Assembly (NCBI RefSeq): GCF_036237275.1
Contig: NZ_CP108352.1
Location: 620,001 to 684,000, forward strand
From: Streptomyces sp. NBC_01353
Lineage (GTDB): Bacteria > Actinomycetota > Actinomycetes > Streptomycetales > Streptomycetaceae
DNA: 64,000 nt
Direction: 5' to 3'
Shown piece by piece: positions 1-64,000 of this stretch. Below the pieces are notes generated by a model that did not search any database, had not been told where the DNA came from, and saw nothing but the letters and a program-made list of their open reading frames with translations. The stretch's first letter is position 1, and every line of letters begins with the position of its first letter. Made by a program: the position numbers and the translations under genes.

Positions 1-846
1 GGCGCCGACGTGGTCGCAGGTGGCGACGACGGCTTCGATGAAGGCCTCCATGTCGACGGCGGAGGCGAGGAAGGAGTCGCGGTCGCCGTCGATCTCCTCG
101 TAGTAGGCGTGCAGGGAGACGTGGTCGACGGCGTCGTAGGTCTCCGCGAGGACGGTGGCCTCCCAGGCGGCGAAGGTCTCCATGCCGCGATGCGAGCTGC
201 CGCACGCGACCAGTTCGAGGCCGGGGTCGATCCGGCGCAGGGCGCGGGCGGTCTCGGCGGCGAGCCGGCCGTACTCCTCGGCGGTCTTGTGGCCGGTCTG
301 CCACGTCCCGTCCATCTCGTTGCCCAGGCACCACAGCCGGATACCGAAGGGGTCCTTGTCTCCGTGGGCGATGCGCCGCTCGGACAGCTCGGTGCCGGAC
401 GGGTGGTTGGCGTACTCGAGGAGGTCCAGGGCCTCGGCGACACCGCGTGTGCCGAGGTTGACGGCCATCATGGGCTCGGCCTGCGGGCCTATCTTCCGCA
501 CGAAGGCGATGAACTCGCCGAGGCCGAAGCGGTTGGTCTCGGTGGAGCGCCAGGCGAGGTCGAGGCGGCGGGGCCGCTCGTCGACGGGGCCGATGCCGTC
601 CTCCCACCGGTAGCCGGAGACGAAGTTGCCGCCGGGGTAGCGGACGGCGGTGACGCCCAGTTCACGGACGAGCTCGAGGACGTCGGTGCGTAGTCCGTCG
701 GCGTCGGCGGTGGGGTGGCCGGGCTCGTGGATGCCGGTGTAGACGCAGCGGCCGAGGTGCTCGACGAACGAGCCGAAGAGCCGGGGATCGACGGGGCCCA
801 CGGTGAAGGCCGGGTCGAGGGTGAGTCGGGCGGCGGTACGGGACAT
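1..846 (-). CDS. alpha-L-arabinofuranosidase, GH51 (partial; C-terminal part beyond left edge)
   Basis: The reverse strand reads open from an ATG at 846 to the window edge (282 codons). The N-terminal TIM-barrel signature of GH51 is visible: LFGSFVEHLGRCVYTGI (about residues 23-39), VRYPGGNFVSGYRWEDG (68-84) and LWCLGNEMDG (171-180), where E177 is the expected acid/base glutamate. The nucleophile lies past the edge. No signal peptide is seen, so it probably acts inside the cell on imported arabinose-bearing oligosaccharides. An AAGGG ribosome site sits 7 nt before the ATG. It diverges from a secreted pectate lyase, which fits pectin or arabinan side-chain use. Family certain; exact substrate inferred. 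Confidence 0.9.
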   Translation of the reverse strand, partial: MSRTAARLTLDPAFTVGPVDPRLFGSFVEHLGRCVYTGIHEPGHPTADADGLRTDVLELVRELGVTAVRYPGGNFVSGYRWEDGIGPVDERPRRLDLAWRSTETNRFGLGEFIAFVRKIGPQAEPMMAVNLGTRGVAEALDLLEYANHPSGTELSERRIAHGDKDPFGIRLWCLGNEMDGTWQTGHKTAEEYGRLAAETARALRRIDPGLELVACGSSHRGMETFAAWEATVLAETYDAVDHVSLHAYYEEIDGDRDSFLASAVDMEAFIEAVVATCDHVGA

Positions 847-855
847 GCGGTTCCC

Positions 856-922
856 TTCGAACGGGGGCGGACGTCCACCGTCCCCGTTGTTCGAAATATC
901 GACCAACAGTCGTGACTTCGAA
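856..922. promoter_or_regulatory. divergent promoter region with three TTCGAA elements
   Basis: The region between the GH51 and pectate lyase genes carries TTCGAA at 856-861, 890-895 and 917-922. The first and third share a longer core, CTTCGAACGGG. The first overlaps the GH51 ribosome binding site. These resemble half-sites or short palindromes for a sugar-responsive repressor, but the regulator is not identified here. The rest of 923-1103 shows nothing I can name. Confidence 0.35.
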
Positions 923-1103
923 CGGGACGGTAGGTCGGGCGACTTGGCACGTCAAGAGAACGACCTTCACGGAAGGTGGTGGTCCACCACTCGCCCCACC
1001 GGCGCCGGCAGATCGGCGAAATGGGCGGCAACTTCCGTGGCCGTCGTGGCGACTACGGGTCGGAGCACCGACAGCCGGTGCTCGACGACGTAGGGAGACC
1101 AGG

Positions 1104-2678
1104 ATGAGACGACCAGTCGCGCGGCGCCTGTCCGCGGCGATGGCCACGATGGCCGTCGCGGCCGGGACCGGGGCGGTTCTGTTGATGCCCGAGGCCTCGG
1201 CGGCCACCGGTGGTGCCACCGGGTACGCGACACAGAACGGCGGGACCACGGGTGGAGCCGGTGGGCAGACGGTGCGTGCCACCACGGGGACCGCGATCCA
1301 CGCCGCCCTGTGCGGCCGGGCCAGCAGCAGTACCCCGATCACCATCGAGGTCGAGGGGACCATCAACCACGGCAACACCAGCAAGGTCTCGGGCGCCAGT
1401 TGCAACACCGCCGACGGCGTGATCGAGCTCAAGCAGATCAGCAACGTCACCATCGTCGGGGTCGGAGGGGGAGCTCTCTTCGACCAACTGGGCATCCACA
1501 TACGCGAGTCCAGCAACATCGTCATCCAGAACGTGACCGTCAAGAACGTCAAGAAGTCCGGCTCTCCCACGTCCAACGGTGGTGACGCCATCGGCATGGA
1601 GAGCGGCGTCCGCAACGTCTGGGTCGATCACGTCACCCTGGAGGCCTCGGGCGGGGAGTCGGAGGGTTTCGACGGGCTCTTCGACATGAAGGACAACACC
1701 CAGTACGTGACCCTGTCCTACAGCACCCTGCGCAACTCCGGCCGCGGTGGCCTCGTCGGGTCCAGTGAGAGCGACCTCTCGAACAGCTTCATCACGTACC
1801 ACCACAACCTGTACGAGAACATCGACTCCCGCGCGCCCCTGCTGCGGGGCGGCACGGCCCACATGTACAACAACCACTACGTGAGCCTCAACGAGTCCGG
1901 CATCAACTCCCGCGCCGGCGCCCGCGCCAAGGTGGACAACAACTACTTCGAGGACTCCAAGGACGTCCTGGGCACCTTCTACACCGACGCGGCCGGGTAC
2001 TGGCAGGTCAGCGGCAACATCTTCGACAACGTGACCTGGTCGAGCCCCGGCACCGACAACAACCCGGCCGGGCCGAACCCGCAGTCCAACACCACCGTCG
2101 CCATCCCGTACGCGTACCCCCTCGACGCCGCCTCCTGCGTACCGGCCGTCGTGAGCCAGACCGCCGGCGCCGGCAAGGGTCTGCGGGTGTCGGACGGCTC
2201 CTGCACGCCGCAGACGCCGACACCGACGCCGACGCCGACCAGCACCACGACGACCAGCCCGACAGCGACCCCGACCACCCCCACCCCGACGACGACGCCC
2301 ACTCAGCCCTCCGGCACCAACCTCAGCATCGGTGCAGGCTCCGACGGATCCAGCAAGGCGAGCGGAACGAGTTACGGCAACGTCCGCGACGGTGACATGA
2401 GCACGTACTGGTCGCCGGCCGGCTCGACCGGTGCGATCTCGATCAAGTGGGGATCCGCCGTCTCCGTATCGGCGATCACCATCCGGGAGGCGTCGGGCTC
2501 CGTGGGTGCCATCGGCTCCTGGCGGGTCGTCAACGGCGACACCGGTGCCGTCCTCGCCTCCGGCAGCGGGGCGGGCGCCATCAGCTTCCCCCGGACCTCG
2601 CTGAGCAAGGTCACCTTCGAGATCACCGGCTCGACCGGCACACCGACGGTCGCCGAGTTCGAGACCTACGCCGGGTAG
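1104..2678 (+). CDS. secreted pectate lyase, PL1, with C-terminal carbohydrate-binding-like domain
   Basis: 524 aa. The ATG at 1104 follows GGGAGACCAGG and begins a signal peptide (MRRPVARRL, then a hydrophobic stretch ending EASAA near residue 34); the reading frame is open further upstream but shows no better start. The parallel beta-helix of PL1 follows: WVDHVTLE, a GLVGSSES strand, and RAPLLRGGTAHMYNNHY, which carries the conserved arginine/histidine pattern. A Thr/Pro linker (about 370-405) leads to a roughly 115-residue beta-sandwich (NLSIGAGSDGSSKASG through EFETYAG) resembling discoidin/F5-8C-type modules. Predicted role: extracellular beta-elimination of polygalacturonate with anchoring to the polymer. 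Downstream hairpin at 2708-2735. Confidence 0.9.
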   Translation: MRRPVARRLSAAMATMAVAAGTGAVLLMPEASAATGGATGYATQNGGTTGGAGGQTVRATTGTAIHAALCGRASSSTPITIEVEGTINHGNTSKVSGASCNTADGVIELKQISNVTIVGVGGGALFDQLGIHIRESSNIVIQNVTVKNVKKSGSPTSNGGDAIGMESGVRNVWVDHVTLEASGGESEGFDGLFDMKDNTQYVTLSYSTLRNSGRGGLVGSSESDLSNSFITYHHNLYENIDSRAPLLRGGTAHMYNNHYVSLNESGINSRAGARAKVDNNYFEDSKDVLGTFYTDAAGYWQVSGNIFDNVTWSSPGTDNNPAGPNPQSNTTVAIPYAYPLDAASCVPAVVSQTAGAGKGLRVSDGSCTPQTPTPTPTPTSTTTTSPTATPTTPTPTTTPTQPSGTNLSIGAGSDGSSKASGTSYGNVRDGDMSTYWSPAGSTGAISIKWGSAVSVSAITIREASGSVGAIGSWRVVNGDTGAVLASGSGAGAISFPRTSLSKVTFEITGSTGTPTVAEFETYAG

Positions 2679-2707
2679 CGGGCGCGGTCCACGACCCCGG
2701 CATCGAT

Positions 2708-2735
2708 GGTCGGCCGCTCCGCCGGGCGGCCGACC
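2708..2735. terminator. hairpin between convergent pectate lyase and reductase genes
   Basis: GGTCGGCCG (2708-2716) pairs perfectly with CGGCCGACC (2727-2735) across a 10-nt loop. It lies 30 nt after the pectate lyase stop and could serve both convergent genes. There is no T-tract, as is common in Streptomyces. Confidence 0.6.
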
Positions 2736-2810
2736 GCCGCCGCCATCGCGATCCCCTTCGCCGATCGCTGGTCGCCGGTCGCCGGTGGGGGGCGCAGTCG
2801 TCCGTCGCCG

Positions 2811-3644
2811 TCAGCGGAACGCGGCCACGTTCTCCTCGACCCACCGGCTGAACGCCCTGGCCGGAGAGCCGGTGATGCGTCGCACCGTGTCGTGCACCGT
2901 CAGCAGAGCGTCGTTGACATCCCCGCCCGTCAGATCGAGCACAGCGGCCGCGGACTCGTCTCCCATGAACGCCGCAAGTCGGCGGTGTGCCTCCTCCCGG
3001 CCGATCTCGGCGAACGGCACCTTCCGCCCCAGGGCTGCCGCGACAGCCTCCACCTGCCGACGGGGCGTCACCCGTTCCGGACCGGTCAGGGCGTACGTCC
3101 GCCCTTGGTGGCCGGGCTCGGTCAGCGCCACCCGCGCCACCGAGGCGATGTCCGCCGGATGGATCGCGGGGAGCCCGGTGTCCGCGTACGGGACGCGGAC
3201 CGTCTCACCCTCGCGGATCGATGCCGCCCACCACAGGGCGTTCGAGGCGAACTGCGTCGGCCGCAGAATCGTCCAAGCCATGCCGCTGTCCTTCACCAGC
3301 CGCTCGACGGCCAGGTTCTCGGCGGCGGGGCCCAGATGAGGATGGGTCTCGACGGTGATGGACGACATGAGCACCACATGTGCAACGCCTGCCTGCTGGG
3401 CGACGTCGAGGATCTCGGCATCCGAGCCCAACCTCGACACGAGGAACAGCGAGCGCACCCCGTCCAGCGCGGGCTTCAGCGAAGCCGTCTCGGCGAAGTC
3501 GCCCTCATGCGCCTCGACTCCCTCGGGGAACGACGCCCGCGACCGGTCACGTGTGAGCCCCCGCAGTGGCCCGGCACCGTACGCGTGCAGCTCCTTCAGC
3601 AGAGCACTTCCTATGTTCCCGGTGGCTCCCGTCACGAGAATCAT
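2811..3644 (-). CDS. NAD(P)-binding NmrA-like/SDR-family oxidoreductase
   Basis: 277 aa from the ATG at 3644, preceded by AAGGGAGAAGG; a longer open frame upstream has no ribosome site. The Rossmann motif VTGATGNIGSALL is at the very N-terminus (about residues 4-16), followed by an extended-SDR/NmrA fold (LFLVSRLG, VVLMSSITVETHP, WTILRPTQFASNALWW, YALTGPERVTPRRQVEAVAAALG). These proteins are atypical SDRs such as NAD(P)H:quinone reductases or redox sensors. It has no obvious link to polysaccharide use. Substrate unknown. Confidence 0.85.
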   Translation of the reverse strand: MILVTGATGNIGSALLKELHAYGAGPLRGLTRDRSRASFPEGVEAHEGDFAETASLKPALDGVRSLFLVSRLGSDAEILDVAQQAGVAHVVLMSSITVETHPHLGPAAENLAVERLVKDSGMAWTILRPTQFASNALWWAASIREGETVRVPYADTGLPAIHPADIASVARVALTEPGHQGRTYALTGPERVTPRRQVEAVAAALGRKVPFAEIGREEAHRRLAAFMGDESAAAVLDLTGGDVNDALLTVHDTVRRITGSPARAFSRWVEENVAAFR

Positions 3645-3747
3645 GAGCGCCTTCTCCCTTCGTCGGTGATCAACTGGAGGAGACACTAGAAGCTCAATCG
3701 CACTTCAGGTCAAGGAGACAGCCCACGGAGCAACGGCAGCGAACGAG

Positions 3748-3761
3748 TCGAAGCGCTTCGA
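3748..3761. promoter_or_regulatory. LacI-family operator (perfect 14-bp palindrome)
   Basis: TCGAAGCGCTTCGA is a perfect palindrome lying 117 nt before the first LacI gene. The same core occurs at 3847-3860, 16078-16091 and 16257-16274, and in altered form at 26716-26729, always at promoters of this locus. Classical LacI-family operators are such GC-centred dyads, so this is a likely shared operator. Confidence 0.7.
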
Positions 3762-3846
3762 TCCCCATCTCCCCACTCTGGACACCCCCTGGCCGCCGGA
3801 GATACGGTCGACACTGATCACATCGGCCATCTCGGCGGAGAGATTC

Positions 3847-3860
3847 TCGAAGCGCTTCAC
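3847..3860. promoter_or_regulatory. second LacI-family operator, near the lacI start
   Basis: TCGAAGCGCTTCAC keeps the central 10-bp palindrome GAAGCGCTTC with a degenerate right flank. It ends 17 nt before the ATG of the regulator gene, a position suited to autoregulation. Confidence 0.65.
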
Positions 3861-3877
3861 CACGGACGGGAGAACGG

Positions 3878-4939
3878 ATGGTCACCCTCGCCCAGGTCGC
3901 CCGGCACGCCGGGGTGTCGGCCAGCACGGTGAGCTACGTCCTCAGCGGCAAGCGCTCGATCTCGACGGGCACCCGGCGCCGCGTCCTCGACAGCATCGAG
4001 CGTCTCGGCTACCACCCGCACGCCGGCGCCCGCGCCCTGGCCAGCAGCCGGTCGCGCATCATCGCCCTGATGGTGCCGTTGCGGACCGACATGTACGTCC
4101 CCGTGATGATGGAGATCGCCATCTCCGTCGCCACGACCGCCCGCGCCCACGGATACGACGTGCTGCTCCTGACCGGCGAGGAAGGGGTCGCGGCCGTACG
4201 GCGCGTCACGGGCAGCGGTCTCGCCGAGGCGTTGATCCTGATGGACGTCGAGCTCGAGGACGAGCGCCTCCCCCTGCTCCGTACCTGCGGGCAGCCCTCC
4301 GTGCTGGTCGGCCTCCCGGCCGATCCCACCGGACTCACCTGCGTCGACCTGGACTTCGCCGCGGGCGGCGCCCTGTGCGCCGAGCACCTCGCCGGCCTCG
4401 GCCATCGCGAGATCGCCGTCATCGGCGAGGCGCCCGGCGTCTACGAGCGGCACACCGGCTTCGCGGAGCGGACCCTCAGCGGACTGCGGGGCCGCGCGGA
4501 CCAGCTCGGTCTGCGCGTTCTCCACCGCCCCTGCGAGGGCAGCTACGAGGCGGTCCTCTCCACCCTCGGCCGCGTCTTCGACGAACGGCCGGACACCACC
4601 GCGCTCGTCGTGCAGAACGAAGCCGCGGTGGAGCCCCTCCTCGCCCTGCTGCGCCGCGACGGACGGGCAGTGCCGGAGGACGTCTCCGTCGTCGCGGTCT
4701 GCCCCGAGCAGGTCGCGGCGCAGGCCTCCGTACGTCTCACCTCGGTCGCCATCCCCGCGCAGGAGCTGGGACGGCAGGCGGTGGAGCGGCTCGTGGCGAA
4801 GCTCGGCGGTGGCGCCGAGGGCGACGACGATGTGGCACTCCTCGCGCCCGAGCTGACCGTGCGGGACAGCTCGGGCCCGGCGCCGACGAAAGCGCAGACG
4901 AAGGAGTCGGAGTCGGCGCGGTGGCTCAGCCGGCGCTGA
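3878..4939 (+). CDS. LacI-family transcriptional regulator (paralogue 1)
   Basis: 353 aa. The N-terminal LacI helix-turn-helix is clear (TLAQVARHAGVSASTVSYVL, with hinge helix ARALASSRS), followed by a periplasmic-binding-protein-like sensor domain (VPLRTDMYVPVMMEI, GYDVLLLTGEEG, VVQNEAAVEPLLALL). It aligns without obvious gaps to the regulator at 25616-26680, with an identical recognition helix. Two operator-like palindromes precede it. It faces the GH12 gene with a 14-nt overlap of the 3' ends. Likely represses the xyloglucan genes until an oligosaccharide or xylose-related ligand binds; the ligand is inferred only from context. Confidence 0.9.
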   Translation: MVTLAQVARHAGVSASTVSYVLSGKRSISTGTRRRVLDSIERLGYHPHAGARALASSRSRIIALMVPLRTDMYVPVMMEIAISVATTARAHGYDVLLLTGEEGVAAVRRVTGSGLAEALILMDVELEDERLPLLRTCGQPSVLVGLPADPTGLTCVDLDFAAGGALCAEHLAGLGHREIAVIGEAPGVYERHTGFAERTLSGLRGRADQLGLRVLHRPCEGSYEAVLSTLGRVFDERPDTTALVVQNEAAVEPLLALLRRDGRAVPEDVSVVAVCPEQVAAQASVRLTSVAIPAQELGRQAVERLVAKLGGGAEGDDDVALLAPELTVRDSSGPAPTKAQTKESESARWLSRR

Positions 4940-5657
4940 CGGTCAGGTTGTTCGCCCGGAAGTCGAGGCCGCCGGAGGAGGAGGTGATCTCGAAGCCGAA
5001 CTGCACGTCGCCGATCGTCTCGTCCCCCATCCACTGCTTGGTGTCCTTGATCCACTTGAGGATCGGGAGGATGTTCACCGTCCCCGCCGTGGAGTCCGAC
5101 GTCCGCAGGAACGAGAACACGTCGTGGGACGTGCCGTCGGCGTGCGGCACCTTCCCCTTGTACACGTCCCAGCTGTGGCCGCCCAGAGTGACGTTGCCCT
5201 GGTGGTCGCCGAGCGCGCCGACGGCGCCGTTGGCGTTGACCCAGAGCATGATCTCGTAGTCGTAGTCGGTGTCCCAGATGTCGTACGAGCTGTTGTACGC
5301 GCCCGCGGCGGGCACCGTCACGTCGTAGGTGCTGGTCAGCGTGGTGAAGGCACTGATGCGCCGGTTCACCGCCTTCTTGGCGTTGGGGTACGACTTGATG
5401 CCGCCGGTGTTCGGGTGGTTCGCCCAGACGCCCCAGTTCGTACCGGAGTTGGCCCAGGTGCACTGGGCGCCGGCGCCCGAGCCCCAGATGTTGTTGTAGA
5501 GCGTGTAGCCGCCCAGCGTGGTGTTGCCCCACTGGTCGCATGTGTTCCAGACGGCGGCCTCGGCGGGTGCGGCCGCCAGGCCGAGCGTCGCGCCGAAGGC
5601 GAGGACAGGGGCGAGCAGCGCGGTCCGCAGGCGGCCGAGAGTGGTGCGTCGTGCCAT
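4926..5657 (-). CDS. secreted GH12 endo-glucanase/xyloglucanase
   Basis: 243 aa with a Sec signal peptide (cleavage near APAEAA, residue 35). The mature GH12 jelly-roll begins WNTCDQWGNTTLGGYTLYNN. Catalytic residues are in place: nucleophile E135 in DYEIMLWVN and acid/base E223 in FGFEITSS. Unlike many Streptomyces GH12 enzymes it has no CBM2 or linker after the catalytic domain. GGAAGGACC precedes the ATG. It is the last gene of the minus-strand operon, 36 nt after the GH95 stop, so it probably attacks the beta-1,4-glucan backbone of xyloglucan outside the cell. Family certain; preference for xyloglucan over mixed-linkage glucan is inferred. Confidence 0.92.
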   Translation of the reverse strand: MARRTTLGRLRTALLAPVLAFGATLGLAAAPAEAAVWNTCDQWGNTTLGGYTLYNNIWGSGAGAQCTWANSGTNWGVWANHPNTGGIKSYPNAKKAVNRRISAFTTLTSTYDVTVPAAGAYNSSYDIWDTDYDYEIMLWVNANGAVGALGDHQGNVTLGGHSWDVYKGKVPHADGTSHDVFSFLRTSDSTAGTVNILPILKWIKDTKQWMGDETIGDVQFGFEITSSSGGLDFRANNLTVSAG

Positions 5658-5693
5658 GGTCGGTCCTTCCAGGGGTGGGGGGTCGGCCGCGTC

Positions 5694-7934
5694 TCACGGC
5701 GTGAGGACGCGGCTCTCGCCGGCGCGCAGATCGAGTGGGCGAGCGCCGGCGGGAGTCCTGAGGTCGATCGGTCCGGTACGGGTGGGACGGACGACGGCGG
5801 TGTACGTGTCCGGGCTCCAGGTGAGGTCGACAGTGGCGCCGAACCTCGTGCGGATGCCGAGCAGCCGGCCCGATGGGTACGCGTCGGGTGGCGCCGGCAG
5901 CAGCACGAGGCGGCCGGGAGTCGACTGCACGAGCATCTCGATCAGCAGCGCGGGCAGCGTGTGGGCGGCGTCGGCGTTGTAGACGTCGCGGTCCGGATAG
6001 TGCGTGCTCATGAGGGAGTCGTGGAAGTAGTCGCCCGTCAGGACCCGTCGGAGCGCCTCTGCCGCGCGGTCGGCGTCCCGCAGCCGCGCGGCGATCAGGG
6101 CCTGGTGCAGGTGTCCGTGAGCGGATTCGTTCTCGCTGCCGCGCAGTTCGAGCGCCCGAAGGGCCGCCTTCGCCAGGTCTGGCGTGTCGTACGGGTTGAT
6201 CTCCTCGTGCGGCCACACGGCGTACAGATGGCTGAGGTGGCGATGGTCGTAGCGGTCGTCGAGGCCGGGCCAGGCCCATTCGGCGAGCGCTCCGTCGGCG
6301 TTGATCCGGTACGGGGGCAGCCGGTCGGCGAGGGCGCGCCGCCGGTCGGCGTCGGCGGCGGCTTCGGTATCAGCGGCGGCACCGGCACCGTAGTCGGCCG
6401 CGGTCAGAAGGGCGTGGCGCGCCGCGGTGAGGTCCATGGTCGCGTTGATCGCTCCCCAGCCCCCGCCGACGGGCCGGTTCTCCGGTGAGTAGGAGGGGAC
6501 GACGACCAGCCGACCGTCGGGTCCGGTGCGGGTGAGGAAGTCCTCGTAGAACGCGGCCAGTTCGGCGAGGGCTGCGGCGGTCTCGGGATCGCGTGAGCCG
6601 TGCGTCTCGTCGTGGTCGACGAGCGGCTTCAGAAGCCAGTCGGCGCCCGCGGTCCACAGGTGGAGGGGGTACTCGCGGCTGAAGTGGTACGAGTGTCCCG
6701 AGACGCCATCGGTGTGGGCGGGCGCCACGATGCCTCGGGCGCCGAAGACGGCCCTGGCGTTGTCCCGCCAGTCGGCCAACTGGCCCTGGATCAGGCACGC
6801 ATGGGCCGCCGTCACCTCAGGAAGGTCGGCCGCGGCGGCAGAGGCCGTCTGCAGATTGAGGTTGGCGTCGTGGGTGAAGGCGCCGGACCAGGCGGTGTTC
6901 CAGTCGCCGGTCCACAGACCGGTGAGGCGGGGCGGCAGCATGCCGGAGGAGGACAGGAGGTGGTAGCGGCCGGCGGCGAAGAGCCGCTCCAGGAGGGCGG
7001 GGCTGCCGGTCCTGCGCAGGAGCGCGGAGCCGGACAGGGCGCGCTCGGCCGGGTCCGCGTCGAGGTCGAGCGTCACGCGCTCGTAGGCGGCGCGGTGTCG
7101 TTCGGTGTGGCGGGCGAGCAGACGCGCGTGGACCGCGTCGAGGTCGTCCGGCGAGGTCGGCTCCTCGGAGTCCCCGACCAGCAGTGTGCGCAGCGCTTCC
7201 GCCTCGGGGACCGTGTCCGGTTCGCCTTCATGGCGCCGTACCCGGGTCAGGATCAGAAGCCGCCGCGCGTCCTCGAAGTGGGCGCCCGCCGGGGAGAGGG
7301 AGGCCCGGCCGCCGGCGGCGACAGCGAGGGTGACGCCGGTGTACCCGAGAGTGTTGCCCGGGTAGCGGGCGCGCAGGGTGAGGAGGACGCCGCCCGGGGT
7401 GAGGACCGCGCTCCGGCCCACGGCGAGATCGTGGGGTGTGCCGGGAAGCCGGTGGTCCAGGGAGAGTTCGGCCGATCGGCCGGGGTCGGTGACGTACTGG
7501 ACGACGACGTCGTCGGCGCGGGAGACGAAGACCTCGCTGCGCGCCTTGCCCCGGGTCGCCGTCGCGACCCCGGTGGCGAAGTCGACGGATCGCCGGTAGC
7601 GGCCGTGGGTGTCGGCGGTCGCGCGGGCGAGGCGGGTCTGGAAGGCCGGGTGGAACGGGCGTACCCGGCGCAGCGGGCGTCCATCGGTGAAGCGTTCGGC
7701 CGCGGTGGTGTCGCCGGCGAGCAACCGGTCCTGGAGCCCCGCGAGTTCGGCGGCCAGGAGCGGCGGGCGGGTGTCCTCGTCCGGGTGGAGGGGGCGTACG
7801 AGGGTGTGATGGGTGACGATCACGCGGTCGTCGTCGGGATCGCCGAGGACCATGGCCCCGTGCCTGCCGTTGCCGGCCAGGAAGGCGTCCTCCCAGCGGG
7901 CGGCGCGGCTTCCCTCCCATGTCCCGTGGATCAC
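5694..7934 (-). CDS. GH95-like alpha-L-fucosidase/alpha-L-galactosidase
   Basis: 746 aa, starting at a GTG (7934) that overlaps the GH42 stop by 4 nt (GTGA). N-terminal GH95 signature WEDAFLAGNGRHGAMVLG; central LTGLWTGDWNTAWSG; VVPSYSPEN, which carries the glutamate expected as general acid; and DHRHLSHLYAVWPHEEI near residue 570. No signal peptide, so cytoplasmic. In characterised GH95 enzymes the asparagine pair lies in a segment like NxEMNYW; here that segment reads DANLNLQTAS, a marked divergence. In a xyloglucan locus the expected job is removing terminal alpha-1,2-fucose, or its galactose analogue, from imported oligosaccharides. Specificity is uncertain. Confidence 0.8.
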   Translation of the reverse strand: MIHGTWEGSRAARWEDAFLAGNGRHGAMVLGDPDDDRVIVTHHTLVRPLHPDEDTRPPLLAAELAGLQDRLLAGDTTAAERFTDGRPLRRVRPFHPAFQTRLARATADTHGRYRRSVDFATGVATATRGKARSEVFVSRADDVVVQYVTDPGRSAELSLDHRLPGTPHDLAVGRSAVLTPGGVLLTLRARYPGNTLGYTGVTLAVAAGGRASLSPAGAHFEDARRLLILTRVRRHEGEPDTVPEAEALRTLLVGDSEEPTSPDDLDAVHARLLARHTERHRAAYERVTLDLDADPAERALSGSALLRRTGSPALLERLFAAGRYHLLSSSGMLPPRLTGLWTGDWNTAWSGAFTHDANLNLQTASAAAADLPEVTAAHACLIQGQLADWRDNARAVFGARGIVAPAHTDGVSGHSYHFSREYPLHLWTAGADWLLKPLVDHDETHGSRDPETAAALAELAAFYEDFLTRTGPDGRLVVVPSYSPENRPVGGGWGAINATMDLTAARHALLTAADYGAGAAADTEAAADADRRRALADRLPPYRINADGALAEWAWPGLDDRYDHRHLSHLYAVWPHEEINPYDTPDLAKAALRALELRGSENESAHGHLHQALIAARLRDADRAAEALRRVLTGDYFHDSLMSTHYPDRDVYNADAAHTLPALLIEMLVQSTPGRLVLLPAPPDAYPSGRLLGIRTRFGATVDLTWSPDTYTAVVRPTRTGPIDLRTPAGARPLDLRAGESRVLTP

Positions 7935-9907
7935 GTCGCCTCCTTGAGCACGGCCGCTCCGTACCGGCCGAGCCGCAGCGAGCTCTCGACGGTCGCGCCG
8001 GTGAGCAGATCGTGGTGGCGGCCGGGGACGGTGACGACGGTGTGCTCCCGACGGTGGTTGAGGACGAAGAGGAGCGGTCCTCTGCGCACCGCTTCGACGC
8101 CGGTCGGGAGGTCGTCGAGGACGGGGCGGACACCCGCGTCGCGGGCGGCCTCGCCGAGCAGGTCCCGCAGCGCGGCGGGCTCGGGAAGCGTCGAGACGTA
8201 CCAGGCGGCGCCGTTACGGAGCACGGCGGGCAGTCCGTCGAGCTCGCCGCCGCGGTAGCCGGCGACGGTGTGTGCGCCGGGGGCGGCCTGGATCTCCTCG
8301 GACCAGAGGGTGCCGTGGAACTCCCCGCAGTCGGTTCGCTCGCCTGCGTCCAGCGGCCACCATTCGTGGATGAGGTCGATGCCGAAGAGCTCGCGGAGCC
8401 GGGGGTCCATGCCGCCGGGGCGTACGCGGTCGTCCGCGTCGGCGACGCCGGTGAGGAAGCCGCAGACCAGGGTGCCGCCCTCGCGCACATAGGCCAGGAG
8501 GTTGTCGATCGACGTGTCGTCGAGGAGGTAGAGGTGGGGGACGACGACGAGCCGGTACGGGGTGAGGTCGGCGGCCGGGTGGGCGAAGGCGGCCGTGAGG
8601 TGCCCCTCCCACAGGGCGCGGTGCCAGGAGCGGACGATCTCGGGGTACTGCAGCAGGGAGGAGGGCCTGCCCTCCTGCTCTCCGGCCCACCAGGAGTGCC
8701 AGTCGTGCAGGATCGCCACGTCGGCGTGGGCGCGGGCTCCGGTCATCTGCGGTCCCAGGAGAGCGAGTTCGGCACCGATCTCCTTGATCTCGCGGAAGGT
8801 ACGGCCCCGCTCCCCCGCGTGGCCGACCATGCCGGAGTGGAACTTCTCCGCTCCCTGGCGGGACTGGCGCCACTGGAAGTAGCAGACGGCGTCGGCGCCG
8901 TGGGCGACGGCCTGGAGGGACCAGAGCCGGTTGAGCCCGTACGGCTTGGGATGGTTGACGCCTCGCCAGTTGACCGGGCCGGCCGCCTGTTCCATGAGCA
9001 TCCACGGTCCGCCGCCCGCCTGGGAGCGGGTCATGTCGCCGATCATCGCGTTGTACTGGCCGCCGAGCGGGTCCTTCGGATCGGGGTAGATGTCGATCGA
9101 GACCAGGTCCTCCTCCGCGGCCCACCGCCAGGCGTCCTGACCGGACCAGAAGGGCATGAAGTTGGTGGTGACCGGGATGTGCGGGGTGTGGCGGCGCACG
9201 ATGTCCCGCTCGGTGCGGTAGCACTCCAGGAGCATGTCGGAGGTGAAGCGCTTGAAGTCGAGGACGTGGGTGGGGTTCTTCATGTAGTGGGCGCGGCGGG
9301 GCGGCAGAATCTCGTCCCAGGAGCCGTAGCCCTGGCTCCAGAAGGCGGTGCCCCAGGCGGTGTTGAGCGCGTCGAGGGTTCCGTATCGGTCCTGGAGCCA
9401 GCGGCGGAAGGTGGTGGCGGCCTCGTCGCCCCAGTCGGGGGTGCAGTACTCGTTGTTGATGTGCCACATGGTGAGTGCGGGGTGCGTGCCGTAGCGGGCT
9501 GCGAGGTCCTCGGTGAGGGCGGCGGCGTAGCGTCGGTAGACGGCGCTGGAGTGGGAGAAGTGCTGGCGCGAGCCCCACCACTCCGTCTGCCCGTTCTCGT
9601 CGCGCGGCAGCGTCTCGGGGTGGAGGCGTCCCATCCAGGGCGGGGGCGAGGAGGTGGGGGTGGCGAGGACGACTCCGATGCCGTGGTCGTGCATGAGGTC
9701 CATGAGCCGGTCGAGCCAGCCGAACTCCCGGGCGCCCGGCCGTGGTTCGATCTTCGACCAGGAGAAGACGCCGAGGGTGACGGAGGTGACTCCGGCCTCT
9801 TTCATGAGGCGGACGTCGTCCTTCCAGGTCTCCTCGGGCCACTGTTCGGGGTTGTAGTCGCCGCCGAAGAGGATCCGGCCGCGGGTGGCGTCGTCGAGCG
9901 TCGGCAT
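7931..9907 (-). CDS. GH42 beta-galactosidase
   Basis: 658 aa. The start ATG at 9907 shares its A with the TGA of GH74 (TGATG), so translation is probably coupled. GH42 hallmarks: GGDYNPEQWPEETW (15-28), acid/base E153 in MWHINNEYCTPDW, nucleophile E306 in PWMLMEQAAGPVNW, then the trimerisation and C-terminal domains (FHSGMVGHAGERGRTFREI). Cytoplasmic, no signal. In this operon it would remove beta-galactose from the galactosyl-xylosyl side chains of imported xyloglucan oligosaccharides. Full family length. Confidence 0.93.
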   Translation of the reverse strand: MPTLDDATRGRILFGGDYNPEQWPEETWKDDVRLMKEAGVTSVTLGVFSWSKIEPRPGAREFGWLDRLMDLMHDHGIGVVLATPTSSPPPWMGRLHPETLPRDENGQTEWWGSRQHFSHSSAVYRRYAAALTEDLAARYGTHPALTMWHINNEYCTPDWGDEAATTFRRWLQDRYGTLDALNTAWGTAFWSQGYGSWDEILPPRRAHYMKNPTHVLDFKRFTSDMLLECYRTERDIVRRHTPHIPVTTNFMPFWSGQDAWRWAAEEDLVSIDIYPDPKDPLGGQYNAMIGDMTRSQAGGGPWMLMEQAAGPVNWRGVNHPKPYGLNRLWSLQAVAHGADAVCYFQWRQSRQGAEKFHSGMVGHAGERGRTFREIKEIGAELALLGPQMTGARAHADVAILHDWHSWWAGEQEGRPSSLLQYPEIVRSWHRALWEGHLTAAFAHPAADLTPYRLVVVPHLYLLDDTSIDNLLAYVREGGTLVCGFLTGVADADDRVRPGGMDPRLRELFGIDLIHEWWPLDAGERTDCGEFHGTLWSEEIQAAPGAHTVAGYRGGELDGLPAVLRNGAAWYVSTLPEPAALRDLLGEAARDAGVRPVLDDLPTGVEAVRRGPLLFVLNHRREHTVVTVPGRHHDLLTGATVESSLRLGRYGAAVLKEAT

Positions 9908-12147
9908 CAGACGGGCTCCCCGTACTGGATCCCGCGTCCGTTGGTTCCCAGGTAGACCCGGCCGTGGATGCGGGGGTCCCCGGTGATGACCTCGCCGGTC
10001 CACCCCCATTGGTGGGCATCGTCGTTGATCCGTGTCCAGGTCCGCGCCAGGTCGTCGGAGCGGAGGACCGCGGTGGTGGAGCCCGTGGCGCCGACCTGGT
10101 AGATCGCCGGGTAGTCGGCGCCGGCGGCCGCCTTGCCGAAGCCGAGCGTGTACGAGGCCCAGCAGCTGGTCACCTTGGCGAAGCTCGCGCCGCCGTCCGT
10201 GGACCGGTACAGCCCGTTCCATTTCACGCTCAGCCACAGGTCGCCGCTCCGTCCGGGGGCCGCGACCAGCTGGAACTGGGTGTCGCCGGAGGGCAGCCCA
10301 CTCGCGCGGGCCGTGAAGGAGCGGCCGCTGTCCGTGCTGGCGTACAGGGTGCCCGTGGCGGTGTCGTACGCATGGAACAGTGCGGGGTCGGCCGGGTCGG
10401 CGACCGGCGTGGCGCCCTTCGGGAAGGAGGGGATCTCCGTCCAGGTCGTGCCGTTGTCGTCGGAGCGGTGCGCGGGGTGTCGGGTGCCGTCCCAGTGCAC
10501 GAAGGACCAGATGAGAGTGGTCGCATCGGCGCTCACCGCTATCGGTCCGGGCGCGTCCTTGGCGATGGCCGGCTGGGCGGCGAAGGGCGCCCAGGTCCGG
10601 CCCCCGTCGGTGGAGTACGCGCCGTTGCCGTGGTCGCCCCAGCCCGTGCGGACGACCCGCGAGGGCACAAGGGCGGCCTGCGCAAGTCCGGTCGCCGACC
10701 CGAACACCGGGCGGGTGGCCATGCCGCCGGAGGGGGACGCTGTGAGGGTGTCGTGGTAGAGGACGCCGATGTCGCCGAGTCCGCTGATCAGATGCGCCGT
10801 GCCTGTCGGTGGCGAGATCAGCCGGCGTACGGCGGACTCCTCCAGGCCGCGGACGCGCGGGCTGAAGTGAATGAGGTCGCGGGTGCCGTAGATCGTGGCG
10901 CCCGTGCCGTAGAGAAGGTTCCGTGAGTCGTACGGGTCGAGCGCGAGCGCCTGGATCCACCAGCCGAACTTGGGCTCGTCCCCGCCCCACTTCAGGAAGG
11001 GCGTCTCGGAGACGTCGAAGACGGCGGAGTCCTTGAGGGACTTCCAGGTACGCCCGCCGTCGGTGGTGCGGTAGAGGGTGTCGACGGCCGCCCAGCGGTT
11101 GTTGGTGGCGACCACGACGGTGCCGGGGCGGCGGGCGTCCACGGCGAGGCCGCCGTAGCCGAACGTGTCGGCGGAGCCGTCGGACGTGGTGCCGCCTGGG
11201 CGGACGGGGGTGACATCGGTCCAGCGGCCCGTGAGGGTGTTCAGTTTGTGGAGGGAGCCGTCGCTCTGGCCGTTCGGGCCGGGGGCGTCGGCGTAGCTGA
11301 CGTACAGCTCGTGGGCGCAGGCGTCGAAGGCGGCCCGGACCGGGACCTTGGCGGCGGGGCCGGTCGGGAGGCCGGGCACGGCTTCCCAGCCGTCGGCGGT
11401 GGTGCGGTGGAGAGTGGTGCCGCCGTCGCCCCAGCCGGCGTAGACGGTGCGGCCGGCGGCGACGAGGAGAGTCACGCCCTGTCCGGTCTCCGAGGGCCGG
11501 GCGGGGAAGCCGGGCGCGGGGGCCCAGGTGGCGCCCCGGTCGGTGGACTTCAGCAGGCCGTCGTGGCGGGTGCCGAGCCAGAGTGTGTCGCTGTCGCGGG
11601 GGTCGACGAGAAGCCGTTCGCCCGTGCCGCGACCGTCCTCGTTGGCACCCAGCTTCACCGTCAGATCGGTGCGGGTCCAGGTGGCGCCGCGGTCCTCGGA
11701 GCGCAGGATGGCGCCGTTCCCGGCCCAGGGCTGGCTGTAGGTGCCGACGGCGAGGTAGAGACGGTCGGGGTGGGCGGCGTCGACGGCGAGCGCCTCCACT
11801 CCCAGGAGGTTCCAGTCGTCCCAGCCGAGATGGTCGGTGAGGGGGACCCAGCGGCTCGCGCCGGAGTCCCAGCGGTAGGCGCCGCCGATGTCGGTGCGGG
11901 CGTAGGCGAGCCCGCGTACGGCGGGGTGGAAGAGGATGCCCGTGACGAAGCCGGTGCCGCCGATGACGGCGGTGCGCCAGCGGTAGGACGTGGTGCTCGC
12001 CGGGGTGTCGGCGCGTGCCGTCCCCTGCGCGAGCGGGAGCGCGGCGACGGCCGCGGCTCCGGCGAGGACGGCGCGTCGCCCGACGGCGGGAGCGCCGAAG
12101 GGAGAGGGGCCGACGGGGGAAGCGTCGACGGGGATGGACACAGGCAT
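9907..12147 (-). CDS. secreted GH74 xyloglucanase
   Basis: 746 aa. I choose the ATG at 12147 because GAGG lies 6 nt before it; the in-frame GTG at 12159 has no ribosome site. A Tat signal (GRRAVLAGAAAVAALPLAQG, ending near TARA) precedes a two-domain seven-bladed beta-propeller with repeated BNR/Asp-box motifs (SEDRGATWTRT, STDRGATWAPA, TTDGGRTW, STDGGASFAKV). The catalytic aspartates of GH74 are present: D86 in YARTDIGGAYRW and the one in SGLGDIGVLYH. No CBM is attached. It cuts the xyloglucan backbone outside the cell, supplying oligosaccharides for the adjacent transporter, and is the most diagnostic gene for xyloglucan in this locus. Confidence 0.93.
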   Translation of the reverse strand: MPVSIPVDASPVGPSPFGAPAVGRRAVLAGAAAVAALPLAQGTARADTPASTTSYRWRTAVIGGTGFVTGILFHPAVRGLAYARTDIGGAYRWDSGASRWVPLTDHLGWDDWNLLGVEALAVDAAHPDRLYLAVGTYSQPWAGNGAILRSEDRGATWTRTDLTVKLGANEDGRGTGERLLVDPRDSDTLWLGTRHDGLLKSTDRGATWAPAPGFPARPSETGQGVTLLVAAGRTVYAGWGDGGTTLHRTTADGWEAVPGLPTGPAAKVPVRAAFDACAHELYVSYADAPGPNGQSDGSLHKLNTLTGRWTDVTPVRPGGTTSDGSADTFGYGGLAVDARRPGTVVVATNNRWAAVDTLYRTTDGGRTWKSLKDSAVFDVSETPFLKWGGDEPKFGWWIQALALDPYDSRNLLYGTGATIYGTRDLIHFSPRVRGLEESAVRRLISPPTGTAHLISGLGDIGVLYHDTLTASPSGGMATRPVFGSATGLAQAALVPSRVVRTGWGDHGNGAYSTDGGRTWAPFAAQPAIAKDAPGPIAVSADATTLIWSFVHWDGTRHPAHRSDDNGTTWTEIPSFPKGATPVADPADPALFHAYDTATGTLYASTDSGRSFTARASGLPSGDTQFQLVAAPGRSGDLWLSVKWNGLYRSTDGGASFAKVTSCWASYTLGFGKAAAGADYPAIYQVGATGSTTAVLRSDDLARTWTRINDDAHQWGWTGEVITGDPRIHGRVYLGTNGRGIQYGEPV

Positions 12148-12208
12148 GGCGAACCTCACGCTGGACGGGGAACGGTGGGGGAAGGCGGCGCGGGAAGGAC
12201 GCGGGGGC

Positions 12209-13171
12209 TCACCCCTTGACGGCGCCGGTGAGCATCCCCTTCTTGAAGTGCTTCTGGACGAAGGGGGAGAACACGGCGACGGGGAGCAGCGCGAGCACCA
12301 TGACCGCCATCTGCACGGCGAGCCCGGAGAGCGGGCCGGCCTTCACGGCCTGCCCGAGGCCGACCGGGATCTCCTGCTTCTGGACCAGCTGGATGAGCAC
12401 GTTCTGGAGCGGCATCATGTTCTGGTCGCTGAGGTAGATCGACGCGTTGAACCAGGCACTCCAATAGCCGACGGCGTAGAAGAGCGTGATGACGGCGATG
12501 ACCGCACGGGAGAGCGGCATCACGATCTGCCACAGGATGCGCAGATCGCCGGCGCCGTCGATCCGGGCGCTGTCGATGAGTTCGGGCGAGATCCCCATGA
12601 AGAAGCCGCGCAGGACGAGGATGTTGAAGACGCTGACCGCGCTCGGCAGGATCAGCGCGAGATAGGTGTCGGTCAGACCGAGCGTCTGCACCAGCAGATA
12701 GGTGGGGATGAGCCCGGCGCCGAAGAACATGGTGGCCATCAGCGTGAGCAGGATCGCGCGGTGCCCGACCGATCCCGGCCGGGACAGCCCGTACGCGCAG
12801 AGGATGGAGACGGCCATCGAGAAGACGGTTCCGGCGACCGTCACCCCGACGCTGACGAGGGCGGCGCGGGTGACCTGGCCTCCGCTGAGCAGCTCCTGGT
12901 AGGCGATGAAGGTGACATCCCGGGGCACGATCACCAGCCCGCCCGCCTCCGTGATCGTCTTCTTCGAGGAGAGGCTGGTGACGATCACGATCCACAGCGG
13001 GACCAGCACGGCGAGGCAGGCGAGGCCGAGTACGGCTCCTTTGGCGGTGAGTCCGGCTCGGGTGGGCGGCTCCTCCCAGACGGGGCGGTCCGGCGGGGCC
13101 CAGCGCGAGCGCCCCGGCTCCGCAGCCGTGCTCAGGACCGTCCGTCCCGGGCCGGGTGTCGTGGTGGTCAT
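12209..13171 (-). CDS. carbohydrate ABC transporter permease (CUT1, second permease)
   Basis: 320 aa from the ATG at 13171, which overlaps the upstream permease stop by 4 nt (ATGA). Six membrane segments are visible, the first at about residues 50-68 (GLACLAVLVPLWIVIVT). The EAA loop that contacts the ATPase is present as SPELIDSARIDGAGDLRILW. MalG/LplC-type. The protein ends HFKKGMLTGAVKG, typical of this subfamily. It forms the membrane channel with the 13168-14226 protein. The transporter has no ATPase gene in the window. Confidence 0.93.
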   Translation of the reverse strand: MTTTTPGPGRTVLSTAAEPGRSRWAPPDRPVWEEPPTRAGLTAKGAVLGLACLAVLVPLWIVIVTSLSSKKTITEAGGLVIVPRDVTFIAYQELLSGGQVTRAALVSVGVTVAGTVFSMAVSILCAYGLSRPGSVGHRAILLTLMATMFFGAGLIPTYLLVQTLGLTDTYLALILPSAVSVFNILVLRGFFMGISPELIDSARIDGAGDLRILWQIVMPLSRAVIAVITLFYAVGYWSAWFNASIYLSDQNMMPLQNVLIQLVQKQEIPVGLGQAVKAGPLSGLAVQMAVMVLALLPVAVFSPFVQKHFKKGMLTGAVKG

Positions 13172-14226
13172 TTCCGGTACACCCCCTGCTCGCCCATGAG
13201 ATGAGCGACCTTGTTCGCCGAGAGGACCAGCACGAGGCCGACCACTCCCTTGATCAGACCGGCGGCCGCCGCGTAACTGAAGTCCTGGCTGCGCAGTCCG
13301 GTCCACCAGACGAAGGTGTCCAGGACCTCCGCTGCTCCGGGCCCGACCGCGTCACGTTGGAGCAGCAGCTGCTCGAAGCCGACGGTGAGCGCGTCGCCCA
13401 CCCGCAGCACGAGCAGCAGCGCGATGATCGGGCGCAGGGCGGGCAGGGTGACGTGCCACATACGGCGCCATCGGCCGGCCCCGTCCATGGCGGCGGCCTC
13501 GTACAGGTCCTGGTTGACGGCGGCGAGCGCCGCCAGGAAGACGATCACGCCCCAGCCGGCGTCCTTCCAGATCCCCTCGGCGGTGACGAGGAACTTGAAG
13601 ATCTCCGGGTCGGTCATGAGGTCGAAGCCCTCGTGGCCGTGTTGGCGCAGGGTCTGCGCGATGATGCCCGCGCCGCCGAGGATCTGCTGGAAGACGGTGA
13701 CGACGAGCACCCAGGAGAAGAAGTGCGGCAGGTAGAGCACGGCCTGGATCAGCGCTCGGAGCCGTGGCCGCAGCACGCTGTTGATGAGCAGCGCGAGCAC
13801 GATCGGCACCGGGAAGTACAGGACGAGCTGGAGCAGGAAGAGGACGAACGTGTTCTCCACCGCGGCCCAGAACGCCGGGTCGGCGAAGACCCGTTCGAAC
13901 TGGGCGAGGCCGACCCAGGGTGATTCCAGCATGGCGGTGACGCCGTTGGTGGAGATGTACGGGTCGTAATCCTGGAAGGCGACCACATTGCCGAGGATCG
14001 GTATGTAGTTGAAGACCAGTACCAGGAGGAGCGCGGGGACCGTCATCAGCAGCAGGGCCCGGTCCCGCTTCAGCCGGCGGCCGAGCGGGATCCGTCCGGA
14101 CGACCGGGTTCGGTCCGGTGACCTGGTCCCGGGCCGCAGCTCGGACGGGGATCCGGACCGCGGCCGGGACCCCGGCCCGGCCTTGGACCGGGATCGGGGC
14201 CTGGTCGGGGTGGGGTTGTGCGTCAC
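13168..14226 (-). CDS. carbohydrate ABC transporter permease (CUT1, first permease)
   Basis: 352 aa from a GTG at 14226, 2 nt after the solute-binding protein stop. A basic, Pro/Ser/Arg-rich cytoplasmic N-terminus (about 60 residues) precedes six membrane spans (ALLLMTVPALLLVLVFNYIP is the first). The EAA motif reads NQDLYEAAAMDGAGRWRRMW. LplB/MalF-like. The long disordered N-terminus is unusual, so a later start cannot be excluded, but no better ribosome site was seen downstream. Partner of the adjacent permease for uptake of xyloglucan-derived oligosaccharides. Confidence 0.9.
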   Translation of the reverse strand: MTHNPTPTRPRSRSKAGPGSRPRSGSPSELRPGTRSPDRTRSSGRIPLGRRLKRDRALLLMTVPALLLVLVFNYIPILGNVVAFQDYDPYISTNGVTAMLESPWVGLAQFERVFADPAFWAAVENTFVLFLLQLVLYFPVPIVLALLINSVLRPRLRALIQAVLYLPHFFSWVLVVTVFQQILGGAGIIAQTLRQHGHEGFDLMTDPEIFKFLVTAEGIWKDAGWGVIVFLAALAAVNQDLYEAAAMDGAGRWRRMWHVTLPALRPIIALLLVLRVGDALTVGFEQLLLQRDAVGPGAAEVLDTFVWWTGLRSQDFSYAAAAGLIKGVVGLVLVLSANKVAHLMGEQGVYRK

Positions 14227-14228
14227 GG

Positions 14229-15905
14229 TCAGCTCGCCGCGGATCCGCTGGTGTCGAGCAGCTTCTTGTACCAGTCGCGCAGCTGGTCGCCGCCCTTGCT
14301 CTTCCACTCCGACACTGCCTGTTGCATGTCGGAGACCTTCTTGCGGCCGCGGACGACGTCCTTCTCCAGCTGCTCGAAGTCGTTCATGAGGCCGGTCCAC
14401 TGGGAGGGTTCGACGACGGTCATCCCGTAGAAGGAGGACTTGCTGGTGAACGCGCCCATGCGCTGCTGCCACTCGACCGTCGCCCGGGTGGCCTCGGGGA
14501 AGTCGGGGTGGGCGACGTAGGGGGCGGGGCTGGCGACGAACAGCCAGGAGCTGGAGACCTCGATGTTGCCCTGATCGGTCTTGACCGGCATCCCGTTCTT
14601 CACGGTGTGGTCGACGCCCTCGACTCCGTAGTCGGTGAGCATCCGCTCCTTCGTGCCGTACGGGGCGGCGGTGAACTCGGCCATGGCGAGGACGTCCTCG
14701 ACGACGGCCTTGGAGCTGCCCTTCTTGACGAAGGCCCAGATGTTCGCGGGGTTGGTCGCCCAGAGCTTCGGACTGCCGCCGGCGTGCCCGGGGATGTCCA
14801 TCGCCGAGATCGCGAACTTCGGATTCTGGGCCGCCTGTTCGGCGGTCTTGGCGTACCAGTGGGAGAGGTCGTTGTTGTAGATGAGGACCTGGCCCGCGGT
14901 GAACCGGTTGCCGGCGTCGCCCTGGTTCTGCGCCTTCTCGTCGGGGTGGACCACACCCGCGTCGAACAGCTTGCGGGTCCATTCCAGCGCTTCGAGGTAC
15001 TCCGGGGTCTCGATGCGGTTGATCAGCTTGCCGTCGACGAGGTTCCAGCCGAGCGACTTCTCGCTGCCGGAGAGGACGCCGAACATGTTGTAGGCGGTCC
15101 AGGTCATGTCGCCGCAGGCCCACACCTTCGCCCTGGCGCTGGTGATCTCCTTGGCGAGGGCGAAGAACTCGTCGGCGCTCTTGGGGAGTTGCCAGCCCTT
15201 CGCGTCGAAGACGTCCTTGCGGTAGAAGGGCGCGATGTTGGTGACGTACGAGGCGGGCATCGGCAGCCCGCGCAGGCTCCCGCCGAAGATGGAGCGCTGC
15301 CAGGCGTCGGTGGGGATCGCCGCGAGGTTCGGGTACGCCTTCACCTTGTCGCCGGAGAGGTACGGGCCGAGGTCCTCGAACTTGGCGTTGATGGCGCTCG
15401 GGATCTTGCCGCCGAGGTTCCAGCCGGGAACGACGACGACGTCGGGGATGTCGCTGGAGGCGAGGATGGCGCCGAGCTTCTGGTCGTAGACGGCGCCGTC
15501 CTGGTTCAGCCAGGTGGCCTTGACGCCGATGGCCTCGTTCATGGCCGTGTAGTACGCGTTGTCGGCGGCCGGCGGGGTCCCCCAGAACGGGGCCATGACC
15601 CGGATGGCGCTGCCCTTGCCCCGCTTGGTGGCGACGGAGGTGGCCAGCCCGTCCTTGGGGATGGCCCGGAAGAAGCCGTCCGAGGAACCGTTCTTCGAGG
15701 GGATGTCCGGGGCGACGACCGTGCGGGCGACGAAGGCGGGGAGGATCTTCTGCGCGTCCTTGCCCGTGGTCGTGCCGTCCTTCTTCGCCGTCTCCCCTCC
15801 GCCGCAGGCGGCGAGCAGCGGCATCCCTCCGGCGACCGCTGCCGCGGCCACGGCGGTGGAGGCGAGGAAGCTTCTCCGGCTGGAGACGGCGTCGTTCGGC
15901 GTCAT
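14229..15905 (-). CDS. extracellular solute-binding lipoprotein (LplA/LipO-type, CUT1)
   Basis: 558 aa. Twin-arginine signal (SSRRSFLASTAVA) with lipobox LLAAC; C34 is the lipidated cysteine. The large two-lobed sugar-binding protein fold follows (APFWGTPPAADNAYY, DIPDVVVVPGW, LPMPASYVTNIAPFYRKD, GQVLIYNNDLSHWY). At over 500 residues it matches the LipO-like class that binds longer oligosaccharides. It is the first gene of the minus-strand operon, with promoter elements at 16102-16130 and an operator at 16078-16091. Predicted ligand: xyloglucan oligosaccharides, from context only. Confidence 0.92.
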   Translation of the reverse strand: MTPNDAVSSRRSFLASTAVAAAAVAGGMPLLAACGGGETAKKDGTTTGKDAQKILPAFVARTVVAPDIPSKNGSSDGFFRAIPKDGLATSVATKRGKGSAIRVMAPFWGTPPAADNAYYTAMNEAIGVKATWLNQDGAVYDQKLGAILASSDIPDVVVVPGWNLGGKIPSAINAKFEDLGPYLSGDKVKAYPNLAAIPTDAWQRSIFGGSLRGLPMPASYVTNIAPFYRKDVFDAKGWQLPKSADEFFALAKEITSARAKVWACGDMTWTAYNMFGVLSGSEKSLGWNLVDGKLINRIETPEYLEALEWTRKLFDAGVVHPDEKAQNQGDAGNRFTAGQVLIYNNDLSHWYAKTAEQAAQNPKFAISAMDIPGHAGGSPKLWATNPANIWAFVKKGSSKAVVEDVLAMAEFTAAPYGTKERMLTDYGVEGVDHTVKNGMPVKTDQGNIEVSSSWLFVASPAPYVAHPDFPEATRATVEWQQRMGAFTSKSSFYGMTVVEPSQWTGLMNDFEQLEKDVVRGRKKVSDMQQAVSEWKSKGGDQLRDWYKKLLDTSGSAAS

Positions 15906-16047
15906 TGCGTCAACCCTTCATGGCGCGCCGGAACACTCGGCGGCTGAGGCCGCCGGTCGGCTGCGAAGTCCGAGGTGGGGCATGGAGCGTGGAAACGGGC
16001 GGGCCGTCCGGCCCGCGGCGCGCTCGACAAGCGGGGACGATGCGCGT

Positions 16048-16073
16048 CGAAGCCTGCCGAAGCCCGTCGAAGC
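16048..16073. promoter_or_regulatory. three helically phased CGAAGC half-sites beside the operator
   Basis: CGAAGC occurs at 16048, 16058 and 16068 and again at 16079 as the left half of the full palindrome, giving spacings of 10, 10 and 11 bp. They lie in the predicted 5' untranslated region of the solute-binding protein transcript. This could be a one-sided array of half-operators for the same LacI protein. Confidence 0.4.
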
Positions 16074-16077
16074 CTTG

Positions 16078-16091
16078 TCGAAGCGCTTCGA
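16078..16091. promoter_or_regulatory. LacI-family operator of the transporter/GH operon
   Basis: TCGAAGCGCTTCGA, identical to the palindrome at 3748-3761. Relative to the minus-strand promoter at 16102-16130 it begins a few bases after the expected transcription start, where a bound repressor would block elongation or open-complex formation. Confidence 0.75.
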
Positions 16092-16101
16092 TGTTGCTGC
16101 G

Positions 16102-16130
16102 AGGTTAAGCGAACGTCTCAGACCCGGCAA
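16102..16130 (-). promoter_or_regulatory. candidate promoter of the xyloglucan operon
   Basis: On the reverse strand TTGCCG (16125-16130) and TAACCT (16102-16107) are separated by 17 nt, a reasonable sigma-HrdB-type promoter pointing to the solute-binding protein gene. The operator follows at once. Confidence 0.45.
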
Positions 16131-16256
16131 GAGTCGGGGTCAAGATTCACGTGCGGCGGAGAGCAGAGCCGGGAGCGACGTAACTCCCCTTGCTTCAAGG
16201 GAAAGGGGATCATTGAGCACCCTGAAGTCTTGACTTGGCGAGGGATCGAGCCGAGC

Positions 16257-16274
16257 ATTCGAAGCGCTTCGAAT
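16257..16274. promoter_or_regulatory. LacI-family operator of the GH3 gene (perfect 18-bp palindrome)
   Basis: ATTCGAAGCGCTTCGAAT is perfectly self-complementary and extends the 14-bp consensus by two base pairs on each side. It ends 14 nt before the GTG of GH3 and abuts the AAGGG ribosome site; a TTGACT -35-like hexamer lies at 16230-16235. Together with 16078-16091 it would let one repressor control both divergent transcripts of this 383-nt gap. Confidence 0.75.
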
Positions 16275-16288
16275 GAAGGGATCCGCAC

Positions 16289-19117
16289 GTGACCGTACAA
16301 CGGCACATCGACGACCTCCTCGCGCGGCTGACGCCCGATGAGCGGATCGCGATGCTGCACCAGTTCGCGCCCGCCGTGGACCGTCTGGGCCTCGCAGCCT
16401 TCCGCACCGGGCAGGAGGCGCTGCACGGCGTCGCGTGGATGGGACCCGCCACCGTCTTCCCCCAGTCCGTCGGCCTGGGCGCGACCTGGAACCCGGAACT
16501 CGTCCGCCGGATCGGTGAGGCCGTCTCCCGGGAGGCGCGCGCGATGCGCGCCAAGGACGAACGCGTCGGGCTCAACGTCTGGGCGCCGACCGTCAATCTG
16601 CTGCGCAACCCCCTGTGGGGCAGGGGCGAGGAGGGCTACTCCGAGGACCCGGGCCTCACGTCCGCGGTCGCCGTCGCGTATACCCGTGGTCTGCGCGGCG
16701 ACCATCCCACGTACTGGCGCACCGCCCCCGTGCTCAAGCACTGGCTCGCGCACAACAACGAGACCGACCGGGCCACTTCGTCCGCCTCGGTCCGGCCGCG
16801 GGTGCTGCACGAATACGATCTGCGGGCCTTCCGCGGCGCCGTCGAGGCGGGCGCCGTGGCCGGCGTGATGCCCGCCTACAACCTGGTCAACGGCCGGCCG
16901 AACCATCTCTCCCCCTTTCTGCGTGAGCACCTGCGCACCTGGACCGAACAGGAGCTCCTCGTCTGTTCCGACGCGGGCGCACCGACCAACCTGGTCGAGC
17001 ACGAGCACTACTTCGCCACCCACGAGGAGGCCACGGCGGCCGCGCTGCGCGCCGGCGTCGACTCCTTCACCGATCACGGCACGGATGCCGCGCCGATCGT
17101 CGCCCGCCTCCGCGGGGCGCTGGAGCGGGGACTCCTCGACCAGGACGACATCGACACGGCGGTGCGCAGGCAGCTTGCCGTACGCGCCGCACTCGGCGAG
17201 TTCGAGCCGGAGCTCGACCCCGACGTCGCGGAGGGCGCGTTCGACACGCCCGAGCACCGGGCCCTGGCCCTCGAAGCGGCCGAACAGGCCGTCGTGCTCC
17301 TGAAGAACGAGCCGCAGAACGGCAGCGGCCCGCTGCTTCCGCTCCCCGCCGACGCGCGGATCGCCGTGGTCGGTCCGCTCGCCGACGAGTGCAAGCTCGA
17401 CTGGTACAGCGGCACGCTCCTGCACCGCTCCACCCCGCTGGACGGTGTGCGCGAGCGCTACGGCTCCGACCGGGTGCGCCACGCCGACGGCTCCGACCGG
17501 GTGACGCTGCGGACCAGCACGGGCGCGCGGCTGCGGGTGCCGGAGAGCGCCGCGCCCGACGAGGCACGGGGCACCGAGGGCGCCCTGGACCCGGCGCTGC
17601 TCACCGGCCGCACCGACCTGCGGCCGCTGACCACGGACGTGGAGGGGTCGGTGTTCGCGCTGACCGACTGGGGCGGCGGTGTGCTCACGCTGCGGGCGCC
17701 CGACGGGCGGTATCTGTCCGTCGCGGAGGACGGTTTCGTCCGGGCCTCGGCCGATCAGCCGGGGGGCTGGGTCGTCCAGGAGACGTTCCGCTGGATGGAA
17801 CACGGCGAAGGACACCTCCTGGTGCACATCGGGACGGGCGGCTACGTGTCTGTCGCCGCCGACGGCGTGAAGGTTGCCGCCGACCGCGCATCCGCCGAGA
17901 TCCTCACCGTCGAGGTCGTCGAGCACGGCGAACGCGCGGTCGCCCGGGCCGCGGCGGACGCGGACGTCGTCCTCGTCGTGGCGGGCAACGACCCGCACAT
18001 CAACGGACGCGAGACCGAGGACCGTACGACGCTGGCGCTGCCCGAGCAGCAGGACCGGCTGTGGCGCGCGGCCGTGGCGGCGAACCCCCGCACCGCGCTC
18101 GTGCTCGTCTCCTCATACCCGTACGCCGTTGCCGAGGCCGCCCAGGCGCTGCCCGCGCTGCTGTGGACTGCGCACGGCGGTCAGGGCGCCGGCACCGCGC
18201 TGACCCGGGTGCTGGCCGGCGACGTCTCCCCTGCGGGCCGCCTCCCCCAGACGTGGTACGCCTCCGACACGGACCTGTCCGACCTGCTGGACTACGACGT
18301 CATCGGCGGCCGCCAGACGTATCTGTACTTCGACGGCGTCCCGCTGTTCCCCTTCGGACACGGCCTGTCGTACACAGCGTTCGGATACGCGGATGCGGCC
18401 GCGCGCACCGACGGGGAGCTCGTACGCGTCTCCTGCACGGTCACGAACACCGGCGCCTTCGCGTCCGACGAGGTGGCCCAGGTGTACGTACGGGCCGTGG
18501 CCCCGTCGGTGCCGCGCCCGCACCGGGAGCTCGTCGCGCACCGCCGCCTCCACCTCACACCCGGCGCGTCCGAGGCGCTGTCGTTCGACGTTCCGCTCTC
18601 CGCGCTGGGCTTCTGGGATGTGGCGCACGGGCGGTGGTCGGTCGAGCCGGGGACGTACGAGATCCTCGTCGGCGGGTCTTCGGCGGAGCTCCGGGCCTCC
18701 GCGCTTCTGGAGGTCCAAGGGGTACGGTCCGGCCCGCGACCGGTCAGGGAGCTGGGCCTCGACGCGGTCGCGTACGACGAGCAGAGCGGCACGGAGATCG
18801 TCGACCGGACCAAGGTGTCCGGGGACTCCGTGACCCCGGCCGACCCCGGCAAGGGGGGCGAACTCCTCTTCCGGCGCTGCGACTTCGGGGACGGGGCGAC
18901 CGAGGTGGCGATCGAGGCGGCAGGCGAGGGCCTGGTGAAGCTGGCCCTGGGGACGGGCGGGGATCGCGTTCCGCTTGCCGTGATCGAGGTGGCGGCGACG
19001 GGCGGACCGTACGCCTACGTCACCGTGGGCGCGGAGATCCTGGCGCGCGGGGTCGCCGATCTCCACATCGAGCTGCGCGGGACGGTTCGTCTCGCGCACG
19101 TCGCCTTCTCCGGCTGA
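16289..19117 (+). CDS. GH3 beta-glucosidase with inserted beta-trefoil-like module
   Basis: 942 aa from a GTG preceded by AAGGG. The GH3 N-terminal barrel shows LKHWLAHNNE (149-158) and the nucleophile D228 in LLVCSDAGAPTNL. The alpha/beta sandwich contains NGRETEDRTTLALP with the candidate acid/base, and a fibronectin-III-like domain (GHGLSYTAFGY onward) follows. Between residues about 405 and 545, where other GH3 enzymes carry PA14, lies a fascin/beta-trefoil-like insert with repeated GRYLSV and GGYVSV turns. A further roughly 130-residue C-terminal extension is present. No signal peptide: it probably releases glucose from de-branched core oligosaccharides in the cytoplasm. Beta-xylosidase activity cannot be excluded. 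Confidence 0.88.
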   Translation: MTVQRHIDDLLARLTPDERIAMLHQFAPAVDRLGLAAFRTGQEALHGVAWMGPATVFPQSVGLGATWNPELVRRIGEAVSREARAMRAKDERVGLNVWAPTVNLLRNPLWGRGEEGYSEDPGLTSAVAVAYTRGLRGDHPTYWRTAPVLKHWLAHNNETDRATSSASVRPRVLHEYDLRAFRGAVEAGAVAGVMPAYNLVNGRPNHLSPFLREHLRTWTEQELLVCSDAGAPTNLVEHEHYFATHEEATAAALRAGVDSFTDHGTDAAPIVARLRGALERGLLDQDDIDTAVRRQLAVRAALGEFEPELDPDVAEGAFDTPEHRALALEAAEQAVVLLKNEPQNGSGPLLPLPADARIAVVGPLADECKLDWYSGTLLHRSTPLDGVRERYGSDRVRHADGSDRVTLRTSTGARLRVPESAAPDEARGTEGALDPALLTGRTDLRPLTTDVEGSVFALTDWGGGVLTLRAPDGRYLSVAEDGFVRASADQPGGWVVQETFRWMEHGEGHLLVHIGTGGYVSVAADGVKVAADRASAEILTVEVVEHGERAVARAAADADVVLVVAGNDPHINGRETEDRTTLALPEQQDRLWRAAVAANPRTALVLVSSYPYAVAEAAQALPALLWTAHGGQGAGTALTRVLAGDVSPAGRLPQTWYASDTDLSDLLDYDVIGGRQTYLYFDGVPLFPFGHGLSYTAFGYADAAARTDGELVRVSCTVTNTGAFASDEVAQVYVRAVAPSVPRPHRELVAHRRLHLTPGASEALSFDVPLSALGFWDVAHGRWSVEPGTYEILVGGSSAELRASALLEVQGVRSGPRPVRELGLDAVAYDEQSGTEIVDRTKVSGDSVTPADPGKGGELLFRRCDFGDGATEVAIEAAGEGLVKLALGTGGDRVPLAVIEVAATGGPYAYVTVGAEILARGVADLHIELRGTVRLAHVAFSG

Positions 19118-19141
19118 GGGTCCGGACGAAGCGCGACCGAC

Positions 19142-19176
19142 AGGGCCCGGCACCGATCTCTTCGGTGCCGGGCCCT
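19142..19176. terminator. strong bidirectional terminator between GH3 and GH31
   Basis: AGGGCCCGGCACCGA (19142-19156) and TCGGTGCCGGGCCCT (19162-19176) form a perfect 15-bp stem with a 5-nt loop, extendable by a GACA/TGTC pairing with one bulge. It lies 24 nt after the GH3 stop and about 70 nt after the GH31 stop on the other strand. The rest of 19177-19245 holds only a short direct repeat (GGTCTTCGTCGTG twice). Confidence 0.88.
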
Positions 19177-19245
19177 TGTCGTGCCGCCGGTCTTCGTCGT
19201 GTCGGCGGTCTTCGTCGTGCCCGGAGCCCGTTTCGGCGCAGGACG

Positions 19246-21510
19246 TCAGTGCGGCGCGGGAACGGCGACTTCCGTACGCCCCTCGGCCGAGCCACCTCCG
19301 ACCAGCCGCAGCCGGAAGGGGCGGTCGGTGTCGTCGGTGGTCGCCCGGACCTCTCCGCCCGTGCGGACCACGCGATAGACGGCACCCGTCTCCCCGCGCG
19401 TGTCGGGCACGGTGACGGTCCGGTCCACCGTACCCGGGGTCACGAGGAGCGTGAGGTCCTGGAGCCAGTCGCCGTCCGGGCGCTGCTCGTCGGCGCCCAT
19501 CGGGAGCACCGTGCCGGGGCGTACGTAGAGGGGCAGGCTGTCGAAGCCGTGGACCTCGCGGCGCCAGACCGGTCCGGAGACCGTCTCGCCGGTGAGCAGG
19601 TGGGTCCACTCCCCCGCGGGCAGATAGACCTCGACCTCGCCGTCGGCCGAGAAGACGGGCGCGACGAGCAGATCGGGTCCGAGCATGTACTGCCGGTCGA
19701 GGGTCCGGCACGCCGGGTCCTCGGGGAATTCGAGCAGCATGGGCCTCATGACGGGCACGCCCGTGGCGCGTGCCTCGACGGCGGAGCCGTAGAGGTAGGG
19801 CATCAACCGGTGCTTCAGTTCGGTGAACCGCCGGGCCACGTCGACCGCTTCCTCGCCGAACTCCCACGGCACCCGGTAGGACTCGTTGCCGTGCAGCCGG
19901 CTGTGCGAGGAGAGCAGGCCGAAGGCGAGCCAGCGCTTGAAGACGGCGGGGTCGGGCGTCCCCTCGAAACCGCCGATGTCATGGCTCCAGAAGCCGAAGC
20001 CGCTCAGGGAGAGCGACAGACCACCGCGCAGCGACTCGGCCATGGCCTCGAAGGATGCCCAGCAGTCGCCGCCCCAGTGGACCGGGAACTGCTGGCCGCC
20101 GGCCGTCGCGGAGCGGGCGAAGAGGACCGCCTCGCCCATGCCCCGCTCCTTCAGAAGAAGTTCGAAGACGGTCTGGTTGTAGAGGTGGGTGTAGTAGTTG
20201 TGCATCCGCTCCGGGTCGGAGCCGTCGTGCCAGACGACGTCGGTGGGGACGCGCTCGCCGAAGTCCGTCTTGAAGCAGTCGACGCCCTGGGCGAGGAGCG
20301 GCCGCAGCCGGTTCTGGAACCAGGTACGGGCCTCCGGGTTGGTGAAGTCGACCAGGGCCATGCCGGGCTGCCACAGGTCCCACTGCCAGACGTCCCCGTT
20401 CGGCCGCTTGACCAGGTAGTCGCCGGCCAGTCCCTCGGCGAACAGCGTCGACTTCTGCGCGATGTACGGGTTGATCCACATGCTGATCTTCAGCCCCCGC
20501 TCCTTGAGCCGGGCCAGCATCCCGGCCGGATCGGGGAAGGTCTCGGGGTCCCACTGGAAGTCCGACCACTGGTACTCCCGCATCCAGAAACAGTCGAAGT
20601 GGAAGACGGAGAGCGGGATGCCGCGCTCGGCCATGCCGTCGACGAACGCGGTGACGGTCGCCTCGTCGTAGGGGGTGGTGAAGGACGTGGTGAGCCAGAG
20701 GCCGAACGACCAGGCGGGCGGGAGCGCGGGGCGGCCGGTGAGGGCGGTGTAGCGGGTGAGGACGTCCTTGGGCGTCGGGCCCGCGACGACGTAGTACTCC
20801 AGCGTCTGGTCCTCGACGCTGAACTGCACCTGGCCGACGGACTCCGAGCCGACCTCGAAGGAGACCTTGCCGGGGTGGTTGACGAAGACGCCGTAGCCGC
20901 GCGAGGAGAGGTAGAACGGGATGTTCTTGTAGGCCTGTTCGCTGCTCGTGCCGCCGTCGGCCTGCCAGATGTCCACGGTCTGGCCGTTCTTGACGAACGG
21001 GGTGAAGCGCTCACCGAGACCGTAGACGTTCTCACCGACGCCCAGGGAGAGTTGGGCCGCCATGTGGTGCGCGCCTTCGGCCGTGGTGACGAAGGCGGTT
21101 CCCTTGGGGCCCGCCGTGGTCAGGGGTCGGCCGTGCGCGTCCAGGAACTCCAGGGCCCAGGGGGCCGCGCGGTCCAGGCGCAGGGTGAGGGGGCCGGTGG
21201 CCAGTTCGGTGACGGTTCCCTCGCGGCGCACGGTGGCGGCGGAGGGCGTGTCGCCCGGCAGGACGAAGTCCGGTCCGTGGTGCGCCTTTCCGGCGTGATG
21301 GGTCAGCCTCACACCGATCACACCCTCCGCGGGCGAGAAGCATTCCACGGTGATCAGCGCCGAGTTGAGCGTGTCGCCGCGCGACTCGATGCGCTTCACG
21401 GAGGCGTACGCGGTGAAGTGGTCGGCGCTCACGTGCAGATCGCGCACTTCGGTGGCGTAGGAGGCGCGAACGCCCTCTCGCATGAGCCAGAAGCCGTTGG
21501 TGAACTTCAT
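19246..21510 (-). CDS. GH31 alpha-xylosidase (YicI type)
   Basis: 754 aa. It resembles E. coli YicI closely, with matching residue numbers: nucleophile D416 in CFKTDFGERVPTDV and acid/base D482 in HWGGDCWASFEAMAESLRGG. The residues linked to xylose specificity in YicI are all kept: F277, C307, F308, W345, W380 and K414. Sequence supports an intracellular enzyme removing the non-reducing-end alpha-1,6-xylose from xyloglucan oligosaccharides. It follows xylulokinase by 65 nt on the same strand, so released xylose and its kinase are probably co-expressed. Transcription ends at the 19142-19176 hairpin. Confidence 0.95.
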   Translation of the reverse strand: MKFTNGFWLMREGVRASYATEVRDLHVSADHFTAYASVKRIESRGDTLNSALITVECFSPAEGVIGVRLTHHAGKAHHGPDFVLPGDTPSAATVRREGTVTELATGPLTLRLDRAAPWALEFLDAHGRPLTTAGPKGTAFVTTAEGAHHMAAQLSLGVGENVYGLGERFTPFVKNGQTVDIWQADGGTSSEQAYKNIPFYLSSRGYGVFVNHPGKVSFEVGSESVGQVQFSVEDQTLEYYVVAGPTPKDVLTRYTALTGRPALPPAWSFGLWLTTSFTTPYDEATVTAFVDGMAERGIPLSVFHFDCFWMREYQWSDFQWDPETFPDPAGMLARLKERGLKISMWINPYIAQKSTLFAEGLAGDYLVKRPNGDVWQWDLWQPGMALVDFTNPEARTWFQNRLRPLLAQGVDCFKTDFGERVPTDVVWHDGSDPERMHNYYTHLYNQTVFELLLKERGMGEAVLFARSATAGGQQFPVHWGGDCWASFEAMAESLRGGLSLSLSGFGFWSHDIGGFEGTPDPAVFKRWLAFGLLSSHSRLHGNESYRVPWEFGEEAVDVARRFTELKHRLMPYLYGSAVEARATGVPVMRPMLLEFPEDPACRTLDRQYMLGPDLLVAPVFSADGEVEVYLPAGEWTHLLTGETVSGPVWRREVHGFDSLPLYVRPGTVLPMGADEQRPDGDWLQDLTLLVTPGTVDRTVTVPDTRGETGAVYRVVRTGGEVRATTDDTDRPFRLRLVGGGSAEGRTEVAVPAPH

Positions 21511-21575
21511 CGTGGTCCTCGTCGCTCTGGTGCGGGGCGGTGAGTGGGACGCCAGGGGGTCGGTCTCGGGTCACG

Positions 21576-23054
21576 TCAGGACAGCAGGGCGGGGGTGGCG
21601 CGTTCGAGCGTCCCGGCGATGCGGTCCCAGGTCTCGTGATCCTTGGCCGCCGCCGGGTGCAGCTCGCCGTGGCCGGTGCCCCAGGCGGTGGCCACGGCGA
21701 CCGGATCCTCGCCGGAGGCAGCCGCCGCGGCGAGGGCGGCGGCGCCGAGGGCGACGAGTTCGGTCGCGAACGGGACGACCAGGGGCCGTCCGGAGAGCCG
21801 ACGTACGGTCTCCGTCCAGGCCCTGCCCCGGGCACCGCCACCGATCAGGCGCAGCGGACGGTCCCGGACCGCAGGGTCGGCGGGGTCGAGCCCGCAGGCG
21901 GCGAGGAGTTCGTCGAGGGCGCGCAGGACGGTGAAGGCGGCGCCCTCGTAGGCCGCGCCGAGGATCGCGCGCGGGGTGGTGGTGTGGCGCAGCCCGGTGA
22001 GGAGTCCGGCGGCGTGCGGCAGGTCGGGGGTGCGTTCGCCGTCGAGGTACGGCAGGACGACGAGTCCGTCGCCGGGGACGGCGTCCTCGCGGTCGAGGCC
22101 GAGGATGTCGGCGAACCTGTCCACGGCGAGGGTGCAGTTGAGGGTGCATCCGAGCGGGAGGAAGGTGCCGTCGGCGGCGGCGAAGCCGGCGAGCCCGGGG
22201 GCGGCGGGACGGGTGCGGGTGGCGGCGAAGACGGTGCCGGAGGTGCCGAGGCTGACGACGGGGTGGTCCAGGTGTCCGGCGCCGCCGAGGCCGAGTCCGA
22301 CGGCGGCGGCCATGTTGTCGCCGGTTCCGGCGGCGACGGCGACGCTGTCCGGAAGGCCGAGCATCGCCGCGGCGGACGCGGTGAGGGTGCCGACGCGGGT
22401 GGCGCCGCTCGGGGCGACGACGGGGAGCGACTCCGGTGCGAGGCCGAGGAGTTGGAGGAGCGCGGGGTCGTAGGCGCCGTCGGCGGTGGAGTACCAGCAG
22501 GTTCCGGAGGCGTCCCCGGGGTCGGTGGCGGCGACGCCGCTGAGCCGCTCGGTGAGGAAGTCGTGCGGCAGGCGGACCGCTGCCGTCGCCGCGGCGGTGG
22601 CGGGCTCGTGCTCGCACAGCCACTGCCACTTGGCGGCTGTCATGGAGGCGACGGGCACCGAGCCGGCCCGCGCCAGCCAGGCGTCGGGGCCGCCGAGCGC
22701 GTCGGTGAGGTCGGCGGCCTGCGGCGCGGAGCGGGTGTCGTTCCAGAGCAGTGCGGGGCGCAGGGGGCGGCCGGCGGGGTCGAGGACGACCAGGCCGTGC
22801 TGCTGTCCGGCGACCGCGATCCCGGTGACGGCGGAGGCGGCCACCCCGGCTTCCTTCAGTCCCCGGGCGACGGCTTCTCCGAGGGCGGACCACCACTGCT
22901 CGGGGTCGCTCTCGCGCGCCCCGCCGGTTCCGGTGACGGTGTGCCGGGCGCGGCCGACCGCGAGCAGGGCGCCGGTGGCGGCATCGACCACGGCTGCCTT
23001 GGTGGACTGCGTGGAGCTGTCCACACCGATCACCACGGGGTGTGTCGCCGGCAT
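21576..23054 (-). CDS. xylB: xylulokinase
   Basis: 492 aa. FGGY-family kinase: N-terminal VVIGVDSSTQSTKAAVVD (phosphate 1), GIAVAGQQHGLV with the QH pair of xylulokinases, MTAAKWQWL, LGTSGTVFA (phosphate 2 region) and the adenosine motif LRLIGGGARGRAWTETV. I use the ATG at 23054 (AAAGG 8 nt upstream); a GTG at 23063 with GAGG is an alternative. Phosphorylates D-xylulose made by the divergent xylose isomerase. A dyad at 23106-23130 lies between the two genes. Confidence 0.95.
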   Translation of the reverse strand: MPATHPVVIGVDSSTQSTKAAVVDAATGALLAVGRARHTVTGTGGARESDPEQWWSALGEAVARGLKEAGVAASAVTGIAVAGQQHGLVVLDPAGRPLRPALLWNDTRSAPQAADLTDALGGPDAWLARAGSVPVASMTAAKWQWLCEHEPATAAATAAVRLPHDFLTERLSGVAATDPGDASGTCWYSTADGAYDPALLQLLGLAPESLPVVAPSGATRVGTLTASAAAMLGLPDSVAVAAGTGDNMAAAVGLGLGGAGHLDHPVVSLGTSGTVFAATRTRPAAPGLAGFAAADGTFLPLGCTLNCTLAVDRFADILGLDREDAVPGDGLVVLPYLDGERTPDLPHAAGLLTGLRHTTTPRAILGAAYEGAAFTVLRALDELLAACGLDPADPAVRDRPLRLIGGGARGRAWTETVRRLSGRPLVVPFATELVALGAAALAAAAASGEDPVAVATAWGTGHGELHPAAAKDHETWDRIAGTLERATPALLS

Positions 23055-23105
23055 GGCGTTCACCTTTCCTCGACTCGGCCTCTGGCGCGCTCTCGCGCGT
23101 TGCCG

Positions 23106-23130
23106 TATTAGTTATCTCAGAAAACAAATA
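23106..23130. promoter_or_regulatory. candidate xylose-repressor operator between xylB and xylA
   Basis: A 25-bp dyad centred on C23118, with 10 of 12 base pairs self-complementary; the left arm reads TATTAGTTATCT. It is strikingly AT-rich for this genome and sits in the 147-bp gap between the divergent xylose genes. Xylose genes in Gram-positives are often controlled by ROK-family XylR binding AT-rich dyads. No ROK regulator is in the window. It is unrelated to the GAAGCGCTTC operators. Confidence 0.6.
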
Positions 23131-23201
23131 CCCGGGCCAGACCTGGCCGCGTATCAGTTCGCCGTGTTCGCCGCGGCCGAGCAGCTAAAGAGGGACAGAG
23201 C

Positions 23202-24395
23202 ATGGCGGAACGCTTCACCCCCACCCCCGGAGGCCGGTTCACCCCCACCCCCGAGGACCGGTTCACCTTCGGCCTGTGGACCGTCGGCTGGCAGGGCCGC
23301 GACCCCTTCGGCGACGCCACCCGCCCCGCGCTCGACCCGGTCGAGTCGGTCGAGCGGCTCGCCGCGCTCGGTGCGTACGGCGTCACGTTCCACGACGACG
23401 ACCTGATCCCCTTCGGCGCCTCGGAGACCGAGCGCGAAGGTGCGGTCAAGCGCTTCCGGGCCGCGCTGGAGAGCACCGGCCTGAAGGTGCCGATGGCCAC
23501 CACGAACCTCTTCACGCACCCGGTGTTCAAGGACGGCGGCTTCACCGCCAACGACCGCGACGTACGCCGTTTCGCGCTCCGCAAGACGATCCGGAACATC
23601 GACCTGGCCGTCGAGCTCGGCGCCACGACCTATGTCGCCTGGGGCGGCCGGGAGGGCGCCGAGTCGGGCGCGGCGAAGGACGTGCGAGTGGCGCTGGACC
23701 GCATGAAGGAGGCCTTCGACCTGCTCGGCCAGTACGTCACCGAGCAAGGCTACGACCTGCGGTTCGCGATCGAGCCCAAGCCGAACGAGCCGCGCGGCGA
23801 CATCCTGCTGCCGACGATCGGGCACGCGCTCGCGTTCATCGAGCGCCTGGAGCGGCCGGAGCTGGTCGGCGTCAATCCGGAGACGGGCCACGAGCAGATG
23901 GCCGGGCTGAACTTCCCGCACGGCATCGCCCAGGCCCTGTGGGCCGGCAAGCTCTTCCACATCGACCTCAACGGCCAGTCCGGCATCAAGTACGACCAGG
24001 ACTTCCGCTTCGGGGCCGGCGACCTGCGCCAGGCGTTCTGGCTGGTGGACCTCCTGGAGAGCGCCGGGTACGAGGGGCCGCGGCACTTCGACTTCAAGCC
24101 GGTGCGCACCGACGGCTTCGACGGGGTCTGGGAGTCCGCGAAGAACTGTATGCGCAACTACCTGATCCTGAAGGAGCGTGCGGCTGCCTTCCGCGCCGAC
24201 CCGGAGGTCCAGGAAGCGCTGGTGGCCTCCCGGCTTCCGGAGCTGGCGACCCCCACGGCCGCCGACGGTCTCGCGGGGCTGCTCGCCGACCCCAGCGCGT
24301 ACGAGTCCTTCGACCCGGCCGCGGCGGCCGGTCGTTCGATGGCCTTCGAGCGTCTGGACCAGCTGGCTCTGGAGCACCTTCTCGCGGTCCGCTGA
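23202..24395 (+). CDS. xylA: xylose isomerase
   Basis: 397 aa. Class I (short) xylose isomerase: [21 protein letters not shown], catalytic histidine in [28 protein letters not shown] and [16 protein letters not shown] (metal ligands), and HIDLNGQ. Streptomyces enzymes normally begin with a single PTPEDRF element; here the N-terminus has a tandem copy ([18 protein letters not shown]), making the protein about 9 residues longer. Converts D-xylose to D-xylulose in the cytoplasm. Divergent from xylB. Confidence 0.96.
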
Positions 24396-24412
24396 CCCGG
24401 CTGCCGCAAGCC

Positions 24413-25078
24413 CTACGGAGCGGTGGGCGCGAAGCCGCCGCGTGCGGAGGCCCGGTGACCGGAGGTGTCCGTCGCCGTGACCGTGTACGTGTCGGATCCG
24501 GCGTCGCGCCCGCCCTCGGCGTGGTTGTACTGGCCGGCGAAGACATGGCGTCCGGCCGGAACGGTACGGCCCGCCGTCAGGGTCCAGCGGTAGACGAGGG
24601 CGCCGCCGTCCTCCCGTACCGAGACGGTGAAGTCCTCGGCCGGCCGGGTGCGCCAGTTGCCGGTGGAGGCGACACCGCCGGTCTGGGCGACCCGTAGCTC
24701 GACGACGAGCCCGGAGAGCGGGGTCGAGGTCGTGACGGTGAGGTCGCTCTGCGCCCAATAGCGGTTGCTGCCGGGGTCGATCACGCCTTCGGCCCGCAGC
24801 CGTGGTTCCGCGCTCGGCTCGGAGCCGGTCGCGGCGGACGAGCGGGACGGGCCGGACAGCGCGGTCACGGCGTAGCCGCCCGCGGCGAAGATCCCGGCGA
24901 CGGCCACGGCCGCTCCGGCCACCCTCAGCCAGGGCACGGGGCGGACGGGCCGTGCGGGGACGGCTCGCGCGTCCGCGGCCATGCCGCGCTCGACCCGGGC
25001 CAGCATCCGGGCCCGGTCCGGACGGTGGGCTTCGGCCGCCTCCCGCAGCCGTGCGCGCAGCTCGTCCTCGTTCGTCAC
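24413..25078 (-). CDS. single-pass membrane protein, probable anti-sigma partner of the adjacent ECF factor
   Basis: 221 aa from the GTG at 25078 (GGGGAAAGAG upstream). The N-terminus (NEDELRARLREAAEAHRPDR) matches the short cytoplasmic segment often seen in partners of SigE-family sigma factors. One membrane span lies at about 50-75 (WLRVAGAAVAVAGIFAAGGY). Outside is a 140-residue beta-rich domain (SDLTVTTSTPLSGLVVELRV, FAGQYNHAEGGRDAGSDTYT) whose strand pattern resembles a small carbohydrate-binding or Ig-like module. No named family recognised. It starts 26 nt after the sigma factor stop, so they form one unit. Anti-sigma and sensing roles are inferences. Confidence 0.7.
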   Translation of the reverse strand: MTNEDELRARLREAAEAHRPDRARMLARVERGMAADARAVPARPVRPVPWLRVAGAAVAVAGIFAAGGYAVTALSGPSRSSAATGSEPSAEPRLRAEGVIDPGSNRYWAQSDLTVTTSTPLSGLVVELRVAQTGGVASTGNWRTRPAEDFTVSVREDGGALVYRWTLTAGRTVPAGRHVFAGQYNHAEGGRDAGSDTYTVTATDTSGHRASARGGFAPTAP

Positions 25079-25104
25079 GCGCTCTTTCCCCACTCCCTCA
25101 CCCC

Positions 25105-25635
25105 TCACGCCTTCCTCCCGGCCAGTTCCGACGCCGCTCCGGGCCCGAGGACGCGCTGCAGTTCGGCCATGCCCTTGGAGGTCTGGCTCTTCACCGTACC
25201 GACCGAGACGCCGAGGACCTGTGCCGTGTCCCGTTCCGACAGGTCGAAGGCGTGGCGCAGGACCACACACGCACGCTTGCGGAACGGCAGGACGCGCAGC
25301 GCGCTCCGGACGTCGACGACCGCCGGCACGTCGGGGTCGTCGACGCGTTCGGAGCGCCGGTCCCAGAACAGTGCGACGCGGCGCCGTTCGCGGACGGCGC
25401 TGCGGATGCGGCTGCGGACGAGGTGGGCGACGACTCCGCGGGCGTATGCGACGGGGTGGTCGGCCCCGCGCACCCGGTCCCAGCGGTTCCAGAGGGCGAC
25501 CATCGCGTCCGCCGCCAGATCGTCGGCCGCGTCCGCCTCACCGGTCAACAGGTGGGCGAGGCGGGCAAGTTCGGCGTAGTGGCGCTCGAAGAACTCGTGG
25601 AACTCCGTCGCGTCCTCATCGACGGCTGTGGCCAC
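25105..25635 (-). CDS. SigE-family ECF RNA polymerase sigma factor
   Basis: 176 aa. The GTG at 25635 has GAGAGAGG 5 nt upstream; an earlier GTG at 25674 has no ribosome site. Region 2 (EFHEFFERHYAELARLAHLL, ADDLAADAMVALWNRWDRV) and region 4 (LPFRKRACVVLRHAFDLSE, AQVLGVSVGTVKSQTSKGM) are both present. Its first 20 nt overlap the end of the LacI paralogue 2 gene, so the two are translationally linked. Probably directs a small regulon together with the membrane protein downstream. Target promoters unknown. Confidence 0.88.
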   Translation of the reverse strand: MATAVDEDATEFHEFFERHYAELARLAHLLTGEADAADDLAADAMVALWNRWDRVRGADHPVAYARGVVAHLVRSRIRSAVRERRRVALFWDRRSERVDDPDVPAVVDVRSALRVLPFRKRACVVLRHAFDLSERDTAQVLGVSVGTVKSQTSKGMAELQRVLGPGAASELAGRKA

Positions 25636-26680
25636 GCCGGCCTCTCTCCCCGGCGCCGGTGCGCTCCGGTCCACCCGCGGGGGCGGGTCCCGTGCTGCCG
25701 CGCGCTTCCAGTTCGGGTGCGATCAGGACGGTGCCGGCGGGCTCCTGTCCTTCGAGGTGGGCGAAGAGCCTCTCGACGGCGAGCCGCCCCATCTCCTGGG
25801 CGGGCACGCCGATGGAGGTGAGCGGCACGGACGCCTCGGCCGCCACCTGGCCGGCGCAGACCGCGATCACCGAGACGTCCTCGGGCACCGCGCGCCCCTG
25901 TTGGCGCAGCAGCGCGAGCAGCGGTTCGACGGCGGCCTCGTTCTGGACGACCAGTGCGGTGGTGGCGGGACGTTCCTCGAAGATCCGGGCGACGGTCGCG
26001 GCGACCGCGGCGTAGGTGCCGTCGCAGGGCCGGTGGAGCAGGCCGACGGAGTTCTCGGCCGCCGCGCCGCGCAGTCCCACCAGGGTGCGTTCGGCAAAGC
26101 CGGTGCCTCGGGCGTAGACGGCCGGCGGCTCGCCGAGGACGGCGATCTGCCGGTGGCCGAGCTCGGCGAGATGGTCCACGCACTGGGCGCCGGCGGCCTC
26201 GAAGTCCAGGTCGACGCAGCTGAGTCCGGTGGTGTCGGCGGGCAGGCCGATGAGGACCGCGGGGCGCTCGGCCACCTTCAGATGGGGCAGGCGCGGGTCC
26301 TCGAGTTCGACGTCCATCACGATCATCGCGTCGGCCAGTGCGCTGCCTTCTACGCGGTGGACCGCCTCCGGGCCCTCCGCGCCGGTGAGGAGCAGGACGT
26401 CGTAGCCATGGGCGCGGGCGGTCGTGGTGACGGCCATCGCGATCTCCATGAGGACGGGCACGTACATGTCGGTGCGGATGGGCATCATCAGCGCGAGGAT
26501 GTTCGTGCGGCTGCTGGCGAGCGCGCGGGCGCCCGCGTGCGGGCGGTAGCCGAGCTCCTCGATGCTGCGTCGGATGCGCTCGCGGGTCGCGGTGGAGATC
26601 GACCGTTTGCCGCTCAGTACGTAGCTGACGGTGCTGGCCGAGACTCCGGCGTGGCGTGCGACATCGGCGAGGGTCACCAT
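25616..26680 (-). CDS. LacI-family transcriptional regulator (paralogue 2)
   Basis: 354 aa from the ATG at 26680 (GGAG upstream). It aligns essentially without gaps to the regulator at 3878-4939: the HTH (TLADVARHAGVSASTVSYVL) keeps the same recognition helix, and blocks such as RTDMYVPV, ARAHGYDVLLLTG and TALVVQNEAAVEPLLALLR are shared. The C-terminal tail is longer and rich in Gly/Pro/Arg. An operator-like dyad lies 36 nt upstream. The two regulators bracket the xyloglucan locus and probably bind the same operator with different or overlapping ligands. Confidence 0.9.
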   Translation of the reverse strand: MVTLADVARHAGVSASTVSYVLSGKRSISTATRERIRRSIEELGYRPHAGARALASSRTNILALMMPIRTDMYVPVLMEIAMAVTTTARAHGYDVLLLTGAEGPEAVHRVEGSALADAMIVMDVELEDPRLPHLKVAERPAVLIGLPADTTGLSCVDLDFEAAGAQCVDHLAELGHRQIAVLGEPPAVYARGTGFAERTLVGLRGAAAENSVGLLHRPCDGTYAAVAATVARIFEERPATTALVVQNEAAVEPLLALLRQQGRAVPEDVSVIAVCAGQVAAEASVPLTSIGVPAQEMGRLAVERLFAHLEGQEPAGTVLIAPELEARGSTGPAPAGGPERTGAGERGRRGHSRR

Positions 26681-26715
26681 GCTGATCTCCGCCCCGTTCT
26701 CCACGACTCTGTTCG

Positions 26716-26729
26716 GACAAGCGCTTCGA
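26716..26729. promoter_or_regulatory. imperfect LacI operator upstream of paralogue 2
   Basis: GACAAGCGCTTCGA matches the right half of the 14-bp consensus exactly and keeps the AAGCGCTT core. A looser dyad (GGAAGCGA ... TCGCTTGCC) follows at about 26737-26759. Position suits autoregulation or cross-regulation. Confidence 0.5.
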
Positions 26730-26770
26730 CGCGCTGCGGAAGCGACCATATCGCTTGCCGTGCTCACGGC

Positions 26771-26840
26771 GAAGAGCGGTGCCGGGCAGGCCCTGAACAC
26801 AGGGGCCTGCCCGGCCGTTTCGTACGCGTGACCGCTCTTC
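26771..26840 (-). terminator. nested hairpin terminator after GH48
   Basis: Inner stem CCGGGCAGGCCC (26782-26793) with GGGCCTGCCCGG (26803-26814) is 12 bp perfect with a 9-nt loop. An outer stem GAAGAGCGGT (26771-26780) with ACCGCTCTTC (26831-26840) is 10 bp perfect. It lies just after the GH48 stop and shields the promoter of the LacI paralogue. Confidence 0.8.
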
Positions 26841-26852
26841 CGCGGGGCGCTG

Positions 26853-29765
26853 CTATTCGAGCAGTTCGGCGTACGAGCCCATGGCCAGGGCGATGTCCGC
26901 CTGGGCCCAGAACCGGTGGTACGTGAAGACGGGCGCGGCGCCGCCCGCGAGGTAGGCCTCGATCTTCGGCCAGGCGGGGTCGTCCTGGTAGAAGGTGCGG
27001 AGCGAGGCGAAGGTGGACGAGGAGTTCACGGTGTCGCCGTTCGGCATGGTGCCGGTCCAGCCGCTCGGTACGTACACAGGGTCGTCGAACCGGTTGTAGT
27101 CGGCGCGGGTCTCCGCGACGGCGATGCCGAGCGGGTCCTGGTGATGGGTCCACATGCCGTCGAGGAGGGCCTTGGCGACCCGCTTGGCCTCGGCGTGCCC
27201 GGACTTGGCCGCGTAGTAGGTGAGGGTCTTGGCGTAGGCGGCGGCCACGCCGACGTCGTCGGTGTAGTCGGTGACGGTGACGTGGAGTCCGGCGTTGGCG
27301 CCGGGGTTCGTGGCGTTCCAGGTGTCGGGGGCTCCGGACCACTGGAGGGTGGAGGGGATGCGGTAGGTGCCGTCGGGGTTGATCGTGGTCTTCGACAGCG
27401 CCCAGCCGACCCACTTGTCGAGCACGGTCTTGGCGGCCGCGTCACCGGTCTGCCGGTAGTACTCGGCGACCCGCTCCATGGACCAGGCCTGGAAGCCGAA
27501 CCACTGGTTGGACGCCGGGTCGTGGTAGACGGGCTTCTCGTCGTAGAAGAGGCCGTGGAAGGTCGGGGTCCCGGCCAGGGGCTGGGCGTAGCGGCCCTGC
27601 CAGCTGTTGGTGGCGCCGCCGGCGATGGCGCCCTCGTCTGACTGGAGCCAGCGGTAGAACTCCAGCTGCCGGTCGAGGCTGGTCGCCCAGTCCGCCGCGC
27701 CGGTCGCCGACTTGGGCTTCAGCGGGGTGTACTCGCTGAGCGCGTAGGCGGCGAGCGGGTTCTGGTAGCCGCCGTGGGCGTGGCTGGATCCGATCCGCCA
27801 GGACCAGCCGGCGCTGGTGTCGGTGGCGCCGCCCCAGGCGTAGTACCAGGACATCAGGAAGTGGGCGCTGTCCTTGCCGGTGCCGGCGGGGCAGACGGTC
27901 GGTCCGACACAGTTCCCGGACTTCTTGAAGTACTTGTCGAACATGGCGTAGCGCAGGTAGTCGCCCATCTTGGCGGCCTTGGAGACCGTCGTGGTGACCT
28001 GGGCGCCCTTGCCCTGCTCCTTGGCCCAGATATCGGCCCAGTAGGCGGCCTGGACGGCTCGGGCGTCGGCGTCGGGGGCGTTGGTGAACTTCCACTGCTT
28101 GGCGTAGGACGCGTCCCCGGTGAAGAGGTCGAGGTATCCGTTCCTGCCGCCGTAGGTGAAGTTGTCGCAGGTGGGGTGGGGGACGGTCTCCCAGACGGAC
28201 TCCTGGGGGCCGCGCTGGAAGGTGTTGATGTACGAGGGCCCGGTCGCCGTCGGTCCGGCGGAGCACTTCCCGGGCTCGTTGCCGTAGCCGTAGACGTTGT
28301 CGACGTCCTGGAGCCAGTGCATCCCGTAGATGTCGTCGGTGCCGTACGCCGTCCTCAGCTCGGCGGCGATCGGGTCGGAGCCGGCGGTGACCGCGGAGTC
28401 GAGCCGGGCCGGGTACTGGGACGGCAGGTCGTGCTCGGGTGCGTAGGTGGCGGGTTTGGAGGCGTTGTAGGTGCCGGTCGTGGGCTGGTCGGCATGGGTG
28501 GGGATCATGAACTTCTCCATGGTGTCCCACGCGCCGTTGAACTTGGTCCAGTCGCCGGTGATCTTCCCGTACATCGCCTGGAGCCAGATCAGATAGCTGT
28601 ACGCCTCCGAGGTCGTCTCGTGCCCGTGGTCGGGGGCCTCGACGATCAGCGTCTCGACGGAGTGGTACGGGACGCCTTCGGGTGAGAAGTAGCCGTTGGC
28701 CGGGTTGGTGATCTTTCCGTGGAGGTCGAGGAAGCGGGCGTCGTACGTGGAGTCGGCGGCCAGCTGGGCGACGGTGACCTCGGCCTTGGTGTGGCCGGGG
28801 GCCGTCGCGGTGAAGACGGCCGAGCCGGTGCCGGTGGCCGCGGCGGCGACGGTCACCTTCTGGGCGGTGTTCCAGTTCGCCGGGGTGAAGGTGAGGCCGG
28901 CCGGGGCGGCGGTGAGGTTGGTGTTGCCCGAGGTGCGGGCGACCGTCACCGTGACGTTGGCGGCCGGCTGGGTGGAGAGCTTCAGGTCGTAGGTGCCGGT
29001 GGCGCCCTGGCGTACCCCGAACTGGGCAGGGGTGGCGACGAGTGCGGGTCCGGCGGCGACGGTGATCCCGACCGGGGCGGACTCGGCGGAGGCGCCGAGG
29101 CTGTCGTACGCCTTGGCGTAGAGCGAGTGGGAGCCGGCGGCGAGACCCGTGGCGCCGAGGGTGAAGGGGGCCGTGGTGTCCGTGCCGAGCAGGGTGGTGT
29201 CGCTGTAGAACTCCACCTTGTCCACGGTCGCGCCGTCCGCGGCGGCCGCGGTGGCGGCCAGCGGCACGGGGTCCCCCGCGGTGAAGACAGCTCCGGGGGC
29301 GGGGCTGGTGAGCACGGCGACCGGCGGCTGGTGGGCGCCGGTGCAGGAGGTGCCGTTGACGGCGAAGGCGGTCGGGGCGGTGTTGGTGCCGCTGTACGTG
29401 AACTGGGCGCCGGTCGTGACGGCCGCTCCGGCCGCGATCGTCCTGTTCCAGTCGGCGTGGGCGACCGTGACGTTCTTCCCGGACTGGGACCAGGTGCCGC
29501 TCCAGCCGTTGGAGAGCTTCTGGTCGCCGCTGTAGGCGTAGGTCAGGGTCCAGCCGTCGAGCGGGGTGGTGGCGCGGTTGGTGAGGATGACTTCGGCGGT
29601 GAAGCCCGAACCCCAGTCGTTGGTCCTGTAGTCGACGCTGCACTGCACCGCCGCCGCGTGGGCGGTGGTGGTGCCGACGGCCGTCAGACCCAGAGGCAGG
29701 GACAACGCCGCGGCCAGCGCGGTCAGCAGCCGGCGCGTTCTCGGTGGTCGTCGTCGTGGTGGCAT
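26853..29765 (-). CDS. GH48 reducing-end cellobiohydrolase with CBM2
   Basis: 970 aa from the ATG at 29765, which starts a proper signal peptide ([20 protein letters not shown], cleavage near AHAA). Domains: CBM2 about 41-143 ([38 protein letters not shown]), an Ig-like module about 148-238, a second beta module about 240-336, and the GH48 (alpha/alpha)6 barrel 341-970 with [20 protein letters not shown] near 381, which carries the catalytic acid. GH48 is the key processive enzyme of actinobacterial cellulose degradation, working from chain reducing ends. The CebR-type palindrome at 29831-29850 is in its promoter. Confidence 0.95.
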
Positions 29766-29830
29766 GGGGGCGGTTCTCCTCGCGGCTCGGGGAGGTGGGG
29801 CTTGCGGGAGTGAGGGAACAAGCTCTGAAC

Positions 29831-29850
29831 CAGTGGGAGCGCTCCCACTG
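29831..29850. promoter_or_regulatory. CebR-type operator (perfect 20-bp palindrome)
   Basis: CAGTGGGAGCGCTCCCACTG contains the 14-bp TGGGAGCGCTCCCA sequence known for the Streptomyces cellulose-utilisation repressor CebR, which is relieved by cellobiose or cellotriose. It overlaps the expected -10 region of the GH48 gene; TTGACG on the reverse strand lies at 29870-29875 with a 17-nt spacer. Confidence 0.9.
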
Positions 29851-29963
29851 TGCAGTTGGGACGCAAGGGCGTCAAGGCGCGTGAAGAGTCGAAGCCATTC
29901 GACCGAGAAGTTCGTCAACTCCTCTTTTCCTTGGCGTCAGTTGACGCTACGGTCTGGCCCCAC

Positions 29964-29982
29964 CAGTGGGAGCGATTCCGTC
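29964..29982. promoter_or_regulatory. second, degenerate CebR-type operator before the GH5-GH6 operon
   Basis: AGTGGGAGCGATTCCGTC keeps the TGGGAGCG half perfectly and has a decayed right half. It lies about 47 nt upstream of the GH5 ATG. A TACGGT -10-like hexamer is at 29948-29953. This suggests weaker repression of the GH5-GH6 pair than of GH48. Confidence 0.65.
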
Positions 29983-30028
29983 AGTCGGCGCGTCGTCAGC
30001 GACGCGTCCTCGCTGCAAGGAGTCGCTC

Positions 30029-31546
30029 ATGCGACATCCCCCACGCTCGTCCGCGCTGCTCACCGGAGCGGCGTTGACCATGGCGAGCACCGCTCTCGCC
30101 GTGGTCGGTACGGCCTCCGGAGCAGCGGCCGCACCTCCCTGCACGGTGGACTACCAGGTCGTCGGCGAATGGGCCGGCGGCTTCCAGGGATCCGTCACCG
30201 TCACCAACAACAGTGCGGCGCTCAGCAGTTGGAGTCTCGGCCTCGACTTCCCGGCCGGCCAGAAGATCAGTCAGGGCTGGGGCGGCAAGTGGTCCCAGTC
30301 CGGCGCGACGGCCACGGCCGTCAACGAGAGCTGGAACGGCTCCCTCGGCACGGGCGCAAGCGTCACGGCCGGGTTCATCGCCTCCTGGTCGGGCGCCAAC
30401 ACCGCGCCCACGTCCTTCACGCTCAACGGGGCCGTCTGCAACGTCGATCCGGGACCGGACCCGACACCCACCCCCACGCCGACGAGCCCCACACCCACCC
30501 CCACCGATCCCACCGACCCGCCCGACCCCGCTTCCGGCGCGCCCGAACTGAGCGTCGTCGGCACCCGGCTCACCGACCAGAACGGCGCGACCCGTCGTCT
30601 GCTCGGAGTCAACCGCTCCGGCGGCGAGTTCATGTGCGTCCAGGGTCACGGCATCTTCGACGGCCCGGTCGACGACGCGTCCGTCCGCGCCATCGCGGAC
30701 TGGAAGGCCAACACGGTTCGTATCCCGCTCAACGAGGAGTGCTGGCTGGGCCTGGACAACATCAAGCCCGAGTACCGGGGCACGAACTACATCAATGCCG
30801 TGAAGGGACTCGTCGATCGCGTTCTCGCCCATGGCATGAACCCGATCGTCGAACTGCACTGGACCTACGGGCAGTACACCGGCAACTCGGCGGGCTGCTC
30901 CGACATCCACGCCTCCTGCCAGAAGCCGATGCCGAACGCCCAGTACACGCCGGCCTTCTGGACCTCGGTCGCCGATACCTTCAAGAACGACCGCCGGGTC
31001 GTCTTCGACCTGTTCAACGAGCCGTATCCGGACCGGGCGACCTCCACCACCGCGCAGGCATGGAGCTGCTGGCGCGACGGCGGCACCTGCCCGGGCATCG
31101 GCTACGAGGTCGCCGGAATGCAGGACCTGCTGGACGCGGTCCGGGCCACGGGCGCCCGGAACCTCGTGCTCGTCCCCGGCATCGCGTACTCCAACGATCT
31201 GAGCCAGTGGCTCTCGCACCGCCCCACCGACACGGCGGGCAATCTGGCCGCCGCCTGGCACGTCTACAACTTCAACACCTGCTCCAACGAGACGTGCTGG
31301 GACAGCACGCTCGCTCCGGTCGCCGCGCAGGTACCCCTCGTCGCGGGCGAGATCGGCGAGAACACCTGTGGTCACGGCTTCATCGACCGCGTCATGAAGT
31401 GGTTCGACGACCGCGGGCTCTCGTATCTCGGCTGGACCTGGAACACCTGGAACTGCTCCTCGGGACCGGCCCTCATCACCTCGTACGACGGCACACCCAC
31501 CGCATTCGGCATCGGGCTGCGCGACCATCTGCGCGCCCTGAACTGA
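30029..31546 (+). CDS. GH5 endoglucanase with N-terminal CBM2
   Basis: 505 aa; AAGGAG 7 nt before the ATG. Signal peptide (cleavage near SGAAAA, about residue 35), CBM2 about 38-139 (CTVDYQVVGEWAGGFQGSVT), a Pro/Thr/Asp linker 141-170, then the GH5 barrel: RSGGEFMC, NTVRIPLNEECW, acid/base E331 in VVFDLFNEPYP, and nucleophile E441 in VPLVAGEIGENTC. Secreted, acts on cellulose or related beta-glucans. Followed after 12 nt by the GH6 gene, so one operon. Confidence 0.93.
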   Translation: MRHPPRSSALLTGAALTMASTALAVVGTASGAAAAPPCTVDYQVVGEWAGGFQGSVTVTNNSAALSSWSLGLDFPAGQKISQGWGGKWSQSGATATAVNESWNGSLGTGASVTAGFIASWSGANTAPTSFTLNGAVCNVDPGPDPTPTPTPTSPTPTPTDPTDPPDPASGAPELSVVGTRLTDQNGATRRLLGVNRSGGEFMCVQGHGIFDGPVDDASVRAIADWKANTVRIPLNEECWLGLDNIKPEYRGTNYINAVKGLVDRVLAHGMNPIVELHWTYGQYTGNSAGCSDIHASCQKPMPNAQYTPAFWTSVADTFKNDRRVVFDLFNEPYPDRATSTTAQAWSCWRDGGTCPGIGYEVAGMQDLLDAVRATGARNLVLVPGIAYSNDLSQWLSHRPTDTAGNLAAAWHVYNFNTCSNETCWDSTLAPVAAQVPLVAGEIGENTCGHGFIDRVMKWFDDRGLSYLGWTWNTWNCSSGPALITSYDGTPTAFGIGLRDHLRALN

Positions 31547-31558
31547 AAGGACCACGCA

Positions 31559-33298
31559 ATGAGCCGCACAACGAGCCGCACCGCCCTCCTGGCGGCCCTC
31601 GGCCTGATCACGGCGACCGGCGCCACCGCCACCGTCATGACCAGCACGGCCGGAGCAGCAGCGGCCGGCTGCAAGGTCGACTACCAGGTCACCAACCAGT
31701 GGAACAACGGCTTCGGGGCCAATGTCACCGTCACCAACACCGGTGACCCGCTGAGCTCCTGGACCCTGGAGTGGTCCTACGCGAACGGCCAGCAGGTCAC
31801 CCAGGGCTGGAACGCCACGATCACCCAGTCCGGCGCCGCCGTGACCGCCAAGGACGTGTCGTACAACGGCAGCCTGGCGACAGGGGGTTCGACCTCCTTC
31901 GGCTTCAACGGCTCCCACACGGGCACCAACGCCGTTCCCGCGACCTTCACGCTCAACGGAGTCGTCTGCAACGGCGCCACCCAGCCGCCGACGACCCCGC
32001 CCACCACTCCCCCGACGACGCCACCGACCACTCCGCCGCCGACGGGTACCAAGGCCGACAACCCGTACGCCGGTGCCCGGGTGTACGTGAACCCCGAGTG
32101 GTCGGCGAAGGCGGCGGCCGAGCCCGGTGGCACCAAGATCTCGAACCAGCCCACCGGCGTCTGGCTGGACCGTACGGCCGCCATCGCCGGCGTGAACGGT
32201 GGCATGGGTCTGCGCGACCACCTCGACGAGGCCCTGGTCCAGAAGGGCAGCGGCGAGCTCGTCGTGCAGTTGGTCATCTACAACCTGCCGGGCCGGGACT
32301 GTGCCGCGCTCGCCTCCAACGGCGAGCTGGGCCCCACGGAGATCGACCGGTACAAGACCGAGTACATCGACCCGATCTCCGCGATCCTCGCCGACCCGAA
32401 GTATGCGGGCCTGCGGATCGTCACCACCGTCGAGATCGACTCGCTGCCCAACCTCGTCACCAACGTGTCCGGGCGCCCGACGGCGACCGCGAACTGCGAT
32501 GTGATGAAGACCAACGGCAACTACGTCAAGGGCGTCGGCTACGCCCTGAACAAGCTGGGTGCGATCGGCAACGTCTACAACTACGTGGACGCGGGCCACC
32601 ACGGCTGGCTCGGCTGGGACGACAACTTCGGCGCGTCCGCCGAACTCTTCAGGACGGCCGCACAGGCCGAGGGTTCGACCCTCGCCAACGTCCACGGCTT
32701 CATCGTCAACACGGCCAACTACAGCGCGCTGAAGGAGAACCACTTCACCATCAACGACAGCGTGAACGGCGTCTCCGTACGCCAGTCGAAGTGGGTGGAC
32801 TGGAACCGGTACGTCGACGAGCTGTCGTACGCCCAGGCGATGCGCGACAAGCTGGTCTCGCTCGGCTTCGACTCGAAGCTCGGCATGTTGATCGACACCT
32901 CCCGCAACGGCTGGGGCGGAACCGCCCGGCCCACCGCCCCGGGCGCGACGACCAGCGTCGACACCTATGTCAACGGCGGCCGCTACGACCGGCGCATCCA
33001 CCTCGGCAACTGGTGCAACCAGTCGGGCGCGGGGCTCGGCGAACGGCCGCAGGCCGCTCCGGCCGCGGGCATCGACGCGTACGTGTGGATGAAGCCGCCG
33101 GGCGAGTCCGACGGCGCCAGCAAGGAGATCCCGAACAACGAGGGCAAGGGCTTCGACCGGATGTGCGACCCGACGTACACGGGCAACGCCCGTAACGGCA
33201 ATAGCATGTCGGGGGCGCTGGGGGACGCGCCGCTCTCCGGGCAGTGGTTCTCGGCCCAGTTCCAGGAACTGATGAAGAACGCCTACCCGGCGCTGTGA
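31559..33298 (+). CDS. GH6 cellobiohydrolase with N-terminal CBM2
   Basis: 579 aa; GAAAGGACC before the ATG. Signal peptide to about residue 36 (AGAAAA), CBM2 about 38-138, a PPTT repeat linker 143-161, then GH6: [22 protein letters not shown] (D247) and [13 protein letters not shown] (D294, expected acid). The long loops ([17 protein letters not shown]) and the C-terminal [10 protein letters not shown] are the pattern of exo-acting GH6 enzymes that work from non-reducing ends. It complements GH48 and GH5 for complete cellulose attack. Confidence 0.94.
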
Positions 33299-33302
33299 CG
33301 GG

Positions 33303-33334
33303 GCGCCGGCCGGAACCGCGGTTCCGGCCGGCGC
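33303..33334. terminator. terminator of the GH5-GH6 operon
   Basis: A 32-bp perfect palindrome (left arm GCGCCGGCCGGAACCG) begins 4 nt after the GH6 stop. Very stable hairpin, no T-run needed in this GC context. The remainder up to 33400 shows nothing else. Confidence 0.88.
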
Positions 33335-33404
33335 ACGGCGGCCCTGCGCGGGCGCCGGTCTATTCGCTCGCGCAGGGTCGGCAGGGTCTGGCAGGATCCC
33401 CCGC

Positions 33405-33440
33405 ATGACCTACGGAATCGAGTCCCACTCCGCCCTGTGA
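33405..33440 (+). CDS. 11-codon upstream ORF coupled to the following gene
   Basis: ATG at 33405 (AGGA 8 nt upstream) encodes MTYGIESHSAL and stops at TGA 33438-33440, overlapping the GTG start of the next gene (GTGA). The next gene has no ribosome site of its own, so this small frame may deliver ribosomes to it. Alternatively it is the true N-terminus separated by a frameshift. Confidence 0.45.
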   Translation: MTYGIESHSAL

Positions 33441-35266
33441 GCGCCCCGGACGAGCGCGACGCGCTCACCCCTCGGCCCTCCCTGTACGACCACGCCCTGC
33501 GCCTGTTCCGCGCGGAGCCCGACGGCCGCCTCCCCGTACGCGGTTACCCCTCCCCCGACCGGACGTCCCGGCAGCGCTCCCCGCTCGACCGGCGGAATGC
33601 GCGTCAGACCACCGTGGACGCCATCACACCCTTTCTGACCGACCCGGACACCGTGCACGCAGCCGACGAGGTGCAGCGCCGCCTGGACGAGGTGGGCGTA
33701 CGAGACCATCACATCCGCTGGGCCCTCGCCGATCTGCCCCTGGAGGACGAGGCCGCCGCACGGGCGCTCGGCCGCCGGCTGTCCCGTACGGGCACCAGCG
33801 GCGTGGCCGTGTGCCTAGGCATCGGGCTCCTGGCCCGACTCGGCGAGCCGGAGGACATCCCGTACCTCCGGACGCTCGGCCTGCTCCGTGACTTCACGGG
33901 CTGTGCCGTGGAGGCACTCGCTCCCCTCGACCGCGCTACGGCCGCCCTCGTGTGGCTCGCTGTGCATGTCAAGGACCGCGAACTGCGCCCGCTGGTCGAC
34001 GCCCTCGCGTCCGGCGACGACGAGGCCACTCGCGCCCGGCTGATGACGATCCCCAGGAACCCGCGCGTCGTGGGGCCGGAGACCGTCCGCAGGATCGCGG
34101 AGGCCGTGCGGCTCGCCGATGTCCTGCGCGAGGATCCGGTCGACGTCGGCGTCCTGGCCGAGGCGGCATGGCTGCTGTCGTGGATGACGAGCCAGCGTGA
34201 CTACCGCCCCGAGATCCTCTCGTACGAGGACGCCGTCATCGCCTACGAGGCCGTCGTCGCACGGGCCGCCCTCCTGCCGCCGACCCTGGACCACTGCGCG
34301 AGCCTGCTCTCGCTCGCCCTCGACCTGCACAGCGGTCCCAGCCATCTACTCCCCTGGCCGCCCGGCAGACGCGAGGCGCTCCTGGCCGACCTGGAGTCCC
34401 TGCTGCACTCACCCGCGTGGGTGGCCGTCGCCGACCACGAGCCCGACGACCCCACCGAGCTCCGCCGCGCCCGCTGGATCCGGCGCACGGCACGGCAGCC
34501 CTTCGGCCACTCCACGGCCGACGCGCCCCGGCTCCGGGTGGAGGTCGCCGTACGCGACCCCGCCGATCCGGACGTGGCCGAGACCCGCTTTCTGGTCGAC
34601 GGGCGCCCCGTCGTACCGGAGGCGTTCGGCCTCGGCCCCGGAAACGCTCCGGAGGAACTGCTCGACGGCGGACGTCTGCGGGCGACCGCCGAGCCACGGG
34701 AGGTCCAACTCGCCGAGGCGTACTGCACCGAGGGCTGCTGCGGGGCGCTGTACGTCACCGTGCAGCGGGACGGGGACCACGTCGTGTGGCGGGACTGGCG
34801 CCGCACGCAGTCCGGGCGGCGCGGACAACCGGAACTCCCCGCGTACCGATTCGATGCCCCCGCCTACGACGCCGAGATCGCGCGTGCCGAGAACGACCAC
34901 TCCTGGGCGTGGCCGGCCCGGATCACGGCCCGTCTCCTCGCGGCGGGCCTGCGCGACCGACCGGAGCTCCTGACCCGCTGGGACGCGCGGTTCGGGTGGG
35001 TAGGCACCGACTACCACGATCCGGACACGACGGTCCTGTCCTTCACGTTCCGGCCGGGCTTCGCCGAGGGGAAGCAGGACAGGGACGGGCCGTGGCTGCA
35101 GTTCGTCTGGAGCCTGCCGGACGACGACACGTCTCCGGAGGCCAGGGCCACAGCCGCCCTGACACGCCTGGAAACGACCGATCCGAAGACCTTCGCCGAA
35201 GTCAGAGGCGGCAGCAGGGAGCACGCGGAAGCGCTCGGCTTCCCCTGGCCCGAAGGTCGACGTTAG
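33437..35266 (+). CDS. hypothetical protein, 609 aa
   Basis: I do not recognise the family. The N-terminal half is alpha-helical with HEAT-like leucine-rich repeats (LPLEDEAAARALGRRLSR, DIPYLRTLGLLRDFTGCAVE, RPLVDALASGDDEATRARL). The C-terminal half is mixed and includes a cysteine-rich turn YCTEGCCGALYVTVQRDGDH followed by WRDWRRTQSG, and ends with a beta-rich FTFRPGFAEG segment. No signal peptide or membrane span. Codon use is normal for the window. It starts at the GTG coupled to the 11-codon frame and overlaps the small convergent gene by 4 nt. Confidence 0.75.
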   Translation: MSAPDERDALTPRPSLYDHALRLFRAEPDGRLPVRGYPSPDRTSRQRSPLDRRNARQTTVDAITPFLTDPDTVHAADEVQRRLDEVGVRDHHIRWALADLPLEDEAAARALGRRLSRTGTSGVAVCLGIGLLARLGEPEDIPYLRTLGLLRDFTGCAVEALAPLDRATAALVWLAVHVKDRELRPLVDALASGDDEATRARLMTIPRNPRVVGPETVRRIAEAVRLADVLREDPVDVGVLAEAAWLLSWMTSQRDYRPEILSYEDAVIAYEAVVARAALLPPTLDHCASLLSLALDLHSGPSHLLPWPPGRREALLADLESLLHSPAWVAVADHEPDDPTELRRARWIRRTARQPFGHSTADAPRLRVEVAVRDPADPDVAETRFLVDGRPVVPEAFGLGPGNAPEELLDGGRLRATAEPREVQLAEAYCTEGCCGALYVTVQRDGDHVVWRDWRRTQSGRRGQPELPAYRFDAPAYDAEIARAENDHSWAWPARITARLLAAGLRDRPELLTRWDARFGWVGTDYHDPDTTVLSFTFRPGFAEGKQDRDGPWLQFVWSLPDDDTSPEARATAALTRLETTDPKTFAEVRGGSREHAEALGFPWPEGRR

Positions 35267-35541
35267 CGGGTGTCACCCTCCCAGTCCCAGTGCACGGCGT
35301 CGCCCTCGCGCGGCCCGTAGCGGGCGTGGCCGCCCGGGCCGTAGGAGCCGATCTCCGTGGCCAGGGCGGCCCCCTCCTCGAGCTGTCGCGCGGTCCATCC
35401 GGTGACGTCGAGCAGGAGCCCGTCCAGGGGGCCGGCCACCAGCTCGCGGTAGACGTGCCCGGGTCTGGGGCCGGGATCGGGATCGTCATGGTCCGCGCCG
35501 TAGACACGGCCTCTCATCAGCTCGTCCATACCCGGCAGCAT
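35263..35541 (-). CDS. small hypothetical protein
   Basis: 92 aa from the ATG at 35541, or 88 aa from the ATG at 35529; neither has a strong ribosome site. Asp/Gly/Pro-rich start (YGADHDDPDPGPRPGHVYREL), then PLDGLLLDVTGWTARQLEEGAALATEIG and an acidic tail ending WDWEGDTR. Soluble; no family recognised. Convergent with the 609-aa gene. Confidence 0.55.
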   Translation of the reverse strand: MLPGMDELMRGRVYGADHDDPDPGPRPGHVYRELVAGPLDGLLLDVTGWTARQLEEGAALATEIGSYGPGGHARYGPREGDAVHWDWEGDTR

Positions 35542-35581
35542 CGCACCCGGCACTGACACTCGCCCGGTCGCGCGGGTGCGG

Positions 35582-36988
35582 TCAGGCCGCAGGGGCGATG
35601 TTCTGGTTGGAGCGGAAGACGTTGCCGGGGTCGTACTCCTTCTTGAGGAGGCGCAGTCGGCGGAGCTTGTCGGCCCCGTACGCCTGCTCCACGCGTGCCT
35701 CCCCCTCCTCCATGAGGAAGTTGACGTAGACACCGGCGTGGTACGGCTCCAGAGCGGACCACCATGAGCGCGCCCAGGCGCGCGCCTCGTCGAATCCCTC
35801 GGCGTCGACGCAGTTGCCGTTGATGTTGAACGTGTGGCCCACGCTCCGCCCGCTGCACGCGGTCTCGTCCTCACCCACGCGGGCGACCGCACCACCCAGG
35901 TGGAAGATGTTGCACGTCGAGAGCGGGGACGTGATCTGCAGGGCGTGGGCCGCGCTGATGCCGATGACCTCGTCGTCGAGCCGCTCGATGTCGCAGGAGC
36001 GGACGTAGTACCACCAGCCGGGGCGGAACGACGGGTCGAACATGGACTGGTGCTGCAGGAAGGGCTTGGGCGCGCACAGGTCGAGCAGCGGCGTCCCGAA
36101 CTTCCGCAGCGGACGAAGAACCTCCTCGCCCGTCTCGATGTCCCCGGCGTAGCAGCTGATGACCGCGATGACGGGCCGGCCGTGCAGTTCGGGCGGAATC
36201 GAGGGGAGGGGCGGGGCCTTGCGGTGGACGACGATGGTGGTCAGCTCGTCGGGGACGTCGGTGATCCAGTCGCGGTAGAAGGCGAGTACGTGCGGTGCCT
36301 CTTCCAGCGGCCACAGGATCGGTCCGGCGAGGACCGTGGGGCCCACGGGGTTGAGCCGGAACTCGAACTCGGTGACGACGCCGAAGTTGGTGCCGGCGCC
36401 GCGCAGGCCCCAGAAGAGTTCGGGCTCGTGGCTCTCGCTCGCCGTGACGAAGCTGCCGTCGGCGGTGACCATGTCGGCGGAGAGCAGCTGGTCGACGGTG
36501 AGTCCGTACTTACGCATCAGCCAGCCGATCCCGCCACCGAGAGTGAGCCCGGCGAGGCCGGTGTGCGTCACGATCCCGGCGGGGACGGCCATCCCGAAGT
36601 GCTGTGTCTCGCGGTCCAGCGCCCCGAGCAGGACTCCGGCCTGGGCCCTGACCGTGCGGTTCACCGGATCGACGCGGATGCCGTTCATGGCCGACAGGTC
36701 GATGACCATTCCGCCGTCGCACAGCGACTGGCCGGGGAAGCTGTGGCCCCCGCTCCGTACCGCGACCGGCAGACCGCTGCGCGTCGCGCTCTCCAGCGCG
36801 GCAACGACGTCGGCGACACCCGTGCAGTACGCGATGAGGGCGGGGAACTTGCTGATGGACCCGTTCCAGATCCGCCGGGCCTCGTCGAATGCGGGGTCGT
36901 CGGTGCGGACGAGCCTGCCGGAGAAGGATCGCTCCAGCTCCTGGAAGGCTGCCTCGTCCACGCGCGCCGCTGAGGGGGCTGCGCCCAT
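35582..36988 (-). CDS. FAD-binding oxidoreductase, berberine-bridge (BBE) family
   Basis: 468 aa; ATG at 36988 with AGGAG 5 nt upstream. PP-loop FAD domain: VAVRSGGHSFPGQS supplies the histidine for 8-alpha linkage, then GLAGLTLGGGIGWLMRKYG, FWGLRGAGTNFGVVTEFEF, and the C-terminal BBE segment with LRLLKKEYDPGNVFRSNQNI. The cysteine that bicovalent members use before the GGGIG motif is absent (THTGLAG), so FAD is probably held through one histidine only. Oxidises an unknown alcohol, sugar or secondary metabolite. No cluster context. Confidence 0.88.
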   Translation of the reverse strand: MGAAPSAARVDEAAFQELERSFSGRLVRTDDPAFDEARRIWNGSISKFPALIAYCTGVADVVAALESATRSGLPVAVRSGGHSFPGQSLCDGGMVIDLSAMNGIRVDPVNRTVRAQAGVLLGALDRETQHFGMAVPAGIVTHTGLAGLTLGGGIGWLMRKYGLTVDQLLSADMVTADGSFVTASESHEPELFWGLRGAGTNFGVVTEFEFRLNPVGPTVLAGPILWPLEEAPHVLAFYRDWITDVPDELTTIVVHRKAPPLPSIPPELHGRPVIAVISCYAGDIETGEEVLRPLRKFGTPLLDLCAPKPFLQHQSMFDPSFRPGWWYYVRSCDIERLDDEVIGISAAHALQITSPLSTCNIFHLGGAVARVGEDETACSGRSVGHTFNINGNCVDAEGFDEARAWARSWWSALEPYHAGVYVNFLMEEGEARVEQAYGADKLRRLRLLKKEYDPGNVFRSNQNIAPAA

Positions 36989-37092
36989 CGTCACTCCTCG
37001 GCCGATCGGCCCCTACTGTCAGGCTCCCACCGGCTGGGACCCGGTGCCAGCCAGGGCCGGACGCTCCCGCAGGAACGCTCTCGTGGAGCAGC

Positions 37093-37602
37093 TCAGGCGC
37101 CGACGGTCCCGTCGACCCCCTCGCGCAGGAAGTCCGCGTGCCCGTTGTGGCGGCCGTACTCGAGCAGGACGTGCACCATCACCATCCGCAGGGACACGTC
37201 CTCGCCCCAGCGCGGCTGGTGTCCGGTGAGGGCCAGGGACGCTGCCTCGCGCTCGATCCGCCGGGAGTTCTCGACCTCGGCCTCCCAGGCCGCGAAGGCC
37301 TCGGCGCGGGTCGACCGGCTCGCGTCGTAGGCAGCCTGGAAGTCGATCTTGTCCGACCAGACCATCGGCGCCTCGGCGTCCTCGAAGACCCGGCGGAACC
37401 AGGCGCGTTCCACCTCGGCCATGTGCCGGACGAGGCCGAGCAGCGACAGCGTGGACGGCGGCATCGACTTCTCCCGCAGCTGCTCGTCGCCGAGCCCCTC
37501 GCACTTCATGGCGAGCGTCGCGCGCTGGTAGTCGAGGAAGGCGCGGAGGGTTTCGCGTTCGCTGCCGACGTGGGGCGGTCCGATGCGGTGGTCGGTGGTC
37601 AC
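37093..37602 (-). CDS. DinB-family (DUF664) metal-dependent protein
   Basis: 169 aa. Four-helix DinB fold with the three-histidine metal site pattern: LGLVRHMAEVERAWFRRVF and EYGRHNGHADFLREGVDG. The family includes mycothiol-dependent S-transferases and maleylpyruvate isomerase relatives in actinobacteria. GAGGAGCAAC precedes the ATG. Stand-alone gene; substrate unknown. Confidence 0.88.
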   Translation of the reverse strand: MTTDHRIGPPHVGSERETLRAFLDYQRATLAMKCEGLGDEQLREKSMPPSTLSLLGLVRHMAEVERAWFRRVFEDAEAPMVWSDKIDFQAAYDASRSTRAEAFAAWEAEVENSRRIEREAASLALTGHQPRWGEDVSLRMVMVHVLLEYGRHNGHADFLREGVDGTVGA

Positions 37603-37654
37603 TGTCGTTGCTCCTCGTCACGATCGGGTGCGGGTACCGAACCTAGTGACCCCT

Positions 37655-37687
37655 GGCCCGGGCCTCCACCGACTTACGCCCCGGGCC
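37655..37687 (-). terminator. hairpin downstream of the small membrane protein gene
   Basis: GGCCCGGG (37655-37662) pairs with CCCGGGCC (37680-37687) over a 17-nt loop, starting 6 nt after the stop of the minus-strand gene at 37693. Confidence 0.5.
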
Positions 37688-37692
37688 GGCGC

Positions 37693-37962
37693 TCACTCCC
37701 CGGGCGGGCGCCGTTCCGCCGTCAGTGAGGCGACGAGAATCCCGGCCAGGACCGCCCACACCACGACCTCGGCGCCGCCGACGGTCGCCCAGCCCACGGC
37801 GCCGAGCGCGACCGCCGCCCCCAGCCCGGCGCCCAGCGCCCGCCGGTCCGTGGCGAAGGCAAAGGCACGACGGCCCGCGCCGGGCGTACGCATCTCCAAC
37901 ACCGCGGCCCGGCACACCAGCGCCGCGGCGGCGACCACCGCGGTCAGCACGGACGGCTCCAT
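37693..37962 (-). CDS. small membrane protein
   Basis: 89 aa from ATG 37962 (GGCAGG upstream). Hydrophobic segments at the N-terminus (SVLTAVVAAAALVCRAAVLE) and in the C-terminal half (ALGAGLGAAVALGAVGWATV, VVWAVLAGILVASLTAE), so two or three spans with an Arg-rich middle loop. No family recognised. Confidence 0.6.
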   Translation of the reverse strand: MEPSVLTAVVAAAALVCRAAVLEMRTPGAGRRAFAFATDRRALGAGLGAAVALGAVGWATVGGAEVVVWAVLAGILVASLTAERRPPGE

Positions 37963-38036
37963 GGCACCTGCCTCTCGCCGTCCATGCTCGCGCAGACCGG
38001 TCGGGTACGCACCGACCGCGACGTCGTCGGCGCGGA

Positions 38037-38210
38037 TCAGCCGGCGAGAAAGCCTCGATCGCCGGGACAAGCGCCTGCGGGGACTCCTGCGGGGCATCGT
38101 GGCCCGCGTCGGCGAGGACCTCCAGGCGGGCGTTCGGGTACCACCGAAGCCGGCCGGCGGCCATCGCGTCGGTGCCCGGCGCCGGATCGTGGGCGCCGAC
38201 CCCACGCTCC
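38037..38210 (-). pseudogene. remnant of an alpha/beta-hydrolase C-terminus
   Basis: Reverse-strand codons read GAHDPAPGTDAMAAG, RLRWYPNARLEVLADAGHD and APQESPQALVPAIEAF, the classic end of an alpha/beta-hydrolase with its catalytic Asp and His. Shifting frame by one base after GAGGCTTTC gives LAG-stop, the usual ending, so a single-base loss is visible. No N-terminal part (nucleophile elbow) was found. It occupies most of the 312-nt gap between 37963 and 38274; the remainder shows nothing else. Confidence 0.65.
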
Positions 38211-38274
38211 CGACCGCGGCACACCGGGGGTGACCGGGCGTGTCCGGGCCGGTGCGTGGCGCGACCACTCCGAG

Positions 38275-40818
38275 ATGCGGGGCCGCACGGCCCGGGAGCA
38301 TGCTGACTGTGTGACGTCGCACGGCGTGGCCGGCCCTGCCCCGTCGGCCGGGACCGGGTACGTTCCCGGGAGCGCGGAGACCGATGGGCGGCTGCTCGAC
38401 GCCCTGCCTCTGGTCCTCGCCGAGGGCGCGCTGCGGACGATCGAGGCGGTCGGCGGCTACGCGGGCGGTGTCTATCTGCGGTCCGGGACACCGGACCTGC
38501 TCCGCATGGCGGTGCTCGCCGGGCTCCCCGGCCCGCTGTTCCGGCCCTGGTGGCGGATGCATGTGAACCGCCCGTTCCCGGTGGCCGAGGCCCACCGGTC
38601 GGGCCAGCCGGTGCACCTTGCCGACGTCGAGGAGGCGATGCGGCAGTTCCCCCAGCTCGTGGCGAGTCTCCCGTTCCCCTTCGGATCCTTGTACGCGCCG
38701 GTCGTCAGCGGCCGAGAACGCTTCGGGGTGCTCGTTGTGCTGCGTCCGCCGAGCCCGGGCGTCCCGGTGAACACCCGGGACCGGATGCGGCTGGCACGGG
38801 AGGCGCGCCGGCTCGGGGACGCCCTCGCGGAACTCTCGGACACCGGCGTCCTCGTCGAATGGCCCGGTGAGCCGGTGTGCGTCCAGCTGCCCTCGGGCGG
38901 CACGAAGCCGGTCCGGATCGGCTATTTCGACTGGGACCTGACCACCGGAACCGTCACCGCCGACGCCGGGCTGCGGGCCATCATCGGCGAGGGCGACAGC
39001 AGCGCGTTCCCCGGGACCATGGAGGCGCTGACCGCGCGCCTCGCTCCGGAGGACAGTGCCGCGCTGTGGACGATGGCCCGCCGCGCGGCCGAGTCCGGAG
39101 CACAGGTCGCACGCCGGATCCGGCTCAAAGGGCCCGACGGCGGGCTCCATCTCCTGGAGATCTCCGCCCGTGCGGCGGGCGACCGCCCGGGGCGGCTCAA
39201 GGGCTCCCTGGTCGACCTCGGCACCGGTCTGGTCGGCTCCGACGCCACCGACCGGCTGCCACGGGCCATCCTCGCGATCGACCGCCTCGGCCGGATCACG
39301 TACGTGAACCACCTCACCGAGGCTCTCCTCGGTGTACCGCGCGCTTCACTCGCCGGGCTGACCTTGTGGGAGGCCCTGCCGTGGTTCGGTCATCCCGCGT
39401 ACGAGGAGCATCTGCGCGCCGCGCTGCTCTCCGAGGAGCCCGTGCATTTCCTGGCCCATACCCCCGAGGGGGAGTGGCTGTCGGTCTCGCTGTACCCCGG
39501 CCACGACGGCGTCACGCTGGTGCTGCTCCCCGAGAGCGACCCCGCCTACACGCCCGGCTCCGTCGCCCAGCCGGACACGGGTCTCGGCTCGCCGGCGGAC
39601 CGGGCGTCGGCTCTGTACCGGCCGGTGGCACTCGCCATCGCCCTGTCCGAGGCGGTGACGGCACGCCAGGTGTCGGCCGTCGTCACCGACGAGCTGCTGC
39701 CGGCGTTCGGCGGCCGACAGCTGGCGATCTACCTGCTGAGCGACCGTCATCTCTATCTGGCGTGGGAGACCGGGTTCCCGCCGGGTTTCCTGGAGCCGTT
39801 CGACGGTGTCGGGCTCGACGCCCACCTGCCGGGTGTCGAGGCGCTCACGACCGGCCGGCCGCTGTTCTTCGAGTCGATCGAGCAGATGAGCCGGGCCTAT
39901 CCTGATCTCCCGCTGGACGCGCTCTCAGGTGCCCGGGCCTTTCTGCCGCTGATCGCGTCGGGCCGGCCCGTCGGCTCGTGCATCCTCGGCTTCGACCGGC
40001 CGCGCGGCTTCAGCCCGGAGGAGCGCACGGTGCTCACCGCCCTCGCCGGGCTGATCGCGCAGGCGTTGGAGCGGGCCCGGCGGTACGACAGCGAATCCGC
40101 CCTCGCCCGCGGGCTGCAGGACGCACTGCTTCCCGCCCGGCTGCCGGTTCGCGAGCAGGTCGAAACGGTGGCGCGCTATCTGCCCGGCACACAGGGCATG
40201 GACGTGGGCGGTGACTGGTACGACGTGCTCGAGACGGGGCAGGGGCTGCTGGCTCTGGTGGTCGGTGACGTGCAGGGCCACGGTGTCGCCGCCGCGGCCA
40301 CGATGGGGCAACTGCGCAGCGCGGTCCGGGCCTTCGCCCTCGGCGGCCATCCGCCGCAAGAGGTGATGCAGGGCACCAACCGGCTGCTGATCGAACTCGA
40401 TCCAGGACAGTTCGCGAGCTGTTGCTATGTCGTCCTCGATCCGGCCACCGGCGCCACGCAGGCCGTCCGCGCCGGGCATCCGCAGCCGCTGCTGCGGCGG
40501 CCCGACGGCACGACGGAGGTGCTGGAGCTGCCGGGCGGACTGGTCCTGGGCATCGACGACGCCGCAACCTACCCGGTCACCGAGCTGCGGCTGGATCGCG
40601 GGGCGGTCCTCGCGCTGTACACGGACGGTCTGGTGGAGCGTCCGGGCAGCGACATCGACGAAGGGGTCGAGTCGCTGCGCCGCACGTTCTCCATGACCGG
40701 GTCGATTCCGCTCACGGAGACCGCGGACCGGCTGATCCGCGACGCCCGTCAGGCCACCGACCGGCCCGACGACATCGCCCTGCTCCTCGCCGCCCGCTGG
40801 GCCCATCCCCACCCCTAG
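38275..40818 (+). CDS. GAF/PAS/SpoIIE-type PP2C serine phosphatase
   Basis: 847 aa from ATG 38275; the GTG at 38311 is an alternative. Order: N-terminal GAF-like domain ([19 protein letters not shown]), a PAS-like region ([20 protein letters not shown], about 330-420), a second GAF ([20 protein letters not shown]), then SpoIIE/PP2C ([52 protein letters not shown]) with the metal-binding aspartates. Probably dephosphorylates an anti-sigma antagonist in response to a ligand or light/redox cue sensed by the GAF/PAS domains. No kinase domain is attached. Confidence 0.9.
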
Positions 40819-40825
40819 GAAGGGC

Positions 40826-41044
40826 CTAGCGGCGGCGGTAGCTGTCGGTCTGGGTCGGCGGCGCGTTGTGCGCCGAGAAGGAGGAGAACGACGTGCGGTC
40901 GTCGCGTGCCTGGCCGCGCCGCGCCTGCTCGATGAGAAGGCCGTCGACGTTCTCGGTGTGGCCGCTCCCCCGGCGCATCAGCTTCACGATGAGCAGCAGG
41001 ACGACCGCGCCCAGTACACCGAAGAAGACAAGAACCGTGGTCAT
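40826..41044 (-). CDS. small single-span membrane protein
   Basis: 72 aa; GGGGGGAG 7 nt before the ATG at 41044. One span at residues 3-22 ([20 protein letters not shown]), then a basic and Ser/Thr-rich cytoplasmic tail. Unknown function. Convergent with the phosphatase gene, with 7 nt between stops. Confidence 0.6.
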
Positions 41045-41233
41045 GACGGGCTCCCCCCAGTCGAACCGTCGCCCACCTGGGCGTCGGCATCCGCACACGG
41101 TAGCCCGGAAAGGATCACGGCGGAACGGCTGACGAGCGGACCCGTCCTCTCACCCGGTCGGCCCCGCGGCGCTGGTCGGCCGGGCTGGTCCCGGCGAGGC
41201 TGGGCCCATCAGCAGGCAGCCCGAGGAGGAACA

Positions 41234-41491
41234 GTGCAGCAGGACAAGCAGCCGGAGTACGGCCCGGTGGTCTTCCGCGACCGCTCCGCCGGGTTCGCCT
41301 TCCTGACCCGATCCACGGCGACCAGCCAGGAGACCATCGAGTGGGACGACGGCCACACCTATCCGGTGGTCGACGTCGAGATCTCCTCCGAGAGCCACCC
41401 GTTCTACACGGGCAAGGCGCGCACGGTGGACTCCGAAGGCCGTATCGCGAAGTTCGAGCGCCGCTTCGGCGAGGGCGGCGAGGAGTCCTGA
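41234..41491 (+). CDS. rpmE2: ribosomal protein bL31, type B (zinc-independent)
   Basis: 85 aa from a GTG with AGGAGG-type site (GAGGAGGAACA). The sequence [40 protein letters not shown] and [16 protein letters not shown] is typical of the C-minus L31 paralogue, which lacks the CxxC zinc ligands. Such paralogues usually replace zinc-bound L31 when zinc is scarce under Zur control, but I see no Zur-like AT-rich dyad in 41045-41233; nothing else is evident in that gap. Confidence 0.92.
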
Positions 41492-41562
41492 ACCGGCGTT
41501 GTCGGTGCCGCCCCGTAGGGTGACCGGGTCGGTTCGAGAACGGGACGGTACGGGGGTCGGCC

Positions 41563-42330
41563 ATGCGGGAGTTGTTCCTGACGGACGTGCGGGCGCACAT
41601 CAGGTGGATCGAGTTGCCCGGGGAGGGGCCCGTGCGGGTCTTCCTGCACGGCCTCGGATGCACGGGCGCGTCCGACTTCGCCCACATCGCGACGCATCCC
41701 GCGCTGCGCGGGGGCCACGCACTCCTCGTCGACCTGCTCGGCTACGGACTGAGCGACCGTCCCCGGGACTTCGGCTACGGCATGGCGGCGCAGGCCGCCG
41801 CAGTGGCGCGGATCCTGGAGCACCGGGGGTTGTCCGGCGTGGAGTTGATCGGGCATTCGATGGGCGGGGCGGTGGCCGTCCGACTGGCGGCCGCCCGGCC
41901 CGATCTGATCGCCCGGCTCGTGGTCGCGGAGCCGAACCTGTATCCCGGCGGCGGCGCGTTCAGTACACCGGTCGCCGCCCAGGACGAGGAGTCCTTCGTC
42001 CGGGACGGCTTCGCGCGGATGCTGGCCTCCGTCGACCGGCGCGACTACGCGGCGCGGTTGCGGCTCGCCGATCCGCTCGCGGTGCACCGCAGCGCCGTCG
42101 CCCTGGTGGAGGGGGCCTCGCCCTCGGAGGGGGAGCTGCTGGCCGGACTCGACCGGCCGCGCGCCTTCCTGGTCGGCGAGTACAGCCTCCCGGACGCCGA
42201 TACCGAGCGGATGCGCGCGCTCGGTGTCCCGGTGTTCGAGGTCCCGAAGGCCGGGCACAACCTGATGCTCGACAACGCGGACGGGTTCGCGGAGGCGCTG
42301 GCGCGGGCCCTGGTGGTCGAGCGGCGCTGA
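41563..42330 (+). CDS. alpha/beta hydrolase
   Basis: 255 aa. Oxyanion region VFLHGLGCTGASDF, nucleophile elbow IGHSMGGAVAVRLA (catalytic Ser), late histidine in VPKAGHNLMLDNADGFA. Cap domain short. Cytoplasmic esterase, lipase or C-C hydrolase type; substrate unknown. Overlaps nothing; about 20 nt from the convergent epoxide hydrolase. Confidence 0.88.
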   Translation: MRELFLTDVRAHIRWIELPGEGPVRVFLHGLGCTGASDFAHIATHPALRGGHALLVDLLGYGLSDRPRDFGYGMAAQAAAVARILEHRGLSGVELIGHSMGGAVAVRLAAARPDLIARLVVAEPNLYPGGGAFSTPVAAQDEESFVRDGFARMLASVDRRDYAARLRLADPLAVHRSAVALVEGASPSEGELLAGLDRPRAFLVGEYSLPDADTERMRALGVPVFEVPKAGHNLMLDNADGFAEALARALVVERR

Positions 42331-42349
42331 CCCTCCGCGAACCCGGCTC

Positions 42350-43495
42350 TCACCTCAACGGGCGGAAGAAGGCGCGCAGTTCGGCGGCGACCTGCTCGGG
42401 TTCCTCATGGGCCATGAAGTGGCCGCCGCGGCGCGGGGTGCTCCAGTGCCGCAGATCGCGGAAGGTGCGCTCGGCGAGGCTCCGGGGGAAGTCCGCGTAG
42501 GCCGGTTCATGGCTCAGGGTGACCGCGGCGGGAACCTCGACCGGCGGGACGGCCCGGTTGTGGTGGTAGTCGTAGTACTGCCGGAACGACGAACCGATGG
42601 TGCCGGTGGCCCAGTAGAGGGTGGCGACCGTCAGCAGGGTGTCCCGGTCCCAACGGGACTCGAGATCGCCTGCGCAGTCGCTCCAGTCGCGGTACTTGTC
42701 GGCGATCCAGGCGAGAAGGCCGGCCGGCGAGTCCCGTAGGGCGGCGGCGATGGTGTCGGGCCGCGTGCACATGATCTCGCTGTAGCCCTGGTCGCCTTCG
42801 TCGTAGGCAGCGAGCGCGTCGAGGTACGTGCGTTCCACGGAGGTGGGCGGCTGCGCCTCGAAGTCGCCGGTGACGACGGCCGAGGTGATGTGGACTCCGG
42901 CGACCTCGCCGGGGTACAGGGCACCGAGCCACTGCGTCACGCCTCCGCCGATGTCCCCGCCGAAGGCGCCGAAGCGCGCGTACCCGAGGTTCCGGGTCAT
43001 CAGCGTGTGCCAGGTCTCGGCGACCCCGCGGCGGGTGAACGGCCCGGCCGGCAGGGCCGACCAGAGGAATCCGGGCAGCGAGGGGACGACGACGTCGAAG
43101 GCGTCGGCGGGGTCGCCGCCGTGGGCGGCCGGGTCGGCGAGCAGGTCGGCCACGCGCAGCATCTCGACGAAGCTGCTCGGCCAGCCGTGGGAAAGGATCA
43201 GCGGCAGCGGCTCCGGGTCGCCCTCGGCGCGACGGGCACGCAGATGGACGTAGTGCACCGGTCGCCCCGCCACCTGGGCGAGGTGGTGCGGATAGGTGTT
43301 GAGGACCGCCTCCGCCTTCGCCCAGTCGAATCCGTCCGCCCAGTAGGAGACGAGTTCGCGCAGATGCCCGGGGTCGGCGCCCGCCGCCCAGTACGTGGAG
43401 TCGGACGGTTCGGTGAACAGGGTGCGGTTCAGACGGTGACGCAGGTCGTGCAGGACGTCGTCGGACACGGAGATCCGGAAAGGTGTGACGGTCAT
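42350..43495 (-). CDS. epoxide hydrolase (EHN-type alpha/beta hydrolase)
   Basis: 381 aa. The N-terminal EHN domain (FRISVSDDVLHDLRHRLNRT, SYWADGFDWAKAEAVLNTYP) is followed by the hydrolase core: ILSHGWPSSFVEML, FDVVVPSLPGFLWS, nucleophile Asp in AFGGDIGGGVTQWL and a C-terminal HFMAHEEPEQVA with the base histidine. GAAGGAACC precedes the ATG. Detoxifies or processes epoxides; native substrate unknown. A 16-residue leader peptide frame lies 48 nt upstream on the same strand. Confidence 0.9.
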   Translation of the reverse strand: MTVTPFRISVSDDVLHDLRHRLNRTLFTEPSDSTYWAAGADPGHLRELVSYWADGFDWAKAEAVLNTYPHHLAQVAGRPVHYVHLRARRAEGDPEPLPLILSHGWPSSFVEMLRVADLLADPAAHGGDPADAFDVVVPSLPGFLWSALPAGPFTRRGVAETWHTLMTRNLGYARFGAFGGDIGGGVTQWLGALYPGEVAGVHITSAVVTGDFEAQPPTSVERTYLDALAAYDEGDQGYSEIMCTRPDTIAAALRDSPAGLLAWIADKYRDWSDCAGDLESRWDRDTLLTVATLYWATGTIGSSFRQYYDYHHNRAVPPVEVPAAVTLSHEPAYADFPRSLAERTFRDLRHWSTPRRGGHFMAHEEPEQVAAELRAFFRPLR

Positions 43496-43543
43496 GGTTC
43501 CTTCGCTCAGGAGTGCTCGGCCGGCGGGCGCTCCCGGTGCGGG

Positions 43544-43594
43544 TCAGACAGACGCAACGAGGAGGGCCCGTTCACAGTGCGGGGTGTCGTACAT
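43544..43594 (-). CDS. 16-aa leader peptide upstream of the epoxide hydrolase
   Basis: The reverse strand reads MYDTPHCERALLVASV-stop. Its ATG (43594) is preceded at 7 nt by AGGAGGTG (43602-43609), an uninterrupted match to the anti-Shine-Dalgarno, one of the best ribosome sites in the window. The following gene starts 48 nt later. A codon series this short with such a site is most likely a translated leader or coupling peptide. I do not recognise it as a known leader family. Confidence 0.6.
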   Translation of the reverse strand: MYDTPHCERALLVASV

Positions 43595-43668
43595 GCGGGC
43601 TCACCTCCTGGTTCGGCGTGTCCTCCGACCGTACCGGCAGCACCGGAGCGGCGCATCCCGATAAACGA

Positions 43669-43712
43669 CGTCCGGCCGTCCCCGCGACATGGTGCGCGGT
43701 GACGGCCGGACG
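43669..43712 (-). terminator. terminator after the cyclophilin gene
   Basis: CGTCCGGCCGTC (43669-43680) and GACGGCCGGACG (43701-43712) pair perfectly over 12 bp with a 20-nt loop, located 38 nt downstream of the cyclophilin stop. Confidence 0.75.
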
Positions 43713-43750
43713 GAATCCCCTCACGGGGGTGGTACGCGAGCCGGTACTGC

Positions 43751-44248
43751 TCAGGCCTCGACGACGCCGGAAGCGGCGACGGCGATCTTGGCGCTGGTCG
43801 CGCCGGAGCGGGAGCCGAGGGACTCGATCTTCCGGACCAGGTCCTGACCCTCGACGACCTCGCCGAAGACGACGTGCTTGCCGTCGAGCCAGTCGGTCAC
43901 GATGGTGGTGATGAAGAACTGGGAGCCGTTGGTGTTGCGGCCCGCGTTCGCCATCGACAGCAGGAACGGCCGGTCGTGCTTCAGGTTGAAGTTCTCGTCC
44001 GCGAACTTCTCGCCGTAGATGCTCTTGCCACCGGTGCCGTTGCCGTTGGTGAAGTCGCCACCCTGGAGCATGAAGTCCGGGATGACTCGGTGGAACGGCG
44101 AGCCGGCGTAGCCGAAGCCGTGCTCGCCGGTGGCGAGCTCACGGAAGTTCTTGGCCGTCTTCGGGACGACGTCGTCGAACAGCTTGAAGACGATCCGGCC
44201 CGCGGGCTCGTCGTTGATCGTGATGTCGAAATAAACGTTGTTGCTCAT
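43751..44248 (-). CDS. peptidyl-prolyl cis-trans isomerase, cyclophilin A type
   Basis: 165 aa, complete and close to the eukaryotic-type core: [40 protein letters not shown] (catalytic Arg), [20 protein letters not shown] and [15 protein letters not shown], which includes the tryptophan of cyclosporin-sensitive members. Cytoplasmic folding helper. Own terminator at 43669-43712. Confidence 0.96.
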
Positions 44249-44305
44249 GGGGACATCCTGTCATTCCCGCTCACGCTACGCGCGCACGGGCTGCCCATCG
44301 GAGGG

Positions 44306-44524
44306 TCACAGCTGCCCCCCGGCGCCGGAGGGCAGCTGGACGCCGTCGTCCACGAGCGGGGTGGCCTCCTCCAGGAGGGGGGCGACCGGACTGTCGGTCT
44401 GCAGGAGACCGGTGGTGCCGGCCACGCCGTGGTCGGCCGCGGAGGCGTGCGGCGGCGGGGTGACCAGAGCCGTGACGACACCGGCGGCGAGGGAGGCGAT
44501 GGCGAGCATGCTGCGCTTCTTCAT
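44306..44524 (-). CDS. small secreted protein
   Basis: 72 aa from ATG 44524. Signal peptide MKKRSMLAIASLAAGVVTAL with cleavage near HASA (about residue 29), then a 43-residue acidic, Gly-rich mature part (DHGVAGTTGLLQTDSPVAPL, GVQLPSGAGGQL). No cysteines and no known family. Confidence 0.6.
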   Translation of the reverse strand: MKKRSMLAIASLAAGVVTALVTPPPHASAADHGVAGTTGLLQTDSPVAPLLEEATPLVDDGVQLPSGAGGQL

Positions 44525-44622
44525 GCCCGGGTCAACTGCCGAGAGGCCTGGGGGTTACGGCCTGCGCCCAGGCGGAACAGAGCGCGAAGTTCATTTCATC
44601 CTGATTCCCCATAAAACATCTG

Positions 44623-44636
44623 CAACCGTATGGTTG
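44623..44636. promoter_or_regulatory. short dyad in the promoter of the AMIN-like gene
   Basis: CAACC (44623-44627) and GGTTG (44632-44636) form an inverted repeat around GTAT inside an AT-richer stretch (CCCATAAAACATC before it). It lies about 60 nt upstream of the AMIN-like gene start and may be an operator or part of the promoter. No regulator assigned. Confidence 0.3.
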
Positions 44637-44696
44637 TGGTGGATGTCTTTCCCAGTGACACCGCTGTCCCCGTAGCACCAGGAATTGGGGGACGTC

Positions 44697-45218
44697 ATGC
44701 TTCACCGTCAGAGCCTCGCGGCCGTCGCCGCCGGCATTCTTCTGGCCGCCGGGATCGGTGCCACGATCCCCGCCGGCGCCTCCACGGATCGGTCCCGGGC
44801 GACGACACCGCCCTCGACCTCCCTGGTGGTCAACGCCCGCTGGGGCGGGCACCCCTCCTTCGACCGGCTCGTCGTCGACGTCCGGGGCGCGATGCCCCCG
44901 GTCACCGTGACCCCGGTCGGCGCATTGCACTACGACGGCTCGGGCGAGCGGGTTCCGCTCAAGGGGAAGTACTTCCTGGAGATCCGGTTCTCCCCCGCCG
45001 CCGCACACGACGACTCCGGCCGGTCCGTCTACCAGGGCCCCCGGCTCCTGAAGATCTCCTTGCCCATGCTCAAGGGCGTCGCCCTGACCGGCGACTTCGA
45101 GGGTGTGGTGACCATCGGGGCGGCCTTCGACACCAAACCCACCTACAAGACGTTCACGCTCCACTCTCCCGAGCGCTTCGTGCTCGACATCAACCACCCT
45201 GTCGGCTGCCGGGCCTGA
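44697..45218 (+). CDS. secreted AMIN-like domain protein
   Basis: 173 aa from ATG 44697 (GGGGGAC upstream). Signal peptide to about residue 33 (AAGIGATIPAGAST). The mature part is one beta-rich domain: LVVNARWGGHPSFDRLVVDV, VPLKGKYFLEIRFSPAAAHD, FEGVVTIGAAFDTKPTYKTF, RFVLDINHP, matching the AMIN-like family found in actinobacteria. AMIN domains help localise envelope proteins to cell-wall polymers. Exact role unknown. Confidence 0.8.
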   Translation: MLHRQSLAAVAAGILLAAGIGATIPAGASTDRSRATTPPSTSLVVNARWGGHPSFDRLVVDVRGAMPPVTVTPVGALHYDGSGERVPLKGKYFLEIRFSPAAAHDDSGRSVYQGPRLLKISLPMLKGVALTGDFEGVVTIGAAFDTKPTYKTFTLHSPERFVLDINHPVGCRA

Positions 45219-45226
45219 AGGAAGGC

Positions 45227-45264
45227 GCGCGGCGGGGCACGTCATATGACGTGCCCCGCCGCGC
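45227..45264. terminator. 38-bp perfect palindrome, bidirectional terminator
   Basis: The left arm (45227-45245) begins GCGCGGCGGGGCACG and is mirrored without mismatch by the right arm; the centre is CATATG. It sits 9 nt after the AMIN-like stop and 4 nt beyond the Nudix stop, so it ends both convergent transcripts. Confidence 0.9.
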
Positions 45265-45267
45265 CGC

Positions 45268-45768
45268 TCAGAGGTCGGTGCACGTCTCCACGTACACGGT
45301 CGTGCCGGAACGGCGGGCGCGATCGATCTCGACGAGCCGGGCGAAGCTCGCCGGCGTCATCTCCCGCCGCCACTCGGCCAGGGTCCGCAGACGGAACTCG
45401 CTGTGCTCCTCCGGGTCGAGGACGACGCCGGCCAGCTGCTCGTCCGTCAGGACGCCGCCGTCGAAGACGAATCCGATGTGGTTGGCCGGCCACTCGTCAC
45501 CACGGTCCGACACGAAGTGGGTGCCGAGGAGCCGCGGCTCGCCCTCGAAGACGATCCCGGTCTCCTCGTGGCACTCGCGTACGGCGGTCTCCCACGGGGT
45601 CTCGCCCGGGTCCATGTTGCCGCCCGGCCACTGCCACAGCTCGGTGCTGTAGGTGGCGCGCAACTGGAACGGCCGGCCGCCGGTGTCGGTGAAGTACAGA
45701 CAGGCGTACGCCGTCGCCCTCGGCAGCGTCGCGACGTACTCGGCGGGCGGCAGCCAGGTGTTCGCCAT
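45268..45768 (-). CDS. Nudix hydrolase
   Basis: 166 aa from ATG 45768. The Nudix box is complete: GGNMDPGETPWETAVREC followed by HEETGI. Flanking strands (TAYACLYFTDTGGRPFQLRA, IGFVFDGGVLTDEQLAGVVL) are normal. Hydrolyses a nucleoside diphosphate derivative; specificity not predictable. Confidence 0.9.
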   Translation of the reverse strand: MANTWLPPAEYVATLPRATAYACLYFTDTGGRPFQLRATYSTELWQWPGGNMDPGETPWETAVRECHEETGIVFEGEPRLLGTHFVSDRGDEWPANHIGFVFDGGVLTDEQLAGVVLDPEEHSEFRLRTLAEWRREMTPASFARLVEIDRARRSGTTVYVETCTDL

Positions 45769-45869
45769 GGGGCAGCTCTCTCTTTCGACGGGCGGATGGG
45801 TCATGTCCATCCAACCGGCCGCGAGTGCCCGATTCCGGCGTGCCACGGGTGCGTCACCGGATGGTGTGA

Positions 45870-46541
45870 TCACGGAGTCACGAGACCTGCCTCGTACGCG
45901 ATGATGACCAGCTGGACCCGGTCGCGGGCGTCGAGTTTGGCGAGCAGCCGGGTCACGTAGGTCTTGGCGGTGGCGATGCTGATGACGAGCTGTTCGGCGA
46001 TCTCGGTGTTGGACAGTCCGCCGCCGATGAGGGTCAGGACCTCTCGTTCCCGCTCGGTGATGGAGTCCAGTGCGCGCCGTCGCGGCGGCCCGGACGCGGG
46101 GCGGCCCGCGAAGTCCTCGATGAGACGGCGGGTCACGCTCGGCGCGATGAGGGCATCTCCGGCGGCGACGACGCGGATCGCGGCGAGGATGTCGTCCAGG
46201 CCCATGTCCTTCACGAGGAAGCCGCTCGCGCCGGCGCGCAGCGCACCGTGGACGTAGTCGTCGTCGTCGAACGTGGTGAGGACGAGGACGCGGGTGGATG
46301 CCTGGGCCGCCATGATCCTGCGGGTGGCCTCGATGCCGTCCATCCCGGGCATACGAAGGTCCATCACGATCACGTCGGGGCGGAGGGTCTCGGCCAGCTC
46401 GACCGCTTCCGCTCCGTTGCCGGCCTCCCCCACGACGTCGAGGTCGGGGGCCTCGGCCATGACCATCCGCAGCGCGGTACGGACGAGGGGCTGGTCGTCG
46501 GTGAGGACGACACGAACGACGCCTTCGGCGGGGCCGGTCAT
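45870..46541 (-). CDS. NarL/LuxR-family response regulator
   Basis: 223 aa; the ATG at 46541 overlaps the sensor kinase stop by 4 nt (ATGA). Receiver domain with acidic pocket VVLTDDQPLVR, phospho-acceptor D61 in VIVMDLRMPGMDG, VLVLTTFDDDDYVHGALRAG and the conserved Lys in GFLVKDMG. C-terminal LuxR helix-turn-helix (ITEREREVLTLIGGGLSNTE). Pairs with the histidine kinase just upstream; probable target is the divergent ABC exporter locus, now broken. Confidence 0.94.
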   Translation of the reverse strand: MTGPAEGVVRVVLTDDQPLVRTALRMVMAEAPDLDVVGEAGNGAEAVELAETLRPDVIVMDLRMPGMDGIEATRRIMAAQASTRVLVLTTFDDDDYVHGALRAGASGFLVKDMGLDDILAAIRVVAAGDALIAPSVTRRLIEDFAGRPASGPPRRRALDSITEREREVLTLIGGGLSNTEIAEQLVISIATAKTYVTRLLAKLDARDRVQLVIIAYEAGLVTP

Positions 46542-47734
46542 CGGATCCCTGTCGGTACGGGGAGGCGGGCGGTGACCCGGAAGCCGCCTTCCGGGCGTGG
46601 TGCGGCGGAGAAGTCGCCGTGGAGCAGGGTGACGCGCTCGCGCATACCGACGAGACCGAAGCCCGGTCCTGCGCCGGGGTCGTCGCCCCGTCCGTCGTCG
46701 ACGACCTCGATGAGCAGCTCGTCCTCCTGGGAGTCGACGGTCACCCGGCAGGAGTCGGCGGCCGCGTGGCGCACCACGTTGGTGACGGACTCCTGGATGA
46801 TGCGGAACGCGGAGAGGTCGATGTCCGGGGGCAGCGGCTGCCGTTCGCCGCGCCAACGCACGTCCACCCGGACGCCGGCGGCCGTGGTGGTGGCGGCGAG
46901 GGCCTCGACGTCGGCGAGTCCGGCGGTGGGCTTCAGCGCGGAGCCGTCCGGCTGCTCGTGCTCCCGCAGCGCCCCGAGCATTCGCCGGAGGCCTGACAGT
47001 GTCTCCCGGCCGGCGTTCTCCACGGCGATCATCGCCTCCCGTGCCGCGGCCGGCTGAGTGTCCACGACTCGTGCCGCGGCGCCGGCCTGGAGGGCGATGA
47101 CGCCGATGGAGTGGGCGACCATGTCGTGCATCTCGCGGGCGATCCGCAGCCGCTCGTCCGTGACCGCCTTGACGGCGGCCTGCTCGGCCGCGCCGTCGCG
47201 CGCGGCGCGCGCCTGGTGCGCCGAGCGCCCGAGGAGCCAGGCGACGCACGCGGTGAGGGCCACCGCGATCTCCGCCGACGTGCCGACGCTCCAGCCCTTC
47301 GCCAGGCGGAAGCCGAGGAACGCGGCGAGCACGCCGAGCGCGAGGACGAGCGCGAGGACGCCGGTACGGCGGGGCCGGCCTTCGGCGATGACGTACAACG
47401 CCACCTCGACGGCCAGGAACTGGGGCAGGGGGATCTCTCCGACGCCCAGCGGGACCGTCGCGGTCACCGAGGCGAGGAGCAGCAGGCCGAGCGCGGCCAG
47501 CGGCCGGCCGCGCAGCAGACGGGCACCGACGAGCACCAGCGCGGTGGCGACGGCCAGGAACAGGATGCCGTCCCAGCGGGTGTACAGGACCCCGACCCGG
47601 ACGGCGGGTTCGTCCTCTCCGGGCAACTGCATCCGGATGAGGAAGGTGAAGACCGCGCCCGAGAACCAGGCAACGACCGTCCAGGCGGCGTGTGGTACGC
47701 GTTTGACCAGGGGCAGGGGTGCGGTGGCGGGCAT
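46538..47734 (-). CDS. two-component sensor histidine kinase (HisKA_3 type)
   Basis: 398 aa from ATG 47734. Five or six membrane spans in the first 170 residues (WTVVAWFSGAVFTFLI, ILFLAVATALVLVGARLL, ALGLLLLASVTATVPLG), then dimerisation/phospho-acceptor RLRIAREMHDMVAHSIGVIA and a HATPase_c domain (IIQESVTNVVRHA, EVVDDGRGDDPGAGPGFGLV, GMRERV). No large extracellular sensor, as in intramembrane-sensing kinases that often control neighbouring ABC exporters. Operon with the response regulator. Confidence 0.93.
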   Translation of the reverse strand: MPATAPLPLVKRVPHAAWTVVAWFSGAVFTFLIRMQLPGEDEPAVRVGVLYTRWDGILFLAVATALVLVGARLLRGRPLAALGLLLLASVTATVPLGVGEIPLPQFLAVEVALYVIAEGRPRRTGVLALVLALGVLAAFLGFRLAKGWSVGTSAEIAVALTACVAWLLGRSAHQARAARDGAAEQAAVKAVTDERLRIAREMHDMVAHSIGVIALQAGAAARVVDTQPAAAREAMIAVENAGRETLSGLRRMLGALREHEQPDGSALKPTAGLADVEALAATTTAAGVRVDVRWRGERQPLPPDIDLSAFRIIQESVTNVVRHAAADSCRVTVDSQEDELLIEVVDDGRGDDPGAGPGFGLVGMRERVTLLHGDFSAAPRPEGGFRVTARLPVPTGIR

Positions 47735-47859
47735 GATCACGATCCTAGGCACGCGCCGCCCCGAGGGCATCGGACCTGGGGTGTACATCCCAGGTCGACA
47801 GGTGTCGGCGCAGACTGTCGGCTCCGGTCCGACGACGTGCGAGGGCCGCCACCGACACC

Positions 47860-48190
47860 GTGGTCACCGTGATCGAAGTCAACGAACTCACCAAGCGCTA
47901 CGGCGCCACGACCGCCGTGAACGGGCTGACGTTCACCGTCCGACCCGGTCGCGTCACCGGCTTCCTGGGCCCCAACGGCGCGGGCAAGAGCACCACGTTG
48001 CGGATGGTCCTGGGCCTGCACGCGCCGACGAGCGGCCGTCACCGTCGACGGACGGCCGTTCCGTGACCTGCCGCGCGGACTACGGCACGTCGGTGCCTGC
48101 TCGACGCCGGCGATGTGCACGGCGGACGGGGCGTGGGCGCTGGTCGCCGCCGTGATCACGGTGACGGCGGTGCAGCGACGGGACCAGTGA
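47860..48190 (+). pseudogene. wrecked ABC exporter: ATPase N-terminus fused by deletion to permease C-terminus
   Basis: A GTG at 47860 opens a normal ABC ATPase N-terminus ([20 protein letters not shown], Walker [26 protein letters not shown]). After that the frame breaks: two bases appear lost near 48037, since another frame continues [20 protein letters not shown], and one more is lost before LLDAGDVHGGR. The sequence then passes straight into GAWALVAAVITVTAVQRRDQ-stop (TGA 48188-48190), a hydrophobic span with the tail typical of an ABC-2 permease. Walker B, the signature motif and most of the permease are gone. It lies next to the two-component system that presumably controlled it. Confidence 0.75.
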
Positions 48191-48201
48191 GGGCCCCGGC
48201 C

Positions 48202-49125
48202 TCACCGAAGCTCGTCGTCCGGCAGCTCGCCCGGCAGGTGGTCGATCCGGCGCAGGACCAGGTGTTCGTGGATCAGGCGCCCGACGAGGGCGGCTCCGTA
48301 GACGACGAAGCCGACGCCGACCAGCCAGGACTGCAGTACGAGGACCGTACCGAACTGACCGTACGTCACCGCGTTGGAGGCGATCAGCGGGGAGAAGACG
48401 AACTGGGAGAAGATCCGCAGCCCGAACAGCCCCAGGGCCGTGCAGGCGGCTCCTGGGGCGAGCGCGCGCCAGCGGATGCGGCCGCACAGCAGGAAGCGCT
48501 GGGACCACCAGAAGAAGAGGAAGGCGCCGATGATGTCGCCGACGGCGACGAAGACGGTGACGGTCCTGGAGTCGTTCCGCTCGGGGGCCTCGACGAAGAG
48601 CAGGAGGGCGGCGATGAGGACGGCCAGCCAGACGACGTGGCGCCACATGGTGTGCCAGCGGGCGGTGGGCAGGTCCCAGACCCGTTCGTAGCCGGTCTGC
48701 ACCGCGGATCCGAAGGTCACACCGAACGCGGCGAGCGCGGCGAGGCCGAAGGCGGTGGTGCGCTGCAGTGCCGCCCCCGGCTTGCCGAACAGCTGCTCTA
48801 CCTCCTCCTGCGACACCTCGGAGACGCCGAGGCCCTGGACGAGCCAGCGGGCGAAGCCCTGGCCGCTGGCGAGGTCGGCGGCGGCGACGACGATGAGCAG
48901 GGGGACGAGGGTGAGCAGGCTGAGCGCCGCGAAGCCCATCGCGCGGTGCATGAGCTCCACGTCGCGCCCGCGGTTCCAGGCGAGCCCGAGGACCGAGGTC
49001 AGGACGGACCGATGGAGCCGTTGGAACCAGTGGCCGTGCTCGGTGGGGGCACCGTCGTGGGGCGCACCGGGAGAGGGGGGCATGTCACGGGGAGTACCCG
49101 CCGGGCGCCGTGACCCCTCCGTCAT
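48202..49125 (-). CDS. YihY/BrkB-family inner membrane protein
   Basis: 307 aa from ATG 49125; ATG 49083 is possible, and neither has a clear ribosome site. Six spans, e.g. MGFAALSLLTLVPLLIVVAA, AFGLAALAAFGVTFGSAVQT, VVWLAVLIAALLLFVEA and IIGAFLFFWWSQRFLLCG. The family motif GYERVWDLP precedes span three. Often annotated YhjD/YihY; transport or envelope role not established. Confidence 0.85.
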   Translation of the reverse strand: MTEGSRRPAGTPRDMPPSPGAPHDGAPTEHGHWFQRLHRSVLTSVLGLAWNRGRDVELMHRAMGFAALSLLTLVPLLIVVAAADLASGQGFARWLVQGLGVSEVSQEEVEQLFGKPGAALQRTTAFGLAALAAFGVTFGSAVQTGYERVWDLPTARWHTMWRHVVWLAVLIAALLLFVEAPERNDSRTVTVFVAVGDIIGAFLFFWWSQRFLLCGRIRWRALAPGAACTALGLFGLRIFSQFVFSPLIASNAVTYGQFGTVLVLQSWLVGVGFVVYGAALVGRLIHEHLVLRRIDHLPGELPDDELR

Positions 49126-49162
49126 GCCGCCGAACGGGGGGTACGCGAGGAGGTGGCGGGCT

Positions 49163-49636
49163 TCAGCGGGTGAGCGGTCGGGCACCCGGGCCGGGGCGGA
49201 CGGAGACGTCGCGCGGGCCGAGGGCGGCGTGCTCCTCACCCTGGCACTCGACGACGACGCGGACGGGCGCGCCGCAGCCGGTGTGCCGGATGTCGAGGGA
49301 GGGTCCTTCCGGGTCGGCGGCGTGGGCGTCGCCCCACTGCTTGAGTGCGAGCAGGACGGGCCACAGATCGCGCCCCTTGGGTGTGAGCCGGTACTCGGAG
49401 CGAGTGCGTGTCCCCGGCTCGCGGTAGGGCTCGGCGCGCAGGATGCCTGCGGCCGTCAGCTTGCGCAGCCGGTCGGCGAGGACGGCCTCGGACAGGCCTA
49501 TGTGGCGGCGGAACTCCTCGTAACGGCGTACACCATTGAAGGCGTCCCGGACGATGAGCAGGGACCACTTCTCGCCGACGACGTCGAGCGCACGGCCGAC
49601 CGAGCAGTTCGCGGTGTCCGTCTCCAGCCACTTCAT
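49163..49636 (-). CDS. HxlR-family transcriptional regulator
   Basis: 157 aa from ATG 49636. HxlR winged helix: CSVGRALDVVGEKWSLLIVRDAF, RRYEEFRRHIGLSEAVLADR, LRKLTAAGILRAEPY, SEYRLTPKGRDLWPVLLAL. Cysteine at the start of the DNA-binding domain can act as a redox or electrophile sensor in this family. Divergent from the thioesterase gene 107 nt away, the likely target. The C-terminal 45 residues are an extra beta-rich tail (DIRHTGCGAPVRVVVECQGE). Confidence 0.9.
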   Translation of the reverse strand: MKWLETDTANCSVGRALDVVGEKWSLLIVRDAFNGVRRYEEFRRHIGLSEAVLADRLRKLTAAGILRAEPYREPGTRTRSEYRLTPKGRDLWPVLLALKQWGDAHAADPEGPSLDIRHTGCGAPVRVVVECQGEEHAALGPRDVSVRPGPGARPLTR

Positions 49637-49743
49637 CGCCACACTCTAACCGGCTGGCTTCGTCGTTGACAGTCAGCTGACGGCAGGTCTAGCTTCGATC
49701 TTCACAGCCAGGTGGCGCGGTCGGACGACGGAACGGAACGGGC

Positions 49744-50232
49744 ATGAAGCGGTCACGCACGGTCGAGTGGGAGGACGCCGCGGCCACCGCGAGCGCGGCG
49801 GGGACGATGGCGGGCCTGGACTTCCTGCGGGAGATCGCGGCCGGCCGGCTCCCGGGCGCTCCCCTCGGGGCCCTGTTGGGCTTCTCCCTGGAGGAAGTGG
49901 AGCACGGCCGCGCGGTGTTCGGCTTCGAGCCGGCCGAGGAGCACTACAACCCGATCGGCAGTGTGCACGGGGGCGTGTACGCGACCCTGCTGGACTCGGC
50001 CGCGGGGTGCGCCGTGCATTCGACGCTCCCCCAGGGCATGGCGTACACCTCACTGGACCTGTCGACCCGGTTCCTGCGCCCGATCACCATGGACACGGGG
50101 AAGATCCGTGCGATCGGCACGGTGATGAGCCAGGGCCGCCGCACCGCGCTCGCGGAGGCGGGTCTCTACGACTCCTCCGACCGGCTCCTCGGCCATGCCA
50201 CGAGCACGTGCATGCTGTTCCCGACGGGGTGA
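49744..50232 (+). CDS. PaaI-family hotdog thioesterase
   Basis: 162 aa. Hotdog fold with the PaaI/4HBT motif NPIGSVHGGVYATLLDSAAG, then LSTRFLRPITMDTGKIRAIG and GRRTALAEAGLYD. Hydrolyses an acyl- or aryl-CoA. Divergent from the HxlR regulator, a frequent pairing. Confidence 0.9.
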   Translation: MKRSRTVEWEDAAATASAAGTMAGLDFLREIAAGRLPGAPLGALLGFSLEEVEHGRAVFGFEPAEEHYNPIGSVHGGVYATLLDSAAGCAVHSTLPQGMAYTSLDLSTRFLRPITMDTGKIRAIGTVMSQGRRTALAEAGLYDSSDRLLGHATSTCMLFPTG

Positions 50233-50261
50233 CGCGGGCGATCATCCCGGCGGCGGTGCGT

Positions 50262-50636
50262 TCAGCGTGGTCCCGAGGTGAGGCAGGTACGGGTGCGGGT
50301 GCAGCCGTCGGGTGCGGTGTCCGGGACCCGGGTGGAGGCCTGCAGCGCGGCGCTCACCAGCGTCGCCAGCAGGTCGATGTCGGAGCCCATGTCCAGACGG
50401 ACCGTCACCCAGCCCGATCCGGCGCGCAGCCGGACGGCGCTGGAGCCCAGCAGAGCGGGGCGCAGTTTCGCGATCATGGCTCGGGTGAGGTGGACGTCGG
50501 CCTCGTGCTCGCCGTGGAAGTGCACGATGTCCTGCGTAGGGGTGCGCAGACCGAGTTCGGCGCCGCACTGGGCGCGACCGGGGACCAGCGAGGGCCAGCT
50601 CATCAGACGTTCACCGGCGTGCCGGGCTGTGTTCAT
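50262..50636 (-). CDS. luciferase-domain (DUF5519-like) protein
   Basis: 124 aa from ATG 50636. The sequence WPSLVPGRAQCGAELGLRTP, QDIVHFHGEHEADVHLTRAM and AVRLRAGSGWVTVRLDMGSD follows the small phospholipase/luciferase-like domain seen in DUF5519 proteins. The C-terminus carries a short Cys/Thr/Arg tail. No catalytic assignment possible. Confidence 0.7.
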   Translation of the reverse strand: MNTARHAGERLMSWPSLVPGRAQCGAELGLRTPTQDIVHFHGEHEADVHLTRAMIAKLRPALLGSSAVRLRAGSGWVTVRLDMGSDIDLLATLVSAALQASTRVPDTAPDGCTRTRTCLTSGPR

Positions 50637-50782
50637 ACCCAGGAGCGTGCCGGGGCGGAGGGCCCTGCACAAGCGTCCGGAGGAAAGAATCGCGCCGAGG
50701 CGTGAAACCGATACGTCCCTGGTGACGCACGGCGCGCAGGGGCTCACAAAGCGCCTCGTACCGAGGGCTGTTCGGGAACACC

Positions 50783-50910
50783 GGCGCGGTCCGTGACGCG
50801 GGTCGGACGGCGGAGGTCATGGCGCGATTCGGACGGCGGCCGTGACGAGGGTCGGGCGGCCGTGACGAGGGTCTGACGGTGGACGTGACGCGGTCCGGGC
50901 GGCGGCCGTC
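50783..50910. repeat. degenerate tandem repeats in a gene-free stretch
   Basis: Within the 318-nt gap 50637-50954, a unit like CGTGACGAGGGTCGGACGG recurs about five times with variations (two close copies read GGCCGTGACGAGGGTC). The copies are irregularly spaced. No plausible gene or hairpin terminator is evident in the gap. Confidence 0.5.
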
Positions 50911-50954
50911 GGGCACGATCCCGGGCGCGCCCGCCCCGGCGGCGGCATCCGCGG

Positions 50955-51569
50955 TCAGGACGGCGGGGTGACGCCGGCGAAGACCACCTCGAACTCCTCG
51001 ATGCTCCGCGTGACCACGCGCGCCTGCGCGGTGGCCTCGCCCCTGATCGCCGCGACGCCAGCGCGGGAGGCCGCCAGCGCGTCGCGGTCGCTCCAGACGA
51101 CGCCCACGCTCGCCCGGCCCTTGGCACGGTCGACGAGCAGGGATCCGCCGACGAAGCCGGGCAGGGCGTCGAGTCGGGGCAGTGCCACCTCCCGGAAGAA
51201 GTTCGCCAGGAGGTCCGTGTCGGCGGGGTCGAACTCCAGCCGTGCCAGCCGGAACCACGCCCCGGGTCCGACGGACCGCGGGGGCTTGGCGACCGCCGCC
51301 TCCCAGTTGTCGACGGCCGCGGTCTGGGCGAACGGCGCGAGCTGCGCCGCCCGTCGCTCACGCAACTGCTCGTCGCTGTCCTGCCGGGACTTCTCGTCGT
51401 CCCACCACGTGGCCGTCAGGAGCTTTCCGAGTTCTCGGTCGACGAACAGCCCCATCCCCCGGAATCCCGGTAGCTCCGACACCAGGGCGCGGCCTTCGGA
51501 GGCGGTCACGTCGACCGCGGCGTCGAGCTTGGCCGGATCTCCTGTCGCATACAGCGTGCGCACGTACAC
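50955..51569 (-). CDS. tandem dimeric alpha/beta-barrel (antibiotic-monooxygenase-like) protein
   Basis: 204 aa from GTG 51569 (AAGGGACC upstream). Two similar ferredoxin-like halves: GRALVSELPGFRGMGLFVDR with LLTATWWDDEKSRQDSDEQL, and ALPRLDALPGFVGGSLLVDR with ASVGVVWSDRDALAASRAGV. This is the ABM/dimeric barrel layout as an internal duplication. Metal or heme binding is not evident. Function unknown. Confidence 0.75.
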   Translation of the reverse strand: MYVRTLYATGDPAKLDAAVDVTASEGRALVSELPGFRGMGLFVDRELGKLLTATWWDDEKSRQDSDEQLRERRAAQLAPFAQTAAVDNWEAAVAKPPRSVGPGAWFRLARLEFDPADTDLLANFFREVALPRLDALPGFVGGSLLVDRAKGRASVGVVWSDRDALAASRAGVAAIRGEATAQARVVTRSIEEFEVVFAGVTPPS

Positions 51570-51778
51570 AGCGGTCCCTTCGTCCTGCCCGGCGCGGCAC
51601 CCGGAGGGCTCGCCGACCATGGGCGAGCCCGGGTGGACCCGCCTCCCTGCTCCATGCGACGACCTGGACCACCGGGGCGCATCCGGGCCGGGGCGTCCGG
51701 GTGATCCGCGCCGCACCGGCACTCCGTGAGGCGCGCGACCTGCCGGCGTCGCGGCCCCGGCGTTGATCCGCCGGACCC

Positions 51779-53092
51779 CTACGGCGCGTGGCGTTCGCGG
51801 AGACGGGCCGCGAGGACGGCGACGTCGTCCTCGGCGTGGTGGGCGTCGAGCCGCTGGAGGACCTCCTCCACGAGCTCCTCGGGGCCGGAACCGGGGCGCA
51901 GCCGGAGGGAGGACAGCCGGGCGAGCGAGACGTCGATGTCCTCGCCGCGCCGCTCGACCAGGCCGTCGGTGAAGAGGACGAGCGTGTCGGAGGGGGCGAG
52001 GGCGCGGGTGACGGGTTCGTAGCCGCCGACGCCCGTGCCCAGCGGCGGTCCGACGGGGAGCTCGACGAGGTCGGCGGAGCCGTCGGCGGCGAAGATCACG
52101 GGTGGCAGGTGCCCGGCGCTGGCGAAGGTGGCCGCGCCGCGTGCCGGGTCGACCTGGACCAGCAGGCAGGTCGCGGGCCTCAGCCCGCCGTCGTCCGCGA
52201 CGACGGAGTCGAGCTGGCGCAGCACCCGGTGGGGTGGCAGGTCCGTGGAGGCCACGTCCCGTAGCGCCGAGCGGTACGCGTTCATGTCGACGGCCGCGTC
52301 GAGGCCGTGCCCCATCACGTCGCCGACGACGAGGAGGCTGCGGCCGAAGTGGAGCCGTACGGTCTCGAACCAGTCGCCGCCCACCAGCGTCCTGGCGCCG
52401 ACCGGCAGATAGCGCCCGGCGACCTCCAGGTTGGGGTGCGGCCGGCCCGGCTCCGCGACGAGCGCCTGCTGGAGATGGAAGGCGGTCCGCTCGGTGGCGC
52501 TGAGCCGACGGGCGTGGCCGAGATGGACGGCGGCGAGCCGTGCCGCGTCGTGGACGGTGGCCGTCTCGTGCTCGGTCGGGGCGGCGGCCCGCGCGCTGAC
52601 GGCGCTCACGGACGCGATGACCCTGCCCTGCCACTCCAGGGGTGCCGACACGACCCGTACGGCGACGCCGCCGGGAGCCACGTCCGCGTACGTACGGGGC
52701 GCCCTCTCGTCGTGCCGCGGCTCCACGCGGTCGACCAGCTTCGGGTCCCCGGCCACGGCGGCACGCGCCCAGCCGGGCCCTTCCTCGGGCCGGACGTCCA
52801 CGGCCGCCGCCTCGTACCCGTGCCGGCAGAGGAACGCGGCCAGCTCCTCACAGACACCCTGCTCGTCGGGGCGCGAGCCGATCTCTCCGATCGCGTCCGT
52901 CGCGGCTCTCAACCGGGCCAGGACCGCCGCATGTTCCTCGACCAGGGAGGCCTGTTCCCCCGCTCGTTCCGACAAGACACCTCCACCGCCGCTACGGCCC
53001 CGAGCAGCGCACACATCCATTGGACCAGCGGGGCGACATGCCCGCGCGCCGCACCGGCCGGACCAGGAGTCCATCACATTCCGTGACCCCAT
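51779..53092 (-). CDS. SpoIIE-type PP2C phosphatase with GAF domain
   Basis: 437 aa from ATG 53092 (GGAAAG upstream). The first 60 residues are Gly/Arg/Ser-rich and the start is uncertain. GAF-like domain about 70-210 (AFLCRHGYEAAAVDVRPEEG, VRVVSAPLEWQGRVIASVSA), then PP2C: AGRYLPVGARTLVGGDWFET, VVGDVMGHGLDAAVDMNAYR, LVLFTDGLVERRGEDIDVSL, HHAEDDVAVLAARL. Likely regulates an anti-sigma antagonist. Second phosphatase of this type in the window. Confidence 0.88.
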   Translation of the reverse strand: MGSRNVMDSWSGRCGARACRPAGPMDVCAARGRSGGGGVLSERAGEQASLVEEHAAVLARLRAATDAIGEIGSRPDEQGVCEELAAFLCRHGYEAAAVDVRPEEGPGWARAAVAGDPKLVDRVEPRHDERAPRTYADVAPGGVAVRVVSAPLEWQGRVIASVSAVSARAAAPTEHETATVHDAARLAAVHLGHARRLSATERTAFHLQQALVAEPGRPHPNLEVAGRYLPVGARTLVGGDWFETVRLHFGRSLLVVGDVMGHGLDAAVDMNAYRSALRDVASTDLPPHRVLRQLDSVVADDGGLRPATCLLVQVDPARGAATFASAGHLPPVIFAADGSADLVELPVGPPLGTGVGGYEPVTRALAPSDTLVLFTDGLVERRGEDIDVSLARLSSLRLRPGSGPEELVEEVLQRLDAHHAEDDVAVLAARLRERHAP

Positions 53093-53194
53093 AGCCAGAT
53101 CTTTCCGCGGCCACGCTACGCCGCGCCGGCGATCTCGTCCGACCATCACAACATTCCCCCCAGCACTCACCGCCGTCGCCGCATGCGTCGCCAT

Positions 53195-53239
53195 ACCCGT
53201 AACACCCGTAACCCCCGTATCACCCGTAACCCCGGTGAC
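53195..53239. repeat. five tandem 9-bp repeats, ACCCGTAAC-like
   Basis: Units begin at 53195, 53204, 53213, 53222 and 53231; three are exact ACCCGTAAC and two are variants. They lie between the phosphatase gene and the MoxR gene, which are divergent, about 110-155 nt before the MoxR start. The rest of this 257-nt gap shows nothing else I can name. Confidence 0.75.
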
Positions 53240-53349
53240 CTTGGCCGCACTTGCGGTCCGGACGGTTGTGGAGTGCGGCGGAAGCTGATCGAGTGGATTC
53301 CTGGCTACCGGCCAGTAGAAGACGTCCGCGGCTCCGGGGAGAACCACCG

Positions 53350-54219
53350 ATGACGACCGGGTACTTCACCTCCGTCGACGATGTCGCCGAGCGGCTCGCC
53401 GCCACCGGCTATCTGGCCTCGCCCGCCGTCGCCACCACCGTCTTCCTCGCCGACCGGCTCGGCAAGCCGCTCCTCGTCGAGGGCCCGGCCGGGGTCGGCA
53501 AGACCGAGCTGGCCAAGGCGGTGGCCCAGATCACGGACGCCCGCCTCGTCCGGCTCCAGTGCTACGAAGGCGTCGACGAGTCCCGCGCCCTCTACGAGTG
53601 GAACCATGCGAAGCAGCTGCTGCGCATCACGGCGGGCCGCGACGAGTCCTGGGACGAGACGCGTACGGACATCTTCAGCGAGGAGTTCCTGCTCCCCCGC
53701 CCCCTCCTCACCGCCATCCGCTCCGCCGATCCGACGGTGCTCCTCATCGACGAGACCGACAAGGCCGACATCGAGGTCGAGGGGCTGCTCCTCGAGGTGC
53801 TCAGCGACTTCCAGATCACCGTCCCCGAGCTCGGCACGATCACCGCGACCCGGCGCCCCTTCGTCGTCCTCACCTCCAACGCGGGCCGCGAGCTCTCCGA
53901 GGCGCTGCGCCGCCGCTGTCTCTTCCTCCACATCGGCTTTCCCGAGGAGGAGCTGGAACGCCGGATCGTCACGACGAAGGTGCCGGGGCTCGACCAGGCG
54001 CTCGCCGCCTCCGTGGTGCGGGTCGTCGGCGCGCTGCGCGCGATGGACCTGAGGAAGGCGCCGTCGGTCGCCGAGACGATCGACTGGGCCCGCACCCTGC
54101 TCGCCCTGGGCGCCGACACGCTCGACGAGACGGTGGTCCGCGACAGCCTGGGCGTGATCCTCAAGCATCAGGACGACATCCAGAAAGCGGCGGCCAAGCT
54201 CGACCTGGACGCGGTGTGA
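53350..54219 (+). CDS. MoxR-family AAA+ ATPase
   Basis: 289 aa from ATG 53350. Walker A LLVEGPAGVGKTELAKAVAQ, sensor region RLQCYEGVDESRALYEWNHA, Walker B PTVLLIDETDKADIEVEG, then FVVLTSNAGRELSEALRRR (sensor 1 and arginine finger). MoxR chaperones act with a VWA protein to activate or insert metal/cofactor into a partner enzyme, often CO-dehydrogenase-like. The VWA gene follows with a 4-nt GTGA overlap. No client enzyme is adjacent. Confidence 0.93.
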   Translation: MTTGYFTSVDDVAERLAATGYLASPAVATTVFLADRLGKPLLVEGPAGVGKTELAKAVAQITDARLVRLQCYEGVDESRALYEWNHAKQLLRITAGRDESWDETRTDIFSEEFLLPRPLLTAIRSADPTVLLIDETDKADIEVEGLLLEVLSDFQITVPELGTITATRRPFVVLTSNAGRELSEALRRRCLFLHIGFPEEELERRIVTTKVPGLDQALAASVVRVVGALRAMDLRKAPSVAETIDWARTLLALGADTLDETVVRDSLGVILKHQDDIQKAAAKLDLDAV

Positions 54220-55589
54220 GCACCCCGCCGACGGGCGTGCCGGACCGGCTCACCGGTCTGGTGCACGCTCTGCGGGCCCACGGCCTCTCCATCGGTACGG
54301 GCGAGAGCGTGGACGCGGGCCGTGCCCTGGAGGTGATCGGCTTCACCGACCGGGAGCGGATGCGCGAGGCGCTCGCCGCCACCCTGCTCCACAAGGAGAC
54401 GCACCGCGCTCTCTTCGACCGCGTCTTCGACCTGTACTTCCCACTGACCGGCGGCCCGGACGAGAGGGCCGCCGCCGAGGCGTTCGACACGGCCGCGCTA
54501 CGGGAACGCCTGGCAGCCGCGCTGGCCGCCGACGACCGGCCGGCCCTGACGCGGCTCGCGGGCGAGGCGGTGGGCGGCCTCGGCGGATTCGGTTCCGCAC
54601 CGGGCTCCGACGGCTGGTCCTCGTACCAGACCCTCGCCCGGCTCCGTCCCGAGACGCTGCTCGCGCGCGTGCGGGCCATGCTCCGGGAAGCCGCGGCGGA
54701 CGGCCCCGACTTCACCGACCGGCTGACGGACGACGAGATCCGGCGGCGCATCGAGGCCTTCCGTGAACGGGTGCGGACCGAGGCCCGACGGCGGGTCGCC
54801 GAGCGCCAGGGCCGGGACCGGGTCGCGCGGCGTGCCGTGGCCGGCCCGGCGGACCGTGTCGACTTCCTGCTCGCGGGCCGCGCCCAGCTGGACGAACTGC
54901 GCACGACGGTACGGCCCCTGGCGCGGAAGCTGGCCACCCGTCTCGCGGCCCGGCGACGGCGCGCCGCGCGGGGGCAGATCGATCTGCGGCGTACGCTGCG
55001 CGGCTCGCTGTCGACCGGGGGCGTTCCGATGCGGCCGGTGCTGCGACGCCGCCGTCCCGGGCGGCCGGAGCTCGTCCTGCTCTGTGACGTGTCGGGATCC
55101 GTCGCCGGGTTCGCGAACTTCACGATGTTGCTGGTCCAGGCCCTGCACGACCAGTTCAGCAGGGTCCGGGTGTTCGCGTTCGTCAACCGGGTCGACGAGG
55201 TGACCGATCTGATCGCGCGGGGCGCGGCGGATCCGGCAGGTCTCGGCGCCCGCATCCTCGACGAGGCCGAACTGACGGGCTGGCACGGTCAGAGCGACTA
55301 CGGGACGGCGCTGGGCGAGTTCACCGAGCGGTACGCCGAGACCATCGGCCCGCGCACCGCGGTGTTCGTCCTCGGAGACGCCCGGACGAACATGAGCGAC
55401 CCGAACGTTCCGGCGCTGAAGCTGATCGCGGACCGGGCCCGCCGGATCCACTGGCTCAACCCCGAGCAGCCCTCGCTCTGGTCGACGGGCGACTCGGTCG
55501 CGCTCACCTACGCCGAACTGGTGGAGATGCACCCGTGCCGCAACGCGCGGCAGCTGGGCGAACTGATCGGGCGGCTGCTGCCGATCTGA
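54216..55589 (+). CDS. VWA domain-containing CoxE-like protein
   Basis: 457 aa from GTG 54216, overlapping the MoxR stop. Helical N-terminal part with Arg-rich stretches, then a VWA domain at about 285-457: MIDAS DVSGSVAGFANFTMLLVQAL, GWHGQSDYGTALGEF (Thr of MIDAS) and VFVLGDARTNMSDPNVPALK (Asp). Partner of the MoxR ATPase. Confidence 0.92.
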   Translation: MSTPPTGVPDRLTGLVHALRAHGLSIGTGESVDAGRALEVIGFTDRERMREALAATLLHKETHRALFDRVFDLYFPLTGGPDERAAAEAFDTAALRERLAAALAADDRPALTRLAGEAVGGLGGFGSAPGSDGWSSYQTLARLRPETLLARVRAMLREAAADGPDFTDRLTDDEIRRRIEAFRERVRTEARRRVAERQGRDRVARRAVAGPADRVDFLLAGRAQLDELRTTVRPLARKLATRLAARRRRAARGQIDLRRTLRGSLSTGGVPMRPVLRRRRPGRPELVLLCDVSGSVAGFANFTMLLVQALHDQFSRVRVFAFVNRVDEVTDLIARGAADPAGLGARILDEAELTGWHGQSDYGTALGEFTERYAETIGPRTAVFVLGDARTNMSDPNVPALKLIADRARRIHWLNPEQPSLWSTGDSVALTYAELVEMHPCRNARQLGELIGRLLPI

Positions 55590-55613
55590 CGGCCGTCGTG
55601 GCACCATCGCGGC

Positions 55614-55823
55614 ATGACGAAGCCGAACGAGTCACCGCGCACGGACCTTCCGCGCGGCATCGGAGCACCCGCCACGCGAGCGTTCACGGCTGCCGGTCAC
55701 ACCACGCTCGAACAGTTCGCCGGAGTGCCCAGGGCGGAACTCCTGGCACTGCACGGCGTGGGTCCCAAGGCGCTGCGTGTGATCCAGGAGAGCCTGGAGG
55801 AGCGCGGACTGTCGCTCGGCTGA
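55614..55823 (+). CDS. small helix-hairpin-helix protein
   Basis: 69 aa. LPRGIGAPATRAFTAAGHTT then GVPRAELLALHGVGPKALRV is a helix-hairpin-helix pair as at the RNA polymerase alpha C-terminus or DNA-binding HhH proteins. Convergent with dnaK, with a 3-nt gap. Confidence 0.8.
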   Translation: MTKPNESPRTDLPRGIGAPATRAFTAAGHTTLEQFAGVPRAELLALHGVGPKALRVIQESLEERGLSLG

Positions 55824-55826
55824 TCC

Positions 55827-57701
<1,875 letters not shown>

Positions 57702-57793
57702 GACCCTCTCCTCCACCCGGCCCCGTCTGGCAGCTACCCACAAGCGGCCCGATCATGGAAGGAGATGTGTCGAGACGGGCGGCGGGAGGCGTG

Positions 57794-58162
57794 ATGGCTC
57801 GGGTGACGGTCGAAGGCACCGACATCGTCGTCCGGCTGTCCCTGCGCGAGAAGCTGGCCGCACGCCGCAGGCAGGTCCGGGTCCCGCTGACCGCGCTGCG
57901 CGAGGTGCGTGTCGAGCCGGACTGGTGGCGGGCTCTTCGGGGGCTGCGCGGCCGGGGGATCTGGATCCCCGACCGCTTGTGCGTGGGAACCCGTGTCCTG
58001 CCCGACGGGAAGGACTTCGCCGTGGTGGTGCCGGGCAGGCCGGTGGTCTGCGTCGAGCTGCGCCGCGGTGCCCCGTACGGCCGCCTGGCCGTCTCCGACC
58101 CCGATCCGGAGCGAGCCGTAGAAGAGCTCCGGCCGTACGTCCCCACGGACTGGCTGAGCTGA
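57794..58162 (+). CDS. hypothetical protein, PH-like fold possible
   Basis: 122 aa from ATG 57794 (GGGAGG 4 nt upstream); ATG 57755 in frame is an alternative. Beta-rich: VTVEGTDIVVRLSLREKLAA, VRVPLTALREVRVEPDWWRA, VVVPGRPVVCVELRRGAPYG, resembling actinobacterial proteins with a bacterial PH-type domain. Soluble. Divergent from dnaK. Function unknown. Confidence 0.7.
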   Translation: MARVTVEGTDIVVRLSLREKLAARRRQVRVPLTALREVRVEPDWWRALRGLRGRGIWIPDRLCVGTRVLPDGKDFAVVVPGRPVVCVELRRGAPYGRLAVSDPDPERAVEELRPYVPTDWLS

Positions 58163-58359
58163 CGACGGACCGGCCGCCTGACGACGGAGCGGCCCGGAGC
58201 CGGGCACGGGCCTCCCGGTTTGCCGTGGGGGCCGAGGGGCACCCGTGAGGTGCGGTGCGACGGCAGGGAGAGTTCGCGTCGCCACCACGCTCCGCATCCG
58301 GACGGGCACGTCGGGCCCGTGGCCGCGCGCCCGTCGCACCCACGCGTCTGGGGGACGTC

Positions 58360-59508
58360 ATGGAACTCGCTTTCCTCAAACCGCTCTTCGCTCGCCCGGG
58401 CCCCTGGGCCTCGGTCTACATCGAGACCACGCGCGCCACGGAGGACGCGGCGAAGATCCAGCAGCTGCGTGACCGCTCCATCGCGGGTCAGCTCATCGAC
58501 GCGGGCGCCGACGGCTACACGACGAGGGCGGTGATGGAGCGGCTGGCGCACGAGCCCGTCGCCGGGACACCACCCGGCCGGGCGCTCTTCGCCGCCGGCG
58601 CGGAGGTCGTCCTCGACGTGCCGCTCGTCCTTGCCCCGCCCGCCGGCGAGGCCACCTGGTCCCTGCTGCCCCATGTGTCGCCGCTGGCCGCCCTGCGCGG
58701 CGACGCGCCGGCCTGCCTGGTGGCGTACGTCGACCGCATGGGCGCCGATCTGGAGCTGCGTGAAGGCCACGACCGTACGACCGTGAGCGAGGCCCGGGGG
58801 AAGGAGTGGCAGGGCCGTGGACACCGCGGCGTCCCCACCGACCGGTACGAATGGCACTACCGCAACAAGGTCGAGAACAGCTGGAACGAGACCGCCGACA
58901 TCATCGTGGCCGAGATCGTCCGGCAATGGCCGATGAGCGGCGCCGAGCTGCTGGTTCTGGCCGGTGACGCCCGGGAGCGCAGGGCCGTGCACAACCGGCT
59001 TCCGGAACGGGTGCGGGACGCCACCGTCGAGGCGGAGAGCGGCGGCCGGTCCCCCGGCTCCGCCATGGCGGCGCTCGACCACGAGATCGAGCGGGCATGC
59101 GAAACGTATGCCCGGGACCGGCTCCACCGGACGCTCGAACGCTTCCACCGGGGCCGGGGCAAGCCCGGCGAGCATCGCGAAGCCTCGGTGGACACCGGCC
59201 CCGGGGAGGCGGCGGAGGGGATCCCGGCGGTCGTGGATGCCGCACGCAACCACCAGGTGGCCACCCTGCTGCTCACCCCGGAGGCCGCCGACGCGGGCCG
59301 CCAGGTCTGGATCGGCCCGGGCGTCGACGAGGTGGCCGTGCAGCGCGGCGAGGCCCGTGCGATGGGGGTTCCCCGGCCTGAGCAGGCGCGGGCGGACGAC
59401 GCGCTGCTGCGAGCGGCCGCGGCTGCCGACTGCGACGTGCTCGTGGTCCCCGAGGGGATGCGCGGCCCGGCGGGCGGGCTGGGTGCGGTACTCCGCTGGA
59501 GTATGTGA
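58360..59508 (+). CDS. baeRF-family (Rv2629-like) eRF1-related protein
   Basis: 382 aa from ATG 58360 (GGGGGAC upstream). N-terminal PWASVYIETTRATEDAAKIQ, then YEWHYRNKVENSWNETADII and a release-factor-like central domain (LLVLAGDARERRAVHNRLPE), ending with a ribosomal L7Ae-like domain (GPGVDEVAVQRGEARAMGVP, ADCDVLVVPEGMRGPAGGLG). Bacterial archaeo-eukaryotic release-factor-like proteins are thought to act on stalled ribosomes or in dormancy; Rv2629 of M. tuberculosis is the known relative. Confidence 0.85.
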   Translation: MELAFLKPLFARPGPWASVYIETTRATEDAAKIQQLRDRSIAGQLIDAGADGYTTRAVMERLAHEPVAGTPPGRALFAAGAEVVLDVPLVLAPPAGEATWSLLPHVSPLAALRGDAPACLVAYVDRMGADLELREGHDRTTVSEARGKEWQGRGHRGVPTDRYEWHYRNKVENSWNETADIIVAEIVRQWPMSGAELLVLAGDARERRAVHNRLPERVRDATVEAESGGRSPGSAMAALDHEIERACETYARDRLHRTLERFHRGRGKPGEHREASVDTGPGEAAEGIPAVVDAARNHQVATLLLTPEAADAGRQVWIGPGVDEVAVQRGEARAMGVPRPEQARADDALLRAAAAADCDVLVVPEGMRGPAGGLGAVLRWSM

Positions 59509-59627
59509 CCCGGCGTCGTCGGGCCGGAGCGCGATGCCTCGGCACGGCGCAGGTGCTTCGGCGCAGGTGCTTCAGTACCGCTGTATCAGTGCCGGTGCAT
59601 CACCGCCACTGCTTCACTGCCGGGGCT

Positions 59628-59831
59628 TCAGCCCGCGGTGACATTCTCCGCCTGGGGTCCCTTCGGGCCCTGGACGACGTCGAACTCGACCTTCTGTCCC
59701 TCCTGGAGTTCGCGGTATCCGGTGCTGGCGATGGCCGAGTAGTGGACGAAGACGTCCGGGCCACCACCGTCCTGGGCTATGAAGCCGAAGCCCTTCTCCG
59801 CGTTGAACCACTTCACTGTTCCGGTTGCCAT
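59628..59831 (-). CDS. cold-shock domain protein
   Basis: 67 aa. [20 protein letters not shown] with RNP1 KGFGFI and RNP2 VFVHYSAI, ending PQAENVTAG, the standard CspA-type RNA/ssDNA chaperone. AAGGAG precedes the ATG. Downstream (59509-59627) the DNA has a 14-bp direct repeat (GGCGCAGGTGCTTC) and other short repeats of GCTTCA, but no clear hairpin. Confidence 0.95.
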
Positions 59832-59909
59832 GGTGATCTCCTTGGCGAATGCGGACACCTCCATCGTCTCTCGGCACGGCCGGGAAGTCCCGGCGGGTAG
59901 CGTGGGCGC

Positions 59910-60494
59910 ATGGAACTCATCGGAGAGATCACGGCCGACCGGCCCCTGCTCGTCCTGGCAGTCAAGGAGGAGGCGCAGTTCCTCGACACGGATCTGCCGA
60001 TCCTGCTGACCGGTATGGGCAAGGTGAACGCGGCGACCTCGCTGGCGATTGTCCTTGGCCGGGGCAGGCGTCCCTCCGCTGTCATCAATCTGGGGACCGC
60101 GGGGGCGCTGCGTCCGGGGTGGACGGGCACGCACGTCGTCGGCACGGTGATCCAGCACGATCTCGACGGCGAGCTGCTCGCGACGCTGACGGGCGAGACC
60201 TACGGGGAGCCGCTGGCCCTGAGGGACGGCGGTGACGTGACCCTGGCCACCGGCGACGCCTTCATCTCCGACGAGGCCGCCCGGGCCAGGCTGGCCGCGC
60301 GGGCGCCGCTGGTCGACATGGAGGGCTACGCCCTGGCGGTCGCCGCGGGTCTGGCCGGGGTTCCGATCCGGATCGTCAAGCACGTGAGCGACGAGGCGGG
60401 CGACGGCGCGGCCAGGACCTGGAGGGAGTCGGTCGCGGACTGTGCACGGGCGCTCGCGGAGTGGGCCGAGGCCCACACCCCGTACCGCTCCTGA
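59910..60494 (+). CDS. nucleosidase (MTA/SAH nucleosidase-like)
   Basis: 194 aa. Nucleoside phosphorylase fold: [55 protein letters not shown] (the conserved ME pair) and [16 protein letters not shown] with the catalytic aspartate. Slightly shorter than typical MTA/SAH nucleosidases (about 230 aa). Cleaves a purine nucleoside; exact substrate not certain. Confidence 0.88.
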
Positions 60495-60503
60495 TGTTCC
60501 CGG

Positions 60504-61484
60504 TCAGCCGACCGCCGGGCCGAAGCGTCGGCGGTACGCGGACGGGGAGAGCCCCGTCTCGCGGTTCATCAGGGCCCGCAGATTGGCTGCCGTACCCAGG
60601 CCGCTGCTGTGGGCGACGACGTCGAAGCGGGACTCGCCGCGCTCGATGAGGCGGCAGGCCAGCGCCACCCGCTCGCCCGTGAGCCAGGCCAGCGGGGTCG
60701 TACCGAGCTGGGCCCGGAACCGGCGGTGCAGCGTCGCCGGGCTGACGGCCGCGCGGGCGGCGAGGCCGGCGACGGTCAGCGGGGAGCCGAGGCGTTCCTG
60801 GGCCCAGGCGAGCAGCGGAGCGAGGGACTCGCCGGGCATGTCGGGGACCGGGCGCTCCACGAACTGCCGCTGTCCGCCGTCACGGTGGGCCGCGAAGACG
60901 AGTCGGCGACTGACCGAGTTGGCGACCTCCGCGCCGTGGTCGCGGCGGACCACGTGGAGTCCGAGGTCGAGGGCGGCGGCACTGCCGGCGGCGGTGAGGA
61001 TGTCGCCGTCGTCGACGAACAGGACGTCCGGTTCGAGGCGTACGGAGGGGAATCGGGCGCGGAAGGAGTCCGCCCACTGCCAGTGGGCGGTGGCGCGCCT
61101 GCCGTCGAGGACTCCGGCCTCGGCGAGGGTGAAGGCACCGCTGCAGAAGCCGACGAGGCGTGCGCCGCGCGCGTGGGCGCGCCGGATCGCGTCGAGCACG
61201 GCGGGCCGGCGGGGTACCCCGACGTCGGGGCGGTTGGGGACGATCAGGGTGTCGGCGGTGTCGGCCGCCTCGAGCCCGGCGACGCCCGTGAGGGTGAAGA
61301 AGCCGTCCCGCATGAGGGTGCGGGGCTCGGGCGAGCAGAGCCGGAAGTCGTAGAGGTCGCGGCCGAGTTCGGGGCGGCGCAGGCCGAAGACCTCGGTGGC
61401 GCAGCCCAGCTCGAAGGGGTTGGAGTTGGCGTCGACGATCACGACGACGCGGTGCGGCGACTCGTGCGAGGATCCTTGCGGCAT
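60504..61484 (-). CDS. GlxA-family AraC-type transcriptional regulator
   Basis: 326 aa. N-terminal DJ-1/PfpI-like sensor (VVVIVDANSNPFELGCATEV, LVGFCSGAFTLAEAGVLDGR with the elbow cysteine) and a C-terminal AraC pair of helix-turn-helices (LTVAGLAARAAVSPATLHRR, DVVAHSSGLGTAANLRALMN). Divergent from the cupin gene 52 nt away. Effector unknown. Confidence 0.93.
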   Translation of the reverse strand: MPQGSSHESPHRVVVIVDANSNPFELGCATEVFGLRRPELGRDLYDFRLCSPEPRTLMRDGFFTLTGVAGLEAADTADTLIVPNRPDVGVPRRPAVLDAIRRAHARGARLVGFCSGAFTLAEAGVLDGRRATAHWQWADSFRARFPSVRLEPDVLFVDDGDILTAAGSAAALDLGLHVVRRDHGAEVANSVSRRLVFAAHRDGGQRQFVERPVPDMPGESLAPLLAWAQERLGSPLTVAGLAARAAVSPATLHRRFRAQLGTTPLAWLTGERVALACRLIERGESRFDVVAHSSGLGTAANLRALMNRETGLSPSAYRRRFGPAVG

Positions 61485-61536
61485 ATGCTCTTTCTAGCAC
61501 TCCCGCCGGGCGACGGTCAGGGCGCAGGATGGCCGT

Positions 61537-61950
61537 ATGAGCCAGAAGACTTCTGTGAACAGTGATCCCATCGCCCTCTCGGCGGCGCTCGCCTCGTTCG
61601 ACGACCTGTGGAGTCCGCGCATCGTGACGCAGGTGAACGACTACGACGTGCGCGTCGCGAAGGTGGCGGGCGAGCATGTGTGGCACACGCACGACGACAC
61701 CGACGAGTTCTTCCTCGTGATCGAGGGCGAGCTGCACATCTCGCTGCGCGAGGAGGGGGTGGAGCGCACGGTGACGCTGCCGCGCGGCTCGGTCTTCACC
61801 GTCCCCCGAGGCGTCGAGCACCGCCCGTACGCCCCGTCCGGCGCGTCGATCCTGCTCTTCGAACCGACGGGCACGCTGTCGGTCGGCGACCGCCACGACG
61901 AGATCCCGGACCACATCGACGCGACGACGGGCCACGCGCTCGGCGGCTGA
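61537..61950 (+). CDS. cupin-domain protein
   Basis: 137 aa. One cupin barrel with metal-binding motifs: GEHVWHTHDDTDEFFLVIEG (His, His, Glu) and PRGSVFTVPRGVEHRPYAPS (His). Divergent from the GlxA-type regulator. Function unknown; single-domain cupins of this kind are often dioxygenases or sugar isomerases. Confidence 0.9.
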   Translation: MSQKTSVNSDPIALSAALASFDDLWSPRIVTQVNDYDVRVAKVAGEHVWHTHDDTDEFFLVIEGELHISLREEGVERTVTLPRGSVFTVPRGVEHRPYAPSGASILLFEPTGTLSVGDRHDEIPDHIDATTGHALGG

Positions 61951-61981
61951 GCCGGGCATCGCGAACCCCGGCCGGACGGGT

Positions 61982-62200
61982 TCACACCGGGAACGCCGCC
62001 TGGAAGGCCAGCCACTGATCCGCGCCGTCGGGATCCGCCCCAGCAGATCGTCGAGCGCGAGGTACTCCTCCCAGGCCTGTGGGCGGCGAGGCGGGGCGGG
62101 GCTGCGAGGGCCTCCAGGAAAGCGGCGACGGGCGGTGGGAGCGGGCGAAGCGGCGGGGGTGTGCAGGGACGCGCGCGGCTCCCGGCAGGGCGTCGGAGGA
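61982..62200 (-). pseudogene. probable degraded gene fragment
   Basis: Reverse-strand reading gives an ordered tail QAWEEYLALDDLLG that breaks near 62045 and resumes in another frame as ADPDGADQWLAFQAAFPV-stop (TGA 61982-61984). Upstream the frame is Pro/Arg-rich and non-convincing. The parent gene was not identified. It fills part of the 384-nt gap between the cupin and the leader peptide. Confidence 0.4.
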
Positions 62201-62271
62201 GGGCACCCGGTCAGCCCGACGAGCCGTCCCCGCGGCGCATTGCGCCCCACCGCACAGGCGGACAAACGTTC

Positions 62272-62302
62272 TTGACAGCCCGGAAGGTCGCCTGCCTAAG
62301 CT
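62272..62302 (+). promoter_or_regulatory. candidate promoter of the monooxygenase operon
   Basis: TTGACA (62272-62277) and TAAGCT (62297-62302) with a 19-nt spacer, 32 nt before the leader peptide start. The -35 is a consensus match, rare in this GC-rich window. Confidence 0.6.
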
Positions 62303-62334
62303 GAAGCGTTCCTTTCCGGATGTTGGAGGCTCCT

Positions 62335-62454
62335 GTGCGGACACCGACTGCGACGCCCCGTGGTGGCGTGCGGGCCGGTGCGCGGCTGTGCTGCCGTCGG
62401 CATGTCGACTTCTGCCGTACGTCCTCCGCCATCTGTCCTTCCGCGCACGTCTGA
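62335..62454 (+). CDS. Cys-rich leader peptide (39 aa)
   Basis: GTG 62335 with GGAGG 5 nt upstream. The core LCCRRHVDFCRTSSAIC is the pattern of short actinobacterial leader peptides found before sulfur-metabolism genes (RxHVDxxR...C). Four cysteines in 39 residues, at 19, 20, 27 and 34. It stops at 62454, 67 nt before the monooxygenase ATG. Likely a cysteine-responsive attenuator: ribosome pausing at Cys codons in low cysteine would allow expression of the downstream genes. Confidence 0.75.
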   Translation: MRTPTATPRGGVRAGARLCCRRHVDFCRTSSAICPSAHV

Positions 62455-62521
62455 TCACCCCTCTCCCCGGTCGCGTCCTCGACGCGCCCGCGGTTTCACG
62501 TGTGCCTTCGGAAGGACCCCC

Positions 62522-63625
62522 ATGCCCCATCCAGCCCTGCATCTCGCCGTGGAGATCGACGGCGACGGTGCCCATCCGGCCGCCTGGCGCCGGGCCGCCC
62601 ACGCCCCCGGTGAGTCGCTGACGCCGCGCCGGCTCGCGCGGGTCGCGGCCGTCGCCGAGAACGCCGGTTTCACCTTCGTCACCCTGGACGACAGCCTCCT
62701 CCCGCCCGGCTCGGGCGCCGACACCGTGGGACGCGTCGGCGCGGTGGAGCGCGCCGCGTTCATCGCCGCGTCGACCGGTGCGCTCGGTATCGCCCCGGCC
62801 GTCGCCACCACCTACGCCGAGCCGTTCCACGTCTCCTCGCAGCTCGCCTCCCTCGATCACGTCTCCACCGGACGCGCCGCGTGGTGGGTGACCACCGAGG
62901 AGAGCGCCGAGGCCGCCCGCGCCTGGGGGCGGCCGCGGGTGGAGGGCGCCGAAGCCCTCGCGCGGGAGGCCCGTGACGCGGTCCGCGTGGTGCGCGACCT
63001 GTGGGATTCCTGGGAGGACGACGCGGTCGTCCGCTCCGTCGCCACGAGCCGCTACCTCGACCGGGACCGGCTGCACCACATCGACTTCACGGGCGAGACG
63101 TACACGGTCAAGGGCCCCGCGATCGTGCCGCGACCGCCCCAGGGCCGGCCCGTGGTGATCGCCCGTACCGGTCTCGTCCCGCCCGAGCTGATCGACATCT
63201 CCCTGGTCGACGGCGCCACCCCGGAGGAGGTGGGCGAGGCCGCGGCCGGCGCCGGCGCGCCGCTCGCGTTCGCCGAGGTCGAGGTCGCCCTGGACACCCC
63301 GCGGGAGTCGGCCCGGGAGCGGATCGCGGATCTGGAGCGCCACGCGCCATGGGAGCCACCCTCACCACGCGACGGAGACCGGCTGCGCTACACGGGATCC
63401 GCGTCCGGACTCGTCGCGTTCCTCGAGGAGTTGGGTCGTCACGTCGACGGCGTACGGCTGCATCCGCTCGTCCTCGACGAGGATCTGGCCGTGCTGTCCC
63501 GCCTGGTCCTGCCGGAGCTCTTCGCCCGCCGCATCGCCGCCCGCCCGCTGCCGGGCACCACGCTTCGCACCGCGCTGGGTCTCCCCCGCCCCGCGAGCCG
63601 TTTCGCCGAGGAGGCCGCACGATGA
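62522..63625 (+). CDS. LLM-class flavin-dependent monooxygenase
   Basis: 367 aa from ATG 62522 (GGAAGGACC upstream); an in-frame extension upstream overlaps the leader peptide in another frame and is rejected. Bacterial luciferase-like barrel: VAAVAENAGFTFVTLDDSLL, ERAAFIAASTGALGIAPAVA, LASLDHVSTGRAAWWVTTEE, RVVRDLWDSWEDDAVV, GETYTVKGPAIVPRPPQGRP. Related enzymes desulfonate or oxidise sulfur compounds with FMNH2. ATGA overlap with the next monooxygenase, so co-translated. Confidence 0.9.
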   Translation: MPHPALHLAVEIDGDGAHPAAWRRAAHAPGESLTPRRLARVAAVAENAGFTFVTLDDSLLPPGSGADTVGRVGAVERAAFIAASTGALGIAPAVATTYAEPFHVSSQLASLDHVSTGRAAWWVTTEESAEAARAWGRPRVEGAEALAREARDAVRVVRDLWDSWEDDAVVRSVATSRYLDRDRLHHIDFTGETYTVKGPAIVPRPPQGRPVVIARTGLVPPELIDISLVDGATPEEVGEAAAGAGAPLAFAEVEVALDTPRESARERIADLERHAPWEPPSPRDGDRLRYTGSASGLVAFLEELGRHVDGVRLHPLVLDEDLAVLSRLVLPELFARRIAARPLPGTTLRTALGLPRPASRFAEEAAR

Positions 63626-64000
63626 CCCGCACCGACCTCGCCGACGTGCCCCGTCCGGACGCCCAGTTGCACTTCGGCGTGTTCTTCCAGGGGGTCAACC
63701 ACTGGACGATCTGGTCCGATCCGGCGAGCGGCTCGCAGATCGACCCGGCCTCCTTTCGGCGGGTCGCGCAGACCGCCGAACGCGGCCTCTTCGACGCCTT
63801 CTTCCTCGGCGACGGCCTACGCCTGCGCGAGGTGGACGGCCGCATCCACGAACTCGACGTCGCCGGACGCCCTGACTCGATCACCCAGTTGTCCGCGCTC
63901 GCTGCGGTGACGGACCGGATCGGTCTGGTCAGCACGTCGAACACCACGTTCAACGAGCCGGGCGACCTCGCGCGGCGCCTCTCGGGGCTCGATCTCCTCT
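63622..64000 (+). CDS. NtaA/SnaA/DszA-family FMN-dependent monooxygenase (partial)
   Basis: First 126 codons before the window edge; ATG 63622 overlaps the previous stop (ATGA). LHFGVFFQGVNHWTIWSDPA, RVAQTAERGLFDAFFLGDGL, SITQLSALAAVTDRIGLVST and SNTTFNEPGDLARRLSGLDL are typical of the DszA/SoxA/NtaA group, which oxidises sulfones, nitrilotriacetate or similar compounds with reduced FMN. Fits a sulfur-scavenging operon behind the Cys-rich leader. Confidence 0.9.
   Translation, partial: MTRTDLADVPRPDAQLHFGVFFQGVNHWTIWSDPASGSQIDPASFRRVAQTAERGLFDAFFLGDGLRLREVDGRIHELDVAGRPDSITQLSALAAVTDRIGLVSTSNTTFNEPGDLARRLSGLDLL

Follow-up and report, generated by a model that had tools for sequence, protein, structure and literature searches.

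A gene locus in Streptomyces sp. NBC_01353 very probably (about 0.87 by our estimate, from sequence comparison) encodes a xyloglucan utilisation system with its own transporter and with a LacI-type repressor, lacI1, acting at the palindrome TCGAAGCGCTTCGA. The following features were located in the window, the whole 64,000-nucleotide stretch of DNA that was analysed:

3748..3761, no strand: exact operator TCGAAGCGCTTCGA upstream of lacI1 (motif scan)
3847..3860, no strand: weaker second operator with 2 mismatches, beside the lacI1 start (motif scan)
3878..4939, plus strand: lacI1, candidate repressor of the locus (Pfam LacI/Peripla_BP_3)
4926..5657, minus strand: GH12, secreted (Pfam; signal peptide by eye)
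5694..7934, minus strand: GH95, likely alpha-L-fucosidase, optional module (Pfam, solved relatives)
7931..9907, minus strand: GH42 beta-galactosidase (Pfam, solved relatives)
9907..12159, minus strand: GH74 xyloglucanase (solved-structure matches; twin-arginine-like signal by eye)
12209..13171, minus strand: ABC permease permC, resembling UgpE/MalG (NCBIfam matches below curated cut-offs)
13168..14226, minus strand: ABC permease permB, resembling UgpA/MalF (Pfam, NCBIfam)
14229..15905, minus strand: substrate-binding lipoprotein of 558 aa (lipobox; predicted cluster-G-like fold)
16078..16091, no strand: exact operator, binding-protein side (motif scan)
16259..16272, no strand: exact operator, GH3 side, 181 bp from the binding-protein-side operator (motif scan)
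16289..19117, plus strand: GH3 with a C-terminal domain insertion, a CBM6-like tail and a beta-xylosidase-like catalytic domain (Pfam)
19246..21510, minus strand: GH31 alpha-xylosidase, YicI type (Pfam, solved match, NCBIfam)
21576..23063, minus strand: xylB-like FGGY kinase, neighbour outside the conserved core (Pfam, locus comparison)
23202..24395, plus strand: xylose-isomerase-like (xylA-like) gene, neighbour outside the conserved core (Pfam, locus comparison)
25616..26683, minus strand: lacI2, a 71% identical paralogue of lacI1 (Pfam LacI)
29834..29847, no strand: CebR-type box TGGGAGCGCTCCCA before a GH48 cellulase (motif as in PMC4898821)

The proposal of an earlier note that a dedicated binding protein, secreted GH74 and GH12 and cytoplasmic side-chain enzymes belong together here in a xyloglucan locus is supported by the gene families present, the active-site residues, the conservation of gene order and an operator private to the locus. 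The clustering of xyloglucan-type families was borne out by Pfam, solved-structure and NCBIfam matches, with Pfam placing GH12, GH95, GH42, GH31, GH3, the FGGY kinase, the xylose-isomerase-like protein, two LacI proteins and one permease at or near the expected positions. Seven consecutive genes (binding protein, permB, permC, GH74, GH42, GH95 and GH12) lie on the minus strand, with GH3 divergent from them. Three junctions overlap (permB/permC, GH74/GH42 and GH42/GH95) and the binding-protein and permB genes are 2 nt apart; the run of seven therefore stands, but coupling throughout does not, since gaps of 49 nt (permC to GH74) and 36 nt (GH95 to GH12) interrupt it. No SusC/SusD pair appeared among the Pfam matches of the 18 ORFs scanned (912 to 29918), where an ABC transporter was present instead.

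The comparison of gene order across Streptomyces that the earlier note had proposed revealed the same order in dozens of genomes, so the locus is not a chance assembly. Among 39 fetched Streptomyces loci with a GH95 orthologue, lacI1, GH42, each permease and the binding protein were each present in 38, and an orthologue of the binding protein occurred in 75 of the 76 genomes carrying a GH95 of the locus type and in about half (98/199) of the Streptomyces genomes sampled. GH74, GH12 and GH95, previously listed among the members, proved to be optional across the related loci (138 binding-protein loci, many of which end a few kb beyond GH3). Of the 117 loci spanning 19 kb or more, 18 lacked both GH74 and GH12 at the identity limits used; secreted cutting is thus not tied to the locus everywhere, which weighs against the xyloglucan reading. 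For the residue counts below, segments under 60% identity (under 45% for the binding protein) were dropped, which removed loci for GH3 (L080, L081, L087), GH42 (L080, L081, L086), GH12 (L080, L081), GH74 (L077) and GH95 (the paralogue locus L070).

For the GH74 gene, Pfam gave only BNR/sortilin-type matches, and the best solved match, 4lgn (E 2.4e-145), is named 'Cellulose-binding, family II'; chains named xyloglucan hydrolase or xyloglucanase matched with E values of 2.1e-140 and 4.5e-140. The match was full-length, and the two Asp residues that we take to be catalytic were conserved in 77/77 and 78/78 orthologues. A second GH74 gene, 49% identical, lies elsewhere in the same genome. The nearest solved relative of GH12 was the xyloglucan hydrolase NopAA, and both catalytic Glu were retained in 100/100 orthologues. 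In another actinobacterium, CelR is described as having a xyloglucanase among its predicted targets (PMC3377646); regulons of other kinds can thus include xyloglucanases, a further point against the xyloglucan reading.

No signal peptide was seen by eye in GH95, GH42, GH31 or GH3. The GH95 of the locus is the only one in the genome, where no GH29 was found; it has a GH95 catalytic domain in which Glu552 and Asp655, the catalytic residues, are retained in 101/101 orthologues, and it is likely an alpha-L-fucosidase by these sequence features. The first position of the GH95 Asn pair is Asp here and in 73/101 orthologues and Asn in 28. In GH42, the catalytic Glu residues were conserved in 121/121 and 120/120 orthologues. 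GH31 matched E. coli YicI with an E value of 2.2e-282 and the NCBIfam alpha-xylosidase model over its full length with 1218 bits against a cut-off of 606, and it carries the catalytic KTDFGE motif. Two observations on GH31 weigh against the xyloglucan reading: it lacks a separate exact operator in the source genome, and of the 14 genomes checked, 7 had their YicI-type GH31 away from the locus.

The binding protein had no Pfam match at 1e-3 and weak matches to solved sugar-binding proteins, and its lipobox Cys34 was retained in 137/137 sequences. A Foldseek search with its AlphaFold2 model, which is of moderate quality (pLDDT 71), placed AlgQ1/AlgQ2 at ranks 1–8 and 10, 5GX8 at rank 9 and FusA at rank 19 (TM about 0.6, rmsd about 6); together with a size of about 60 kDa, this predicts a cluster-G-like fold. 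The solved xyloglucan-binding protein 9PMY was absent among the 50 best matches listed, which, like the moderate model quality, weighs against the xyloglucan reading. Further marks of cluster G proteins are a three-linker hinge, a class II sheet topology and a calcium site, the last of which Athe_2052 lacks. Fold relatives given for the xyloglucan-binding Athe_2052 are AlgQ2, AlgQ1, 5GX8 and FusA (PMC12710961). An ORF at 12156–12995, considered as the second permease, was rejected as being in the wrong frame (the correct reading is 12209–13171), and permC tallies made with it, including a count of 114, are too low. One UgpC-type ATPase above cut-off was found in the genome. Relatives of the binding protein were not found in the viral contigs searched with it.

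The earlier assignment of XylA and XylB to the system did not hold: of the 138 binding-protein loci, many of them ending a few kb beyond GH3, one (L091) had matches to xylA/xylB, and both genes were absent from the stretches read beyond GH31 in G015 and G004, so that they were rejected as parts of the conserved core. Both LacI genes that had been described are present and lacI1 is conserved; lacI2 is at most a putative member. A cellulase group (GH48, GH5 and GH6) adjoins the locus, with the CebR box before GH48, and the GH12 and GH74 families include enzymes active on other beta-glucans; on these grounds the locus might be devoted to cellulose or to beta-glucans in general, the xyloglucan enzymes being passengers. 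We consider this very improbable, because the window's sole CebR site with 0–1 mismatch lies before GH48, with none in the locus or upstream of its genes, an unbranched glucan offers no obvious target for GH42, GH31 or GH95, and the binding protein co-occurs with GH95. The CebR box probably marks a different regulon.

The GH3 is present as described before, but stripping of backbone glucose is at most a candidate role for it, since its catalytic domain resembles beta-xylosidases. That domain alone aligned best to solved beta-xylosidases (112.7 bits, against 91.5 for the best chain not named xylosidase and 65 for isoprimeverose-producing enzymes), the three highest-scoring NCBIfam models, none of which reached its cut-off, were for xylosidases or xylosidase/arabinosidase, and the Glu of the EALHG motif was invariant in 133/133 orthologues. 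One serious possibility, to which we give somewhat less than an even chance, is accordingly that GH3 is a beta-xylosidase or a xylosidase/arabinosidase of broad specificity, with another side chain or xylan fragments as its target, and that a different enzyme removes backbone glucose. The whole-protein ranking speaks against it, since the first beta-xylosidase (216.4 bits) comes after 8va7 (an unnamed GH3, 256.8), EmGH1 (228.5) and 8j9f (a beta-glucosidase, 222.4), as does the position of GH3 at the operator pair as one of the most constant partners (135/138 loci), which is expected of a backbone step. Unusual GH3 proteins also suit a backbone role: Glu3A, the GH3 of the Ruminiclostridium-type system of R. 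cellulolyticum, is described as an atypical glucosidase specific for xyloglucan oligosaccharides (PMC4780118).

The palindrome TCGAAGCGCTTCGA has three exact copies in the 8.57 Mb genome, all of them in the locus (one ahead of lacI1 and two in the region that separates the binding-protein gene from GH3), compared with about 0.02 exact copies expected from base composition alone. Weaker matches were rejected as a genome-wide signal, with 81 forward hits at up to 2 mismatches versus 65 for a reversed control pattern. The operator pair was present upstream of the binding-protein gene in 137/138 related loci, each operator lying just downstream of one of two back-to-back conserved promoter-like elements, and of the 73 loci whose lacI1 start could be read, the window included, 63 had two sites with up to 2 mismatches there. 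Four recognition-helix positions of lacI1 were invariant in the 72 orthologues examined, and we infer that lacI1 represses its own locus via TCGAAGCGCTTCGA.

The spacing between the paired operators varies in steps. When phylogenetically independent pairs whose spacings differ by more than 2 bp were compared, 26 of 32 changes came to a multiple of 11, give or take 2 bp (p 3.6e-5 vs 5/11), while the control distances from operator to binding-protein start (27/53, p 0.25) and to GH3 start (12/22, p 0.26) gave no such phasing; at a period of 10.5 the counts were 24/32 (p 0.0015) and, for the controls, 21/53 and 13/22. A first version of the test (23/27 at period 11) was discarded because its null of 4/P was too lenient, and 5/P was used instead. 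The phasing suggests that the LacI repressor may act cooperatively, perhaps via DNA looping. Repressor dimers on the same DNA face would then contact each other, and the resulting loop or cooperative complex would silence the two divergent promoters together, a reading we put slightly below even odds. Against it, the period was not set in advance (10.5, 10.8 and 11.0 were tried and periods scanned), the control distances depend on extrapolated start codons, three loci from one other genus (L176–L178) have an out-of-phase spacing of 155 bp, the operator pair at the lacI1 promoter gave 6/8 changes in phase (p 0.09), no tetramer-forming tail was evident by eye in lacI1, and back-to-back promoters may be phased for another reason. 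Joint action of the operators would add to the xyloglucan reading of the locus and does not contradict it.

Bacteroides XyGULs and the Xanthomonas xyloglucan cluster use the same bond-specific enzyme families as the Streptomyces locus, and import through outer-membrane SusC/SusD or TonB systems. BoGH3B (5jp0) was among the solved GH3 matches and BoGH31A (5jou) among those of GH31; 7kmq, 7kn8 and 7kmp are presumably Xanthomonas enzymes. Unlike in those systems, GH31 here is nearest to E. coli YicI.

The idea that Gram-positive counterparts are little described holds only in part, since systems have been worked out in R. cellulolyticum (Ccel_2451-2458, for xyloglucan oligosaccharides; PMC4780118) and Anaerocellum bescii (Athe_2052-2054; PMC12710961). 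For streptomycetes, our literature search found no xyloglucan uptake locus, although several Streptomyces strains are reported to grow on tamarind xyloglucan (PMC11475409). The locus is best read, by analogy, as a streptomycete version of these two systems. It has the R. cellulolyticum gene set of a binding protein, two permeases, no ATPase gene and cytoplasmic GH42, GH31 and GH3, and import of intact oligosaccharides, described there, would be expected here as well; by contrast, a two-component system is the regulator there, where the Streptomyces locus probably relies on paired operators and a LacI protein, and the xyloglucanases there are cellulosomal, whereas GH74, GH12 and GH95 here lie in the transporter operon (PMC4780118). 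In common with A. bescii it has a large binding protein of cluster G type (predicted here), a pair of CUT1 permeases and a nearby GH31, and it likewise lacks an ATPase gene at the locus, but in that species GH74 (CelF) and GH42 are encoded elsewhere, a putative fucosidase is 'not far', and a LacI operator pair, present here, is not among the features described in that account (PMC12710961). The CebR cellulose regulon of Streptomyces likewise has a LacI-type repressor and a 14-bp palindrome with an AGCGCT centre, but its sites differ in their outer bases (TGGGAGCGCTCCCA) and serve many genes per genome, as against three exact sites in one locus here (PMC4898821). New here are operators private to the locus, kept in more than 130 related loci with spacing steps of about 11 bp.

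In the mechanism we infer, secreted GH74 and GH12 would cut xyloglucan, the proposed substrate, to oligosaccharides, which the large cluster-G-like lipoprotein would capture as its ligand and the two permeases import, powered by an ATPase encoded at another site in the genome. Inside the cell, GH95 would remove fucose, GH42 galactose and GH31 xylose, and GH3 would probably remove a backbone or terminal sugar. LacI1 would keep the locus off by binding TCGAAGCGCTTCGA at the starts of the transporter operon, GH3 and lacI1, until an imported xyloglucan product released it. A more specific version, in which a single-locus LacI protein ties the divergent promoters through phased, looped operators and GH3 is a new xyloglucan-oligosaccharide exo-enzyme with a beta-xylosidase active site, is rather unlikely as a whole.

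Plant material in soil is broken down to a large extent by Streptomyces, and the locus, whose binding protein is found in 98 of 199 genomes sampled, is a candidate genetic marker of a xyloglucan diet. LacI1 and TCGAAGCGCTTCGA form a tightly defined candidate repressor-operator pair, and the natural series of operator spacings allows direct study of cooperative repression.

The genome of Streptomyces sp. NBC_01353 comprises 8,565,674 bases in two contigs, and the window lies at 620001-684000 of contig C1. Gene calls, based on open reading frames, third-position GC and Pfam, gave the following layout.

Genes of the xyloglucan locus (window positions)
14229-15905, minus: substrate-binding lipoprotein (SBP), gene 1 of seven consecutive
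13168-14226, minus: ABC transporter permease permB, gene 2
12209-13171, minus: ABC transporter permease permC, gene 3
9907-12159, minus: GH74, gene 4
7931-9907, minus: GH42, gene 5
5694-7934, minus: GH95, gene 6
4926-5657, minus: GH12, gene 7
16289-19117, divergent from the SBP gene: GH3
3878-4939, converging on GH12: lacI1, LacI-family candidate repressor
19246-21510, after GH3: GH31
beyond GH31, before lacI2: xylulokinase-like gene, then xylose-isomerase-like gene
25616-26683: lacI2, 71% identical paralogue of lacI1

The earlier note described seven genes in one coupled operon; the seven are consecutive on the minus strand and overlap at three junctions (permB/permC, GH74/GH42 and GH42/GH95), but gaps of 2 nt (SBP/permB), 49 nt (permC-GH74) and 36 nt (GH95-GH12) separate the others. 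A pectate lyase family 4 gene upstream of the locus (912-2678) extends the plant-wall theme.

The best solved match of GH74 was 4lgn (E 2.4e-145), and entries bearing the name xyloglucan hydrolase or xyloglucanase began at E 2.1e-140; a second GH74 gene, 49% identical, lies at C1:2281659-2283695. GH31 matched YicI at E 2.2e-282 and exceeded the NCBIfam alpha-xylosidase cut-off, GH42 matched solved beta-galactosidases, and GH95, the sole GH95 in the genome, matched solved GH95 enzymes; no GH29 was found in the genome. Catalytic residues were assigned from the pattern of each family. In orthologous segments at least 60% identical (at least 45% for SBP), the active-site positions counted did not vary, with a single exception: in the Asn pair of GH95, the first residue is Asp in this protein and in 73 of 101 orthologues, and Asn in 28. 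Read by eye, GH74 and GH12 carry signal peptides and SBP a lipobox cysteine, and no signal peptide was seen on GH95, GH42, GH3 or GH31. GH12 was closest among solved proteins to NopAA (143.8 bits), to which the title of PMC7303141 ascribes xyloglucan hydrolase activity.

The earlier note placed GH3 among the cytoplasmic enzymes that strip the oligosaccharides to sugars. Its N-terminal catalytic domain was fitted best by solved beta-xylosidases (112.7 bits); the top chain without that name reached 91.5, BoGH3B 87 and the isoprimeverose-producing enzymes 65. Its best NCBIfam models were xylosidases, scoring under their cut-offs. The whole protein gave a different ranking, with an unnamed GH3 (256.8 bits), EmGH1 (228.5) and a beta-glucosidase (222.4) ahead of the first beta-xylosidase (216.4). 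The Glu of the EALHG motif, a position at which beta-glucosidases have Asp, was kept in 133/133 orthologues. With a xylosidase-like catalytic domain and a mixed whole-protein picture, GH3 is therefore no more than a candidate for the backbone step. The C-terminal domain contains an insertion of ~150 residues (about 400-550), with no Pfam match at 1e-3. Glu3A, the GH3 of R. cellulolyticum, is also described as atypical, being weak on cellobiose and acting on XXXG only after alpha-xylosidase (PMC4780118).

SBP matched no Pfam family at 1e-3 and solved binding proteins weakly; a paralogue 32% identical is encoded elsewhere in the genome. An AlphaFold2 model built from 44 sequences (pLDDT 71.3, pTM 0.72) was nearest AlgQ2 and AlgQ1 (ranks 1-8), 5GX8 (rank 9) and FusA (rank 19). 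PMC12710961 names the same four as related to Athe_2052, a protein that it reports to bind XXXG at 14 nM. Athe_2052's own entry, 9PMY, was absent among the 50 matches listed for the model. No ATPase gene was found within the locus, and a single UgpC-type ATPase exceeded the cut-off in the genome, at C1:4081970, a candidate shared partner of the MsiK type for the transporter.

GH95 had matches at E <=1e-20 in 126 of the 199 Streptomyces genomes searched, a count that takes in paralogues; a hand-picked orthologue set at >=58% identity contained 76 genomes, this one counted. SBP was present at >=48% identity in 98/199 genomes, among them 75 of these 76, and 23 genomes had SBP without this GH95, a pattern for which the Fisher p ignores kinship. 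Loci fetched from 39 of the 75 other orthologue genomes (clean-ORF counts; one, L036, is split) contained lacI1, GH42, each permease and SBP in 38 cases each, GH12 in 34, GH3 in 32 (some GH3 genes run past the stretch end) and GH74 in 26. Among 20 SBP-only loci (18 of the 23 genomes plus two second copies), 15 had a full GH42 and 18 an adjacent divergent GH3; since these are kept without this GH95, the gene content suggests a core for galactose and xylose to which fucose handling has been added.

In 138 pooled SBP loci (L031-L069 minus L036, plus L071-L170; identity limits 48-60%, 25% for GH31), permB and permC were present in 137 each, GH3 in 135, GH42 in 123, GH12 in 101, GH95 in 100, lacI1 in 83, GH74 in 79, GH31 in 59, and XylA and XylB, which the earlier note had counted as part of the locus, in 1. 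These counts are lower bounds with many loci ending early, and handle and named loci share species. Many loci (many of L032-L060) have a different GH31, some 30% identical to the YicI type, placed between lacI1 and GH12; in others, the YicI-type gene follows GH3. The latter was present in 14/14 genomes checked (71-81% identical), adjoining or inside the locus in six (G052, G059, G155, G166, G171 and G179), about 12 kb past the fetched stretch in G049, and far off or on another contig in seven. The best 80 of 508 related SBP loci in named genomes were all from Streptomyces. In eight loci from other genera of the family (48-52% SBP identity), GH42, both permeases, SBP and GH3 were kept in 8/8; among seven at 34-38%, this core was kept in five.

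The locus is marked by a 14-bp palindrome, TCGAAGCGCTTCGA, the candidate lacI1 operator, whose only exact copies in the genome are those at window positions 3748, 16078 and 16259 (3 copies vs 0.02 expected from base composition alone); sites with <=2 mismatches numbered 5 in the window vs 0.30 expected. It was printed in no paper found by literature search. Two exact operators precede the SBP gene within 600 bp in 136/138 loci, and within 700 bp in 137/138 when the window is counted, and a similar pair is found at the lacI1 start in 63/73 loci, window included. Six of the eight loci from other genera had two exact operators before SBP, whereas in the remaining two a single copy was exact and its partner imperfect; the seven more distant loci had no exact pair. 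Compared by eye, a promoter-like hexamer pair precedes each operator copy (GTCTTGACAC-type facing GH3, CTTGTG/TTAACC-type facing SBP), a placement that would suit a repressor blocking the start site. Several of the SBP-GH3 intergenic regions inspected (e.g. L032 and L038) share a further block, GGAGGAATCTTGGAA, situated upstream of the SBP promoter.

The operator-operator distances cluster at 159-160, 170-171, 181-183, 192-194 and 202-206 bp, with outliers at 100, 109, 126, 147, 168-169, 172-173, 186-187 and 223. A tree of 133 SBP sequences yielded 32 independent pairs differing in spacing by >2 bp, of which 26 showed a change that deviates by <=2 bp from a multiple of 11 (p 3.6e-5), or 24 at a period of 10.5 (p 0.0015); control distances lacked such phasing (operator-SBP start 27/53, operator-GH3 start 12/22). 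Cooperative or looped repression would account for phased spacing, a reading we hold at slightly under even odds (about 0.45), given that the period was chosen rather than fixed beforehand, that the pair at the lacI1 promoter gave 6 of 8 (p 0.09), and that L176-L178, from another genus of the family, have a 155 bp spacing that does not fall into step with the distances in Streptomyces.

Next door lies a cellulase group (26853-33298; GH48-CBM2, GH5-CBM2 and GH6-CBM2). Its GH48 is preceded instead by a box for CebR, the Streptomyces cellulose-regulon repressor, at 29834, so the adjoining cellulase genes likely form a separate regulon; a degenerate xyloglucan-type site, TCGAAGCCATTCGA (2 mismatches), is also near GH48, at 29889. 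The recognition-helix residues of lacI2 are identical to those of lacI1, and therefore the two may compete for similar sites. A half-matching site, GACAAGCGCTTCGA, lies at 26716, upstream of lacI2.

Import-then-digest xyloglucan loci are already known in Gram-positives (PMC4780118, PMC12710961), so the earlier note's view that such counterparts are little described is only partly right; for streptomycetes, no xyloglucan uptake locus was found in the literature searched, mostly by paper listing and among papers outside subscription. In Figure 12b of PMC4780118, clusters of this kind are shown for organisms called "more distantly related"; the legend names no species and the text does not contain "Streptomyces", so a streptomycete may be among them. 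In other papers, 4/6 soil Streptomyces isolates grew on tamarind xyloglucan and GH29, GH31_3, GH74 and GH95 are counted as xyloglucan families (PMC11475409), and a CAZyme table includes GH95, GH42 and GH12 genes (PMC6998099).
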